DNA of 64,000 nt, taken from NCBI RefSeq assembly GCF_949628265.1, contig NC_088787.1, positions 1,602,501-1,666,500 of the forward strand, in the 5' to 3' direction. Below, piece by piece: positions 1 through 64,000 of the stretch (positions are counted from its first letter, which is position 1; each line of letters starts with the position of its first letter). This DNA comes from Cloeon dipterum (lineage: Eukaryota; Arthropoda; Insecta; Ephemeroptera; Baetidae). Both the position numbers and the translations under genes were made by a program. Under the pieces are notes generated by a model. That model was given only the letters and a program-made list of their open reading frames with translations. It made no database searches and was not told the origin of the DNA.

Positions 1-720
1 TAAGCCTATGTCTGCCTCTCTGCTGCGCGGCTACAGGCGGCGTATGAGGAAAAGTCCAAAATCCGCTTTCGAGGCCACTCGGTTAATCTTATCGCAGCAG
101 TCAGCATTCGGCAAGCTCTGTGGCTAAATTGTAGACAAAAAAATTCTTCAAGGTTGCATAAAATATGAACAATTCATTTATTCTTGCTGTGTTTGTTTTC
201 TCTGTTTATTTTACTAAGCAATCCGCAGGAAACCAATATGCATTAATAAAAATAGGAGAGTGATAATTATTTTCTCTTTTTTTAATTTAGTCCCCATGAA
301 ATCAATATACGTTAGCACGGATTATATACTGTTCAAACGACGATAATAAATTGATATGAAAAGTGACCTACACCTTATAGTTGATCTCACATCTAGTCCG
401 AGACCTGAAGAAAACGTTCAGGGCAGCTGCCCTCACAATTTGTTGAGAGAGCCACTCTCCGGGTCGCCACGCGGACCAACACACTCGCGACTCGCAGCAG
501 CGGCTTCTCGATGACGTGTGTGTAGTCACGTGTGTGCGGAGTGGAGCGGCCGGCTGGCGATCAGCCTCCCGCGAGATAACAGAGAAATTGAGTCACCGCG
601 GATTCGCCCTCCTCTTGCTATCAGTTCAGCAGGCGCCCGCATAGAGGCGGCAGCAGTCAAATCTCGTCAAAATAAACAAGATTATTTATTATCACTCATT
701 CCCCGCGCGTTTGCAGTGAG
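1..720 (+). repeat. Copy of the GC-rich dispersed flank repeat
   Basis: This block has two recognisable parts that recur elsewhere in the window. The first (about 1-240) carries a CGCACGAAA/TTATCGCAGCAGTCAGC-type segment and ends near an ATTTTACT..GCAATCCGC stretch. The second (about 375-720) begins near GATCTCACAT, contains CAGGGCAGCTGCCCTCA and ends near AAATAAACAAGATTATT. The same two parts in the same order occur at 1080-2000, 10780-11450 and 54520-56910, and in reverse orientation at 20030-21290, 28560-29650 and 37795-40310. No credible ORF lies inside, so it looks non-coding and non-autonomous. Edges are approximate; I define plus as the orientation reading GATCTCACAT. Confidence 0.7.
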
Positions 721-1079
721 ACTTTAATTTCGTTTGTTTATGTGGCAGCTGAATGTTAAACTCTTATTAATATTAAATGATTTTATTTTATATAATTGTA
801 CAGGTGGAATGGCAAAAACATCGACTGTTATATACGATCTCAATGAAGGGAAAACGAAAACGGTGGTCGACGTTCAGACCAGCGGCCGAATTTGGAAAAA
901 AAATCATTTTCGCGCGTACACATTTATTAACGCGATGTGTGAAGAGAAAAAAAACACGAATATCATTTATTTCCGCTGTATGATATCTCTTTTTTTTACT
1001 GACCACTTCACTAACAAAAACACTAATTTAACGTGCAAGGAATTTAACTTGACGTAAATTTACGCAGTATTTATTTTAA

Positions 1080-2000
1080 CAATTCGGCGGATGGGCAGAG
1101 TAAAGAGCAACACGCGCCGCGCACGAAAAGTCACACGTACCGTTCTCACGGCCCCTCAGTTCATCACTCTTCTCACATCCGTCAGCAGAAGACAAACATT
1201 TTTTTATGACGCAAGCTCTGCGTCTCAATTTATACCGCAAAAATTCTTCAAGGTTTTAAAAAAAATAGAAATTCCATTATTTCTTGCAGTGTGTTTTCTC
1301 TGATCATTTTACTGAGCAATCAGGAAAAATCCAATATATTATTTTGAAAGAAGAAATTCAATTTAAATGGCAGAATAATTACTCCTTTATCAAAAATGAA
1401 TTCTATTAATTCTCGCGGTGTTTTCCCGCCGCAAAAGGTCTAATACATTAATTTTAAAGAAAGCAGTCTATACAAATGGGCATTTTTTAAATTTAATCTC
1501 AATGCTATCAAAAACATTTAACTTACCGAACAGTTGATCTCACATTCAGTCAGAGAACTCTTGAAAATTTTCAGGGCAGCTGCCCTCAAAATATTGAGAG
1601 TGACGCGCGGACGTGCTCACTCGCGACTAGCGGCACCGGCTTCTCGTCGTGGTGTGCGCGCGGAGCGGCTGCCTGGCTGGCTGGCGTTTCGCCACTCGCG
1701 AGTTAGACTTTTTAATTATACTTTTCGCACTAAGTGAGTCGCTGCGCGGTTTCGCTCTCCTCTTTAAAAGTTCAACTATCGCCCGCACAGTGGCGGGCGG
1801 CAGCAGCCGATCTCGTCGAGATAAACAAGAAGTTTTGCTTTGCCCCATCGCTCATCAATTCTCGCCACCACCAGCCTCCAGTTGGCGGCTCCAGGAGAGA
1901 AAGCAAGCACCTAAATGGTCCGGGAGCAAAGCCCGCAGAATTGATGTATTATGCACCACGCGCATAAAAATTACGCTGACACTTTAATTTAAATTTGTTC
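1080..2000 (+). repeat. Second adjacent copy of the GC-rich flank repeat
   Basis: Same family as the copy to its left and in the same orientation. It contains the CAACACGCGC..GCACGAAAAGTC segment, then AAAATTTTCAGGGCAGCTGC, then a GC-rich core with GCACCGGCTTCTCGTCGTGG. Short ORFs across the core reflect GC-richness rather than genes: they differ between copies and have no family signature. About 1 kb separates this repeat from the 3' end of gene A. Confidence 0.7.
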
Positions 2001-3062
2001 ATTCGACAACTTAAAATTAAAATTGTGCGCTGCTGCTGGGGGATAACGTTTTAAATCCTCGAAAACTAAATTAAAATCACTAAAGAAAGTTTCAAGGATT
2101 GATATATGTTACCCGTAGGTACAATTGATTCGCCAGAAAAAGAAAGTGCCAAATTGTTGCGTCTAGGTAAACCCTCTCAGCTTCATCTAATGGCGTCTCA
2201 GTGTTCGTGATTGCGCAGCTGATTTCCTGCTGCCTTTACCTGCCACCTTCAGGGCAATCGAGGAGGTTGGTCCATGAAATAGCAGATGCTGAATGCAAAT
2301 TTAAAAGTCCCGCGATAAAATTTGATCTCGTGCCGCATTTTATCGCACCACCCTCAGAGCAGTCCAGACCAGATCAGAGTGTGTAAACAGCTGTTTTCGC
2401 TTTGGAAGCTGACTTTAAAAATTCCATATTTGAAGGAACATTGAAATTTCATCAAAGCAGATATTTGGCACGGTTTAAAAAAGATAATAATGAAAAATAT
2501 TTAAAAAAAAAAAAACTATAATTGGAGATTGCACGTACTTTAGGAATAAAACGCAGTCATTGTGTTTAAAGATGTTTGAATTTTATTGTTAATGACTTTC
2601 AGTGGATAATTCTTATTATTTACATTACACATAATTATTTTCTGCTAAACATCAAATGATTTCTTAGCCATCGCCGTTACTATGGGTATATTTGCTACCC
2701 CAATGTAATACATAAACAAACATATTCTTATCAATAGTTGACATAGATATTTATACTGCATTTTTCATACTCCTAAACCTAAAACATTATTTCCAAATAT
2801 TAAACAAAGTTCTGCAAAACATTTTTTTTACAAAAGTGACTAAAATGTTCGTAAGTAAAATGGTAATAAAGTTTAAATTCCTTATTAAATAACGACCTTA
2901 TATTAGAAGACGCCATGCATACACTAATATTAGCTCATCTTGGTACTTTCAAACTTAAATTAGAGTGAATTATTCGTTCTCTCTCCTCATTTACGTTGAA
3001 GTCATCAAGAATTTAATTAAGAAAAGCAAGAAGGTCATAAATCTAAGCAACAAAAATCGACT
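2001..3062. other. Intergenic stretch, 3' flank of gene A
   Basis: No convincing gene was found here. The part nearest gene A is AT-rich. Around 2640-2700 the minus strand carries a TAGCAAATATACC segment that also occurs in the 3' flank of gene B near 28250, so the 3' flanks of A and B appear related. Confidence 0.5.
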
Positions 3063-6000
3063 TTAATTCAATCGCATTTTTTTGCTCGGTGACGCTTCCA
3101 TTTCATCAAACCTTCTGAGTAAATGAGTTGGACAAGATTCGTCAATGTAGTCACGAGCAGATTTTCCCTCATTGTCTATTATGCTGAGATCTACATTTTT
3201 AGACAAAATTATTTTAAAAAATTTCTTATGCCAGAGCCTCTCCTTGCAAGCTAGAATCAACGGGGTTTCGTTCAAAGCATTTGTAGCATTCAAATCAACT
3301 AAGCCTTGCTCCACAAGCCAAATAAGAAACTTATCATTCCTGTTGTGTTTATATAATTTGATTGCCAAATGCAGAGTAGTATCTCCATTGTTCAAACGCT
3401 GTTTAACCAAATCATCGTTTAACTTATGAATGAATAAAACAATGTGATAGTTTGCTATCGCATGGTGAAGTGCGTTCTTGCCGTCGTTGTCTGTCAAAGC
3501 CAAATCTGCGCCTCTTTTACAAAACTCTTGAACCAAATCAAATTGATTTATATCTTGTAGCTCATCGTCATTCTCATCTTCTTGCTCATCTTCTTGCTCA
3601 TCTTCTAGCTCATCTTCCAGCTCATCTTTTAGCTCATCGTCATTCTCATATTCTAGCTCATCTTCTTGCTCATAGAAATCATCGAATCGCACGGCGTAGT
3701 GCACGGCCGTTCTTCCATTGTTATCTCTGACGTGTATATCAACGCTTGCATTCAGCAAAGTTGTAGCAAAAATCCATTCTCCCTTTATGCAAGCTACAAT
3801 AAGCGGTGTCTCACCCTCATTGTTTCTTACATTTAAGTCATTTTCGCACTGCTCCACAAGCCAAGGAATAATGTCATCATCCCTGTACTCCTGTAACTTG
3901 ATTGCCAGATGCAGAGTAGTATCTCCATTGTTCAAATGCTGTTTAACCAAATCACCATTTAAATTATGAATGAATAAAGCCATTTGAAAGCTTCCTATCG
4001 CACGGTGAAATGCGTTCATCCCATCATTGTCTGTCAAAGCCAAATCTGCGCCTCTTTTGCAAAACTCTGGCACCAAATCAAAAGCATCTGAATCTTCTAG
4101 CTCATCGTCTTCATCCAATTGAACGGCGTAGTGCAGGGCCGTTCTTCCATTGTTATCTTTTACATTTAAATCAACACTCTTAGCCAGCAAAATTTTAGAA
4201 ACATTCAACCTTTTCTTCTGTAAAGAAAGCATTAGAGGTGTCTTACGCTCGCCATTTTTTACATTCAAGTCATTTTCACTTTGCTCAATGAGCCAAATAA
4301 GAAAGTTTTCATCCAGGATTTCTTCTAATTTGACTGCCAGATGCAGAGTGGTGTCTCCATTGTTCAAACGCTGTTTAACCAAATCACCATTGATATCATG
4401 AATGAATAACGCCATGTTAAAGTTCATTATCGAATGGTGAAATGCGTTCTTCCCGTCGTTGTCTGTCAAAGTCAAATCTGCGCCTCTTTTCCACAACTCT
4501 AGCACCAAATCCAAAGCATATGTATATTCTAGACAATCGGCTCCGTCCAAATTAACGGCGTAGTGCAGGGCTGTTCTTTCTTTTAAATCTTTAACATTTA
4601 TATCGGGACTTTTTTCCAGCAAAATTTCAGTAAAATTCCACTTTTTCCTCTTGCAAGCCAGCAAAAGCGGCGTTTCACCCTTCTCATTTGTGGAATTCAA
4701 ATCAGCTTGGCAAATATCAACAAGCAAAATTATAAATTTTTTATGGGTTACAGACGACCTTATTCCACAATGGAGGGTTGTGTCTCCGTTATTCAAACGC
4801 TGTTTAATCAAGGCGTTGTTTTCCTCGTGAAGATATATAAATGCCTCATAGTAATGCACTGCGTGGTGCAAAGCGTTCATTCCCTTGCAGTCTGTTAGAG
4901 TCAAATCTGCACCTTTCTCATGCATCAGTTTCACTAAACACAAGTTCTCACTATATGCGACGTAGTGCATTGCAGTTTTTCCCAATCTGTCTGAAACATT
5001 GACGTCAACATTTCTGGTCAGTAGCAATTCAGCAACACTCCATAGTCTTCTTTGGCAAGCCAGTAAGAGTGGTGTGTCGCCAAAATCGTTTTTCGCGTTC
5101 AAAGCGATGTCGTCTAATTGTTCTACAATCCACCGAATGATATTATCGTCGACTGCATTCTTGAAATTCAATGCCAAATGTAAAGTTGTATATCCGTAGT
5201 GTGAACACTGTTCAACTAGATGTTTGTTCTTTTCATTGATGAATCTCAGCATTTCTTCGCTGTCGAAAGCGTAGCACATTGCATTATTTCCTTCCATATC
5301 TGTTAGGGTTAATTCTGCGTTGTTTTCAAGCAACCATTTCATCAAATCAACATTTTTTGATTCAGCAGCAAGGTGCAGAGCTGTCCTTCCTTTATTGTCA
5401 CGTCTGTTTACTCTCTCATTCTTTATGATTGACAATCCAACGGAACTCTCACCAACATCTTGTTTCTTGGCATCGGCCTCAGCAGCGCAGGCTAAAAGCT
5501 TTTTCACAAATAGCAAGTGTCCTTTTTTAGCGGCATAATGCAACGCAGTCAGTCCTTCATTGTCTACCACATCCACGTCTCCACCCAGATCTATCCAAGC
5601 TTGCAGAGCCTCTAAATCACCCTTTCCAGCGGCGAAGTGCAGGCACGTTTGCCCCTCGTTGTTTTTGCCTTCAATGTTGATAGCTTTTGTCATCAAATAG
5701 TTAACGCATTCTTCGTGATATGCGAATTGTAACGCAGTACATCCATTTTTGTCCTCTGCCCATACGTCAACTCCAATTTCTTCGACCAGAAAACACGCCA
5801 CCTCAACCGAGCAATATTTGGATTTCAGAAGAATATGCAGCCCTGTTTCCCCGTTTTTTGTTCTTTCCTTGGCCAGCTGACTGTCTGTGCTGTGCAACAA
5901 TTGAATCACCTGTTCTTTATTGTCACTGTTACTTTTGCATGCAAAATGAAATGCATTCCAGCCATTTTCGTCTACATCTCGAATATTCGCGCCAGAGTGA

Positions 6001-9000
6001 ATCAACTCTTGGACACGTTCAAGATAACCATATTCTGCAGCGCAGTGAAGAGCAGTTTTTCCTCTTTCGTCAGTCATGGTAATGTCACTCTTCTGCAGAA
6101 TTAAGAAATGGTCCATGCATATCTGGTCATTCTGGGACCAATCTCTCGGTTCTCCACTTGGTTGTAAGGTGTTCACGTCAACCCCTACTTCGTCAACAAG
6201 CCATCGACACAATTCTAAATTTCCATTTATTGCTGATAATTGTAATGGACTCCAATTTAAATATGCTCTTTCATCATTGATTTCGTACATTTCTTTGTAG
6301 CGTGGCAGTCCAGTAATATTTTCCTCCAGTAAGAATTTGACCAGGTCAACATTATCATCAACAACAGCCTCAATCAAAGGGTTGCTGTTCACGCTAGATC
6401 CACATTTTGCCAATTTCGCGCCATGCTGGAGCAAAATATTCACACAATTCATAGCTCCGCATCTTACTGCACAATGTAAAGCGTTTCCGTTCATAAAATC
6501 CATGAAATCTATGTCGACACCACTTTGCAGGAGTAGAATAAGGATTTCGTCGTGATTCTTGCTTGCTGCGATTACTCCAGCATCTATTAAAAATCTTCTA
6601 GAGTAAATCATCTCTGGCAATCTAGGATATTTTGTTTTCAGCTTTTCAAAGAAGAGAGTTGCGTTTGTTTCAGCTACTGATTTCAACAGGTAAGGTAAAA
6701 TTATTTTCAACTCATCATCACTGTTGATTAAATCTGTGTCGAGCAGCATGATTGCAATTTCTTCCGCACCATCGATTGCTTCGACCAACAGAGACGTATC
6801 TCTTGCAACAGAAATACAATCACCCTCTTGGTTTTTACTAAAGGTGATGATTGGATCTATCAATTCTAGAGTTTTTTTGCACCCGTCAGAAGCAATCAAT
6901 CTCAAAAATCGATCTGGATTCAACTTCAAGACTGAAAGGAGTGATTCTCTGTGTTCTTCAATCTTTTCTTCGTCATTTATTAATGTGCAATAGAAAAGAT
7001 CGACAAACTTTCTGCACCACGAAAAGGATTGCCTGAAAAAGACGTGTGAAATATCTTCAATGCTGGTTTCGAAATCGCTTTCGCCACTATCCTCGACTTC
7101 ACGTAGAAAAAACAGGGCTGCGAGAAATTCGGCGAAAGTCTGATGAATGAAAATGACCTTGTTGTTTTCAAACGTGGCAATACCATAGTAGTTATTTTTT
7201 ACCAGATTGTCTCTGGTGTCACCTATTCGCTTGTCTCCTCTGATGTGGTAATTTGCAAACCTTTGAAGATCTTCCATAGCAATTGCGATATTCTCTTGAA
7301 ACTTGGAAAAGTTGTTTTTGTCAAATCCTTCCTTGATCAGAGTGTCTTCCACTTTTTGTCTGACAACCTGGTCGTAGATTTGGTATAAGTTTCCTTCGGC
7401 CCCGTACTTGGCAACCAAAGAAAGATGCAAAGGATTTTCCAAGATGTCCTTTGATGTAAAGTTCTGAATGAATTGTTCACATTCTTCTCTACTCTTGCCC
7501 GTCTCCAGCTGGAACAACTCGATTTGCTGTTCTTCATCCAAGGGATCAATCTCTACTAAAATAGCATTTGATATCCGTTTTTGGACTGCTTCTGCTGCGT
7601 GAGGTCTCGTTCCGACCCATACGGATATCTGCTTCTTTTCTAGAGCTTCCATTATTTTCAGCGTTTTTTCTTGGTTTTCAGGACGGATTTCATCAAATTC
7701 ATCGAAAAACACAACACATTGCTTGTTTTCTATGCTCTTTTTGATTTCCTCTTTCGAATTCTGAGTTGCTTCCGCGAGAAACTCAATCTCAGTCACGTTC
7801 CGCTTAAGAGATCTGAACGAAACTCTCGGGATTGAAATACGTAGAATTTTTAATTCTTGATTTAATTTTCCGAGCTGAAAAGCCATTTCCCTGAGGATTG
7901 TCGTCTTTCCTGTTCCTGCGACTGAACTCAAGAGCCAGATTTGTTTTTTTCTTGCTGATTCCTTCACCAAGCTATCGAAGCTGACGTGCTTTTCTCTTGA
8001 TATTTTAGTCTTTTTCAATAAAAAGTTAAGTTTAACAAAAGACCTGGGCCAGTCGGGAAAATTGAGGAGGTACTGCAGCGTCGAGTTGAGCATGTCCCTA
8101 TTTCCAATTGTTTCAGAAATCATCAGACTTGCGACGAGAAGCTCTTGCAAACTTTTATCCTTTTTAAGATCTTGCCCTTTGAAGATGTCGATTAGCTTTT
8201 CAAGTTCTTCTGTAGAAATGATAATTATTTAATTAACTCAAAAATAAGGAGATGAAAAATTTACCTTTGTTGTGCAAAACCAGGACTAACCATCCGCTGT
8301 GGTTTGTTGCCGATATTGTCATCTTGGGATGTATTGACCCGATCTTTAGGACAAAGATATTATAGTTTTCTTACTTTTCAGTTGTTTTCATTTCGAAAAT
8401 AACTAATTATTAAAAACATACATAGTCAAATGAGCTCGTTTCTTGATCCACAAGGAATAATATTTTAGGTTTTCCTATCCACTGGTCATTCTTTGGTCCG
8501 ATAAACTCGCGCAGTATTTCAGATGCTGCTATTTCTTGACCGTCAACCTGCACGCAAACCTCGTGCGTATCCTTGTTTTCACTTATTCGGCCAAACAAAA
8601 ATAAGAAAATGCAGCCAATGTCGGAGTCAAGCCTTGGGGCTGAAATATGAAGTTGCATAATTTGCAACAAACAAAATTTGATGATAAACCTTTATTAATT
8701 GATATCCACGGCTTTCCACTCAGCAACCTTACGCTGGTCTCAAATTCTAGGTTTTGGGACAACGCTCTTTTAATTTCTTTCAACTGCTCATTTGGCTCTG
8801 TAGAAAATAGAATGGCAAGGCGGTGTCTCAAGTTTTCCCCTGAACTTGACATCCAAGAGTAAAACTCGCGTTTCGTTTTAATTTTGCTACTCTTTGCGTC
8901 AGATGTCGAAGAAGTTGAGTAATTAGTAGTACTTCTGAAACACACAATTTTATCAAATAGATATTTTTTTAACATAAAACGTTTATGTTTTAAGTCTCAA

Positions 9001-10058
9001 GGGAAATCCTGTTAAATAATGAGAACTCACTTTGAGATGACAAAAATTCTGTCCTGGGAAAACATCTTCACTTCTGGAGTCTGTCCAGTGTAATTGTTTT
9101 CCATGATGTCCCAAATTTTGTGACTCTCATATTGAATAATTGCCAGGACATTTATTATACTCTCGTCCTTCTCAAGCGAATTGAAGACCTGACACGTTAG
9201 GCTGACGAAAGTTGTACCTGACTGGTTTCGTTTGGCCCTGGTAGCTGCGAAAATTATAGCAAACGTAAGAGAATAACAATTTTATTCACAAAAGACTTAC
9301 TTTCAACGGTTGAGAAGAACACAACCATGTTCCTCATCTGAGGACTGTACGTGATTCGGCAGGAATTTTCGTTCTTGAATTTTGCATCTTTTTCGAAAAA
9401 AATTACGTCTCCCAGTTCCCCTCTACATGGCTATAAATTAATTATATATTAAAACGAGTCTTTTGGTGATAACATAAACAGAGACTTACACCGAAGTTTA
9501 TAAATTTGAGACAGTCATCGAAACCAGTCAGCTTTTTCAGAGATTCGAATATATCCGTTGTTGTAAATGAAATAAAGTCGTTTGGGTCTTCATTCTGGTA
9601 GTGATCGGTGAAGATTTTTCCATCTCTGTAGCCGTGAGAAAGAATGTAAAGCACAAACACCGATGGAACATCTGTAAAACCAACACGATAAAATAGAATT
9701 TATTGAAAAGTGATTCGATTTACCTGTACAGCCGAATAATTGTAACAGCTCTTCTTGATCGGCGAGAAGCTGGAGCAACTCCTCTTTTCCTGGCGACAAA
9801 ATACTGCTGAAATCGCAGTTACGGTTCACTCTGAAAGTTCTTTCCAGATTCTTCACGTCTTGATCATCACCTTTCCGAATCCAGGATTCATCCTTAGTAT
9901 TCTCAAAATTGTAGTGAACAACGAGCACGCAAACACTGAGAATTCACGTTCTCAATTATTTATGTCAGATAATTTCCACGATTTGTTTACTTGTCTGCGT
10001 TTTTTCTAGTTTGGTCTTTCGACACGAAATATCCAAACTTGGCTGGCCCATCAGGCAT
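3063..10058 (-). CDS. Gene A: caspase / pseudo-caspase / NACHT / ankyrin protein (2164 aa)
   Basis: Nine coding exons read on the minus strand: 10058-9991, 9935-9724, 9671-9490, 9430-9301, 9244-9031, 8934-8690, 8639-8422, 8343-8265 and 8209-3063; all junctions are GT..AG and phases close. Residues 24-270 form a caspase domain: R43 in an RxGxxxD motif, H106 in SHG, C156 in PCRG and R203 in the p10 part. Their spacings resemble those of known caspases. Residues about 275-460 resemble a second caspase p20 (GKPKILFLV) but lack the His and Cys. Residues about 480-750 are a NACHT: Walker A GTGKTT at 548-553, Walker B FFDEFDE and a GTRP motif. From about residue 990 to the end runs a long ankyrin array. 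The ATG follows a 3' splice acceptor by about ten bases, implying an upstream non-coding exon. There is no signal peptide, so it should be cytosolic. The family assignment is by motif; a sensor-effector role is inferred. Confidence 0.85.
3540..3690 (-). repeat. Acidic low-complexity insert within the gene A ankyrin array
   Basis: About 50 residues rich in Glu, Asp and Leu (DELEDEL-type units, encoded by repeats of an AGCTCATCTT-type unit on the plus strand) interrupt the ankyrin array. The corresponding positions in B and D have only a short loop. It is in frame and looks like microsatellite expansion inside a surface loop between ankyrin helices. Confidence 0.8.
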
Positions 10059-10139
10059 TTTTCTCAACTGAAATAGTAAAATTTTCACTGAACATCAGTT
10101 ATTACCTCCAAAATCCTAAATTTTATTATGGATTTAAGG

Positions 10140-10260
10140 TCGAGTGCCGCTTAAGCTCCTAGAAGCGCGCACCATGGGGGTATAACGTGTTTCGGGGTTC
10201 GAAAGGTTATAGGAATTTTAATTTCTTCTTTCTTTCGTATAATATTCAATATAATGTACT
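10140..10260. promoter_or_regulatory. 5' flank segment shared by genes A and E
   Basis: Just upstream of gene A a segment with GAAAGGTTATAGGAATTT lies in the same relative position as GAAGGTTATGGGAATTTCAT upstream of gene E (about 53700-53720). Parts of a CTCCTTGAGG-type segment also occur upstream of D (40520) and E (53655). This is probably homologous 5' untranslated or promoter sequence carried along with each duplicated gene. No core promoter element was identified. Confidence 0.35.
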
Positions 10261-10275
10261 AAAAGTTCTATTTTA

Positions 10276-10395
10276 GGTTTTTTTTCGCCAAAACAATGTG
10301 AATGCGAGAAGTGCGCATGCGTGAGAGCTGGCTGGATCTGACAATTCTTACAGGCGGTCTCTGTACAAGTGCTCAAACATTTTGGTTTTCCTTTG
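10276..10395 (+). mobile_element. Partial copy of a small inverted-repeat element
   Basis: The stretch reading CGCCAAAACAATGTGAATGC followed by GCGCATGCGTGAGAGCTG and a CAAGTGCTCAAAC segment matches the left arm and centre of the complete element at 58149-58295. The right arm is not preserved. It is therefore a truncated MITE-like insertion about 220 bases upstream of the gene A start codon. Confidence 0.6.
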
Positions 10396-10779
10396 TTTTG
10401 CCCTCAAAAATCAACCGGTGTGCTCAGAAACTTCGTCAAAAACGGTATTTAATCTTCGCGAGGTTGTCGGTTCGGTTTGCCTACTTCTACATGCATAAAT
10501 AAACCTCTAATTGAAACACGTTGTAATCATATCATCACTTTTATCATTGCCGTGTCAAGATTAATTGTCTTGCTGGTTCGTCGGAAAGCTTTTTCCTCGT
10601 CAGAGGGACTCATTTTAGATACATTATGGATGAAAAAATGCAACATGTTCAATTTAACTTTGCTAACGATATATTGGGCATGATAGGGAAACTATACAAG
10701 CTACTTCTATAAAGGCACAACTTCTAAATTAACGTTAATAGATCGCCTTTTTAAAGTGGAGGAAGTTTTATTTCATATG

Positions 10780-11450
10780 TCCGTCGAGCAGCCACGCGGA
10801 AGTAGAGAGGAAAGTGCAAAACGCGCACAAAAAGTCTAAGAACCACTCTCAAGAGGCCGCTCGGCTCGGTTAATCTAATCTAATCGCGAAAGTCGGCACA
10901 CGTCAAGCTATGTGGCTAGATTGTAGACAAAAATAAACTGTACAAATGTTGCATGGAAAATAAAATAGGAATTCCAATAGCTCTTGCTGTTTTTACTCTG
11001 TTTCTTTAATTGAACAATCCGCTATAGAAACGAACAATATAAATGGGGTTGTTCTCATTTGCATTCCTTTTTAATTTAGCCTCGATGTTATCATAGCTGA
11101 AGTGAATAAATTCATTCACTTAAATCAAAACGTCAGTACAAATATTAAAATCTGCAGAGCAGCGAACAAAAAACCATACAAACACTTGACTTACCTTATA
11201 GATGATCTCACATGAAGTCAGAGAACTCAGGAAAATTTTCAGGGCAGCTGCCCTCACAGGGTTAAGAGAGAGCAACTCGCCGTCACTGCACGGAAGTTCA
11301 CACTCGCGTCAACTGCTTCTCGTTGTGGTGTACGTGCGGGGCGGCTGGATAGCGTATCGCCTATCGCGAGTTAGACTTTTTCGCAGAAAGTGAGTCACAG
11401 CAGTTTCGCTTTCGTCGCTGGCAGTTCCTCGCTCTCCCGCACAGTGGCGG
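10780..11450 (+). repeat. GC-rich flank repeat upstream of gene A
   Basis: Contains both parts of the dispersed repeat: GCGCACAAAAAGTC and the ATCTAATCGC segment, then GATCTCACATGAAGTCAGAG with TTTTCAGGGCAGCTGCCCTC, then the GTTAGACTTTTTC and CCCGCACAGTGGCGGCA segments. It separates gene A from the serpin locus. No gene is evident in it. Confidence 0.7.
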
Positions 11451-11959
11451 CAAGGAAGCTGTACCTTTTATACGAATAGTAAAAAACCAAACTACGATAC
11501 TGTGCCCGATTTCTGTTATCTTTCCTTACCGAATCAAAATTTTGCACTCTGATTTTACGTTTTTTAGTAACACTCAAAGAACAAAATTTGGTTCACTGTG
11601 GCTTAGGGTGAATATAAATATTCCATAGTGTCGATTACCTTTAGATTTAAATCTATGGATGGGATCGTTGCATAAAGATAAAAATTCAAGCTACGTTTTT
11701 CGACATCAAGTCTTATCTTTTTAATTCCTACTTTCTCTTTTAATTGATTTCCGAAACACACGATTACTCAGAACTCTATTTGGGTTTGAAACATCTTAAT
11801 AATCGTCTTTATTGTTTTTCTGCTGGTCATTGCCATCTCGTGTTTACAATTTCGGAATGGATCGACGTAAATGAAGAAGATAATTTTTTGCGAACATTTT
11901 CCTTGTGCTCAACGCAATATTATTTTATATTATGTTATACAGGAAAAAATACAGCAAAT

Positions 11960-12200
11960 TCAGTTAGCATAATCTTAATATTTACACTCTTTTGGGCGTC
12001 GACATTCGTACGTGTAAATATACGCTATTTAACTTTTCTGGTTTGTTGTTCCGTTTGTCTGTTAAGACGGTAAACATAGGTTAGACTTTAAATTATTTGT
12101 ATAGTAAATACATCAAACTTATCTCTCTAGAAGAGGAGGGATGGCCCAGTAGGCACTCTGGTAAACAATTTATTAGAAGTTTTGTTAGTACATAATCCAA
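11960..12200 (+). repeat. Duplicated 5' flank of the first serpin gene
   Basis: Segments such as TGGTTTGTTGTTCCGTTTGT, TTATCTCTCTAGAAGAGG and GATGGCCCAGTAGGCACTC recur with small changes at about 15360-15530 upstream of the second serpin copy. The serpin duplication therefore included at least 0.5 kb of upstream sequence, probably with the promoter. Confidence 0.65.
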
Positions 12201-12432
12201 CCTCAGTACGTTCTTGGAACTTGATATAAGAGCTAGCAGAGTCGTATTCGAGTCATTTCATATCTCCTGCTAGCTCGAGAAAGTTGCTCGCTTATTTAAG
12301 GCATTTTAAGGAGTTTCAGAGCAATTGGGAGATATTTGAGCAGTTCGGGGATCTAATATCTATTCCGTAGCAATATCTATCAACGAAACATCTCCATTCA
12401 CAGTGTTCTTTTGTTGATTGCTCCTGAGAGAT

Positions 12433-14909
12433 ATGGATACTCCGTTTGACGCTGTAGTTAAGGGAAACTTGGAATTCAGCAGAGAATTCTACACGGTAAG
12501 AAATCCTGATTTTTTAGTTTTATTTTTCCACCAGTTTAGATTTTTCCTTGTTTAATAATGCAATCTTCAGGTGGTGGCTGAAGCCGAGTCTGGAAACTTT
12601 GTTTCCTCGCCCATGAGCTGTCTGATTGCCCTGGCGATGGCTCACGCTGGCGCAAAGGGAGATTCCATCCAGGAAATCGCCAGGGCACTGCACCTCCCTG
12701 AGAACATGACGCACGCTTTGAAGGGGCTGTCTGAAGTGTTAACACAGCTCAGGGTATGATATTTGAGTGCAATTCAGGTTCAAAATTAACTCATTCGTGA
12801 CTAAAAAAGAGAGCGAAAAAAGTGGAGCTGTGGATTGCCAACAAGATCTACGTCAAGCAAAACTTCCCCATTTTGGCAGAGTACTCCAAGGCTCTAAAAA
12901 AGTTCTTCAAAGTTGAAGCGGAGAACGTCGTGTTCACCGATCCCTCAACTGCTGACAAGATGAATGAATGGGTCTCCAAGGAGACCAATAATAAGATCAC
13001 AAACCTCGTTGATCCCAGTCAGATAATTCAAAATAATAATTAAAATGTTTAAACAAGATTTATCTACTTCTTTAGATTTTTTTGACGACCAGACTCACTT
13101 GGTTCTGGTCAACGCCATCTACTTCAAGGGCCCGTGGCTGAAACCTTTCAAGAAAGACAGTACTCGCAACCTGCCCTTCTTCACCGACGAAAATACCAGC
13201 GTCCAAGTTCCAACCATGTACCAGTCAACTTACTTTAACTACAGGAAACTGGATGAGCTGGACGCCCAACTATTGATCATGCACTATGAGGTATAAGTAA
13301 ATTATCACGATTTTGTGTTTACACGTCATTACAGCATCGAAACTGAGCTTTTTTACTATATATGGGTATTTACAATTGCGTTGACACGATACATTCATTT
13401 ATGTATACATACACAAAATATTGGTTTGTTTTGTCAGCTTGTGAAACTCCCGCTCTTTAAAAAATTATTATTGTGTAAAGACAAACATTTTGATAGCACA
13501 AACACTCGTTCCACAACAGAATCTGAAAGAAAATTGTATTAAATTTAGGTCATGCATTATTGGGGGCCAGATTTGCGATAAAATTGGTTCGCACTGCGCA
13601 GATGCAAGATGGCGTCTGAATGTGGGAAACAAAAAGCTTTCTTTGGATTGCCGTACGAGTGTCAAAAAAAGTTTGTTTTTACGATCCAAAAGACACAATA
13701 AGTGCAAGTAATGCAAATTATGTCACAATATTGACCAAAACATAATTCTTTTCGCTCATTTTCACGTGATCGTTTTTTCGCGCTATACTCCACTGGACGT
13801 CATATTTGCGCATCGCACGAATCTGGCACCCACTGGCATTAATGTTGGTTGAATTTACAGGCCACTGCGGATGTTGCAATATCGCTCTAAATCCCATTTT
13901 TTCGTTTGTTGTGATTGGGGCTGTCTGCTTTTAATTTGAGTGTCACCAAACAAATTGACAGTTTTCTAACAATTAAATGTTAAGTGACAAAATTGCTAAT
14001 TGATCAATCAAAATATTGGTGACCAGACTGAAGAGGAATGTTTGATTTCTTGTTTTGCTAAGATTAGTCAATGTTTTAGTAAATGATATGTTTAATTTAG
14101 GGCTATGAAACGAGCATGGCAATCATTTTACCAAATAAGAAGGACGGTCTGAAAGAGCTGGAGGAAAAATTGGCCACTGCAGACCTCGACGAACTCCTGC
14201 AATCTGCTTCCCCCCTGAATGTGGAGGTTCACCTGCCCAAGTTTAAGATCGAGACGTCTTTGGATCTTGTCGACAATTTGTCCAAGGTTTGTCCTTCCCG
14301 CAAGTTTGGTCGTGTTAGTTTTATTTATTTTTTTTAGATGGGTCTGAGCCACATTTTCTCTGACACCGTGAACTTGACCGGAATCAGCACAGCTGGGAAT
14401 CTGAAAGTTTCTCAAGTTGTGCAGAAGGCGTTTATTGAGGTCAGCGAGGAGGGCACTGAGGCTGCTGCTGTCACAGCAGGAGGTAAATTTCAGCTAATAT
14501 TTTTTTAATATTTACATAGCATAATTTTTAGGCCGAGCTTGTGTTCATTTTCAATCATTTCACATTTTCCTGCTTAAATTTAATTTTTTAAATCAACATT
14601 GCCTCATTTTTTAACCCGATGTTTTATGCCTTGAAAACTAATTTCCGTAAATTTTACTTTGCTTTGCCTTGTTTCTCCCATCTAATTTCAATGTGCTGAT
14701 TTTTATTGAATACACATAATTTTGCTTTTAAAATATAGATTTACTGTAGAATTATTTTGTGCTTTAAAAAAGGTTTGAGCCTGATGTCGTGTGACATTCG
14801 GAAGAAGAATCCGCCAATTGTGAAATGCGACCATCCGTTTGTCTTCTACATCAATTTCAAATACACCCATATTTTCAGAGGCAGAGTCACAAATCCTGCA
14901 AACAATTAA
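12433..14909 (+). CDS. Serpin, probably inhibitory and intracellular (378 aa)
   Basis: Seven coding exons: 12433-12495, 12571-12753, 12810-13017, 13076-13290, 14101-14286, 14338-14482 and 14773-14909. The length, 378 residues, is typical of a serpin. Family marks are the NFVSSPMSCLIALAMAHAGA helix, LVLVNAIYFKGPW, the EEGTEAAAVT hinge that is characteristic of inhibitory serpins, and CDHPFVFYI near the C-terminus. Serpins trap proteases after cleavage of the reactive loop. Here the loop after the hinge reads GGLSLMSCDIRKKN, so the P1 residue cannot be fixed. The protein starts directly with MDTPFDAVV without a signal peptide, suggesting a cytosolic location. The donor after exon 3 (GTCAGA) is weak. 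A degraded tandem copy follows at 16646. Confidence 0.85.
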
Positions 14910-15090
14910 CTTGTGACTTGTAAGTGTCTGAATAAAACTAGTTTATTTAACTATTCAATCAGATATTTTTTAGGTGCAAAAGTGCTCAATCTTACATGAT
15001 TTTTCAGGCAGTCCATTCATCTCGAATAAATACCTGACGATGATGACATCTTTAAATATTTTTGTCTGATGTATGACTTCGCCAAAAGTG

Positions 15091-15096
15091 AATAAA
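15091..15096 (+). terminator. Candidate polyadenylation signal of the serpin gene
   Basis: AATAAA lies 182 bases after the stop codon in a segment (CGCCAAAAGTGAATAAAG) conserved in the second copy, where it reads AATATA. Confidence 0.5.
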
Positions 15097-16645
15097 GTTA
15101 TTTTAATTACTGTATTATCTTTTTATTGATTAATTTTTTATTAATTTTTTATTGATTAAGTCTACAGAATTAAACCACACTGAATTATATGATCTCAGGT
15201 TGGTGTGTACCCTGAAATCAGTCATAAGGGTATGCCAGGTCGAAGCGAAGTGATAAGGGGTCGTGGTCGACGATTATAGACAAAGCCGAATTAAAATAAT
15301 AATAAAACCATTTTCGCCTTTCGCACATTGCACTTCGCAGAAAATTATATACAATTTTTGTATTTGTGCGTTTGTTGTTCCGTTAATTGGTCTTTAAAGA
15401 CAGTACAGACGTTAGACTCTAATTTATTTTTAGTAAACATATAAATCCTATCTCTCTAGAAAAAGAGGGGTGGCCCAGTATAGGCACTTTGGTATATATC
15501 AACAATTTATTAGAAGTTATAGTTTAGTCCGTCTTTGAAACTTGATTCAGAACTAAATAGGCTTTTTATAACTCCTGAAAGTACGAAGGTTTAAGTCAGC
15601 CAAACTGCAACGTTAGGTGAGTTTAATTTTTATCTCAACTTATGTCTTACAAATTTTTGGTTCCTGCATTGGGCTTTTTAATGAAATACGTTTATAAACA
15701 TATATTAAACAGCCCGCTGACTCGCATTGTTGAGGCATTCTCAGGAAAAAGTCAAAGCAATGGAAATAAATATTTGAGCAGTTTGGGGTTCTGATACTTG
15801 CTGCCCATAATGTAAGAGATATAGCTCAACGGGCTGGAAGATAACTCGCTGGTTTTTGCACTTTTCCAGCGGCTTTAGGGATAAATGTCTGGCTTTTCAA
15901 TCAATTGCCTTCTCGTTGCGTTAAAATTTAAAAACACAAACTATGAGTTAATAGTTAATATGTAGTCTAAAAGAGCACTTTTCTCTTAATTATGAGTCTT
16001 TAAAGGTAAATTTGTGAATCCATTACAAATACATGAAATATAAACCATTTAAAACCTCAGAGCACTAAATTGGAAGAATAATTAGTGATTTTTATTGTTT
16101 ACTCAGCAGTTCGTACTAATATAGGTCTTCATTGATCAAAAATTGTTGTATAACATTGTCGTTGTGAATTAGACTCAATTAACTGATGCTCATGTAGCAA
16201 ATATAACATGATATTCATAATTTCCTTTCGTGCCGCTGCACTGGGCTCACAATTTTTTAATTTTCTCACTCACGCAAGCCACTTGCTATAAAATACTCAG
16301 CTGCCAGCTGCTACCTGAAATACGTGGCTGAGATAATGTCCTCGGCCCCTCCCCAAATAATGTGCTGCACCAGCAAAAATTCTACGGAGCCAATTAGATA
16401 AAAACGGCACCAGAACACACCGTAAATTTGACATGTTTCACAAGAGCCAATCAATTAAAATAGAATGAGAAAAGTCAAATTCAAGTGATTGCAAAACTTA
16501 TGGAGAGAAACCTCTAATCTTTTCCTCTCATTTAGTGATCTTTATCTTTTATCTTCTGAGTCCCACCTTCGTTTATATCTAACAATGAATCATCTCCAGT
16601 TGCTTATAATATTACAGTTTTCTTCTGTTGATTGCTCCTGCAGAT
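15097..16645. repeat. Serpin intergenic region with duplicated flank and dispersed repeat
   Basis: About 15360-15530 repeats the upstream flank of the first serpin. About 15712-15830 contains a segment (GACTCGCATTGTTGAGGCAT to TATTTGAGCAGTTTGGGG) that also occurs upstream of the first serpin (12275-12400) and, in reverse, at 30597-30705. The rest holds no gene that I can support. Confidence 0.5.
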
Positions 16646-18593
16646 ATGGATACTCCGTTTGACGCTGTAGTTAAGGGAAACTCGGAATTCAGCAGAGAAT
16701 TCTACAAGGTAAGAAATCCTGATTTTTTAGTTTTATTTTTCCCCCATTTTAGATTTTTCCTTGCATAATAATGCAATCTTCAGGTGGTGGCTGAAGCCGA
16801 GTCTGGAAACTTTGTTTCCTCGCCCATGAGCTGTCTGATTGGCCTGCATGGCGATGGCTCACGCTGGCGCAAAGGGAGATTCCATCCAGGAAATCGCCAG
16901 GGTACTGCACCTCCCTGAGAACATGACGCACGCTTTGGAGGGGCTGTCGGAAGTGGTAAAACAGCTGAAGGTACAAATTTCTAGGGTAATTCAGGATCAA
17001 GATTAACTTATTCACAACTTAAGAGAGCGGAATATGTGGAGCTGTCGATTGCCAACAAGATCAATGTCACGCAGGACTTCCCCATTTTAGAAGAGTACTC
17101 ATTGGATATCAAGAAGTACTTCCAGGTTGAAGCCGAGAATGTCGTGTTTACTGACCCCTCAACTGCGGACAAGATCAACAACTGGGTCTCCAAGCAGACC
17201 AAGGATAAGATCACAAGCCTCGTCCAATCCGGTGGGTACACTTTAATATATACATTAAAAAGAAATATCAAATCGACATTTAGATTTCTTTGACGCCCAG
17301 ACTTGTTTGGTTCTGGTCAACGCCATCTACTTCAAGGGCTCGTGGCTGGATCCATTCAAAAAACACTCAACTCATATCCAGCCCTTCTTCACTGACGAAA
17401 ATACCAGCGTCCAAGTTCCAATCATGTACAAGGAGACGTACTTATTTCCCTACAAGAAACTGGATGAGCTGGACGCCCAACTATTGATCATGCCCTATCA
17501 GGTAAAAATGCAAAAGGTTTTGTGTTTACACACTGCAGTAAAGCATCAAAGCTAGCGGCCTTTTTGCTCTATGCGCGTATTAACAAACTCCGTTAACAAT
17601 ATACCATAAGTTTTACCACATTGACGCTCTAAAATAAAAAAAACCTGCAGCTCATTATAAACTTTTCTCCTTTCTACCAATCATGTTTCTTTCGTTTGTT
17701 GTGGCATTGGCCTTCTGTTTCGAATTTGGGTGTCATCTAACAAATAAATAAAGAGTAAAGAGGCAAACTTGCAAACTGAGCATAATATGGGCGACCAGAC
17801 TAAAGAGGAATGTTTGATTTCCCATATTGTAAGAATTGCCAATATTCTAGTTAACATTTGTTTAAATTTTTAGGGCAGTAAAATGAGCATGGCAATAATT
17901 TTACCAAATAAGAAGGATGGCCTGAAAGTGTTGGAGGAAAAATTGGCCACTGCAGACCTCGGCGAACTCCTGCAATCTGCTTCCCCCCTGAATGTGGAGG
18001 TTCACCTGCCCAAGTTTAAGATCGAGACGTCTTTGGATCTTGTAGACCATTTGGCCAAGGTTTGTCATTATTCCTTATTCTGTCGTGTTTGTCTTAAAAT
18101 GGGTTTTTTTAGATGGGTCTGAGCCACTTTTTCTCTGACAACGTGAACTTGACCGGAATCAGCACAGCTGGGAATCTGAAAGTTTCTAAAGTTGTGCAGA
18201 AGGCGTTTATTGAGGTCAGCGAGGAGGGCACTGAGGCATCTGCTGCAACAGGTAAATTTCAGTAAATGTTTCTCGTTTAAATGTCATTCTTTGGCTGAGT
18301 TAGTACCATATTTGCAAAAGTTTCAAAAACTCGCTTTAAAACATTCAATCTGACACACCATGCATTTCAAATCTAATTTAAATGTGGTTATTGTCACTAT
18401 ATAGGCTAAAATATTGTAATTATGCATGTACTTACCAATATATTTTTAACATTTTGTGCCCTAAAAAGGATTGGTCTGAAGGAGTACATGGCAGTCGCCA
18501 ATCGTGAAATGCGACCATCCGTTCGTCTTTTACCTCAACTTTGGAGGCACCCACGTTTTCGGAGGCAGAGTCACAAACCCTGCTAACAATTAG
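16646..18593 (+). pseudogene. Serpin pseudogene, tandem copy of the preceding gene
   Basis: All seven exons of the upstream serpin are recognisable: 16646-16708, 16784-16970, 17024-17231, 17284-17501, 17874-18059, 18113-18251 and 18469-18593. Two independent lesions are visible. Exon 2 has a four-base insertion (CATG near 16847-16850, 187 versus 183 bases) that shifts the frame. Exon 7 carries an in-frame TGA at 18477-18479 in the reactive loop; I found no alternative acceptor that avoids it while keeping the downstream frame. The polyadenylation hexamer has also changed to AATATA. The hinge EEGTEAS and the CDHPFVFYL region are otherwise preserved, so the decay looks recent. Confidence 0.8.
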
Positions 18594-18829
18594 CTTGTGA
18601 CTTGTAAGTTCTTTACTTAAACCGCAGTTTCTTTCTTCAGTTGGATTTTTTGTAGGTGCGAGGCAAAATGCGATGTGCTTAACCTTACAAGATTTTTTGG
18701 ACCGTCCATTTTTATCTTGAATAATTATCTGACGTCTTTAGCTATTTTTGTATGAAGTATGAGCTCGCCAAAAGTCAATATAGATGCTATAAATATTATT
18801 AAATAATGATGCTTTTGATGTAAAATTTT

Positions 18830-19680
18830 TAATGGTTCGGCTACCATTTTTACAGCTTGCAGAACTGGTGCGGCGTCTTGATCTTGCCGAGTGTTCGATG
18901 TTGGGGTTGTTTTTTTGTGGCGGCTTCCCCTCACGATCAATCGTATCTTCATGTTTCATATTCATTCTTTTTCTATCAAAATTCCATCAACGGCCAGATC
19001 TCAGTGGAACTAAGGTTTCTCAAAAATAATTGATAAGTCCCAAAGCCTATCATAATTTTTCAACGTTGAGAGCTACGCTAGAGGCCGCAAGCCCAGAAAA
19101 TCAGGAAACGCCAAGTTATTATACATTTAAAAATGTTCAATAATGAAAAATGCTGAATCTAGGACTGGCGAAATATTCAGTTCACTTCTTAATCGTTGTC
19201 CTTCTGTTTACGCTGCAGGTAAAGATGAGGAATGAAAAAAAACATATTCATGATTTTGCAAAAAAAATTATTATAAGTTCATTAAGTGCAAACACTAAAA
19301 AAGGGTTGATATTGTTAATTTCTAAAATCTATATTATAATTATCCTAAGTGTACGCGTATATATTAATGTGTGCGCAATAAACAATTCCGTCGATATTTT
19401 CGGAAATTAGAGGTAATACAAGAACATATATATGGAAGCATGTTACATTTCTAATATCTACGATTATTCTAAATGGCTGTGCACCTACACATATAACATT
19501 TTAACTAAACATAATATAATTATATAGTACGATTAAGTTTATCAAACCGAAACTGGCATAAATCAAAACACATCGAAATGAAAAATAAAGAAATATATTC
19601 CAATCATTTTTGAAGAAGGTTGTAAAGATATTGCATATTTACAAAAGGGTTTGAACCAGAAAATTGCTGCACATCAGGTG
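18830..19680 (-). pseudogene. 3' relic of a sixth caspase-NACHT-ankyrin gene
   Basis: On the minus strand, from 19680 leftwards, the sequence starts with CACCTGATGTGCAGC and continues with GGTTCAAAC..TTTTGTAAATATGCAATAT and ACAACCTTCTTC. This matches the last coding codons of gene D (46710-46786) and the corresponding remnant after gene C (37170-37260). The following 0.7 kb matches the 3' flanks of D (47160-47595) and E (49595-49860), including CTCTACCAGC-type and TGATAAGTCCCA segments. Nothing of the caspase, NACHT or ankyrin regions remains upstream; the GC-rich repeat begins at 19680. It is a truncated leftover of a former gene copy. Confidence 0.75.
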
Positions 19681-21290
19681 GCGATGCTCCACGTGCGGAG
19701 CGACAGGTTGGCGATCCGCCTCCCGCGAGATAGCAGAAAGTGAGTCACCGCGGTTTCGCTCTCGTCACTGGCCCGCACAGAGGGGGCAACAAACACTCGC
19801 TGAGCTACACAATTAAGAAATGTATCACGCAGCACGCGGATAAGAGGTTACATTGAAACTTTGATTTTTGTTTAGATGCGGCATATCGTTTTGACAGTGT
19901 CCATTTATGAATATTATATACGTATCGTGATTCAATAAAAAATCATTTTGTGGCATTAATTTTAATTTTTTCAATTTCTATTTCTCAGCTTGGACGGTCA
20001 GATGTATTATTTTTTCTGCACAAGTCCATTTATCATTTAAAAATGGAAACAATTAATTTTGATAAGAATTTAATGCACAGTTGCCGCGCACAAGCAAGAA
20101 AATCAAAGTGCGGCGCGTAACAAAAATCATCTTTGTTTAACTCGACGAGATTGGCTGCTGCCGCCTCGGTGCGGGCAAGTGAGGAACTATCGGAGAGAAG
20201 GAGAGCGAAACCGTGGTGACTCACTTCCTGCGAGAGGCGAAACGCCAGGCAGCCGCTCCGCACGCACACCACGACGAGAAGCCGGTGCCGCGAGTCGCGA
20301 GTTTTCACGTCCGCGCGGCCAGCTGCGCGTCCCTCTCCAAATTTCGAGAGCAGCTGCCCTGAAAATTTTCCGGAGTTCTCTGACTGAATGTGAGATCAAC
20401 TATTCGGCAAGTCAAATGATTTAAGGGTTATTATTTGCTCCCAACTCAAAAATTTCTTGTATTCTTGCTAACGGTTTGAGAGCATCAAGGCAAAAGTAAC
20501 TAAAATTGATATTGACTGCTTTCTTTGAAATTAACGAATTGGACTCTTTGCGGAGTGCTCAGTAAAATAAACAGAAAACACTGAATTATCGGAATTCATG
20601 TTTATTTTTCAAGCAGTATTGCACACAGGACTGCGGTATCAAAATAATTTTTGACGCCTGCTGACTGCCGTGCTGCGATAAGAGCGCGAGTTTGATTAAG
20701 ATTAACCGAGCGACCTTGAGGCGATTTTCGTGCGCGTGTCGCTCTTTTCTCTCCCCATCCGCAGACCAGCCGCGCGTCTGATCGGTGCATTTGTTAAATA
20801 TAACTTCCTCCACTTTACATTGAAGTGTAAAGGCCAGCAACAAATCTCGCGCTCACCCGCGTCGATTTGCCGGATCCTCTCGCTAGACAGAAAATGAAAT
20901 TCACAATCTTTTAATTCTTTTGCTTTTGGTTCCGTTAAATTAAAAATTTTCGGCTTCCCATTGGTACCAATGAAATAAATTTTGCCCGGCGAGAGCGTTT
21001 TGAGGTGCATTTAACATGGCATAAGGAAAACTGCCTGTCCACATCACTTTCTTTATATAATTTACTTTAAATTGGCGTTGTTACACGTAAATTTGGTGTT
21101 GCATTGGGGAGTGCTCAAAAGAATTTATTTCTTATGCAACATGGAAGATTTTTTTCTACTTAAATTTAGCTAACAGAGCTCGCGTATTGAAATATTGCTT
21201 GCCGTCTGATGACTAATGCGATAAGAGCGCGATTCTTATAGAATTTTCGTACACGTGTAGCTCTTCCCTCGCCTTAAGGAGTGGTGACAG
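19680..21290 (-). repeat. GC-rich flank repeat, complex copy upstream of gene B
   Basis: A short plus-oriented fragment (about 19680-19860, with GTGAGTCACCGCGGTTTCGC) is followed by a minus-oriented copy at about 20030-20420 ending in ATGTGAGATCAACTATTCGG. Two further units of the CGATAAGAGCGCGA / TTGCGGAGTGCTCAGTAAAA part follow at about 20540-20830 and 21100-21290. ORFs inside are short and inconsistent between copies. Confidence 0.65.
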
Positions 21291-21890
21291 TGATATCAGA
21301 GCTGATGCCCTACTATTTCCACGTTCAGCTTTATGTGCACTAAAAGCTACGCGACTGATTGTTAGTTAAAGATCAATTAAACAACGAGTCGCGCTCTCAG
21401 GAATCACAGGAAAGTCCTGTAATCTCGCGTTCGGGACGATTTTTTCCGATAACTTAGTCCGTCGAATTATTTTGTGCATGTTCTGCTCCTGGTCCGTTGC
21501 ATTAAGGAATTCAGGACTTAACCAAATAAGGTAAGGTCTAAGGTATTTAATATAAATGTTATTGTGTAATGTGGCGGCCAGCACCGGTTACGGCGAGCAA
21601 ACTATAATAGTGACACGGATAAAAGTGATCAAAAAATCCATTTTAAATACAGTGTATAGGTGTTCTTGCTCGGTAAATATAACTTTTAGCACGTTAAGTT
21701 GATTGTTTGGCACGTAAAAGAAGAAATTAAAACTTAAAACGTTTACCACAAAAGGGCCCGATGCAATCATATATAGATTATTTGATAATATTTTGAACCC
21801 ATCGTCCGGAACTGGAAACGGATCATTTTTCCACGACCTTGGATGTAATTAGCAGGTTTTTACTGATCTTTTACTATTTCAGGGAAGGAA

Positions 21891-24800
21891 ATGGCTGGGG
21901 AGGCAGCCAATTTAGGATATTTCGTGTCGAAAGACCAAACTAGAATAAACGCTGACAAGTATAAACATCGTGGAAATTAACCAACATAATTAATTAACAA
22001 CCCCAATTCTCAGTGTTTGCGTGCTCGTCGTTCACTACAACTTTGAAAATACTAAGGACGAATCCTGGATTCGGGAAGGTGATGCCCAGGACGTAGAGAA
22101 TCTGGAAAAAACCTTCAGAGTGACCCGGAACTGCAAATTCCGCAGTATTTTGTCGCCGGAAAAAGGGAAGTTGCTCAAATTGCTTTCCGATCAAAAAGAG
22201 TTATTACAATTATTCGGCAGTTCAGGTAAAACGAATCACTTTTCAATAAATTATATTTTATCTTAATGATTTTATACAGATGTTCCATCAGTGTTTGTGC
22301 TTTACATTCTTTCTCACGGTGACATAGATGGAAAAATCTTCACTGATCACTCCCAGAACGATGACCCAAAAGACTTCATTTGCTTCACAACAACGGAGAT
22401 ATTCGAGTCTCTGAAAATGCTGACTGGTTTCGAGGATTGTCTCAAATTAATAAACTTTGGTGTAAGTCTCTATTAAGATCACCAAGACTCATATTAAAAA
22501 TATTTACTTCTAGCCATGTAGAGGGGAACAGATAGACTCAATTTTTTTCGCCAAAGACGAAAATTTCAAGAACGAAAATTCCTGCCGAATTACCTACAGC
22601 CCTATGATGAAAAACACGGTTGTGTTTTTCTCAACGGTTGAAAGTAAGACTTATGTCAATAAAAATTTGATTCTCTAGCTTAAGTGCAAAATATTTCCCA
22701 GTGACCAAGGCAAAAAGAGACCAGAAAGGAACAACATTCGCCTTGCTTACGTGCCAGGTCTTAAATTCGCTTGAGAAGGACGAGAGTCTAATAAATGTGC
22801 TGACAACTATTCAATACGAGAGCCACAAAGTTGCAGTCAAAGAGAAAAGTGGACAAACTCCCGAAGTAAAGATGTTTTCTCAGGACAGAAGTTTTGTATT
22901 CTCAAAGTGAGTTTTCGTGATTGAACAGGCATTGCCTAATTTTGAATAAAAATATATGGCGAATTAAATGTTTCAGAATTTCTACCAATGACTCATCTTC
23001 ATCGACAATTGAAGCAATGAGCATAAAAAATAAAAGGAAACGCGAGTTTTACTCGTGGAAGTCAAGCTCAGGGGAAAACTTGCGTCACCGTCTTGCGTTT
23101 CTAATTTCCGCAAAGCCTAATAATGCGCAGTTCCAAGAAATTAAACGAGCGTTGTACCAAAACTTAAACTTTGAGACCAACGAAAGGATGCTGAGAGGAA
23201 AGCCATGGACGTCCATAAATGAAGGTGTTACAACTCATTTCAATTGAAATGCTGGAAATTATGCAATTCATATTTCAGCCTCGAGGATTGACCCCGACAT
23301 TGGCTGCATATTCCTCATATTTTTTGGTTTTGTGAGTGAAAACAAGGACACGAATGAGGTTTGCGTAGAAGTGGACGGTAGAGACACTACAGTATCTGAA
23401 ATACTGTTCGAGTTCATCGGGCCAAAAAATGACCAGTGGATTGGAAAACCGAAAATATTATTCCTTGTGAATCAGGAAACGAGCTCATTTGACGCAGTAA
23501 GTGTGATTGGTGTTTAGTTAATAACTACGAAATATTTTTAAACTGTGTAAACCAATTAAAATTACAATGATTGATCATATCAAAGTAAGAAACTCACACC
23601 GTCTTTGTTTTAAAGATCGGATCAACACAGCAGCCCAAAATAATAGCAACGAACCACAGTGGCTGGTTAGTCCTAGTTCTACACAACAAAGGTAGATAAT
23701 TGATCTTCTCATAAATTGTGAATAATTAAAATCAAACTTGAATTTATACAGAAGAACTTCAAAAGCTGATCGAAATCTTCAAGGGGCAAGAGTTGAAAAA
23801 GGAGAGAAGTCTTCAGGAAGTGCTCGCAACTCTGCTCATTTCCGACTCAATCGTAAATAGGGATATGCTTAACTCGACGCTGCAGTATCTTCTCAATTTT
23901 CCCGACTGGCCCAGGTCTTTTGTTAAACTTAACTTTTTAGTGACAAAGACTAAACAATCTCGACAAGAGCGCGTCAGCTTCGACAGCTTGGTGAAGGAAT
24001 CAGCAAGAAAAAAACAAGTCTGGCTTTTGAGTTCAGTCGCAGGAACAGGAAAAACGACCATCCTCAGGGAAATAGCTTTTCAGCTCGGAAAACTGAATCC
24101 AGAATTGAAAATTCTACGCGTTGCCCTCCAGAGAGTTTTGTTCAACAGAGATCTCAGGAACGCGACTGAGATAAAATTTCTCGCAACAGTCACTCACAAT
24201 TCGCAGGAGGATATCAAAAAAAGCATAGAAAATGATAAATGTGCTGTGATTTTGGATGGGTTCGATGAAATTCGTCCAGAAAACCAACAAAAAGTGCTGA
24301 AAGTAATCGAAGCTCTAGAAAAGAAGCAGGTGTTCGTTTGGGTTGGAACGAGACCACAAGAAGCAAAAACAATCCAAAAGTGGACACCAAAAGCTGTTTT
24401 GGTAGAGATGGATACCTTGAATGTAGGGCAGCAAGTTGAGTTGTTGAAGCTGGAGACGGGCAAGAGTCGAGAAGAATGTGAACTATTTATCAAGAACTTT
24501 AAATCAGAGGACATCTTACAAAATCCTCTGCACCTTTCTCTGGTTGCTAAGTACGAGGTCGAAGGAAACTTGTACCAAATCTACGACCAGGTTGTGCGAC
24601 AGAAAGTAGAAGATTCTCTGGTCAAGGAGGGATTTGACAAAAACAATGAAAACACATTTCCCGGGAAATTAAAGGTTGCTTTGGACAGTCTTCGACAGAT
24701 AGCAAGTTGCAAAATCAGAAGAGTTGAACTTAATGGTGAAAATGGAAAAGACCTTGAAAAAATCAACTACTATGGCATTGCCACGTTTCATCACAACAAT

Positions 24801-27800
24801 GTTTTTTTCATTCATCAGACTTTCGCCGAATTTCTTGCAGCCCAGCATTTCCTAATTGAAATCGAGGATATTGGCGATTGTGAATCCCAAACCAGCACTG
24901 AAGATGGTGCAAATCTATTTTTCGAGCAATCGTTTTCGGGGTGCACAAAGTTTGTCGATCTGTTCTATTCCACAATTGTAAATGACGAGAAAAAGATTGA
25001 AGAGCACAAAGCATCCTTTCTTAAAGTCATGAAGTTGAATCCAGATAGTTTTTTGGAGTCGATTGTTTCTGGTCGTTGTATTAATATCTTCAAAATGATC
25101 TATCCTATGATTGCCTTTTGTAAAACCCAAGGGAAAAATTGCATTTCTGCTGAAAAGAATAAGACTCTTTTTTCCAAAGCAATCTGTGGTGAGGAAGAAA
25201 TTGCAATCATGCTGCTCGAAACGGACTTGATCAACAGTGATGATGAATTGCTAATTGTTTTACCTTACCTGTTGGAACCAGTAGCAGAATTCAACGCTAC
25301 ACTCTTCTTTGAGAAGCTGAAGACGAAGTATCCAAGATTGCCTGAGATGATACACTCTAGAAGATTTTTTATAGACGCTGGTGTGGTGGCGGCAAGAAAA
25401 AATTGCTGCGAAATCCTTGATCTACTGCTGCAAAGTGGTATCGACATCGATATCATACATGATATGGAAGGAAACGCCCTGCATTGTGCTGTCAGCTATG
25501 GATCTTTGCAATGCGTTGAAGTTTTGCTCAAGCATGGCGCAAAATTGGCCGTAGATTGTAGAGATAACGTTTTTGACCCGCTCATATTGGCTGTCAAAGA
25601 AAATCACGTACATGTGGTCAAATACTTGTTGGAGGAAACCATCAGCGGACTGCAACGCAACAAAGAAACTTTCGAAATCAAAGAAGTGAAGACAAAATTG
25701 AATGCTTTCCATTCTGCTATTCAAGAAGGGCACATAGAGGTCGCTAAATTATTATTAGAAAAGAGTCCAAGCTTGAAATATGAGGAAAATGACCATGATG
25801 AGAGTCCTTTACAATTTTCGGCTAGACGTGGATGTTTGGAATTGTGTCAATGGCTAATTGACGAAGAAGGGGTGGACGTCGAAACTTTACAACCAAGTGA
25901 TGATAATTGGTGTTTTTATAAAGAGATATGCTCGGACCATTTCTTAATTCTGCAGAAGAGTGACATGAATATGACAGATGAAAAAGGAAAAACTGCTCTT
26001 CACTGCGCTGCGGAACATGGATATCTTGAACGCGTCCAAGAATTGATTGATGCTGAAGCAAATATCCGATCCGTTGACACAAATGGATGGAATGCTTTTC
26101 ATTTTGCTTGCAAATGTAACAGTGACGACCATAAAGAAAAAATTATTCGCTTGTTGCACAGCAATGACAGTCAACTGGCCAAGGAGAAAACCAAAAGTGG
26201 TGAAACAGGGCTGCACATTCTTCTGAAATTCAGCAAATGCCACTCGGTTGAGAAAGTGCGTTTTCTGGTCGAAGAAATTGGAGTTGATGCAAGATCAGAG
26301 GACAACAATGGCCACACTGCGTTGCGTATTGCATTTAACGAAGGAAAGGAATGCGTTGACTATTTGATGACAAAAGATATCGACCTGGAAGTAAAAAACA
26401 AACGGGGGCGAACGTGCCTGCATTTTGCCGCTGTAAATGATGATTTGGATGCTCTGCAAACTTGGAAAGAATTGGGTGGAGATTTGGATGTGGTTGACGA
26501 AGAAGGATCGACTGCGTTGCATTATGCTGCTAAAAGCGGACATTTGCAATTTGTGAAGAAGGTTCTAGCCTGCGCAGCCGAGGCCACCGAAGCCGAAAAT
26601 CAAGATTTTGGCGAGTGTTCTTCTGGATCCTCACTGAAAGAGATCGAGAGAGTGAACAGATGTGACAAAAAAGGAAGGAGAGCACTGCACCTTGCTGCTG
26701 AATCAGAAAATATTGATTTGGTGAAATGGTTGCTTGAAAACAACGCAGATTTAACTCTAACGGACATGGTAGGAAAGAATGCAATCCACTACGCCATCCA
26801 AAACGAAAGAATGTTTCGATTCATCAATGAGAAGAATGGACATCTTGTAAACCAACGTTTAAAAGATGGAAATACAACTCTTCATTTGACACTATACAAC
26901 AAAGAGGTTGTTGGGTGGATTTTACAGCAAGGTGACATTGATTTAAACGCAAAAAATAATTTAGGCGAGACACCTTTCTTAGTGGCTTGCAAAGAATTGT
27001 TCTCGAATGTCGCCGAATTGCTGTTGACCAGAAATGTTGAGGTCAATGTCTCGGACTCTAGAGGAAAAACTGCAATGCACTACGCCGCACATTGGGGAAA
27101 ATTGGGTTTAATGCAGAAGATGTATGAGAAAGATGCGGATTTGACTCTAACAGACAACGAGGGAATGAACGCTTTGCACCACGCGATGCACAACTTTGAG
27201 GTACTTTCATTTCTTCACGAGAAGAACAATGACTTGTTGAATCAGCGTTTGAAAAACGGAGACACAACCCTCCATTTGGCAATTAGTTTTTACGGGTATT
27301 TCGGTACAACTAACGCAATTCTCTTCATTGTTGAACTATGCGAAAATTACTGGAATGAGACAAACAACGAGGGCGAGACACCTCTTCTGCTGGCTTGCAA
27401 GGTGAGGAACTGGATTTTTGCTAACATTTTGCTGGCAAAAGCAGTTGATATACATGTGAGAGATAAAAATGGAAGAACAGCCCTGCATTACGCCGTGAAT
27501 TTGGATAACCACTTTATTCCATGGAGAGATCCATATGCCTTTGATTTGGTGCACGAGTTGTGCAAAAGAGGCGCCGATTTGGCTTTGACAGACAACGAAG
27601 GCAAGAACGCATTTCATCATGCGATAACAAACCATCACATGGCTCTATACATTCATGGGCTAAATGGGGATTTGGTTAAAGAGCGTTTGAACAATGGAGA
27701 TACCTCTCTACATCTGGCAATCAAAGTAGACGAAAGATACATAAATGAATACTTTGTTACTTGGCTTGTGGAGCAAGACGTCATCGATTTGAACGCGAGA

Positions 27801-27980
27801 AATGCTCTGAACGAAACCCCGCTGATTCTGGCTTGCAAGGGGAGCTATCACCTTAGGAATATTGTTAAAATTCTATTGTCAAAAAATGTGGATGTCAATG
27901 TAAAAGACAATGAAGGGAAACTGGCTCGGCACTACGTAGAACAGTTTTGTCCAATGCAAATACTTAAAAAGATGTATTAA
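21891..27980 (+). CDS. Gene B: caspase / pseudo-caspase / NACHT / ankyrin protein (1855 aa)
   Basis: Nine coding exons: 21891-21958, 22014-22225, 22280-22461, 22514-22643, 22702-22906, 22977-23224, 23279-23496, 23616-23691 and 23752-27980. Layout and phases match gene A. The caspase part has IREGDAQD, SHG and PCRG, and p10 has AKRDQKG. The second caspase-like part reads GKPKILFLVNQE where an active enzyme has QACRG. NACHT motifs are GTGKTT, LDGFDEI and GTRP. The ankyrin array is shorter than in A: three rather than five units of the roughly 145-residue GDTTLHL-type block. The stop at 27978-27980 cuts off about a dozen codons that are still recognisable relative to gene A (TCAAGCG..AGAGAATTAG). 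A 3' acceptor 8 bases before the ATG implies an upstream non-coding exon. Confidence 0.87.
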
Positions 27981-28362
27981 ACTCAAGCGTCAAGCATTGT
28001 CACCAACGAAGAGAATTAGCGATAAATTCTCTCTTAAGTTTGTAAGTACCAGATTAGGTAATGTTTTCATAGCGTTTTTTTGTAAACGGGATCATATATT
28101 ATACTTGATTTTAATATTTTGAATTCATTTTATATGTTTAAATTTTAACCACTTTTGTAGAATATAAGAACCTTTCATTTATATGGAAAATTTGTTAATC
28201 GGTGACGAATATGAAAATCAACTGGTTGTTTAGCTTAAGGATTACACTTGCTGTAGCAAATATACCACGAAGAAATGCGTTGTTGAAGTAATTATTCTGA
28301 ATTGTGGAAAATAATTTTAGAATGTAAATAATTAGAATGGTGTACTGCTTGAGGCGTCATAC

Positions 28363-28368
28363 AATAAA
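28363..28368 (+). terminator. Candidate polyadenylation signal of gene B
   Basis: AATAAA 383 bases after the stop codon in an AT-rich 3' flank. It is a consensus hexamer only, with no independent support. Confidence 0.35.
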
Positions 28369-28559
28369 ATTAAAATAGCTAGTAAAATGATTGCTTTTTT
28401 ATTCCAAAATAGAAATGATTATCTTGATGATGCTTGTTCATTTTTGTATATGTATTATGAATCATTTTGGAGCATTGGTTACAGTTTTTTCAACGATGAA
28501 ACTGCGAAACATACGTGCAGTAATACGTGCTTAACGAGTCTTTCGTTTCTTACCTTGGA

Positions 28560-29650
28560 CGGTCAAGTATATCATTTTTTTTCTACACCAGAGACAATTA
28601 AAATCATTTAAAAATGGAAACAATTAATTTTTATAAGCATTTTATATCCAGACGCCGCGCGTACAAGAAAAAAATAAAATTGCTGTGCGTAACAAAAATA
28701 ATCTTGTTTATCTCGACGAGATTGGCTCTGTGCGGGCGAGTGTTGAACTGATAGAAAGGAGAGAGTGAAACCGCGGTGACTCACAGCCAAAAAAGTCTAA
28801 CTCGCGAGAGGCGACACTCAAGCCGGCCGATTTGCACGCACACCACGACGAGAAGCCGGTGCCGCGAGTCGCGTGTGTGAACGTCCACGCGGCAACCGAC
28901 GAGTTGCTCTCTCTCCAAATTGTCAGGGAAACTGCCCTGAAAATTTTCACGCGTTCTTTGGCTAGATGTGAGATCAACTATAAGGTAAGTCAAATGTTTT
29001 AGGGTAACTGCAATTTATTACATCTGTGATAACGTTTTGACAGCTTGAAGGTGAAATTAAAAATAAATTCGCATTTATAGGGACAGTTTTCTTTAACATT
29101 AATATATTGTAACTTTTGCGGAGTGCTCCGTAAAATTATTAAAACAATACACAGCTTAATAATTCATATTTTATTTTTCAAGCAACATTGCACAAAATTT
29201 TCTTATAAAATTTAACCGCACAGGGCTGCCGTCTCAAAATAATTTTTGACGCATGCCGACTACTGTGCTGCGATAAGAGTGCGAATTTGATTAAGATTAA
29301 AAAGCCTTGAGGCGATTTTCGAGCGCGTGTGTTGCTCTTTCCTTTCCTCATCCGCTGACTGATCGGCGGATTTGTTTAAATATAGCTTCTTCCACCTTAA
29401 AATAGGTGTTTTTATTTTGGAGTGCTCAGTAATACTATATTTTTCATGCAACAAATCAGATTTTTTTCTGCTAAAATTTAGTCACAGAGCTTGCGTATTG
29501 AAATATTGTTTGCCGTCTGATGACTAATGCGATAAGAGTATGATTAACAAGGCGGCATTGATAACGGTACTTAGACTTTTTGGGTTGCTCTTTTCATCTC
29601 CTGATGCGCCGACCAGCCGCGCTACTCATCGACGGATATGTTAAATAATA
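28560..29650 (-). repeat. GC-rich flank repeat between genes B and C
   Basis: Minus-oriented copy. The first part (28610-28990) ends in ATGTGAGATCAACTATAAGG; it is followed by TTTTGCGGAGTGCTCCGTAA and two units of the GCGATAAGAGTGCGA part (about 29100-29400 and 29440-29650). The arrangement is the same as at 20030-21290 and 37795-39000. Confidence 0.7.
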
Positions 29651-31101
29651 ACTCCTTCCAGGCTAGATGAGCTGGGCATGAGAATAATTAGGTTTTTTGC
29701 GGCTAGTTTTTCCAGTGTTTTTGCAAACAAATTTTGCAGCAGTTGATTTTCGCCTATTCAGCTCTCTTGCCAACTTTTTAAGACAAAATTTCAATAAAAT
29801 AAGTTTTAGAATATTTTTTTATCTAAATATTTAATTGCTAAATTTCCCTTAGTCTGATGTGCCATCTAACGGTCAATTCGCCAATTACCGGGCTAATCAG
29901 CTGTTCGCAAAGAAATAACAACAAAAATATTCATATTGTGCTGACGGTATTTACATGATAAATTCTCCAAGCCAATTTGTTACTTTCCCACCGTACTCTA
30001 CCAAGACGCCATATCTGCGTGTTTCGTGAATCCGGCCCTCGGTAAGGAAAAGAAGTCGAGAAGGGATGGACTTGTCCTCCGCCTTCGCGCTTCCTTGAAC
30101 CTAGAGATTCTCTAGTTAAACTTTCGTGCCAAAATAATCGTTAATAAAGTCAAGTTTTACATAATGCACAATAGAATGTTTTGCTTTTATTCATGAACTG
30201 TATCTAAAGTGATTTAATCCGACAAGGTAAGTGCTTTTCCATACAGATAACACGGTTAAAACGTGTGTCACTGATTTAAGGTTTAATTTAATCCATTTTT
30301 TTTGCTCGTTTTATCCCTGTCCGAGGACCGGAGGACCGGGAAGGGCGCGTACTGCACTAGCACGAATGCTGAAACCCGGGTCCCAATAACACCGCGAACG
30401 GATAACATGGGCGCACCGGGCCGCACAGGGACCCAGCCCACTCAAGGGCCACTTGCCTCCGCACTCCGCACCGAGGACTGCATTGAAACGCTAGACATTT
30501 GTCCCGTGAATCCAAATCACGCATGCTGGAAAGGTGCAAAGCAGCCCGTCGATCAATTTCAGCATTTCGAGTCACTAAACTAACCACTTTTTGCCATCTC
30601 TGACATTGGGTAGCCAGTATTAGATCTCCGAACTGCTCAAATATCTCCCATTGCTCTAACACTCCTGAGAGTGCCTTAACAATGCGAGCCAACGGGCTGG
30701 TATTCCATGTGGAAGGGGGAAAACCAGCAGCCTCGTATGAACTTCAAATATCAAACAAAAGAATAACGGCAACCCAAAAAGTGTTGCCTCATAGTTCAAG
30801 ATCTGCGTTGTCCTTTATCCGAGACTTTTATGCGATCCGTTGAATTATATAGTGCATATTTCGATCATTGAGGTTTGCACTTTAAATTTAATGTCTTATG
30901 AAAAGGGAAATTAAATTTCCTACAACCTTCCAGTCCCCAAAAGGTTACATCTCAAATATTCTCACCTCCTTGAAGCCATTCTATCTTGAATACATTCGGT
31001 TAAAATGTTAGATCCAGTCCGAAACTTTACTTCGCAATCATTTTTGCACAGCATTGTAGGTAATTAGTGGTTTTCAACGATTTTTTTTTTCAGGAGAAAA
31101 G
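29651..31101. other. Intergenic stretch upstream of gene C
   Basis: About 30597-30705 is a reverse-oriented copy of the repeat found upstream of both serpins (minus strand: GCTCGCATTGTTAAGGCACT and GGGAGATATTTGAGCAGTTC). A GC-rich patch at 30315-30550 holds an open frame on each strand, neither with a recognisable domain. I see no gene that I can support. The 5' non-coding exon of gene C may lie here. Confidence 0.45.
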
Positions 31102-34100
31102 ATGCCTGAGGGCCCAGCCAATTTAGGATATTTCGTGTCGAAAGACCAAACTATACAAAACGCAGACAAGTATAATCATCGTGGAAATTAGCAAATATAA
31201 TTGAATTAAAACCCCAATTATCAGTGTTTGCGTGCTCGTCGTCCACTACAACTTTGAACATGTCAAAAACAACTACCTTTTTCGAAAAGGAGATGCTGAG
31301 GACGTAAAGAATCTGGAAAGAACCTACAGTGAGAACCGGAAGTGCAACTTCCACGATGAGTTGTCACCGGAAAAAGGGAAGTTGCTCAAATTGCTTTCCG
31401 ATCAAGAAGAACTATTAAAATTATTCGGGTGTTCAGGTAAAACGAATCACTTTACAATAAATTCTATTTCATTGTGTTGGTTTTACAGATGTTCCATCCG
31501 TATTTGTGCTTTACATTCTTTCTCACGGCCACAGAGATGGAATAATCTTCACAGATCATTACAAGAACGATAATCGCGCGGGCGTGGAAGAGCAGCGCGC
31601 CAGCAGAAGTGACGGAGGCCTAGATCCAATAGATTTATTTATTTCCTTCACAATAACGGAGATTTTCGATTCTCTGAAAAAGCTGACTGGCTTCGAGGAT
31701 TGTCTTAAACTTATAAACTTTGGTGTAGGGTCTCTCTTAAATATCATCAAGAGTTTGTAATTAAATAATTAATTTATAGCCATGTAGAGGGGAACTGATG
31801 GACGCAGTTCATAACGAAAACCAGAAAAAGATACCGTTCAAGAACGAAAACTCTTGCCGAATCACCTACAGCCCTGAGATGAGGAACACCGTTGTGTTCT
31901 TCTCAACAGTTGAAAGTAAGATTTTTGTCATTTAAATTTGTATTCTTTAATTTGCATTAATTTTCGCAGCAACCCTGGCTAATCGAGACCAATCAGGAAC
32001 AACTTTCACCCGCCTAACTTGCCAGGTGTTAGATTCGATTGAGAAGGACGAAAGTCTCATTAATGTCCTAGCAATTATTCAATATGAGAGTCACAAAGTT
32101 GCAGTCAAAGAGATAACTGGACAAACTCCTGAAGTAAAGATGTTTTCTCAGGACAGAAGTTTCGTCTTCTCAAAGTGAGTTTTCGTGATTAACAGGCATT
32201 CTGTTGAGTTTTAAGACATAATGAATATCAGCTTAATGCTGAAAAATCATATGATTTCCCTGCAAGAAAAATGATGTCAGTGACGTGAAAATGACGAAAA
32301 ATTTTGTATTTTCAAAAGGCTTTAAATTTTGATTTTGAACAATTAAAAACAAGTTTTGTTGGTTTTCCATTGAATTTTGAGCAAATTTGGAAAATTTCCT
32401 CATCCCTTCAATGACGTCACTGAGACATCACTGTGATATCACTCACGTCACGATTGCACTCCCGAAGACACGAGGAATGAAAATGATGTCAAAATGATAT
32501 CATATTGACATACCCACGGTGACCAAACGTTTTAATATTTTTCCATTGATATACCAAAGAAATCAATATAATATCTCTAAAATTTTCCAATTTTGGAAAA
32601 AATTCAAAAAATTTAAAAAAAAATTTGTCATTTTTTCATACTTTTTTAAATTAGCAAATGGGGCCTACAATTCAGGTGTGCAGGGTCACGATTCGATGTG
32701 ATGTCAAAGTGACGTCAAAGTGACGTCGAAGTGACGTCAAAGTGACGTCAAAGTGATATCAATATGATATCAATATGACATGCTCAGCGTGATGATTTTT
32801 TGAAATTCTAAGGATGCACGTGATATCAATGTGACATCAATGTGATGTCCCAAAAGAATTTGAAACAAAAAAATTATGAAATTAATTAATTAATTTAAAT
32901 GTTAATGATCAGCAAAGATTTCATATTTTTTTGTTTCAAATTCTTTTGGGACATCACATTGATGTCACATTGATATCACGTGCATCCTTAGAATTTCAAA
33001 AAATCATCACGCTGAGCATGTCATATTGATATCATATTGATATCACTTTGACGTCACTTTGACGTCATTTGGACATCACATCGAATCGTGACCCTGCACA
33101 CCTGAATTGTAGGCCCCATATGCTATGAAATATAAAAAAGTATGACAATATGACCAACAAAAAATTTTGATTTTATTCAATTTTTTAAATTTTTCCAAAA
33201 TTGGAAAATTTTAGAGATATTATATCTTTTGAATATCAACGGAAAAATATTAAAACGTTTGCAAACGTTTTAATATTTTTCCATGGTCACCGTGAGTATG
33301 TCATTTTGACATCATTTTCATTCCTCGTCTCTTCGGAAGTGCAATCGTGACGTGAGTGATATCACAGTGATGTCTCAGTGACGTCATTGGAAGGATGAGG
33401 AAATTTTCCAAATTTGCTCAAAATTCAATGGAAAACCAACAAAACTTGTTTTCAGTTGTTAAAATAAAAATCGTGACGTGAGTGATATCACAATGATGTC
33501 ACAGTGACGTCATTGAAGGAATGGGAAATTTTCCAAATTTGCTCAAAATTCAATGGAAAACCAACAAAACTTGTTTTCAGTTGTTAAAATAAAAATCGTG
33601 ACGTGAGTGATATCACAATGATGTCACAGTGACGTCATTGAAGGAATGGGAAATTTTCCAAATTTGCTCAAAATTCAATGGAAAACCAACAAAACTTGTT
33701 TTCAGTTGTTAAAATAAAAACTGTGACGTGAGTGATATCACAGTGATGTCACAGTGACGTCATTGAAGGAATGGGAAATTTTCCAAATTTGCTCAAAATT
33801 CAATGGAAAACCAACAAAACTTGTTTTTAGTTGTTCAAAATAAAAATTTAAAGCCTTTTGGAAATACAAAATTTTTCATCATTTTCACGTCACTGACATC
33901 ATTTTTCTTGCACTTGAGTGTAATTGTGACGTGAGTGATATCAAAGTGATGTCACAGTGACGTCATTGCAGGGATGGAAAATTTAATGCTTGAATAAGGA
34001 AATCAGTAAATATTTTTATTTTATAAAATGGAAAAAACTCCATGTTTTCGATTGGTTGGAAACGCAAATAATTTGCGATGGCTGGGAGATTAAGATTATT

Positions 34101-37032
34101 AAAATAAAAGTGACAAGCGTGACGGGGCTACTTTTTCCGCTTATGCTCATAACGGTGGAGATTCCTTACACTCAGAATTATATTGTATGCGATGTATGTG
34201 ACAATAAAATATAATTCATATGTGTGTTCTTCGTTCCTAATCAAAAAATTAATTGAATTTTCCAGGAAAAAATATAATTGTGATGTCATATTGATATCAC
34301 CAGGGTGACGTCAAATTGACGTCACTAAATGTCCGTCACAATGGGATCATATTGATATCATTATGATATCACAACCAAAAAATTTTTCCCAGAAAATTAT
34401 TTTTATTGCATTTTCAAAACTGACAGTTTTTGGATCCGTATTCCTCAAGTGACGTCAATATGACGTCATATTGACGTCACTCCAGGTTGGAGCTCGGAAT
34501 ACGGATCCAAAAACTGTCAGTTTTGAAAATGCTATTAAAATAATAGCATTTGGGGAAAATTTTTTGGTCGTGATATCATAATGATATCAATATGATCCAA
34601 TTGTGACGGACATTAAGTGACGTCAATATGACGTCACCCGGGTGATATCATGTGACATCAATATGACGTCACAGTGATATTTTTTTTCTTGCAGGGTTAT
34701 TATGTCTTTCAGAAGTCCTTCAGCTTCCTCGATGTTGGACGTACAAGCTGTAAAAAATGAAAAGAATGTCGATTATTACCCTTGGGAAAAATTGCGACGC
34801 CGTCTTGCGATTCTATTTTCCGCAGAGCAAAATGATCATTTGAAAGAAATTAAAATCGCTCTGTCCCAAAACCTATATTTTGAGACCAGCGAAGTGAAGC
34901 TGAATGAAAACCTTGGAGAAACTATTAATAGAGGTTTGACTACTACTTATAATGAAATGCTGTTTATTAAAAAAAATTCACATTTCAGTCTCTAGAAATG
35001 ACTCCAACATTGGTTGCATATTTCTTATATTTTTTGGCCATGTGAGTGAAAACAATGAGACGAATGAGGTTTGCGTGCAGGTCGACGGCAAGAAAACTGC
35101 TGTATCTGGAATACTGCGCGAGTTGATTGGGCCAAAAAACGACCAGTGGATTGGAAAACCAAAAATAATATTCGTTGTGAATCAGGAATCGGGATCGTTT
35201 GACGCCGTACGTGTTTGATTTTTAGTTAATTTCGTAACATTTCCAATATGAAAATAATAAAAAGTAACTCCCATTGTATTTATTTTAAAGAAAGGAATAA
35301 AGCAGCCCAAAATGGAAACATCAGCAACAAACCACAGTGGATGGTTAGTCCTTGTTTTACATGGCAAAGGTAGTTTTAATTTTAATCAAAATATAAGAAC
35401 CAGTAAATATTTTTTTTCTGTCTAGATAAACTTGAAAAGCTGATCGAAATCTTCAAGGGGCAAGAGCTGAAAAAGGAGAAAAGTCTGCAAGAACTGCTGG
35501 CAAGTCTGCTTATTTCCGAATCAGAAGAAAATAGAGATATGCTTAACTCGACGCTCCAGTATCTTCTGAAGTTTCCCGATCCTTTTGTCAAACCTACCTT
35601 CTCAGTGATCAAGCCTGAACAATCTCGACAAGAGCATGTCAGCTTCGACAGCTTGGTCGAGGAATCAGCAGGAAAAAGCCAAATCTGGCTCTTGAGTTCA
35701 GTCTCAGGCTCAGGAAAGACGACTGTTCTCAGGGAGATTACTTTTCAGCTTGGAATACTAAATCCAGGTTTAAAAATTGTACGCATTTCCCTCCCGAAGG
35801 TTCAGTTCAGAGACCAAAAGAAGAAGAACGTTGTTGACGAGATTAAATTTCTCACGGAAGACACTGACAATTTGCGAGAGGAAATCACCAAGAGCATAGA
35901 AAATAAGCAATGTGTAGTGTTGCTTGATGGGTTTGATGAAATCCGTCCTGAGAACCATGAAAAAGTTCTAAATGTAATCGAAGCTCTAGAAAAGAAGCAG
36001 ATATCCATTTGGATCGGAACAAGACCTCACGCAGCCGAAGCAATCCAAAAGAGGACATCAAAAGCTGTATTAGTGCAGATTGATCCCTTGAATGAAGAAC
36101 AGCAAATTGAGTTGATGCAGCTGATGACGGGCAAGAGTCGAGACGAATGCGTACGATTCATTCAGAACTTTGCATCAAAGGACATCTTAGAAAATCCTTT
36201 GAACCTTTCTTTGTTTGCGCAGTGCAGGACCGAAGGAAACTTGTACCAAATATACGACAAGGTTGTACGACTCAAAGTGGAACTCTCTGTGATCAGGAAT
36301 GGATATGACAAGAAAAACAATGTCAAGTTTCAAGAAAAATTTGACGTTGTATTGGAACGTCTTCAAGAGATAGCAAGTTTCCACATCAGAGGAGATGAAA
36401 TAGATGGTGACACAAGAGATAACCTTGGCAAAATCAACTCCTATTGCATAGCCACGTTTGAAAACAACAAAGTTTATTTCGAACATAAGAACTTTGCTGA
36501 ATTTCTTGCAGCCCAGTATTTTCTACAGGAAATCAAGGGTGTTAGCGAAATCATTGAAGAAGTTGCAAATCTATTTTTCGGGCAATCCTTTCAGTGGTGT
36601 AGAAAATTTGTCGATCTGTTCTATTCCACAGTTATACACGACGAGGACAAAATTGAAGAGCACAGAGCATCACTGATTGCAGTCATGAAGTTGGATCCAG
36701 ATAGATTTTTGGGATTGATTGCTTCCGATGGTTGCACAAATATTTTCAAAGTGATTTACCCAACTATCACCTTTGGTAAAAAACAAGAGGGCGAATATAT
36801 TTCTGTTGGAAAGGATATGAGTCTTTTGGTCAGGGCAATCGATGGTGCAGCAGAAGAAATTGCAGTCTTGCTGCTCGACACGGACTTGATCGGAAGTGAT
36901 GAAGAGTTGCAATTAATTTTACCTGTCCTGTTGAAGTCAGTAGCTGAATCAAAGGCAACACTCTTCTTTGAGAAGCTGAAGACAAAATATCCTGGATTAC
37001 CACAGATGATATCCGCTCGAGAAGATATTTAA
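31102..37032 (+). CDS. Gene C: caspase / pseudo-caspase / NACHT protein lacking ankyrins (999 aa)
   Basis: Nine coding exons: 31102-31169, 31225-31436, 31489-31724, 31780-31915, 31970-32174, 34695-34933, 34989-35206, 35291-35369 and 35426-37032. The caspase motifs FRKGDAED, SHG, PCRG and ANRDQSG are present, the second caspase-like domain is again inactive (FVVNQESGS), and NACHT has GSGKTT and LLDGFDEI. Exon 3 carries an 18-residue insertion rich in Ala, Arg and Ser between the His and Cys positions. Intron 5 is 2.5 kb, compared with about 70 bases in B and D, because of hairpin-forming elements. The frame ends at ISAREDI after a one-base shift near 37018. Downstream, almost the whole ankyrin region is deleted. 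It may be a pseudogene, or it may encode a shortened protein that keeps caspase and NACHT. Confidence 0.75.
32261..33912. mobile_element. Foldback element with arms of about 650 bases, in intron 5 of gene C
   Basis: The left end (TGCAAGAAAAATGATGTCAG) is repeated in reverse complement at the right end (CTGACATCATTTTTCTTGCA). The two arms can be followed inward through GGCCTACAATTCAGGTGTGC and GAATTTGAAAC to a centre near 32880-32925. The right arm is lengthened by a tandem array. There is no coding capacity. This is the structure of a foldback-type or large MITE-type DNA element. Confidence 0.85.
33347..33850 (+). repeat. Tandem array of about four 125-base units
   Basis: Units begin with GTGACGTGAGTGATATCACA at about 33347, 33473, 33598 and 33723, giving periods of 126, 125 and 125 bases. 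Each holds GTGACGTCATTGAAGGAATG and AAAATTCAATGGAAAACCAA. Units two to four are nearly identical. The array lies in the right arm of the foldback element; the left arm has a single unit. Confidence 0.9.
34279..34680. mobile_element. Second hairpin-forming element next to exon 6 of gene C
   Basis: The left arm runs through GGATCATATTGATATC and CTGACAGTTTTTGGATCCGT; the right arm reverses it with ACGGATCCAAAAACTGTCAG and GATATCAATATGATCC. The loop region is about 34440-34495. It is rich in TGACGTCA and GATATC words like the larger element. It ends roughly ten bases before the splice acceptor of exon 6. Confidence 0.8.
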
Positions 37033-37260
37033 TAGATGCTGGAGTGAAAGCAGCAATAAAGAATCGCGGCGAAATCTTTAATCTACTCCTGCAAAGCAGT
37101 TTCTACATTATGTTGAAAAATTATGTTTAGCTCCGTTAAAAGTTTTGATAAAATTCAAGCGTGCAACATCACCACCTGATGTGCATCAGCTATTCTGGTT
37201 CAAACTCTTTTGTAAATATGCAATATCCCTATAACCTTCTTGAAAATTGATTGTTAATTA
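37033..37260 (+). pseudogene. Remnant 3' coding sequence of gene C with ankyrin region deleted
   Basis: After the stop at 37032, the shifted frame continues as LIDAGVKAAIKNRGEIFNLL, which matches the start of the first ankyrin unit in A, B and D. Near 37105-37130 the homology jumps to the last codons of gene D (CTCCGTTAAAAG, then CAATATCCCTATAACCTTCT). Compared with D (about 44140 to 46650), roughly 2.5 kb of ankyrin-coding sequence is missing. Confidence 0.8.
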
Positions 37261-37589
37261 TAGAAAAATATTATATTTTATATTTATGTGTTTTAATTCG
37301 TTCTAGTTCGGTTTTGATAGACTTAATCTACGACTGTAATTATGTAAATTTTATTTAAAATTCAATATAAAATCACAAAGCTCCTAAGTATATGTTTTTC
37401 AGACTATTGTTTCAGTATATATTCTCTAAATTTCCGAAATTATCAAGTTAAATGTTCAATAGGGAATCATTAACGGTGTTATATTATATAAATAATAGTA
37501 ATAATGATTTTTAAAAACTATCGATATCAAACTCTTTTGGTGTTTGTACTTGGGGAAGTTATAATAATTAATAAATTTCCAAAAAATAT

Positions 37590-37720
37590 GAATTTATGTT
37601 TATTTTCTTTTGCCCATCCTTGTCTTTACCAGCAGCATAAACAGGAGGACAATGATAAAGAAATCTGAATATTTCATACGATGAGATTCAGCATTTTTCA
37701 TTTTTAAAGCTTAAGATAAA
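37590..37720 (+). repeat. 3' flank segment shared by the C, D, E and relic loci
   Basis: CCTTGTCTTTACCAGCAGCATAAACAGGAGG here corresponds to the segment at 47185-47225 after gene D, to the reverse complement at 49815-49850 after gene E, and to the reverse complement near 19205-19235 in the relic. It marks homologous downstream sequence that duplicated with the genes. (The quoted motif starts CCTTGTCTTTACC and ends ACAGGAGG.). Confidence 0.6.
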
Positions 37721-37794
37721 ACCTTAGTTTAACTGATCTATATTTTGATAATCTGATTTATTAAAACTTAATACGCTGTCGTGCCTAACAAGAC

Positions 37795-39300
37795 TATCCA
37801 TTTCCTTTGCTTGGACGGTCTAGTATCATTTTTTCTACACAAAGCCATCAATCATTTCAAAATGGAAACAATTAATTTTTATAAGAATATAAATTTCCAG
37901 TTGCCGCGTATAAGCAAAAAAAATCAGAGTACTGTGCGTTAACAAAATTAATCTTGTTTATCTGGACGAGATTGGCTGCTGCCGCCTCTGTGCGGCCGAG
38001 TGTTGAACTTACAGAGAGGAGAGTGAAACCACCAATCTGTGAAAAGTCTAATGAAAAAGTCTAACTCGCGAGTGGCGAAACGCCAGCCAGCCGCAGCCGC
38101 TCCGCGCGCACACCACGACGAGAAGCCGGTGCCGCGAGTCGCGAGTGTGACCGACCACGCGGCGACGGCGTGTTGCTCTCTCTTAACATCGTGAGAGGGA
38201 AGCTGCCCTGAAAATTTTCAAGAGTTCTCTGACTAAATGTGAGATCAACTATTAGGTAAGTCAAGTGTTTTTAGGGTTATTTGTTCCCGCCACGTATCTG
38301 CAATTTATTATGATTCGTTCTAACGTTTATATAGCATCGAGGCTTAATTAAAGAAGGTAAATGGGAATTATAATCCTGCTATTTACATTGATTGTTTTCT
38401 TTAAAATTATTGTATTGGACTTTTTGCGGAGTGCTCAGTAAAATGAATAGATAAAATAAAGCAAGTGTTAATAGATTTCATATTTTTCGCGTCTAAAATG
38501 GAGACACAGAGCTAGCGTTATAAAATAATGTTTGCCGTGTGCTGACGGATGCGATAAGAGAGCGATAAACCGAGCGGCCTTGAGAGTGGTCCAGTGGTCC
38601 CTAGACTTTCGTGTGCGTGTTCTCTCCTTTCCTCATCCACCCACCAAACGCGCGGCTGTTTGTGGGATGCATGTTAAATTTAATATCACTTCTTCTATTT
38701 TAAATAACAGGCGGAAATTCACGTAAAATAAAACTTCTGATGACAAAAGTTTTCCTGCACGTTAAACGTGTTAGTAAATAGATAAAACACGGCAAGAATT
38801 AATGAAATTAATTTATTTTTGGCAACCCTGCATATTTTTAAAGCCACAAAGCTTGCGTATTAAAATAATCTAGGCCGCCAGCTGAGTGCTGCGATAAAAA
38901 TGCGGCTAACCGGGTGACCACGAGAGCGGTTTTTGGTTCTTAGCCTTTCGTGCGCGTGTTGCTCTTGCTCGCTCTGCGCTGGAGCCGACCGGCAGGAGGT
39001 CCTCGGAGGTGGCCCAAAACCCAAAACGCGGCAAGAACGGACGCAATTCCGCTGCGGTGGGCACTTCTTTAATTAGCTCGACTTTTGCTGCTGCCTCGTG
39101 CCTCTATGCGTGTGAGTGAGGATTTATGAGGAAATTACGCTGACAGTGAGGAGAGTGTTATATCGCGGGGAATCACTTTATACAAAAAAGTCTAACTCTC
39201 GAGAGTCGGTCGTGAGAGGCGAGAAAAACCAACCAGCCAGCTGCACCGCAACCGCACGCACGCCACAAGGAAAAAGCTGCTGTCGCTGCTGTTACTGAAA
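37795..39300 (-). repeat. Left arm of a long inverted repeat (GC-rich flank repeat, upstream of D)
   Basis: Minus-oriented copy of the flank repeat. Its continuation at 38940-39300 (GAGCCGACCGGCAGGAGGTC, CTCTCGAGAGTCGGTCGTGA) is almost exactly the reverse complement of 54900-55340. Outer ends also correspond: the segment near 37800-37880 with GGAAACAATTAATTTTTATA pairs with 56360-56440. The arms at 37.8-39.3 kb and 54.9-56.4 kb enclose genes D and E. Confidence 0.8.
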
Positions 39301-39529
39301 ATATTAATTCTTAAAACATATGAATTTAAACAAAGATAACACAGAGATAGTTAATACAAATAATATTATAAAATGCAAAATTTCAGAATTTGAATTAAAA
39401 TTACAATCTCTGTAAAAATTTAATCATCAATAGTTCTGTGATGAAGTTAAGATTTTTACTGAGTGAGCACTTAAATTCCACGAACTTCTTTATTTGCTAG
39501 TTGGAAGTTTTAGGCTGGTGGCTACTCAT

Positions 39530-40310
39530 TCCATTTCTTAGCTTGAACAGTCAGGAATATATATTTTTGGCCTTAACCTAAAAAATAGAAAGAATTTAAT
39601 TAAAAAAGTTGCCGCGTATAATCAAAAATCAAATTTTCAATGTTATGTCTAATCCGCGCGCTGCGTAATAAATATAATCTTAATTGTTTAGCTCCGCGAG
39701 TTAGGCTGCTGCTTGCTCTGAGGAAAGAGAGTGACGAGACCGACACCGCGGTGACTCACTTTCTGCTAACCCGCGAGAGGCAAAACACAAACCAGCCACG
39801 CACACAACCACGAGCAGCAGCGGCCGCGCGATGACCGGCAAGTTGCTCTCTCTTCAAATTGTGAGAGCAGAACTATAGTTGCCTCGGACTAAATGTGAGA
39901 TCATCTATTAGGTAAGTCAAATGATTGGAGGGTAACTTGTTCCCGGCTCTGCTATTTATTTTAATCGTGCTGACGGTTTGATAGCATCGATGCTAAATTA
40001 AAAAAAAAATATGTTAATGATAACTTTCCCATTTGTATTGACTGATTCTTTAAAATTTATGTGTTTGACTTTTTGTGGATTGCTCGGTAAAGAGAAGAGA
40101 GCAAACGCAGTTAAAATTAACGGAATCAGTATTATGTTTTTCGTGCAACATTTTAGAATTTTATTTTCGTCTACAATCTTGCCAAATATTAAATGCGCGC
40201 CTTTGAGCGCGGTTCTTAGACTAATAAGCAAGTATTGCTCTTTTCCTTTCCTCAGCCGCAGATCAGCCGCGTGGCTGATCGATGGATATGTTAAAAAACA
40301 CTTATCCACT
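39530..40310 (-). repeat. Further copy of the GC-rich flank repeat upstream of gene D
   Basis: Carries AATGTGAGATCATCTATTAGG near 39890 and a degraded AGCCGCAGATCAGCCGCG segment near 40255-40275, in minus orientation. It ends about 300 bases before the start codon of gene D. The open frames inside are not conserved between copies. Confidence 0.6.
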
Positions 40311-40616
40311 TTAAATTGGTGTTCTCTTATACGTCAAAAATTGATGATGACTTTTTCAACATTGAAAAATACTGGAGAACCCTGAAAGTAGTATAAATTG
40401 CTAAGGCCATTTTGCAAAATGGAATATTAAAAAAAATATGAAAATAGAGGAATATAGATAAGAGAACAGGACCGATTAAAAAAATCCAATTTTTGAACAA
40501 GAATAAAAAAGTGTGCGCGCCTCCTTGAGGCTCAGCATCACGTTACCTAAATTACCGGTTAAAGTTTTGTAGTCCGTGACATTGGTTTAAACAGACATTA
40601 ATTTTTAGGGGTTAAA

Positions 40617-43600
40617 ATGCCTGAGGGGCCAGCCAATTTGGGATTTTTCGTGTCGAACGAACATCCTAGAAAAAACGCAGACAAGTATGAAATCGTGGAA
40701 ATTATCCAACTTAATTAATTACCAAGCCTAATTTTCAGTGTTTGCGTGCTCGTCGTTCACTACAACTTTGAAAATACAAAGGATGAATCCTGGATTCGGG
40801 AAGGTGATGCTCAGGACGTAGTAAATCTGAAACAGACCTTCGAAGAGAAACGTAACTGCAACTTCCGCAGTATTTTGTCGCCGGAAAAAGGGAAGTTGCT
40901 CCAACTTCTCGCCAATCAAGAAGAGCTATTAAAATTATTCTGCTGTTCAGGTAACACAAAAGAAGCCCTTGCTTTGATTAATTACGTTTTATCTTAATGA
41001 TTTTATACAGATGTTCCATCAGTGTTTGTGCTGTACATTCTTTCTCACGGTGACATAGATGGAAAAATCTTCACTGATCACTCCCAGAACGATGACCCAA
41101 AAGACTTCATTTGCTTCACAACAACGGAGATATTCGAGTCTCTGAAAAAGCTGACTGGTTTCGAGGATTGCCTCAAATTAATAAACTTCGGTGTAAGTCT
41201 CTGTTTATATATCACCAAGACTCATATTAAAATAATTTACTTCTAGCCATGTAGAGGGGAACAGATAGACTCAATTTTTTTCGCCAAAGACGAAAATTTC
41301 AAGAACGAAAATTCCTGCCGAATCACCTACAGCCCTATGATGAAAAACACGGTTGTGTTTTTCTCAACGGTTGAAAGTAAGACTTATATGTCAATAAAAA
41401 TTTGATTCTCTAGCTTAAGTGCAAAATATTTCCCAGCGACCAAGGCCAAACGAGACCAGAAAGGAACAACATTCGCCTTGCTGACGTGTCAGGTCTTAAA
41501 TTCACTTGAGAAGGACGAGAGTCTGATTAACGTCCTGACAACTATTCAAAATGAGACTCACAAAGTTGCGGTCAAAGAGAAAAGTGGACAAACTCCCGAA
41601 GTAAAGATGTTTTCTCAGGACAGAAGTTTTGTCTTCTCAAAGTGAGTTTTCATGATTGAACAGGCATATGGCCTGAGTCTGAATAAAAATATATGATGAA
41701 TCAAATGTTTCAGAATTTCTACCAATGATTCATCTTCATCGACAATTGAAGCAATGAGTATTAAAAATAAAAGGGAACGCGAGTTTTACTCGTGGAAGTC
41801 AAGCTCAGGGGAAAACCTGCGTCACCGCCTTGCGATCCTACTTTCCTCAAGGATAAACGAGCAGTTGAAAGAATTTAAAATAGCGCTATCCCAAAACCTA
41901 GATTTTGAGACCTGCGAAAGGAAGCTGAGTGGAAACCCATGGGCGCCCATAAATGAAGGTTTTACAACATATTTATATTGATAAGCTTGAAATTAAGCAA
42001 TTAATATTTCAGCCTCGAGGATCGACTCCGACATTGGCTGCATTTTCCTCATTATTTTTGGCCTTGTGAGTGAAAGCAAGGACACGAATGAGGTTTGCGT
42101 GCAGGTGGACGGTCAAGAAACTGCAGTTTCTGAAATACTGTTCGAGTTCATTGGGCCAAAAAACGACCAGTGGATTGGAAAACCTAAAATACTATTCCTT
42201 GTGCATCAGGAAACGGGCTCGTTTGACTCCGTAAGTAATATTTCTATTTAATTTCGAATTAATCCAGAACGTATAGAAAAATAATCAAAGTAAGAAACTC
42301 ACTCTATGTTATTTTTCTATAGATCGTACCACAAAAACCCAAAATGGAAATATCAGCAACAAACCACAGTGGATGGTTAGTTCTTGTTGTACACGGAAAA
42401 GGTAGTTTATTTTTAATCAAAATGTAAAAACTTTAAAAAAAAATTTATATAGAAACACTTGAAAAGCTGATAGAAATCTTCAAGGGGGAAGAGCTGAAAA
42501 AGAAGGAGAAAAGTCTGCAAGAACTGCTCGCAAGTTTGTTAATTTCCGAATCGATAGAAAATAGGGATATGCTTAACTCGACGCTCCAGTACCTTCTTAA
42601 TTTTCCCGACTGGCCCAGGTCTTTAGTTGAACCTAACTTTACAGTAACAAATTATCAAGATTTTCAAGCAAAGTTCCGTTCTTTCGACAGCTTGGCGAGG
42701 GAATCAGCAAGAAAAAACCAAAATATTTGGATCTTGAGTTCAGTCGCAGGCACAGGAAAGACGACAATCCTCAGGGAAATGGCTTGTCGGATTGGGAAAC
42801 TCAATCCAGTATTAAAAATTTTACGCGTTGCCCTCCCGAGAGTTTTGTTCAACAGGGATCTCAGGAACAAGACTGAGATTGAATTTCTCGCTAAAGTCAC
42901 TCACAATTCGCAGGAGGATATAAAAGACAGCATAGAAAATGAGAAATGTGTTGTGATTCTTGATGGGTTCGATGAAATTCGTCCTGAAAACCAAAAAAAA
43001 GTGCTGAAAGTAATCGAAGCTCTAGAAAAGAAGCAGGTGTCCGTGTGGGTTGGAACGAGACCACACGAAGCAAAAAGAATTAAAAATCTAACATCGAAAG
43101 CTGTTTTAGTAGAGATTGATCCCTTGGATGAAGAGCAGCAAATTGATTTGTTGAAGCTGGAGACGGGCAAGAGCAAAGACGATTGTGAACTAATCAGAAA
43201 GAGCATTACATCCAAGAAGATATTGGAAAACCCATTGCAACTCTCTTTGGTTGCTAAGTACGGGGCCGAAGGCAACTTGTACCAAATCTACGACCATGTT
43301 GTGCGGCAAAAGATGGAAGACTCTCTAATCAGGAAAGGGTTAGACAAGGAAAATGAAGTCAAGTTTCAAGCGGAATTAGACAATGCATTGAAACGTCTTG
43401 AAGAGATAGCAAGTTGCCACATCAGAGGAGTTAATCTAAATGATGTCGCGAGAAAATACTTTAAAGAAATGAACTGCTATGGCATTGCCACCTTTGAAAA
43501 CAACAAGGCTATTTTCATTCATCGGACATTTGCCGAATTTCTTGCAGCTCTGTATTTTCTACGCGAAATCGAGGAAAATAGTAAGAGTGACTTCAAAGCC

Positions 43601-46600
43601 AGCACTGAAGATTGTGCAAATTTATTTTTCGGGGAACCATTTTCGTTGTGCAGAATGTTCATCGATCTGTTCTATTCCACAGTTTTGAATGACGCGAAAA
43701 CAATTGCGGAGCACAGAGAATCAATTCTTCTGGTCATGATGTTAGATCCAGACAGGTTTTTGCGATTCATCATTCACAATGGCTGCATTAATACTTTCAA
43801 AATGATTTATCCAATGATTTCCTTCGGAGAAACCATCCAGGGTAATTTTATATATGCTACAAAGGATAGGACTCTTTTGGTCAGGGCAATCGATAGTTCG
43901 GAAGAAATTGCAACAATTCTGCTCGACACGGACTTGATCGAAAGGGATGAAGAGTTGGTAATAATTTTACCTTACCTGTTGAAGGCAGTAGCTGAAGCAA
44001 ACGCATGTCTCTTCTTTGAGCAGATGAGAGAAAAATATTCAAGATTGCCAGAGATGATCCACTATAGAAGATCTTTAATCGATGCTGGAGTGCTTGCAGC
44101 AAGAAAGAATCACGGCCAAATCCTTATTCTACTCCTGAAATACGGCGTCGACAGAGATTTCATACATTCTATGGAAGGAAACGCTCTACATTGTGCTATT
44201 GTTTATGGAGCTATGGATTGCGTGCAAATTTTACTTCAGCTCGGCGCGAAATTGGCAGAAGATGGAATTAGTGACAGCTGGGACCCTTTGATGTTGGCTG
44301 TAAGAGAAAATAACCTAGAAATGGTCAAATTCTTACTGGAGGAAACTATCAGTGGACTGCAGCGCAACAAAGAAACTTTAGAAATCAATGAAGTAAAATC
44401 AGATTTGAATGCTTTCCATTTTGCTGTTCAGGAAGGGCACAATGAAATCGCAAAATTGTTAATAAAAGAGAGCCCAAGTTTGGTAAACATGGAAAATGGC
44501 TCCAATGGAAGTCCTTTACAAGTTTCGGCTGTAAATGGAAATTTAGAAATGTGTCAATGGCTTGTTGACGAAGTTGAGGTTGACGTGAACACCTTACGAC
44601 CAAGTGGAGAACCGAGAGATTGGTCCCCGAATGACCAGATATGCATGGACCATTTCTTAATTCTGCAGAAGAGTGACATCGACATGAAGGACGCAAGAGG
44701 GAAAACTGCTCTTCACTGCGCTGCGGAACATGGATATCTTGAACGTGTCAAAGAATTGATCAAATCTGGTGCAAATATTCGAGCTGTTTCCAAAAATGAA
44801 TTGAATGCTTTTCATTATGCTTGCAAAATTTACAGTGACCATAGAATAAATGTGATTAGATTCTTGCACAGCATTGACAGTCAGCTGGCCAAGGATAAAA
44901 CCAAAACAGGACTAACAGGGCTGCTTATTCTTGTGGCAAGTTGCGATGACCCCTTGGATGGGAGAGCTCGTTTTCTGGTCGAAGAAATTGGAGTTGACGC
45001 AAGAGCAAAGGATAACCAAGGCCGCACTGCGTTGCGTATTGCAGTTAACAAAGGAAAGGATTGCGTCGACTATTTGATGACAAAAGATATCAACCTGGAC
45101 GTCAAAAACAAACGGGGCCAAACGTGCTTGCATGTAGCTGCTCTAAGGGGCGATTTAGAGGCTCTGCAAACTTGGATAGAACTCGGTGGAGACTTGGATG
45201 TTGAAGACGTAAGAGGATTGACAGCTTTGCACATTGCCGCTTGTAGAGGACATTTGCAATTTGTGAAGAAGCTCTTAGCCTGCGCAGCTGAGGCCGATGC
45301 CAAGAAACAAGATGTTGGTGAGTGTTCTTCTGGATCCTCACTGAAAGAGATCGAGAGAGTAAACAGATGTGACAATTTTGGAAGAAGACCTATGCACCTT
45401 GCTGCTAGCTCAGAAAATGTTGATTTGGTGAAGTTTTTCCAGGGAAACAAAGCAGATTTAAGTCTAACGGACTTTGAAGGAAAGAATGCAATCCACTACG
45501 CTGTTAACAACGAAGGAATGTTAAAATTCATCAATGAGAAGGACAAAGATCTTCTGAAACAGTGTTCAGAAAACGGAAACACAGCTTTACATTTGGCATT
45601 GCAATTCGATAATGCAATCGACCATAACATCATTCAGTGGATTGTGCAACAAGTAGACGACACCGTTTTGAACGCAATAAATGCTTCTGGTGAAACACCA
45701 TTATTACTGGCTTGCAGGAAAATGTTCTGGAGTGTCGCAGAATTGCTGCTGACCAGAAATGTTGACGTCAATGCCACGGACATGTGGGGAAAAACTGCAA
45801 TGCACTACGCCGCAAATAGTGACAACTTGTTTTTGGTGAAGAGGATGCATGAGAAACGTGCAGATTTTGCTCTAACAGACAGCGAAGAAATGAATTCTTT
45901 GCACCATGCAATGCAATTCTTCGAGATATTTTCATTCCTTTACGAGAAAAACAATGATTTGTTGAAGCAGCGTTTGAAAAACGGAGACACATTCCTCCAT
46001 TGGGCTATAAAGTCTCGCTTTCGAGCTGACAAATTCCTTTGGCTTGTCCAAAAATGCGAAATTGACTTGAATGTAACAAACAGCAATGGTGACACTCCAC
46101 TTCTGTTGGCTTGCAAGAGTAGATTGTGGAAAGTTGCTAAAATATTGGTTGCTAAAGGTGCTGATGTACAAGTGCCGGATAGAAATGATAGAACGGCTCT
46201 ACACTACGCCGTGAATTTGAAAAACTTCTATGATATAGAGCATTCCCATGCTTTTGATCTGGTACAAAAGTTGCGGAATAAAGGCGCGGATTTGGCTTTA
46301 ACAGACAACGAGGGGAAGAACGCATTACACCATGCGATACAAAACTTTCACATGGCATTATTCATTCATGCTATCGACAATGAATTGGTAAAACAGCCAT
46401 TGAAAAATGGCGATACTACTCTGCACTTGGCAATCAAATTACACAAATTTGAAAGAAATGAATCCTTTATTATTTGGCTTGTGGAGCATGGTGGCATTGA
46501 TTTGAACGCGACAAATACCTTGAACGAAACACCGTTGATTCTGGCTTGCAAGGAGAGAGACTGGAAAATGAACATTGTTGAAATACTACTGTCTAAAGAT

Positions 46601-46786
46601 GTGGATGTCACTATAAAAGACCATGAGGGGAAATCTGCTCAGCACTACAGTGACAACATATGTTCAACTCCGTTAAAAGGGTTTATTGAATTGAAACGTG
46701 AAGCCTCGCCACCTAATGTGCAGCATTTTCCTGATTCAAACCATTCTGTAAATAAGCAATATCCCTACAACCTTCTTGAAAAATGA
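40617..46786 (+). CDS. Gene D: caspase / pseudo-caspase / NACHT / ankyrin protein (1890 aa)
   Basis: Nine coding exons: 40617-40684, 40739-40950, 41011-41192, 41247-41376, 41437-41641, 41714-41958, 42013-42230, 42323-42401 and 42453-46786; all phases close. Caspase motifs IREGDAQD, SHG and PCRG and p10 AKRDQKG are intact. The second caspase-like domain reads FLVHQETGSF and lacks the catalytic residues. NACHT motifs are GTGKTT, ILDGFDEI and GTRP. The ankyrin array has three units of the 145-residue block, as in B. Exons 3-5 and their introns are almost identical to those of gene B, although exon 9 is clearly diverged, which suggests exchange between the loci. The C-terminal tail after the last ankyrin (EASPPNVQHFPDSNHSVN) is unrelated to the A tail. 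Confidence 0.88.
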
Positions 46787-49700
46787 TAGTAAAATATCTT
46801 TTTATGATAAAATTTTTAATTCGATATGTTTTGATTTGTGGCAGTTTCTTGTTTGACAAACTTAATCTTTCTGTCTATAATAAATGTTATGTTTAATTAA
46901 ATTTGTATATATAGGTACTAAGCCATTAAGAATGAATCTTAGATGATTATATTAGAAATACGAACTGCTTCCTTACTTATATGTTTTTGTCAGACTTATG
47001 TTTTAGAATTACCTCTAAATTCCGAAAACATCGGAGCAATTGTTTAGTTCGCACACATTTAAATTGTCATGTATACATGAAATTTATAATATTGATTGTA
47101 TAAGTTAATGAATTAAACCCGTTTATAGTGAACATATAATAAATAATTTTGTAAAATCATGAAATTGTACTTTCTATTTGTCATTCCTCATCTTTACCAG
47201 CAGCGTAAACAGAAGGACAACGATTAAGAAATCATCTGAATGTTAACCAGTCATTTTTAAAGCACATTGAAGATTTTTTAAAAAGAGATTACCGTGGAAT
47301 ATTCTGATTTTTATGGGTGTTCATCCTAGCATAGCTCTCGGCACTGAATAATTAAGATTAGCTCTGGGACTTATCAATTTTTTACGAGAATCATCCTTGT
47401 TCGAATGATCTAGCCGTTGATGGAATTATAATATAAATAGTAATATAATTAAACACGAAGAGACGATTGATCTTGAGGAGCAGCCACCACGACGAAAACC
47501 TCGAGGATCTGCTCATCTAGCGACAGTGAGCGCTCGGCAAGATGAAGATGAAGATGCCGCAACAGTTTTGTGAGCTGTAAAAAAAAGTTACCGCCCGGCA
47601 ACAGAGGCGATCATCCGAGTCCTAATTATATTGTGGCTTTTGGGCCGGAAATTGATTTGATATTATTTTAAATAAGTTGAACAAAGAAAATATTACAACT
47701 CTTAAATTAAGATATCAAATTTGGCAATAGCACGATGCTCATAGTTCAGTGCGTTTTAATAGTATTTTGACTGAAACAATTAAAAATTTCATCAAACAAA
47801 AGAATCATTTTCCATCATCCCAAAGTGCCGTTTACCTTGACCTTGGCAGATATGTTTGGAGTTGGAGCCCGGTGTGGCGTTGAATAAATGACGAAAACCT
47901 TCCAAGTCTTATCTTTTAATTCCAGGTCTCCGAACATCTCGACTGCGACCAAATTCAGGTTTGAAAAATTTATTTATCAGCTTTATTGGTTTTCTGCTGG
48001 CAGAAATTGAAATCGATTTGATTTCTCTAGTCCATGGAGGCGGCGGAGGATCAACCAATGTAAGTTTCATTTATAAGCAAGGGCGCCTGCAAAACTGCAG
48101 TGACGTCATTAGAAAAGGTTTTGAAAAGGAGTAAACATTTAATTATTTGTTCATCCAAAATAGAGTAAGAATTTTGAAAAATGCTACTAAAATATATTTT
48201 TTTGCATTAATAAATGGAAACTTTAACTCTAATTTGTGATTTAAATCGAGTAAAATAATTTTCAGATTTCAAACCCTTAGCTCCTTTTCTTGCTCCCCGA
48301 TGTTTGCGCGCCACAAGGCATATTCCCGCCATGAGACGCTTCCAGATGAAAAGTAAACAAAGCCAAGCAAGACTATGTGGTGCTGGTCAGTGCTGGTGCT
48401 GGATGCTGCGGACAACTGTGGTCAACTGGTCAGTACTGCACGCGAATTTTGTTGCCAGAATCTCCGACTTACCTGTCCTGAAAAAGTTACATAAATTACA
48501 TCAGGTTTTTCTCTGCGTTTGCTGATACTTAGCCGAATTTCGCGTTGCTAATATTCTGTTTAAAGCGCGCAGATATGCAAATTTAGGTAAGTTTATCCGG
48601 TTTATCCCCGCCTGAGAGGAAATGGAACGCAATATTGTATGTAAAAGGACGTTTTTCTTTTTCGAGACCCAGCACTGCAAGCTATGCGATATTTCGGAAA
48701 TTTTGTACTAATAACAGAGCTAAAATTTCGTAAGATATTATATCCGTTTCTTGGCTGCGACTTTCGACAAGACAGCCCAGTTGACGCTAACAATTGTCTC
48801 GCTCATTTTTTAAATTGTTATTTGTGCGTTACATTATTTCGTCACCTTAGCTGCAGAATTATTTCGTTTCTGAAAATTCCGTTGCCACCTACCGTCAGAA
48901 ACTGTGACTACTACCATAGAAATATTTTTTAACCTCGCGATGTGAAAACTATGATCCTACACATAAAAGTTTTTTTTAAATTAACAAGCTAGAAATAGGA
49001 TTATATATTTCCGCCGCATCCTTGTGGACCATGATCCAGTGATTCAGGTTGTACCTGAGATTTTGCCTTGTCAACTTTTGCAGTACCAACAGCGACGATT
49101 TGAATTATTTTGGCCTGAATAGCTTTTATCCTTCGCGTTTAGAGCAAAATGAAAAACCGTGCGTTTCTTATCGGACGAAAACTCTCCACTATGGATTACC
49201 GTGACACATTTTTCGCACGAATCAGGTCAATTCTGGGATTGCCACGACTTTGAGAAGCTGGTGATATGATCCATTTTTCCAGCCATCAGATAAAAACTAT
49301 TAAAAATTATTTCTGCTGCACCGCACTCTAACAAACATGACCATTCCTGAAAAAGATGGCCTTCTTGAGTTTGAAAAGATTATTTTTTTGGCCTTCCATT
49401 AAAGGATGTTCAAGTCTTTCACTTTATTCCTGATTGAATATATTTTTAATGAATCATATATTATCCAATATTGTATATCTTATTTTTCGAGTGATTTATT
49501 TGCATTTAAATATTAATAAGTGGAGATAGTAATATTGCAGCATGTTTCATAGTTAAAAAACGAAATAATCTCTCCATAATGATCTAAATTGATTCATAAA
49601 TGCACAGAAAAATTGATAAGTCCCAGAGCAAATCTTCATTATTCAATGCCGAGCCCGAGAGCCATGCTAAGACACTAGCCCATAAAAATAAAAATATGCC

Positions 49701-50261
49701 GCGGTAATCTCACTTCAAATAATGTTCAATTAGCTTTAAAATTGAAAAACTCTGCTCCTCATTGTCAGTCAGTAAGAGAAAATATTCTGATCTCTCTATC
49801 GTTTTCTTTCTGTTATGCTGCTGGTAGAGATGAGGAAGGATGACAACAAACAGTGAAACAAATACAAGCTTTTAGCAAATTTATTTATTATATGTTACTG
49901 ACCGCAAAACAGTAAAAATGGGTTAATATATCGTTAATTTCTAAAAACAATATTACAAATATCATGCATATATATATGACACTTTTAATTTCTACGCAAT
50001 GAACAATTACTTTGAAATTTTCGGGCATACAGAGGAAATTCTAAAACATTAATCTGACAAACACATACTTGTACGTAAGCCGTTTATTTTTGTAATGAAG
50101 GTATCTTCTATTCATGCAAAATGTTAGTGTAATTCAATTTTAAATTCTTAATAACCATATAGCATAATTATAGTAGCATTAATTTTATCAAAACACAACT
50201 GAAACACATGCAAATGAAAAATCTTACTCTAAATAAAGAGTTTCACAGTGAAAAATCTTAT
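46787..50261. other. Spacer between the tail-to-tail genes D and E
   Basis: Contains the mirrored 3' flanks of D (47160-47595) and E (49595-49860, reverse complement), which share CAGCTCTGGGACTTATCAAT-like and TCCTCATCT..ACCAGCAGC segments. A candidate AATAAA for gene D lies at 46879-46884. The centre, about 47600-49400, has no recognisable gene. The stretch at 47925-48000 resembles sequence near 11705-11830 (AAGTCTTATCTTTTTAATTC), so it is dispersed repeat material. Confidence 0.5.
46879..46884 (+). terminator. Candidate polyadenylation signal of gene D
   Basis: AATAAA 93 bases after the TGA stop of gene D, within the conserved 3' flank. Consensus hexamer only. Confidence 0.4.
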
Positions 50262-50487
50262 CTATATAATTTTTCAAGAAGGTGATAAGGAATTTCTTAT
50301 TCACATAAGATGTTACACCAGAAAATATGCTTCAATTACGCTTCAATGATATCAAATCATTTAACGGAGATGAACATAATTTTTGCGACATAATGCTGAA
50401 TCGGAAGCAATCAATCCCAATACATAATCGGGACCCAACGCCATGAAGGGAAGAATAGATGTATTGTGCAATCCGAGTTTTTCCCTC
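50262..50487 (-). pseudogene. Remnant 3' coding sequence of gene E
   Basis: Read on the minus strand below the stop at 50488, the sequence continues with a segment matching gene C around 36680-36730 (GGGATTGATTGCTTCCGAT). It then jumps at about 50400 to the terminal codons of the C/D type (ATTATGTTCATCTCCGTTAA, later CACCTTCTTGAAAAATTA). Thus the rest of the NACHT-associated region and the entire ankyrin array are deleted, about 2.9 kb relative to gene D. Confidence 0.75.
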
Positions 50488-53400
50488 TCATTCTAACTTG
50501 TGGAGTAGAAACCTTTTGCACCTCGGAAAGGATTGCCCAAAAAATGCATTTGCAGCTTCTTCAATGCATTCGCCACTATCCTTGATTTCCTGTAGAAAGT
50601 ACTGGGCTGCAAGAAATTCAGCAAAATTCTGACGAATGAATAGAACCTCGTTGTTTTCAAACGTGGCAAAGCCATGGCAATTCATTTCTTCAAGCCGTTC
50701 CCTTAACTCACCATCTATTTCTTCTCCTTTGATATGGCAACTTGCTATCTCTTGAAGACGTTCCAAAGCAGTGTCCAATTCCTCTTGAAACGTTTTTTTG
50801 TTGTTCTTGTCATATCCATTCCTGAGCAGAGAGAGTTCCAATTTGTGTTCCACAACTTTTTCGTATATCTGGTACAAGTTTCCTTCGACATTGCTCTGAG
50901 CAACGAAAGAAAGGTCCAAAGGATTTTCCAAGATGTCCTCTGCTGGAAAATCTTTGATGAATCCTTCACATACATCTCGTCTCTTTCCCGTCTTCAGCTG
51001 AATCAACTCGATTTGCTGCTCTTTATCCAAGGGTTCAATCTGTACCAAAACAGCACTTGATGAACACTTTAGGACTGCTTCTGCTGCGTGCGGTCTTGTT
51101 CCGATCCAAACTGATAACAGCTTCTCTTCTAGAGCTTTGATTACTTTCAGTGTTGTTTCTTGGCTTTCAGGAGGGATTTCATCAAACCCATCAAGTAGCA
51201 CAACACATTGCTTGTTTTCTAAGCTCTTGATAATTTCCTCTCGTGAATTTTCGGTGGCTTCCGTGAGAAATTCAATCTCGTCAACAACGTTCTTCTTCTT
51301 TTGGCCTCTGAACTGAACCTTGGGGAGGGAAAAGCGTAAAATTTTGAATTCTGGACTTAGTATTCCGAGCTGAAAAGCGATTTCCCTGAGGATAGTCGTC
51401 TTTCCTGTTCCTGCGAATGAACTCAAGAGCCAGACTTGGATTTTTCCTGCTGATTCCTTGACCAAGCTGTCGAAGCTGACACGCTCTTGTCGATATTCGT
51501 TAGACTTGGTAACTGAAAAGGAGGGTTTGACAAAAGGATCGGGAAACTTCAGAAGATACTGAAGCGTCGAGTTAAGCAAATCCCTATTTTCTTTTGATCC
51601 AGAAATTAACAGACTTGCGAGAAGTTCTTGCAGCGTTTTCTCCTTTTTCAGCTCCTGTCCCTTGAAGATATCGATCAGCTTTTGAAGTTCGTCTATATAG
51701 TTGAAAATTTATTTAATTATACTAACAAATTTATAGAATATAAAAGACCAACCTTTGTTGTGCAAAACGTGGACTAACCATCCACTGTGGTTTGTTGCTG
51801 AAATTTCCATTTCGTGGTTTGTTCCTTTCTTTAAAACAAATATAATATGAGTTACTTTTTTTCATATATTTTTTTTTACAAAAATCAAACACTTACGGCG
51901 TCAAACGATCCCGATTCCTGATTCACAAGGAATAATATTTTTGGTTTTCCAATCCATTGGTAATTTTTCGGTCCGATTAGCTCGCGCAGTACTTCGGAAA
52001 CTGCAGTTTTTTTGTTGTTCATCTGCACGCAAACCTCCATGTCCTGGTTTTCGCTCAGTCGGCCAAACATAAATAGGAAAATGCAGCCAAAGTCGGAGTC
52101 ATTCCCAGAGACTGAAATATAAACTGCATAATTTACGGTATATCACTAAGAGTAGAAGTAAAACCTTTGTTGATTGACTCTCTCAGGTTTTCAATCAGCT
52201 TCAATTCGCTGGTCTCAAAATATAGATTTTGGGACAGTGCGCTTTTAATTTCTTCCGACTTATCAATTGGCTCTGCGGAAAATAGGAACGCAAGGCGGCG
52301 TCGCAATTTTTCCCAACAATAATAATCGCCTCTCTTTTCATTTTCATGTGCGTCAGACATCGAGGAAGCTGAAGGACTTCTGAAATACATAATTTGTTAT
52401 AGCATAAAGCTGATAGCCTTATTATTTCACAACTCAAGAGAATTCATGTTAAATCACCAAGACTCACTTTGAGAAGACGAAACTTCTGCTCTGAGTAAAC
52501 ATCTTTACTTCTGGAGTTTGTTCAGTGTAATTTTTTTGACTCTCGTATTGAATAGCTGTCAGGACATTTATAAAACTCTCGTCCTTCTCAAGCGAGTCTA
52601 AGACCGTGCAAGTATGGCGGGCAAAAGTTGTTCCTGTCTGGTCCCGATTGGCCATGGTCGCTGAGAAAATTATAGCAAAAATTAGATAATAAAATTTGTA
52701 TTGACAATAAGTCTCACTTTCAACCGTTGAGAAGAACACTACCGTGTTCCTCATCAGAGGGCTGTAGGTGATTCGACAAGAGTTTTCGTTCTCGTACGTG
52801 GTATTTTTCTGGTTTCTGTTATGAACTGCGTCTATCAGTTCCCCTCTGCATGGCTAAAATTAATTATTTAACACCATGTTTTCATGATATTAGCTGAGAC
52901 TTACACCAAAGTTGATAAATTTGAGACATTCCTCGAAATTAGTCAGCTTTTTCAGAGACTCGAATATCTCGGTTGTTGTGAAGGAAACAAACAACTCTAT
53001 CGGGTCCGTACTTCTGGCACGCTCTTCTGCGCTCGCGGGAGCATCGTCCTTGAAGTAGTCTGTGAAGATTATTCCATCTCTGTGGCCGTGAGAAAGAATG
53101 TACAGCACAAAAACTGATGGAACATCTTCTGTAAATTCATTACGATAAAATATATTTTATCGAAAAGCTTTATAATATATTTTACCTGAAGTGCCAAATA
53201 ATCGTAGCAGTTTTTCTTGATTGGAGAGAAGTTGGAGCAACTCCCCTTTTCCAGGTGACAAAATACTGCTGAATTTGCAGTTCCGGTTCACTTTGAAGGT
53301 TTTTTCCAGATTCTCTACGTCCTGAGCATCACCTCCACGAATCCAGGCTTCGTTCTTGGTATTTTCAAAGTTGTAGTGAGCAACGAGCACGCAAACACTG

Positions 53401-53517
53401 AGAAGTAAGGTTTTGATTTAATTTTGTCGGATAGTTTCTACGATAGTTATACTTGTCTGCATTTTGTTTGGTTTGGTCGTTCAACACGAAATATCCTAAA
53501 CTAGGTTCGTCAGGCAT
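50488..53517 (-). CDS. Gene E: caspase / pseudo-caspase / NACHT protein, truncated (846 aa)
   Basis: Nine coding exons on the minus strand: 53517-53453, 53397-53186, 53128-52905, 52853-52718, 52660-52468, 52379-52165, 52111-51897, 51828-51753 and 51692-50488. The caspase motifs IRGGDAQD, SHG, PCRG and ANRDQTG are intact. The second caspase-like domain reads FLVNQESGSF and is inactive. NACHT has GTGKTT, LLDGFDEI and GTRP. It is closest to gene C: both share the PSASSM exon 6 start and an insertion in exon 3. The frame ends early in the region after the NACHT (RFLLHKLE) because of what looks like an 11-base deletion relative to C (GTCGATCTGTT missing). It is either a pseudogene or a short caspase-NACHT protein. 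Confidence 0.75.
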
Positions 53518-53879
53518 TTTCCCCCTGAAATAATAAAATATCAGTGAAAACCACTATAGTAAGCTCCGGGTCGTGGAAAAAATTTTGTGTTCAGGCATCG
53601 GGACGGGCTTAAATTTTAACCTGTATTATTAGGTATGTTAGGGGTCCGGGCCTCAAGGAGGTGCCCACCTTTGACGCGTACCTTTCTTAGAGATGGAAGA
53701 AGGTTATGGGAATTTCATTTTTGCCTTTTAACTGCAAGACATTCAATTTAACATGCGAGAACGTCTACCTCACGTGCTAGAAGTAAATTTTTAACTTTTT
53801 TTTTGTCAATATTTGGGGCATTTTTTCCATCGTCGATGGTTCTTCTGTATTTAGTCATAAAAATGAAACAAGACTGAAT

Positions 53880-54480
53880 GGGACAGACCTGACATAATTA
53901 ATAATTTCTCTAAATATTTATATAGAAAAGACGCAATTTGCACTTGACGTTTGGTGCTGGCCGATTTTCGGCGATTAAAGGTTGGCCGGAGACGGCGTTG
54001 CAAAAATAGTGAAAAGTGCCTCCAGGACCGATCTAAAGGTGGGATACCCTGAAAAAGGTCGATAAGGGAACTCAGGTGGTAGGGCTTGCTGAGACGTTTC
54101 GTTTAAGACCTCGTAACTCGAAATCCACTAATCTGTTGAATTTTAACAAAAATAAAACTATTTTCGCCTGGGCACTTTCCGAGTTGTAAAAGGCGGGAAT
54201 CCGTAAAAAATTTAATTTTTCTATGAGTGTTAGAAATCTCAAAATCGGTGTCCAGACCTGCGTCGGGCTTGCGTGTGTGGTGGAATGGCAATTATCGGAA
54301 AAAATTAAATTCCACGCCGAACAGTATGTATTGTAACTGAACCCGATTGGGGTCCATGTGGCCCGCGGGCTCCGTGGGCCTGTCAAAAATAAAAAAATCC
54401 TCGTTTTCCTTCGGTTTAATTTTTTTTCGTATTTCCAAAGGGCCGTAACTGGTTCGCACTAGGGCTGGGTGTCAATATTT
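53880..54480. other. Intergenic stretch upstream of gene E
   Basis: GC-richer than its surroundings (GGTGCTGGCCGATTTTCGGC, GGTTGGCCGGAGACGGCG). Short open frames on the minus strand show no domain. A segment at 54145-54175 (AATAAAACTATTTTCGCCTG) resembles 15297-15320 (AATAAAACCATTTTCGCCTT), suggesting another dispersed repeat. Confidence 0.4.
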
Positions 54481-54519
54481 GGATGATCAATCAAGCTTAC
54501 TGTTTTAAAAGCCTGTCTG

Positions 54520-56300
54520 CCGTTCCACTGCGCGCGGCTAGTCGGCCGGAGTTTGAGGAGAGAGGAGCAAAGAGCAACTCAAGCATGAAAGTTAATCGCA
54601 CTTTTATCGCAGCAGTCAGCAGAAGGAACACATTAATTTAATTCCCAATTATTGTGAATAATTTTTTGAAGAAAAAAATTCTGCAATTTTGCATTAGAAA
54701 ATATTATTTCTATTAACTTTCTCTGTGTTATCTCTGTTTAATTACGAAGCAGTCCAATCCATATATTTTAATAATTATTATTTTAAGTAATTATTTTTTC
54801 AAGCGACGAATAGAATAAATTGCAAAGCCGGGGACCAAGTAACCCTAAAAACGTTTGACTTGCCTAACAGTTGATCGGGGCAAATATTTACGATCTCACA
54901 ATTTTATGAGATAGCAACAACTCGCTGTCGCCGCGCGGACGTGCACACTCGCGACTCGCGACAGCAGATTTTTCCTTGTGGCGTGCGTGCGGTTGCGTTG
55001 CTGCTGGCTGGTTGGTTTTTTCTCGCCTCTCACGACCGACTCTCGAGAGTTAGACTTTTTTGTATAAAGTGATTCTCCGCGGTATAACACTCTCCTCACT
55101 GTCAGTGTAATTTCCTCATAAATCCTCACACGCGCACGCATAGAGGCACGAGGCAGCAGCAAAAGTCGAGCTAATTAAAGAATTGCCCACCGCAGCGGAA
55201 TTGCGTCCGTTCTTGCCGCGTTTTGGGCCACCTCCGAGGACCTCCTGCCGGTCGGCTCCAGCGCAGAGCGAGCAAGAGCAACACGCGCACGAAAGGCTAA
55301 GAACCAAAAACCGCTCTCATGGTCACCCGGTTAGCCGCATTTTTATCGCAGCAGTCAGCTGGCGGCCTAGATTATTTTAATTCGCAAGCTTTGTGGCTTT
55401 AAAAATATGCAAGGTTGCCAAAAATAAATTAATTTCATTAATTTTCTTGCCGTGTTTTATCTATTTACTAACACGTTTAACGTGCAGGAAAACTTTTGTC
55501 ATCAGAAGTTTTATTTTACGTTAATTTCCGCATGTTATTTAAAATAGAAGAAGTTATATTTAAATATTTCACATGCATCCCACAAACAGTTGCGCGTTTG
55601 GTGGGCGGATGAGGAAGAGAGAGAGAGAAACAACACGCGCACGAAAGTCTAGGGGCCACTGGACCACTCTCAAGGCCGCTCGGTTTATCGCACTCTTATC
55701 GCATCCGTCAGCACACTTCAAACATTATTATCTCTTTGTCTAAATTTTAGACGCAAAAAATATGAAATCTATTAACACTTGCTTTGTTTTCTCTGTTCGT
55801 TTTACTGACGACTCCGCAAAAAATCCAATACTATAATTTAAAAAAAAATAAATGTAATTAGAATAATAATTATTCCCATTTACCTTTTTCAATAAATCCT
55901 CGATGCTATATAAACGTTAGCACGAATCATAATAAATTGCAGATACGCGGCGGGAACAATTAACCAAAAAAAAAACATTTGACTTACCTAATAGTTGATC
56001 TCACATTTAGTCAGAGAACTCTTGAAAATTTTCAGGGCAGCTGCTGTCGAAATTTCAAGAGGGACGCGCAGCTGGCCGCGCGGACGTCAAAACTCGCGAC
56101 TCGCGGCACCGGCTTCTCGTCGTGGTGTGCGTGCGGAGCGGCTGCGGCTCGCTGGCGTGTCGCCTCTCTGGAGTTAGACTTTTTCACAGATAGTGTGTCA
56201 CCGCGGTTTCACACTCCTCTCTGGCAGTTCAACACTCGGCCGCACAGAGGCGGCAGCAGCCAATCTCGTCTTGAGATAAAAATGATTTATTTTGTTACGC
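54520..56300 (+). repeat. Right arm of the long inverted repeat (GC-rich flank repeat)
   Basis: Plus-oriented flank repeat. 54900-55340 is nearly the exact reverse complement of 38940-39300, including a TATAAAGTGATTCTCCGCGG segment and GACCTCCTGCCGGTCGGCTC. 55560-56300 mirrors 38700-37970, with GTTGATCTCACATTTAGTCA and GCACCGGCTTCTCGTCGTGG. Small ORFs inside occur at mirrored positions in both arms because of the copy relationship and do not look like genes. Confidence 0.8.
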
Positions 56301-56559
56301 ACCGCACTCTGATTTTTTACTTACACACGCGGCAATTGTACATTAAATTCTTAAATAAAAATTAATTGTTTTCAATTTTAAATAATTTTTCTGTTGTAGA
56401 AAAAAATGTTATACTTGACCATCCAAGCAGAGAAATGGAAGATTCGTTAAGCACACGACAAATTTTAATAAATCGAATTATATATGCTACTCTTTTTTGA
56501 CGGATGAATTTGTAGAATTTAAACAAATTTTAATATTGATTAGTGGATAGTTATTTTTT

Positions 56560-56910
56560 CACGTTAATCGATGCTATCGAATCGTCAGCACGAGGGGGGA
56601 AATAACAAGTTGCCCTAATTACATTTTTTTGATTTACCTCATTGTTGATCTCACATTTGGTCAGACAACTCTTGAAAATTTTCAGGGCAGCTTCCCTCTC
56701 ACGATGTTAAGAGAGAGCAACACGCCGTCGCCGCGTGGTCGGTCACACTCGCGACTCGCGGCAGCTGCTTGTTGATGTGTGCATGCGCCGTGCGGAGCGG
56801 TGCGGCTGCACGGCAAATTCGCTGCCTCTCACGAGCTACACTTTTTCACGCTGAACGTTAGTCACTTCAGCTGCCAATCTCGCTGAGATAAAGAAGATTA
56901 TTTTTGCTAT
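56560..56910 (+). repeat. Additional copy of the GC-rich flank repeat
   Basis: Contains GTTGATCTCACATTTGGTCA, TTGAAAATTTTCAGGGCAGC and a shortened GC-rich core, in the same orientation as 54520-56300. It is the last copy in the window; none is seen to the right, where single-copy genes begin. Confidence 0.65.
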
Positions 56911-57661
56911 CCATTACACGCACGTGTGTATAAGACATTAAATTGGACTTTTTGTTATTCAACTGCAAATTAAATTCAGTAAAAAAGTTAAATGCTACAC
57001 TGAAAGTGATTTGGATATTTTTTTGAGCTGCTTAAAGTTGTTGAAAACAATAACACAAGTTAAAAATAACTGTAATCTGGGTTTCAGATGTTTACGGCCA
57101 TACGCGATAAGCAGAATTTATTTTATAAAACCTAAATTAATTAAAGCTGACAACAAACTGGCATATTTTTTGTCTCGACGCATACAGAACTTTCTCACAT
57201 TCATGAATTTTGATTAATTAAAACAAAAAAGGATATTCGCGAGAGGGCAAACTTTTGTGAAGGTTTTTTCTTTTGTTGGAAAAATGAAAATAAATATTGA
57301 CAAGCAGCAGAATCTGTTTATTTTTACATGAAAAGAGTTTGTACACTTAAATCGATTGCAATCGGAGACTCTTTGTTTTTTAGTCTCTTTTAAAATACTA
57401 AAATTCAACTATATAGTTTGACACAATCTACACTATTACTAAATTTACATTTTATTCTACATACCAATCAGCAATTTGCTGGCCTGAAATTGTTTAAGTT
57501 TAATGTTTGTATAGAAACGTACTAATTGACGTTTCTCTGTCTACCATAATTTCCCAAGTATATAAGTATAACAGTTTGACATATTTTAAAATTCACCACA
57601 CTTTTCTTCAAACTGTTGGTTCCAGCAAGATTTTTTGGGCTGGTGCAATTTTTGTTCAAAT
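56911..57661. other. AT-rich intergenic region
   Basis: No gene that I can support. On the minus strand a TTTATT at 57451-57456 gives a candidate AATAAA polyadenylation signal for the gene ending at 57662. Confidence 0.4.
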
Positions 57662-58900
57662 TCACTGCTGGAATTCCCGCCTTTTTTCTCGAACTTGTTT
57701 ACCACGGCGTCTGCATCTGGAACCTGAAGATGTGATTTCTTGATCCTGGACAGGAAGCCCAGCAGCTAGAACGTGGGCAGAAAATTAGAATCAAAAATTG
57801 TTAAGGTCAAATTATAATTCACCTTGTTGGGGAATGCTTGGAGTAGAAAGTCTTGGTTGATAGGGTTGGCGCTGTTGTTGCACCGAAGAAATGTTTCCAC
57901 CGAGATTCTGAGTCAGCTGGTTCGGTGGTGCGGGGTGATTCAAATTCCCGCTCGACTGCAGGGCGAGTCCGCCTCCATTTTGCGGCAAATTTGCACCGAC
58001 TACAAACATCAAAGTGAGAAATAAAAATAGAGTACATTAGAATCACCCAGCAAGAAATCGGATATTTGGTTGATATACTTTTTAACAGCCTATGTCTTTG
58101 ACGAAGTTTCTGAGCCTACCAATCGATAAAAAGTGCAGCGCGACGTTAAGAACTTTTTTCCCGCCAAAACAATATGAATGCGAGAAGTGCGCATGCGTGA
58201 GAGCTGCGGCTTGATCGACAATTAAGGCATTCGTCTCTCTGTAAGTGTTCAAACCAGCTCTCACGCATTCATATTGTTTTGGCGGGAAAAATGTTAATTG
58301 GTAAAATATCCATTTAACCTTCAAGAATTGATTGGTTTGCTGAGAAACCTGTCAATGACGGTTTATAAAATAACAAATGAGTGTAATTATTATACCCTGT
58401 GGAGAGAAGGAAGGCTGAGACAGTCCAATCAGAGGAATAGAGGGACGGAAATATGGTCTAGCCAGATTTTGGGGGCTCATCCCGTAGCAAGGTGCATATT
58501 GATCTTGAGGACGCTCCAAAAGTCCTGGAAATTTAATTTACATTATATTCACCAGCAGAAAAATTCAATAACGAACCTCGCAGTCCGAATGGTTGCACAG
58601 GTTGATTTTGAAACTGAGGTAGCATCGGAATTCCACCCTGAGGAGCCTGGTTTTCGTGGTTAAACACAGATCTATTTATTCTCGGATCAAGACCTGCAGT
58701 TGGGGGCTGTCCATGAACTGACAATCGACGAATAAGTGTAAGGAAAATTTATAAGTTGTTCGAAATTTACCATCACGCAGGAGATGGAAACTGCATTCTT
58801 CGCATCGTATCAGTGATACGTGAATGGGATTGCGACACATGTCACAATATCGTGATTGTTCCCTCATGTCCATTTTAGTTTCGACGAATTCTTCACACAC
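57662..58900 (-). CDS. Pro/Gln-rich protein with N-terminal CX2C-X10-CX2C motif (5' end uncertain)
   Basis: Five exons join in phase on the minus strand: 58900-58771, 58717-58577, 58524-58396, 57999-57823 and 57765-57662 (226 codons visible). The first shown exon is preceded by a splice acceptor, so there is at least one further upstream exon; an internal ATG lies at 58873. It encodes YCDMC followed ten residues later by CEECSFH, a pattern fitting a zinc-binding ribbon or B-box-like fold. The remainder is rich in Pro, Gln and Asn (QFQNQPVQPFG, NISSVQQQRQPYQPR) and ends in a basic RCRRRGKQVREKRREFQQ. I do not recognise the gene. The composition suggests a disordered adaptor or regulatory protein. 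A small inverted-repeat element sits in the third intron. Confidence 0.65.
58149..58295. mobile_element. Small inverted-repeat (MITE-like) element
   Basis: The left end (CCCGCCAAAACAATATGAAT) is repeated in inverse at the right end (ATTCATATTGTTTTGGCGGG), and GCGTGAGAGCT pairs with AGCTCTCACGC inside, giving about 147 bases with arms of roughly 40-55 bases. A truncated relative is at 10276-10395. It lies within an intron of the minus-strand Pro/Gln-rich gene. Confidence 0.8.
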
Positions 58901-61900
58901 CTGAAACGAGACGAGCTTTGAATACTTTTCTTTTGTTAAAATCTTGACAAAAATTTCAAATTTTCCCTGAATCTGTAAAACTTTGAAACAAAAATTAGCA
59001 CGGTCTCGAAATGATTAGATATTTTTTAAAATTTCAAGCAAAAATTCATTACATTTTATTTTATACTGACCAGTACGTTGAGCTTGGATGAAAAGTACAC
59101 CTTTATACTCCAGGGTTGGCGATCAACTGGCTTTTTCAAGCCTCACCTGACTCAACTCTGCAACGCACTCTGGTGGCAGGGGAGTTAATCACAGTATGAA
59201 GGCGCCATTTATTTAAAATTTCACCGATTCTCATTTTTTTCATTTGCGATATTTTAGACATTGGAAATCAATAAATTTTCTCCCTGAAATAGTAATAATT
59301 GTCACGTGGCGGTTTTGCCCCTTCAAGCAGTATGGGCCAGCTTTTGCTTCTCAGAAAGCGAGAAATAAAAAAAAATTATATTTTAATACAATTAATTAAC
59401 TCAAGTGTATTATCTTGGAACAATTAATCAACAAATTATTCATGCATCAAACGTTGCTAACAAGGTCTTCAAATCCTTTGGCTAATTTATTGTTACGCTT
59501 GAAATATGTAAAAAATATAAAATTGAAGTAAATACAAATTAATTAAATTCATAAATAAATTAAATAGTAAAACACATGTGAAATGATATTAATTTAAATA
59601 AAATAATCCTTTTATAATTAATTTTAAGTTTCTCCGTTATTTATTTTTCATTTTATATCTCCTTTGTCGCATTTATATGATAAATTAAGTGTAATCGCCT
59701 TATAGAATTTTTACTGTGGCTTTTTTCGTCCCAAAAACTAATTAAAAAATTTAATTTGCATGATAAAATATAGTTTTTCTAGATTTTGAAGACTGAAATG
59801 TTTTAAAATAGAATCAATGATCACGTAAAAATATATTCTGTGCATCAGAGGAGGTCAAGACGAGTCTAACCAGGATTATTAATATTTTTTTAATTCCCGT
59901 ATGTGCCAGAGGATGGTTTCGACGACTACTCTGCGCCGTAATTCGCACTAAAAGGCAACGATTGGCCGGGTTTCAAGTCCGTATTTGCGTTTAGAGCGAT
60001 TTTTTGCAATTAAAGAATAACGATATTTATTTCGTTTGTTTACAAATCGATGCTTCAAACTCTCCCGCGGAAAAGCTCAGCAAACAGCTGCTTGCAAACG
60101 ACCTTCAAGAAGCTCTTAGCACGGCCAACACAGAGGAGAGGATCCGCACTTTTGAAGCGCTGTTGTGCCCCAAGATAAATCACATACGGGAAGAGCATGC
60201 ATGCAAGGCGTTTCTCCCTCTCCCACTCAATTCCAATATGGCGCTGCTGCGAATCCTTGCCTCAAGAGCCCAAACTCTCACCACATGTGCATGTGGCACG
60301 CATAATATGTGTCGTTCAGTCCAAGAAGCAGCAAACACGTCCGTGCTTGTTTATTTTCTGCGCGCCCGAATATTTTGAATTTAAGGTAAGATTTTTTTGG
60401 ATTTTTGTACGAATATGCGGTTAATCATTAAGAGGAATGTGTCAGGAATGATACTCACTAAGAGATATGCAATTCACACTCACGATGACACAGATATTTT
60501 AGGAAATAGAAAAACAATATTTCCAATTCCATCATTGGCGAGTTTGAGCTTACGTTAATTTATCAACACATTTTTTTTAAATCGCTGGCTCCTGTCTCGA
60601 AACGCATCAGGCCCAAAACCATTTCCTCGGTGGGCCGCGGTCAAAGTAGGCCACCAGACCGGCCCCCAAACGGCCGTCGGACCGGGCCCGACACTCGATT
60701 AATTTAATTCCTCTAAATATCACGTCAAAAATCGTGTAACCGAGATCTGTGAATAGCAATTTTTACCCTGAGTGCCTGAAATTTTGAATTTAATTATTTT
60801 GCAAAGCCAGAAATTAATTTATTTTCGTCAGTTGGTAGAATTATTTAATATAGGCACGTTCCCGTCAAGAAAATTGTGCAACCTAGTGAATTTAAATTAC
60901 GACCCTGAGTCCCTGACGCAAATGCGGCTGCAAAATTTGCGGCAAAACAACAGCCTGCTATCCCCTCGAACCTGTTACCTTGGGAATTGTTCCCTGTTCA
61001 AATTATAATATTTAATTTCAGCTCTTAGAGAAATTTAACTGTCTCTCTTTTTTGATGAGGAAATGAGAGAGCTAAATTCGAGCGCTTGAAAATTGGGAGT
61101 ATGCAACCCGCGGTGACTGCAAGTTTCGCACTTTGCATAACTTTATCATTTTTTTTTTAATATTCTTGCTCTCTTTTGCAGTTAAAAAATAAAAAAAATG
61201 CAATTTAAAACGAGTCATATCTCTATTATTTCAGTTTACCCATTAATTAAAAATTAATAAAGCAGAGAGTTAGTAGCATTCTTGGTTTGGAGCAAGAAAA
61301 TATTAAAAAATCTTAAATTATGCTCAAGGAAGTTTTGGTAAACGGCTAAAAGAACCAAAAATAGCAGCCGGATCTGACTGGCCTGCGATTTCCAGACGCA
61401 ATGTCTCAACAAACTATGAAGAATTAGTATTAATTAATTAGAACACGACTAAAATTACAAAATTTCTCCTAGAGGAAACATAAGTGGTACACTCTGGCTA
61501 ATTTTAATGCGGTAAATATTATTTTCATCCCTATAATAATATATATCAACGGGTCATTATTTTAAACTATGTATGACAGAGCAAGAAGAATTTATGGGGC
61601 GTACTTGCGTCATTTTTAGGTTCAACTTCGCAGAAAAAGAGGGCAATTCGAGCGAATTGACGCAGGGCACGAATAAAAGTACCTCTCGGCTTTGTAAAGC
61701 ACTTTATTCTAGTCATTTTGAGAAGAATTTTCGAGCGTACTTCACATAGGGGTTAATCAAGAACGCTTGAGGCCACGTGATCGCATTTAATTTCGCTTCG
61801 ATCCCCACTTCCACTCCCTTCTCGTTTGCCACGCCCCTCAATTCCTCCGATCCTATATGCGCCATGTATGAATCACAGTCCCTTTCGCGCCACTCGAATT

Positions 61901-62470
61901 TTAATCTAATAATTTCCTGTGGGAATCAAATGTGCGTCAAAGCCAGATGTTCAGTGCGTATGTGCCATGTGTGGTTGTTGATTCGAAAATAAAATTAATT
62001 ATTTTTTTAACGAAACCAGAAGTTGCCCTGCGGTTGCAAAGTGTTTTCTTGTAACTCGCAGACCAGTGCGCAGAAGAGTGAACTTGGCTCCTAATTTTTA
62101 CCCGGAAAGAGTGACGTCACAACGATCACTTAACTCATCTTGCTGATTGGCATCTCCGCACGATAATACAATCCATGACTAAAACGAATAATGCTTGACG
62201 TTTTCATCCAAATTTTCTTGTTCAGTGGTACTCGGTAAATTGACATTAAATAAAAATCAATCTATGTATAGTTGTTGTAGTATTGATGCGTTTATTTATT
62301 TTAAATAGATAGTAAAATTGCATAACATGTAACTATGGGAATATATTTTTTTAACAAAGCTAGCGGCGGATTTTGCCGCCAGTAATTTGGATATTGAGAT
62401 AAATTTCTGAGCCATTTGGCGATGGATTAATTGACTTCCTTGTTGAGTCATAATAAGGCCTGGCGCTAAT
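58901..62470. other. 3.5 kb with no convincing gene
   Basis: Largely AT-rich. One stretch at about 60050-60190 has coding-like composition and an open frame (SPAEKLSKQLLANDLQEALS and following), preceded by a possible acceptor and ending in less convincing sequence; it could be an isolated exon or a relic. A GC-rich patch at 60600-60700 (CGGTGGGCCGCGG) has no coding signature. The 5' exons of the gene at 57662-58900 may also lie here. Confidence 0.4.
62291..62296 (-). terminator. Candidate polyadenylation signal of the yellow-family gene
   Basis: TTTATT on the plus strand gives AATAAA on the minus strand about 175 bases after the stop codon. Consensus hexamer only. Confidence 0.35.
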
Positions 62471-63919
62471 TCAGAAGCGTGACGCGGTGGCGATTGAGGG
62501 GCCGACGTCGTCGTAAATATCCTCGTCCAACTGCTCGTGCTGGACTTCGTAATACGAGGTTGCGGGCTCCGAAGGAAAACCAGACATTTCCTGGTTGTCC
62601 TTCTTGGTCCGGTTGATCGTTTTCTTCAGTCCTTTCACCCAGAGTGCCAACCACAGAATAATGTAAAAGAAAATCAGATTGAGAAGGATGAAGCAGATCA
62701 AAGCGAGGATCAAGTGAGATTTTTCGATGGGATCTACGTCAAAAAGGCCCCACAACAAGGAAGGCGTCTGGAAAAGGAAAGAGTTGAGTTGAAATCCTCG
62801 TTAATAAAAAAGGAATTTTCATTACTTCTTCCTTAGGTTGCGGTTTTTCAGTCGGAATAACTTGAACGGCCGTTGATTGAATTAACACTTTGACAGTTGT
62901 AGAAGTTTGTGGCCTCCTTGTAGGCTTGACAGTGGTCAGTTCGTATTTTTGTGTGAGATAACTCGGGTAGCTCGGGGGATTCCTTCCGCACCCTGTAAAA
63001 AAATATAATTTTTAAAGATTAAATTAAAAATTTCCAGGATTTTACCTTTGGGAGTGATGCAGTCATAATATAAATATGACTTCGCGCCGACTGCAGCGCG
63101 AAGGAGCCGAATACGTGTCGATTCATTCAACCTTCTGGTCAGTATCCAAAGATTATTGCACGCGTCAAAGGCGAAACTGAACTTGAAGCGGTAAAAAGAA
63201 TGAATAGTCGGTCGCTCATCCTAAAACAAAGCAAAATACGAATTATTAAAGACAGAATTTTAATAAATTACCATCCTAGAGAATAATAATTCTGTGATTG
63301 CCAAAAACTATACCTTGTAGAATATTTCCTCCTTGAAGGGAGCAGTGGTGTCCCAAGAGCCGACGTAGTTCAACGATTCGAGGTCAAAATACAATTTTCC
63401 TTTGTTGTCCATGAGCATTCTAAAGGATCTGGCTGTCTTATTGCTAATAACCTGAGAAGGGGTCAAAGAAGTACTACTTCTTCCTCTCCTTAAATCCGAA
63501 AGAGGAACAGAAAATAATTTGGATTCTTTCCAAGATCCCAGGTAGATCAATTGCTTGCCCTTTATTGGCGAAAGGGCAATTGAACTAATGTTGATACCCT
63601 TAATTTCGATAGCCCACGATACATTCTTCTTCAGGCTAAACACGATTATTTTTTTCGACGTATAGTCAGGAATGTACGCTAAAGTGTCGATCGGTTTCTC
63701 GTCAAGGACCAGGGACTTCAGATTCCGGTATTTATAAGCATGATTGACGGTATCATTGGTGAATTGATGGACCAGGCTGACCGAATCGCCTTCCGTTAGG
63801 TCAAAGATCCAGAGCTTAGCTGGACAAATCGAATTTCCGTTATCAACGGCCCAAAGTCGACCACAAACGTCAACCACCATGCCCGTGATTTGCTGCATGG
63901 TCCTGCAGTTTCCTTTTTC
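62471..63919 (-). CDS. Yellow / major royal jelly family protein with C-terminal membrane anchor (partial)
   Basis: Four 3' exons on the minus strand: 63919-63314, 63220-63046, 62992-62826 and 62767-62471, 414 residues visible; 5' exons lie beyond the right edge. The family signature is MVVDVCGRLWAVDNG, followed by IDTLAYIPDYTSKKIIVFSL and FAFDACNNLWILTRRL, as in the beta-propeller of yellow/MRJP proteins. After the propeller comes a Thr/Pro-rich stalk (TTVKPTRRPQTSTTVK), then a strongly hydrophobic stretch of about 28 residues (ILALICFILLNLIFFYIILW) and a charged tail with Tyr motifs (YYEV, IYDDV). Yellow proteins are usually secreted, so this would be a type I membrane-anchored member. The family assignment is firm; the function of this member is unknown. 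Confidence 0.85.
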
Positions 63920-64000
63920 CTGTAACAAATTAATTGCAAAACCATTCTCAAGTATAATTAAATGTTTTCTTATTTGTTAATTTAGAGAAAAATAATCATT

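Follow-up and report, generated by a model that had tools for sequence, protein, structure and literature searches.

Predicted caspase, pseudocaspase, NACHT and ankyrin genes of Cloeon dipterum as candidate one-piece inflammasomes

To our knowledge, accounts of insect immunity usually do without NLR inflammasomes. Animal NLRs such as NLRC4, NLRP3, NOD2 and NAIP resemble the genes described here in their Walker A/B NACHT, N-terminal effector side and C-terminal repeat side. However, the repeats are LRRs there and ankyrin repeats here, and recruitment there runs through CARD, PYD or Death domains, whereas the present genes have a caspase and a pseudocaspase. The apoptosome (Apaf-1, Dark or CED-4 with CARD caspases) is similar as a STAND NTPase activating a caspase, but it uses NB-ARC and a separate caspase reached via CARD, while the present chain has its own caspase; Dark, for example, recruits Dronc through CARD (passages of PMC9950452).

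Bacterial proteins that join metacaspase, NACHT and WD40 exist (passages of PMC3501461), and therefore the principle is already known. Like our spliced models, they link a caspase-fold protease, a NACHT and C-terminal repeats in a single chain, but the present family has ankyrin repeats instead of WD40 and a dead second caspase-like domain, and it belongs to an insect. Sections of PMC4986451 note a metacaspase N-terminus for bacterial STAND proteins and discuss an all-in-one layout for STAND proteins. In the same sections, fungal NLRs show large NACHT-type repertoires, fused N-terminal domains and repeat arrays, as found here, but no caspase-NACHT of the present kind. One figure legend on sponge NLRs lists a caspase domain (PMC12909245). 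As far as the relevant passages of a 2024 survey go, arthropod NLRs have no N-terminal effector domain, and arthropods are omitted from the phyla that may have inflammasomes (PMC11508797). We found no insect family of caspase-pseudocaspase-NACHT-ankyrin layout in the openly licensed literature, in agreement with the original prediction, which could point to no well-described NLR system with such a layout in insects. Like that prediction, we lean towards reading the predicted chain of caspase, pseudocaspase, NACHT and ankyrin array as a one-piece inflammasome or apoptosome.

Gene models and the case for one chain

The window, i.e. the whole stretch of 64,000 nucleotides that was analysed, holds five loci, each with one open coding sequence in a spliced model of nine coding exons. 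Introns are GT-AG, and their phases (2,1,0,1,2,1,0,1) are common to all five, as had been proposed from the sequence earlier. The predicted chain runs from a caspase (Pfam C14) through a caspase-like domain without catalytic residues to a NACHT and a long ankyrin array; the same four parts in one chain, with the array in three of the five loci, had been foreseen, and Pfam ankyrin families match A, B and D but not C or E.

Gene A, 3063..10058, minus strand, 2164 aa: spliced model, GT-AG, no internal stop; exons 10058-9991, 9935-9724, 9671-9490, 9430-9301, 9244-9031, 8934-8690, 8639-8422, 8343-8265, 8209-3063
Gene B, 21891..27980, plus strand, 1855 aa: hand model, GT-AG, no internal stop; exons 21891-21958, 22014-22225, 22280-22461, 22514-22643, 22702-22906, 22977-23224, 23279-23496, 23616-23691, 23752-27980
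Gene C, 31102..37032, plus strand, 993 aa: spliced model, truncated before the ankyrin array; exons 31102-31169, 31225-31436, 31489-31724, 31780-31915, 31970-32174, 34713-34933, 34989-35206, 35291-35369, 35426-37032
Gene D, 40617..46786, plus strand, 1890 aa: spliced model; exons 40617-40684, 40739-40950, 41011-41192, 41247-41376, 41437-41641, 41714-41958, 42013-42230, 42323-42401, 42453-46786
Gene E, 50488..53517, minus strand, 845 aa: spliced model, truncated; exons 53517-53453, 53397-53186, 53125-52905, 52853-52718, 52660-52468, 52379-52165, 52111-51897, 51828-51753, 51692-50488

In both C and E exon 9 ends ahead of the ankyrin array, and exon 3 is longer than in B, by 54 nt and 39 nt, respectively, in frame. 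Among the motifs listed originally, SHG, PCRG and GTRP are present in 5/5 loci; GTGKTT and DGFDE were each found in four, with GSGKTT in C and DEFDE in A.

The predicted proteins begin with MPDGP (A), MAGEA (B), MPEGP (C and D) and MPDEP (E). The start codon is positioned just 3' of a splice acceptor, and a non-coding 5' exon upstream of the coding exons is likely. A conserved block lies upstream of each gene; that of B was matched at 15 other loci (29 upstream regions searched). No kB-like site (GGGRNNYYCC) was present in 16 upstream blocks.

Conserved 5' block of A, 11161..11452, minus strand
Conserved 5' block of B, 19941..20510, plus strand: putative promoter, putative non-coding exon (donor GGTAAGT)
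Conserved 5' block of C, 28546..29004, plus strand
Conserved 5' block of D, 37809..38351, plus strand
Conserved 5' block of E, 55898..56440, minus strand

A genome search gave 104 NACHT-exon matches over five contigs, although the weakest matches may belong to different NACHT genes. The multigene family suggested by the window is genome-wide: 30 further loci read on these contigs had the same domain chain, 19 of them with no difference in exons or phases. Six of the 30 had been picked for having no caspase beside the NACHT in the first search, and all six carry this chain too.

We considered it very improbable that the models mis-join two adjoining genes, one for a caspase (exons 1-5 or 1-8) and one for NACHT-ankyrin (exon 9), duplicated together in tandem. 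The same exon joins were modelled in 35/35 loci, with identical exons and phases in 24/35. Moreover, introns measure 51-96 nt in nine of ten cases, leaving no room for a terminator and a promoter, even though AATAAA or ATTAAA words occur in 6/10 introns examined. Several other members, E among them, have another residue in place of the first Met of exon 9 of B. Unspliced exon 5 of B does run into a stop at its donor; this is no evidence for two genes, because any phase 2 donor of the GTRAGT type gives a stop when read through. Purifying selection was observed on every domain, so that the caspase and NACHT parts are each constrained; the ankyrin array is the least constrained. Among the matches listed, exons 8 and 9 were in no copy fused into one stop-free frame, and it is therefore splice sites and phase that support the exon 8/9 junction, the key one for the single chain.

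The two caspase-like domains

Domain 1 spans exons 1-5.

Caspase domain 1 of A, 9031..10058, minus strand: exons 1-5; from spliced model and catalytic positions
Caspase domain 1 of B, 21891..22906, plus strand: exons 1-5, with LSHG and GPCRG; Pfam Peptidase_C14 E 6.8e-10
Caspase domain 1 of C, 31102..32174, plus strand: from spliced model and catalytic positions
Caspase domain 1 of D, 40617..41641, plus strand: from spliced model and catalytic positions
Caspase domain 1 of E, 52468..53517, minus strand: from spliced model and catalytic positions

The original prediction had staked itself on a Peptidase_C14 match in exons 2-5, and the attempted refutation failed: the family was found in exons 1-5 of B with 39.5 bits (cut-off 21.4) and in domain 1 of 10/10 scanned members (best E 1.3e-16). 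For a profile of 10 family members, the best 60 of 158 PDB matches were all metazoan caspases (top E 3.1e-12), the nearest to domain 1 among solved structures. Two short patterns taken from domain 1 and run against bacterial and archaeal contigs returned no relative.

The catalytic His (SHG) and Cys (xCRG) are invariant in 28/28 aligned models, in line with the caspase assignment and the SHG and PCRG motifs of the original prediction. The S1 Arg of the large subunit is kept in 28/28 and that of the small subunit in 26/28; we take their roles from known caspases, aligned by eye. Together, the catalytic pair and the S1 Arg point to a real protease. The Gln of QACRG, a residue of the S1 pocket, is replaced in all 28 models (Gly in 27, Ala in one), and its loss may mean altered substrate choice or low activity. 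In the inter-subunit linker the sole residue conserved in 28/28 is the Asp six positions past the Cys; a Glu beyond it occurs in 20/28. As the linker has no other conserved Asp, maturation by Asp cleavage is unsupported.

Both the missing Gln and the linker would suit a single chain whose caspase is of low activity or does not kill, and instead signals or cuts few specific host or microbial proteins. Dredd, for example, signals in the fly Imd pathway; Dronc, an insect caspase, has the motif PFCRG and reportedly, in a paper of 2000, cleaves after Glu or Asp. We regard such a caspase as rather unlikely, given that catalytic residues and an S1 Arg invariant in 28/28 argue for a real protease. This alternative concerns output, and its layout is the same as in the main reading.

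Domain 2 occupies exons 6-8.

Pseudocaspase domain 2 of A, 8265..8934, minus strand: exons 6-8; from spliced model and catalytic positions
Pseudocaspase domain 2 of B, 22977..23691, plus strand: exons 6-8 and probably the first part of exon 9; catalytic His and Cys absent
Pseudocaspase domain 2 of C, 34713..35369, plus strand: from spliced model and catalytic positions
Pseudocaspase domain 2 of D, 41714..42401, plus strand: from spliced model and catalytic positions
Pseudocaspase domain 2 of E, 51753..52379, minus strand: from spliced model and catalytic positions

A domain 2 profile of 13 family members matched caspases in 52/52 PDB matches at E<=1 (best E 8.3e-6), covering the large-subunit half only. 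Pfam found Peptidase_C14 in one of the 13 (E 2.9e-4), and a comparison of the domain 2 and domain 1 profiles gave no match. The catalytic His and Cys were each present in 0/28, as expected of a domain predicted to be inactive. At a dN/dS of 0.32, the constraint on domain 2 equals that on domain 1, and domain 2 therefore has a conserved task.

A close parallel is c-FLIP(L)/caspase-8, where an active caspase is likewise paired with a dead caspase-like domain (passages of PMC7864959); here, in contrast, the two stand in tandem in one chain, with no DED found, throughout 35 loci. By this analogy domain 2 would probably be a built-in dimer partner of domain 1, activating or restraining it. It is possible, though we hold this more tentatively, that domain 2 is an inhibitor or spacer and that domain 1 is activated by pairing between chains. 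The loss of both catalytic residues in 28/28 agrees with this, as does the ratio-dependent stabilisation or inhibition of caspase-8 by c-FLIP(L) in those passages of PMC7864959; the constraint on domain 2, equal to that on domain 1, is nothing decisive against it. The one-piece layout is compatible with either role, and the likelihoods we assign to them overlap.

NACHT switch and repeat array

Exon 9 of all five genes has a NACHT above the Pfam cut-off. In aligned models the Walker A Lys and the first Asp and the Glu of Walker B are kept in 28/28.

NACHT of A, 7512..7922, minus strand: Pfam E 6.9e-8
NACHT of B, 24036..24440, plus strand: Pfam E 2.6e-7
NACHT of C, 35701..36117, plus strand: Pfam E 8.3e-10
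NACHT of D, 42743..43150, plus strand: Pfam E 2.5e-9
NACHT of E, 51001..51414, minus strand: Pfam E 1.8e-7
Ankyrin array of A, 3066..6551 (start approximate), minus strand: Pfam Ank_2 E 6.5e-120
Ankyrin array of B, 25389..27977 (start approximate), plus strand: Pfam Ank_2 E 2.8e-110, 14 stretches
Ankyrin array of D, 44093..46783 (start approximate), plus strand: Pfam Ank_2 E 2.7e-103
Degenerate ankyrin remnant, 37091..37244, plus strand: lies past the stop of C; matched in tblastn by the ankyrin part of D (E 8.9e-8)

Structure prediction, proposed originally as a check, gave a NACHT core whose best structural matches are NLRC4, NLRP3 and NOD2; an NLR-like fold of the NTPase core is thus supported by the predicted model. 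The best fold model had a mean pLDDT of 68.9 (five rows), and the four others 48.6-57.4. The structural alignment reaches model residue 476, into the stretch where winged-helix and HD2 parts would follow, but pLDDT beyond about residue 370 is mostly 45-66. The NACHT profile alone matched no PDB chain at E<=0.1.

Within the window, NB-ARC appeared in E only and below threshold (18.8 bits, cut-off 23.5). Pfam searches of A, B and D at E<=0.01 gave ankyrin families instead of LRR, and neither a WD40 nor a CARD family was detected at the thresholds used. Residues 1-531 of B had no CARD, PYD, Death or DED match, only Peptidase_C14 and one insignificant DUF; the same four adaptor families were absent from the 13 domain 2 and 10 domain 1 sequences scanned with Pfam.

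Proposed activation and significance

The sequence gives the domain order, reading frames that stay open across conserved splice sites, the catalytic residues, the selection and the NLR-like predicted core; from these we infer a single transcript, oligomerisation, proteolysis, a partner role of domain 2 and an immune role. A full gene would encode, after a short N-terminus, a caspase with its His-Cys pair intact, the dead caspase-like neighbour, a NACHT switch of NLR type and a long ankyrin array. A ligand on the array would release the autoinhibited NACHT module, which would oligomerise and bring the caspase domains together. Domain 1 would then be activated by proximity, without CARD, PYD or DED adaptors, and its local proteolysis would result in cell death or in an immune signal.

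The genes are clustered in tandem: 30 of 34 matches on contig C2 lie within 0.7-4.8 Mb, and 48 of 50 on contig C4 within 29-36.1 Mb. About 100 NACHT loci in such clusters, with a looser ankyrin array, fit a receptor repertoire for varied triggers. A role outside pathogen defence, in germline conflict, transposon control or gamete competition, would also give fast-growing tandem families, and the clustering as well as the truncated copies (C and E) are consistent with it; we consider it improbable, as the NLR-like predicted core and the looser array suit a receptor.

If the one-piece reading is true, an insect has an intracellular receptor repertoire with a built-in effector, which for Cloeon dipterum contradicts the 2024 survey in the passages concerned (PMC11508797). 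The family would be a compact test case for NACHT oligomerisation activating a caspase without adaptors, and the all-in-one-first idea for STAND proteins, as set out in sections of PMC4986451, could be put to the test in an animal. What pseudocaspases do is a question for which the dead second domain provides a natural case. In our judgement the chances are evenly balanced that an insect lineage holds about 100 one-piece inflammasomes, with array, NLR switch, activating pseudocaspase and caspase in one chain; this would be a reversion, in an animal, to the all-in-one layout of bacteria.

Gene models and domain assignments

We placed the window at G000:C2:1602501-1666500, on contig C2 of the 190 Mb genome (10 contigs). 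Gene B (+) was built by hand from splice sites, while genes A (-), C (+), D (+) and E (-) were modelled by a spliced protein-to-DNA aligner with the B protein as the query. The final models were open from ATG to stop and encoded 2164 (A), 1855 (B), 993 (C), 1890 (D) and 845 (E) aa. Each spliced model had nine coding exons, the same intron phases (2,1,0,1,2,1,0,1) and GT-AG introns; donors were verified base by base within the window, and elsewhere the aligner permitted GC donors at a penalty. Relative to B, exon 3 was longer in frame by 54 nt in C and by 39 nt in E, and in these two genes exon 9 terminated ahead of any ankyrin array. Further features of these genes were as follows.

3552-3673: 12/24/36-nt tandem repeat in the ankyrin exon of gene A, encoding an acidic Glu/Asp-rich insert
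33343-33847 and 32698-33079: 125-bp tandem repeat in 4 copies and 11-bp GTGACGTCAAA-type arrays, in intron 5 of gene C (2538 nt versus 70-96 nt in the other four genes)
37091-37244: degenerate ankyrin remnant of gene C, downstream of its stop

A splice acceptor preceded the start codon in all five window genes. In 16 of the 29 loci searched we observed, 1-5 kb upstream, a conserved block with a consensus ending in a GGTAAGT donor, which makes a non-coding first exon likely. None of these 16 upstream blocks contained a kB-like promoter site.

Exons 1-5 of gene B (domain 1) matched Pfam Peptidase_C14 with E 6.8e-10, and a domain 1 match to this family was found in all 10 members scanned. When a profile of domain 1, made from 10 of 28 models, was compared with the PDB, caspase-3, CED-3, caspase-8 and caspase-7 appeared in the best 60 of 158 rows (best E 3.1e-12). 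For domain 2 (exons 6-8) a Pfam caspase match was found in only one of 13 members. PDB matches of the respective profile, made from 13 of 28 models, numbered 52 at E<=1 (best 8.3e-6). Every one was a caspase, matched over the large-subunit half; the small-subunit half, which would extend from the SGWL motif of exon 8 into exon 9, is our own putative reading and was not picked up by the profile. An origin of domain 2 by recent duplication of domain 1 was rejected, as hhalign gave no match between the two and domain 2 matched conventional caspases instead.

In exon 9, NACHT exceeded the Pfam cut-off in all five window genes, and ankyrins were found in A, B and D. Apart from one match close to the P-loop, which was weak and partial, searches of defence-system and NCBI libraries produced just ankyrin-based matches below the cut-off, bacterial ankyrin effector names included. 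The PRANC domain had no match in a search whose control was likewise empty, and none of the 50 rows of the fold comparison named an apoptosome chain, an absence that excludes nothing. We also considered a viral or bacterial origin and rejected it: scans with two short patterns each found no relative of the NACHT part in viral contigs and none of domain 1 in bacterial/archaeal contigs.

Two further groups of genes were seen in the window.

12801-18119, +: ORF pieces of two putative tandem serpin-like genes (motifs VNAIYFKG..W..PF, FFTDENTSVQVP), between genes A and B
62299-63976, -: MRJP/yellow-type gene (Pfam MRJP E 4.2e-24, exon 63311-63976)

Serpin-like genes adjoining caspase genes could be of interest. 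More ORF pieces lay upstream of the MRJP exon inside the window, and contig C5 carried an Osiris-type cluster (DUF1676); the MRJP/yellow and Osiris families are insect markers, and by these the genome looks like that of an insect. No TTAGG telomere array was found in a search that may skip simple repeats.

The family across the genome and its selection

The NACHT exon had 104 matches in the genome. With one split fragment omitted, the remaining 103 were distributed over contigs C4 (50), C2 (34), C3 (8), C1 (6) and C5 (5), and 78 of them fell into two clusters. At least 80 of the 103 had a same-strand caspase-exon match no more than 8 kb upstream, the nearest one at a median of 1.5 kb, compared to 7 where such a match lay downstream and 2 where it lay on the other strand. 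The figure of 80 is a lower bound because 150 of the 272 caspase-exon matches were used. Conversely, a NACHT match was located downstream of 149 of the 150 listed family caspase-exon matches. Among the 36 Pfam caspase matches, 27 were without a NACHT downstream; these look like conventional caspases elsewhere.

We read 24 further loci, namely the 20 next-best NACHT matches, all on C2, and L029-L032 on other contigs, which were known beforehand to have caspase matches. Both caspase domains were joined to NACHT in all 24 (twenty on C2, one each on C1, C3, C4 and C5). The exons and phases were exactly those of the window genes in 16 loci, while the other eight (L014, L016, L018, L020, L021, L029, L031 and L032) had split, fused or shifted exons. 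For example, exons 2 and 3 formed a single open exon in L029 and L032. In the models of L016, L018 and L020 exons 2 and 3 shared additional short splits, which may be either real new introns or artefacts that the aligner introduced at in-frame insertions. L025 required a frameshift, and L012 and L014 contained a stop.

There were also 23 loci where the first pass gave no caspase match. We read six of them, and upstream of NACHT each proved to encode the two caspase domains. The pattern was exact in L038, L039 and L041, the model of L042 was without exon 1, and L040 and L043 differed. The layout was thus present in all 35 loci read, 24 of them with the exact pattern (5 in the window, 16 and 3). 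Locus L043 (G000:C2:29646000-29649800) was divergent, with SACRG in place of GPCRG and exon 9 split in the model; it is perhaps nearer to the family's founding form.

If each locus were instead a caspase gene followed by a separate NACHT gene, the intron size, the conservation of phases and the caspase-NACHT pairing would be hard to account for, and we rejected this reading. Among the matches listed, none had exons 8 and 9 fused, free of an intron, into one frame clear of stops.

The dN/dS ratios were computed per domain for 26 of 28 models (L012 and L014 were dropped due to the stop), at dS of 0.05-1.5. Among 325 pairs, 155 were scored for domain 1, 220 for domain 2 and 154 for NACHT. The median dN/dS was 0.35, 0.32 and 0.47, respectively, with no scored pair above 1. 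Exon 9 was scanned in frames from 20 of 29 models, with windows from 16 close members. Up to residue 600 the windows had dN/dS of 0.36-0.49, with one exception of 0.65. Past residue 600, where most loci were read over the first part of the ankyrin array only, the values were 0.67, 0.54, 0.56 and 0.78; in the last window, where dS was lowest, 30% of pairs were above 1. The distances across members correlated among the three domains with r of 0.93-0.96 (0.33-0.67 for the 18 close members), and these correlations allow some exchange between genes.

Catalytic residues and the proposed mechanism

The catalytic residues were aligned in 28 of 29 models, L025 being left out for its frameshift. In domain 1 the S1 Arg, the His, the Gly after it, the Cys and the Arg after it were each present in 28 of 28 models, and the small-subunit Arg was retained in 26. 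The position of the Gln of QACRG was occupied by Gly in 27 models and by Ala in one. In domain 2 none of the 28 models had the His-Cys dyad: the His position was Phe, Leu or Tyr and the Cys position was Glu, Thr, Val, Lys or Pro. In NACHT, the Walker A Lys and the first Asp and the Glu of Walker B were found in all 28 models.

The lost Gln is reminiscent of Dronc, whose active-site motif likewise departs from the Gln of QACRG. By the title of a paper cited in PMC9950452, Dronc cleaves after Glu or Asp; such a likeness leads us to predict an altered P1 preference for the family caspase. In the inter-subunit linker an Asp six residues past the Cys was present in all 28 models, while further on any Asp was shared by at most 9 models and one Glu by 20. 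Since the linker had no conserved Asp beyond the one near the Cys, activation by Asp cleavage was not supported, and activation by proximity in the style of initiator caspases fits better.

In vertebrate and fly systems the caspase is brought in via CARD, DED or PYD. In the proposed one-piece inflammasome or apoptosome the caspase would occupy the place of such a recruitment domain, so that NACHT oligomerisation alone would cluster caspases. The dead domain 2 would adjoin domain 1 as c-FLIP(L) would caspase-8. Structure entries for the NLRC4 and NLRP3 inflammasomes describe oligomers in their titles. Initiator caspases become active when they dimerise or are gathered on an oligomeric platform (PMC12052993, PMC9950452), and c-FLIP(L) can stabilise or inhibit caspase-8 (PMC7864959).

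Exon-by-exon searches of the genome were made for other parts of the pathway. All three NB-ARC matches fell at places in the NACHT list; therefore, no separate apoptosome NTPase was seen genome-wide. CARD had only one match at E<=0.01 (G000:C3:11478003-11478242), and thus a conventional CARD pathway may exist alongside the family.

Relation to known proteins

Related layouts appear in the literature. Metacaspase-NACHT-WD40 proteins are mentioned for bacteria (PMC3501461), where caspases are also said to accompany STAND NTPases in conflict systems (PMC8195603), and the all-in-one layout has been put forward as ancestral (PMC4986451). The legend of a sponge NLR figure includes CASc (PMC12909245), so sponges may have an NLR that carries a caspase. 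For arthropods, a survey of metazoan inflammasomes describes NLRs without an N-terminal effector domain (PMC11508797), and much of the ancestral apoptosis network is described in PMC2246300 as lost in insects and nematodes. A termite transcriptome report lists NLR-like sequences and one NACHT-WD40 protein (PMC3712931), so insects are not entirely without such reports. In the open-licence literature we found no insect family with the caspase-pseudocaspase-NACHT-ankyrin layout. A STAND/NLR-like protein with a fused protease is a known kind; what is unusual here is the host, the tandem dead domain and the numbers.
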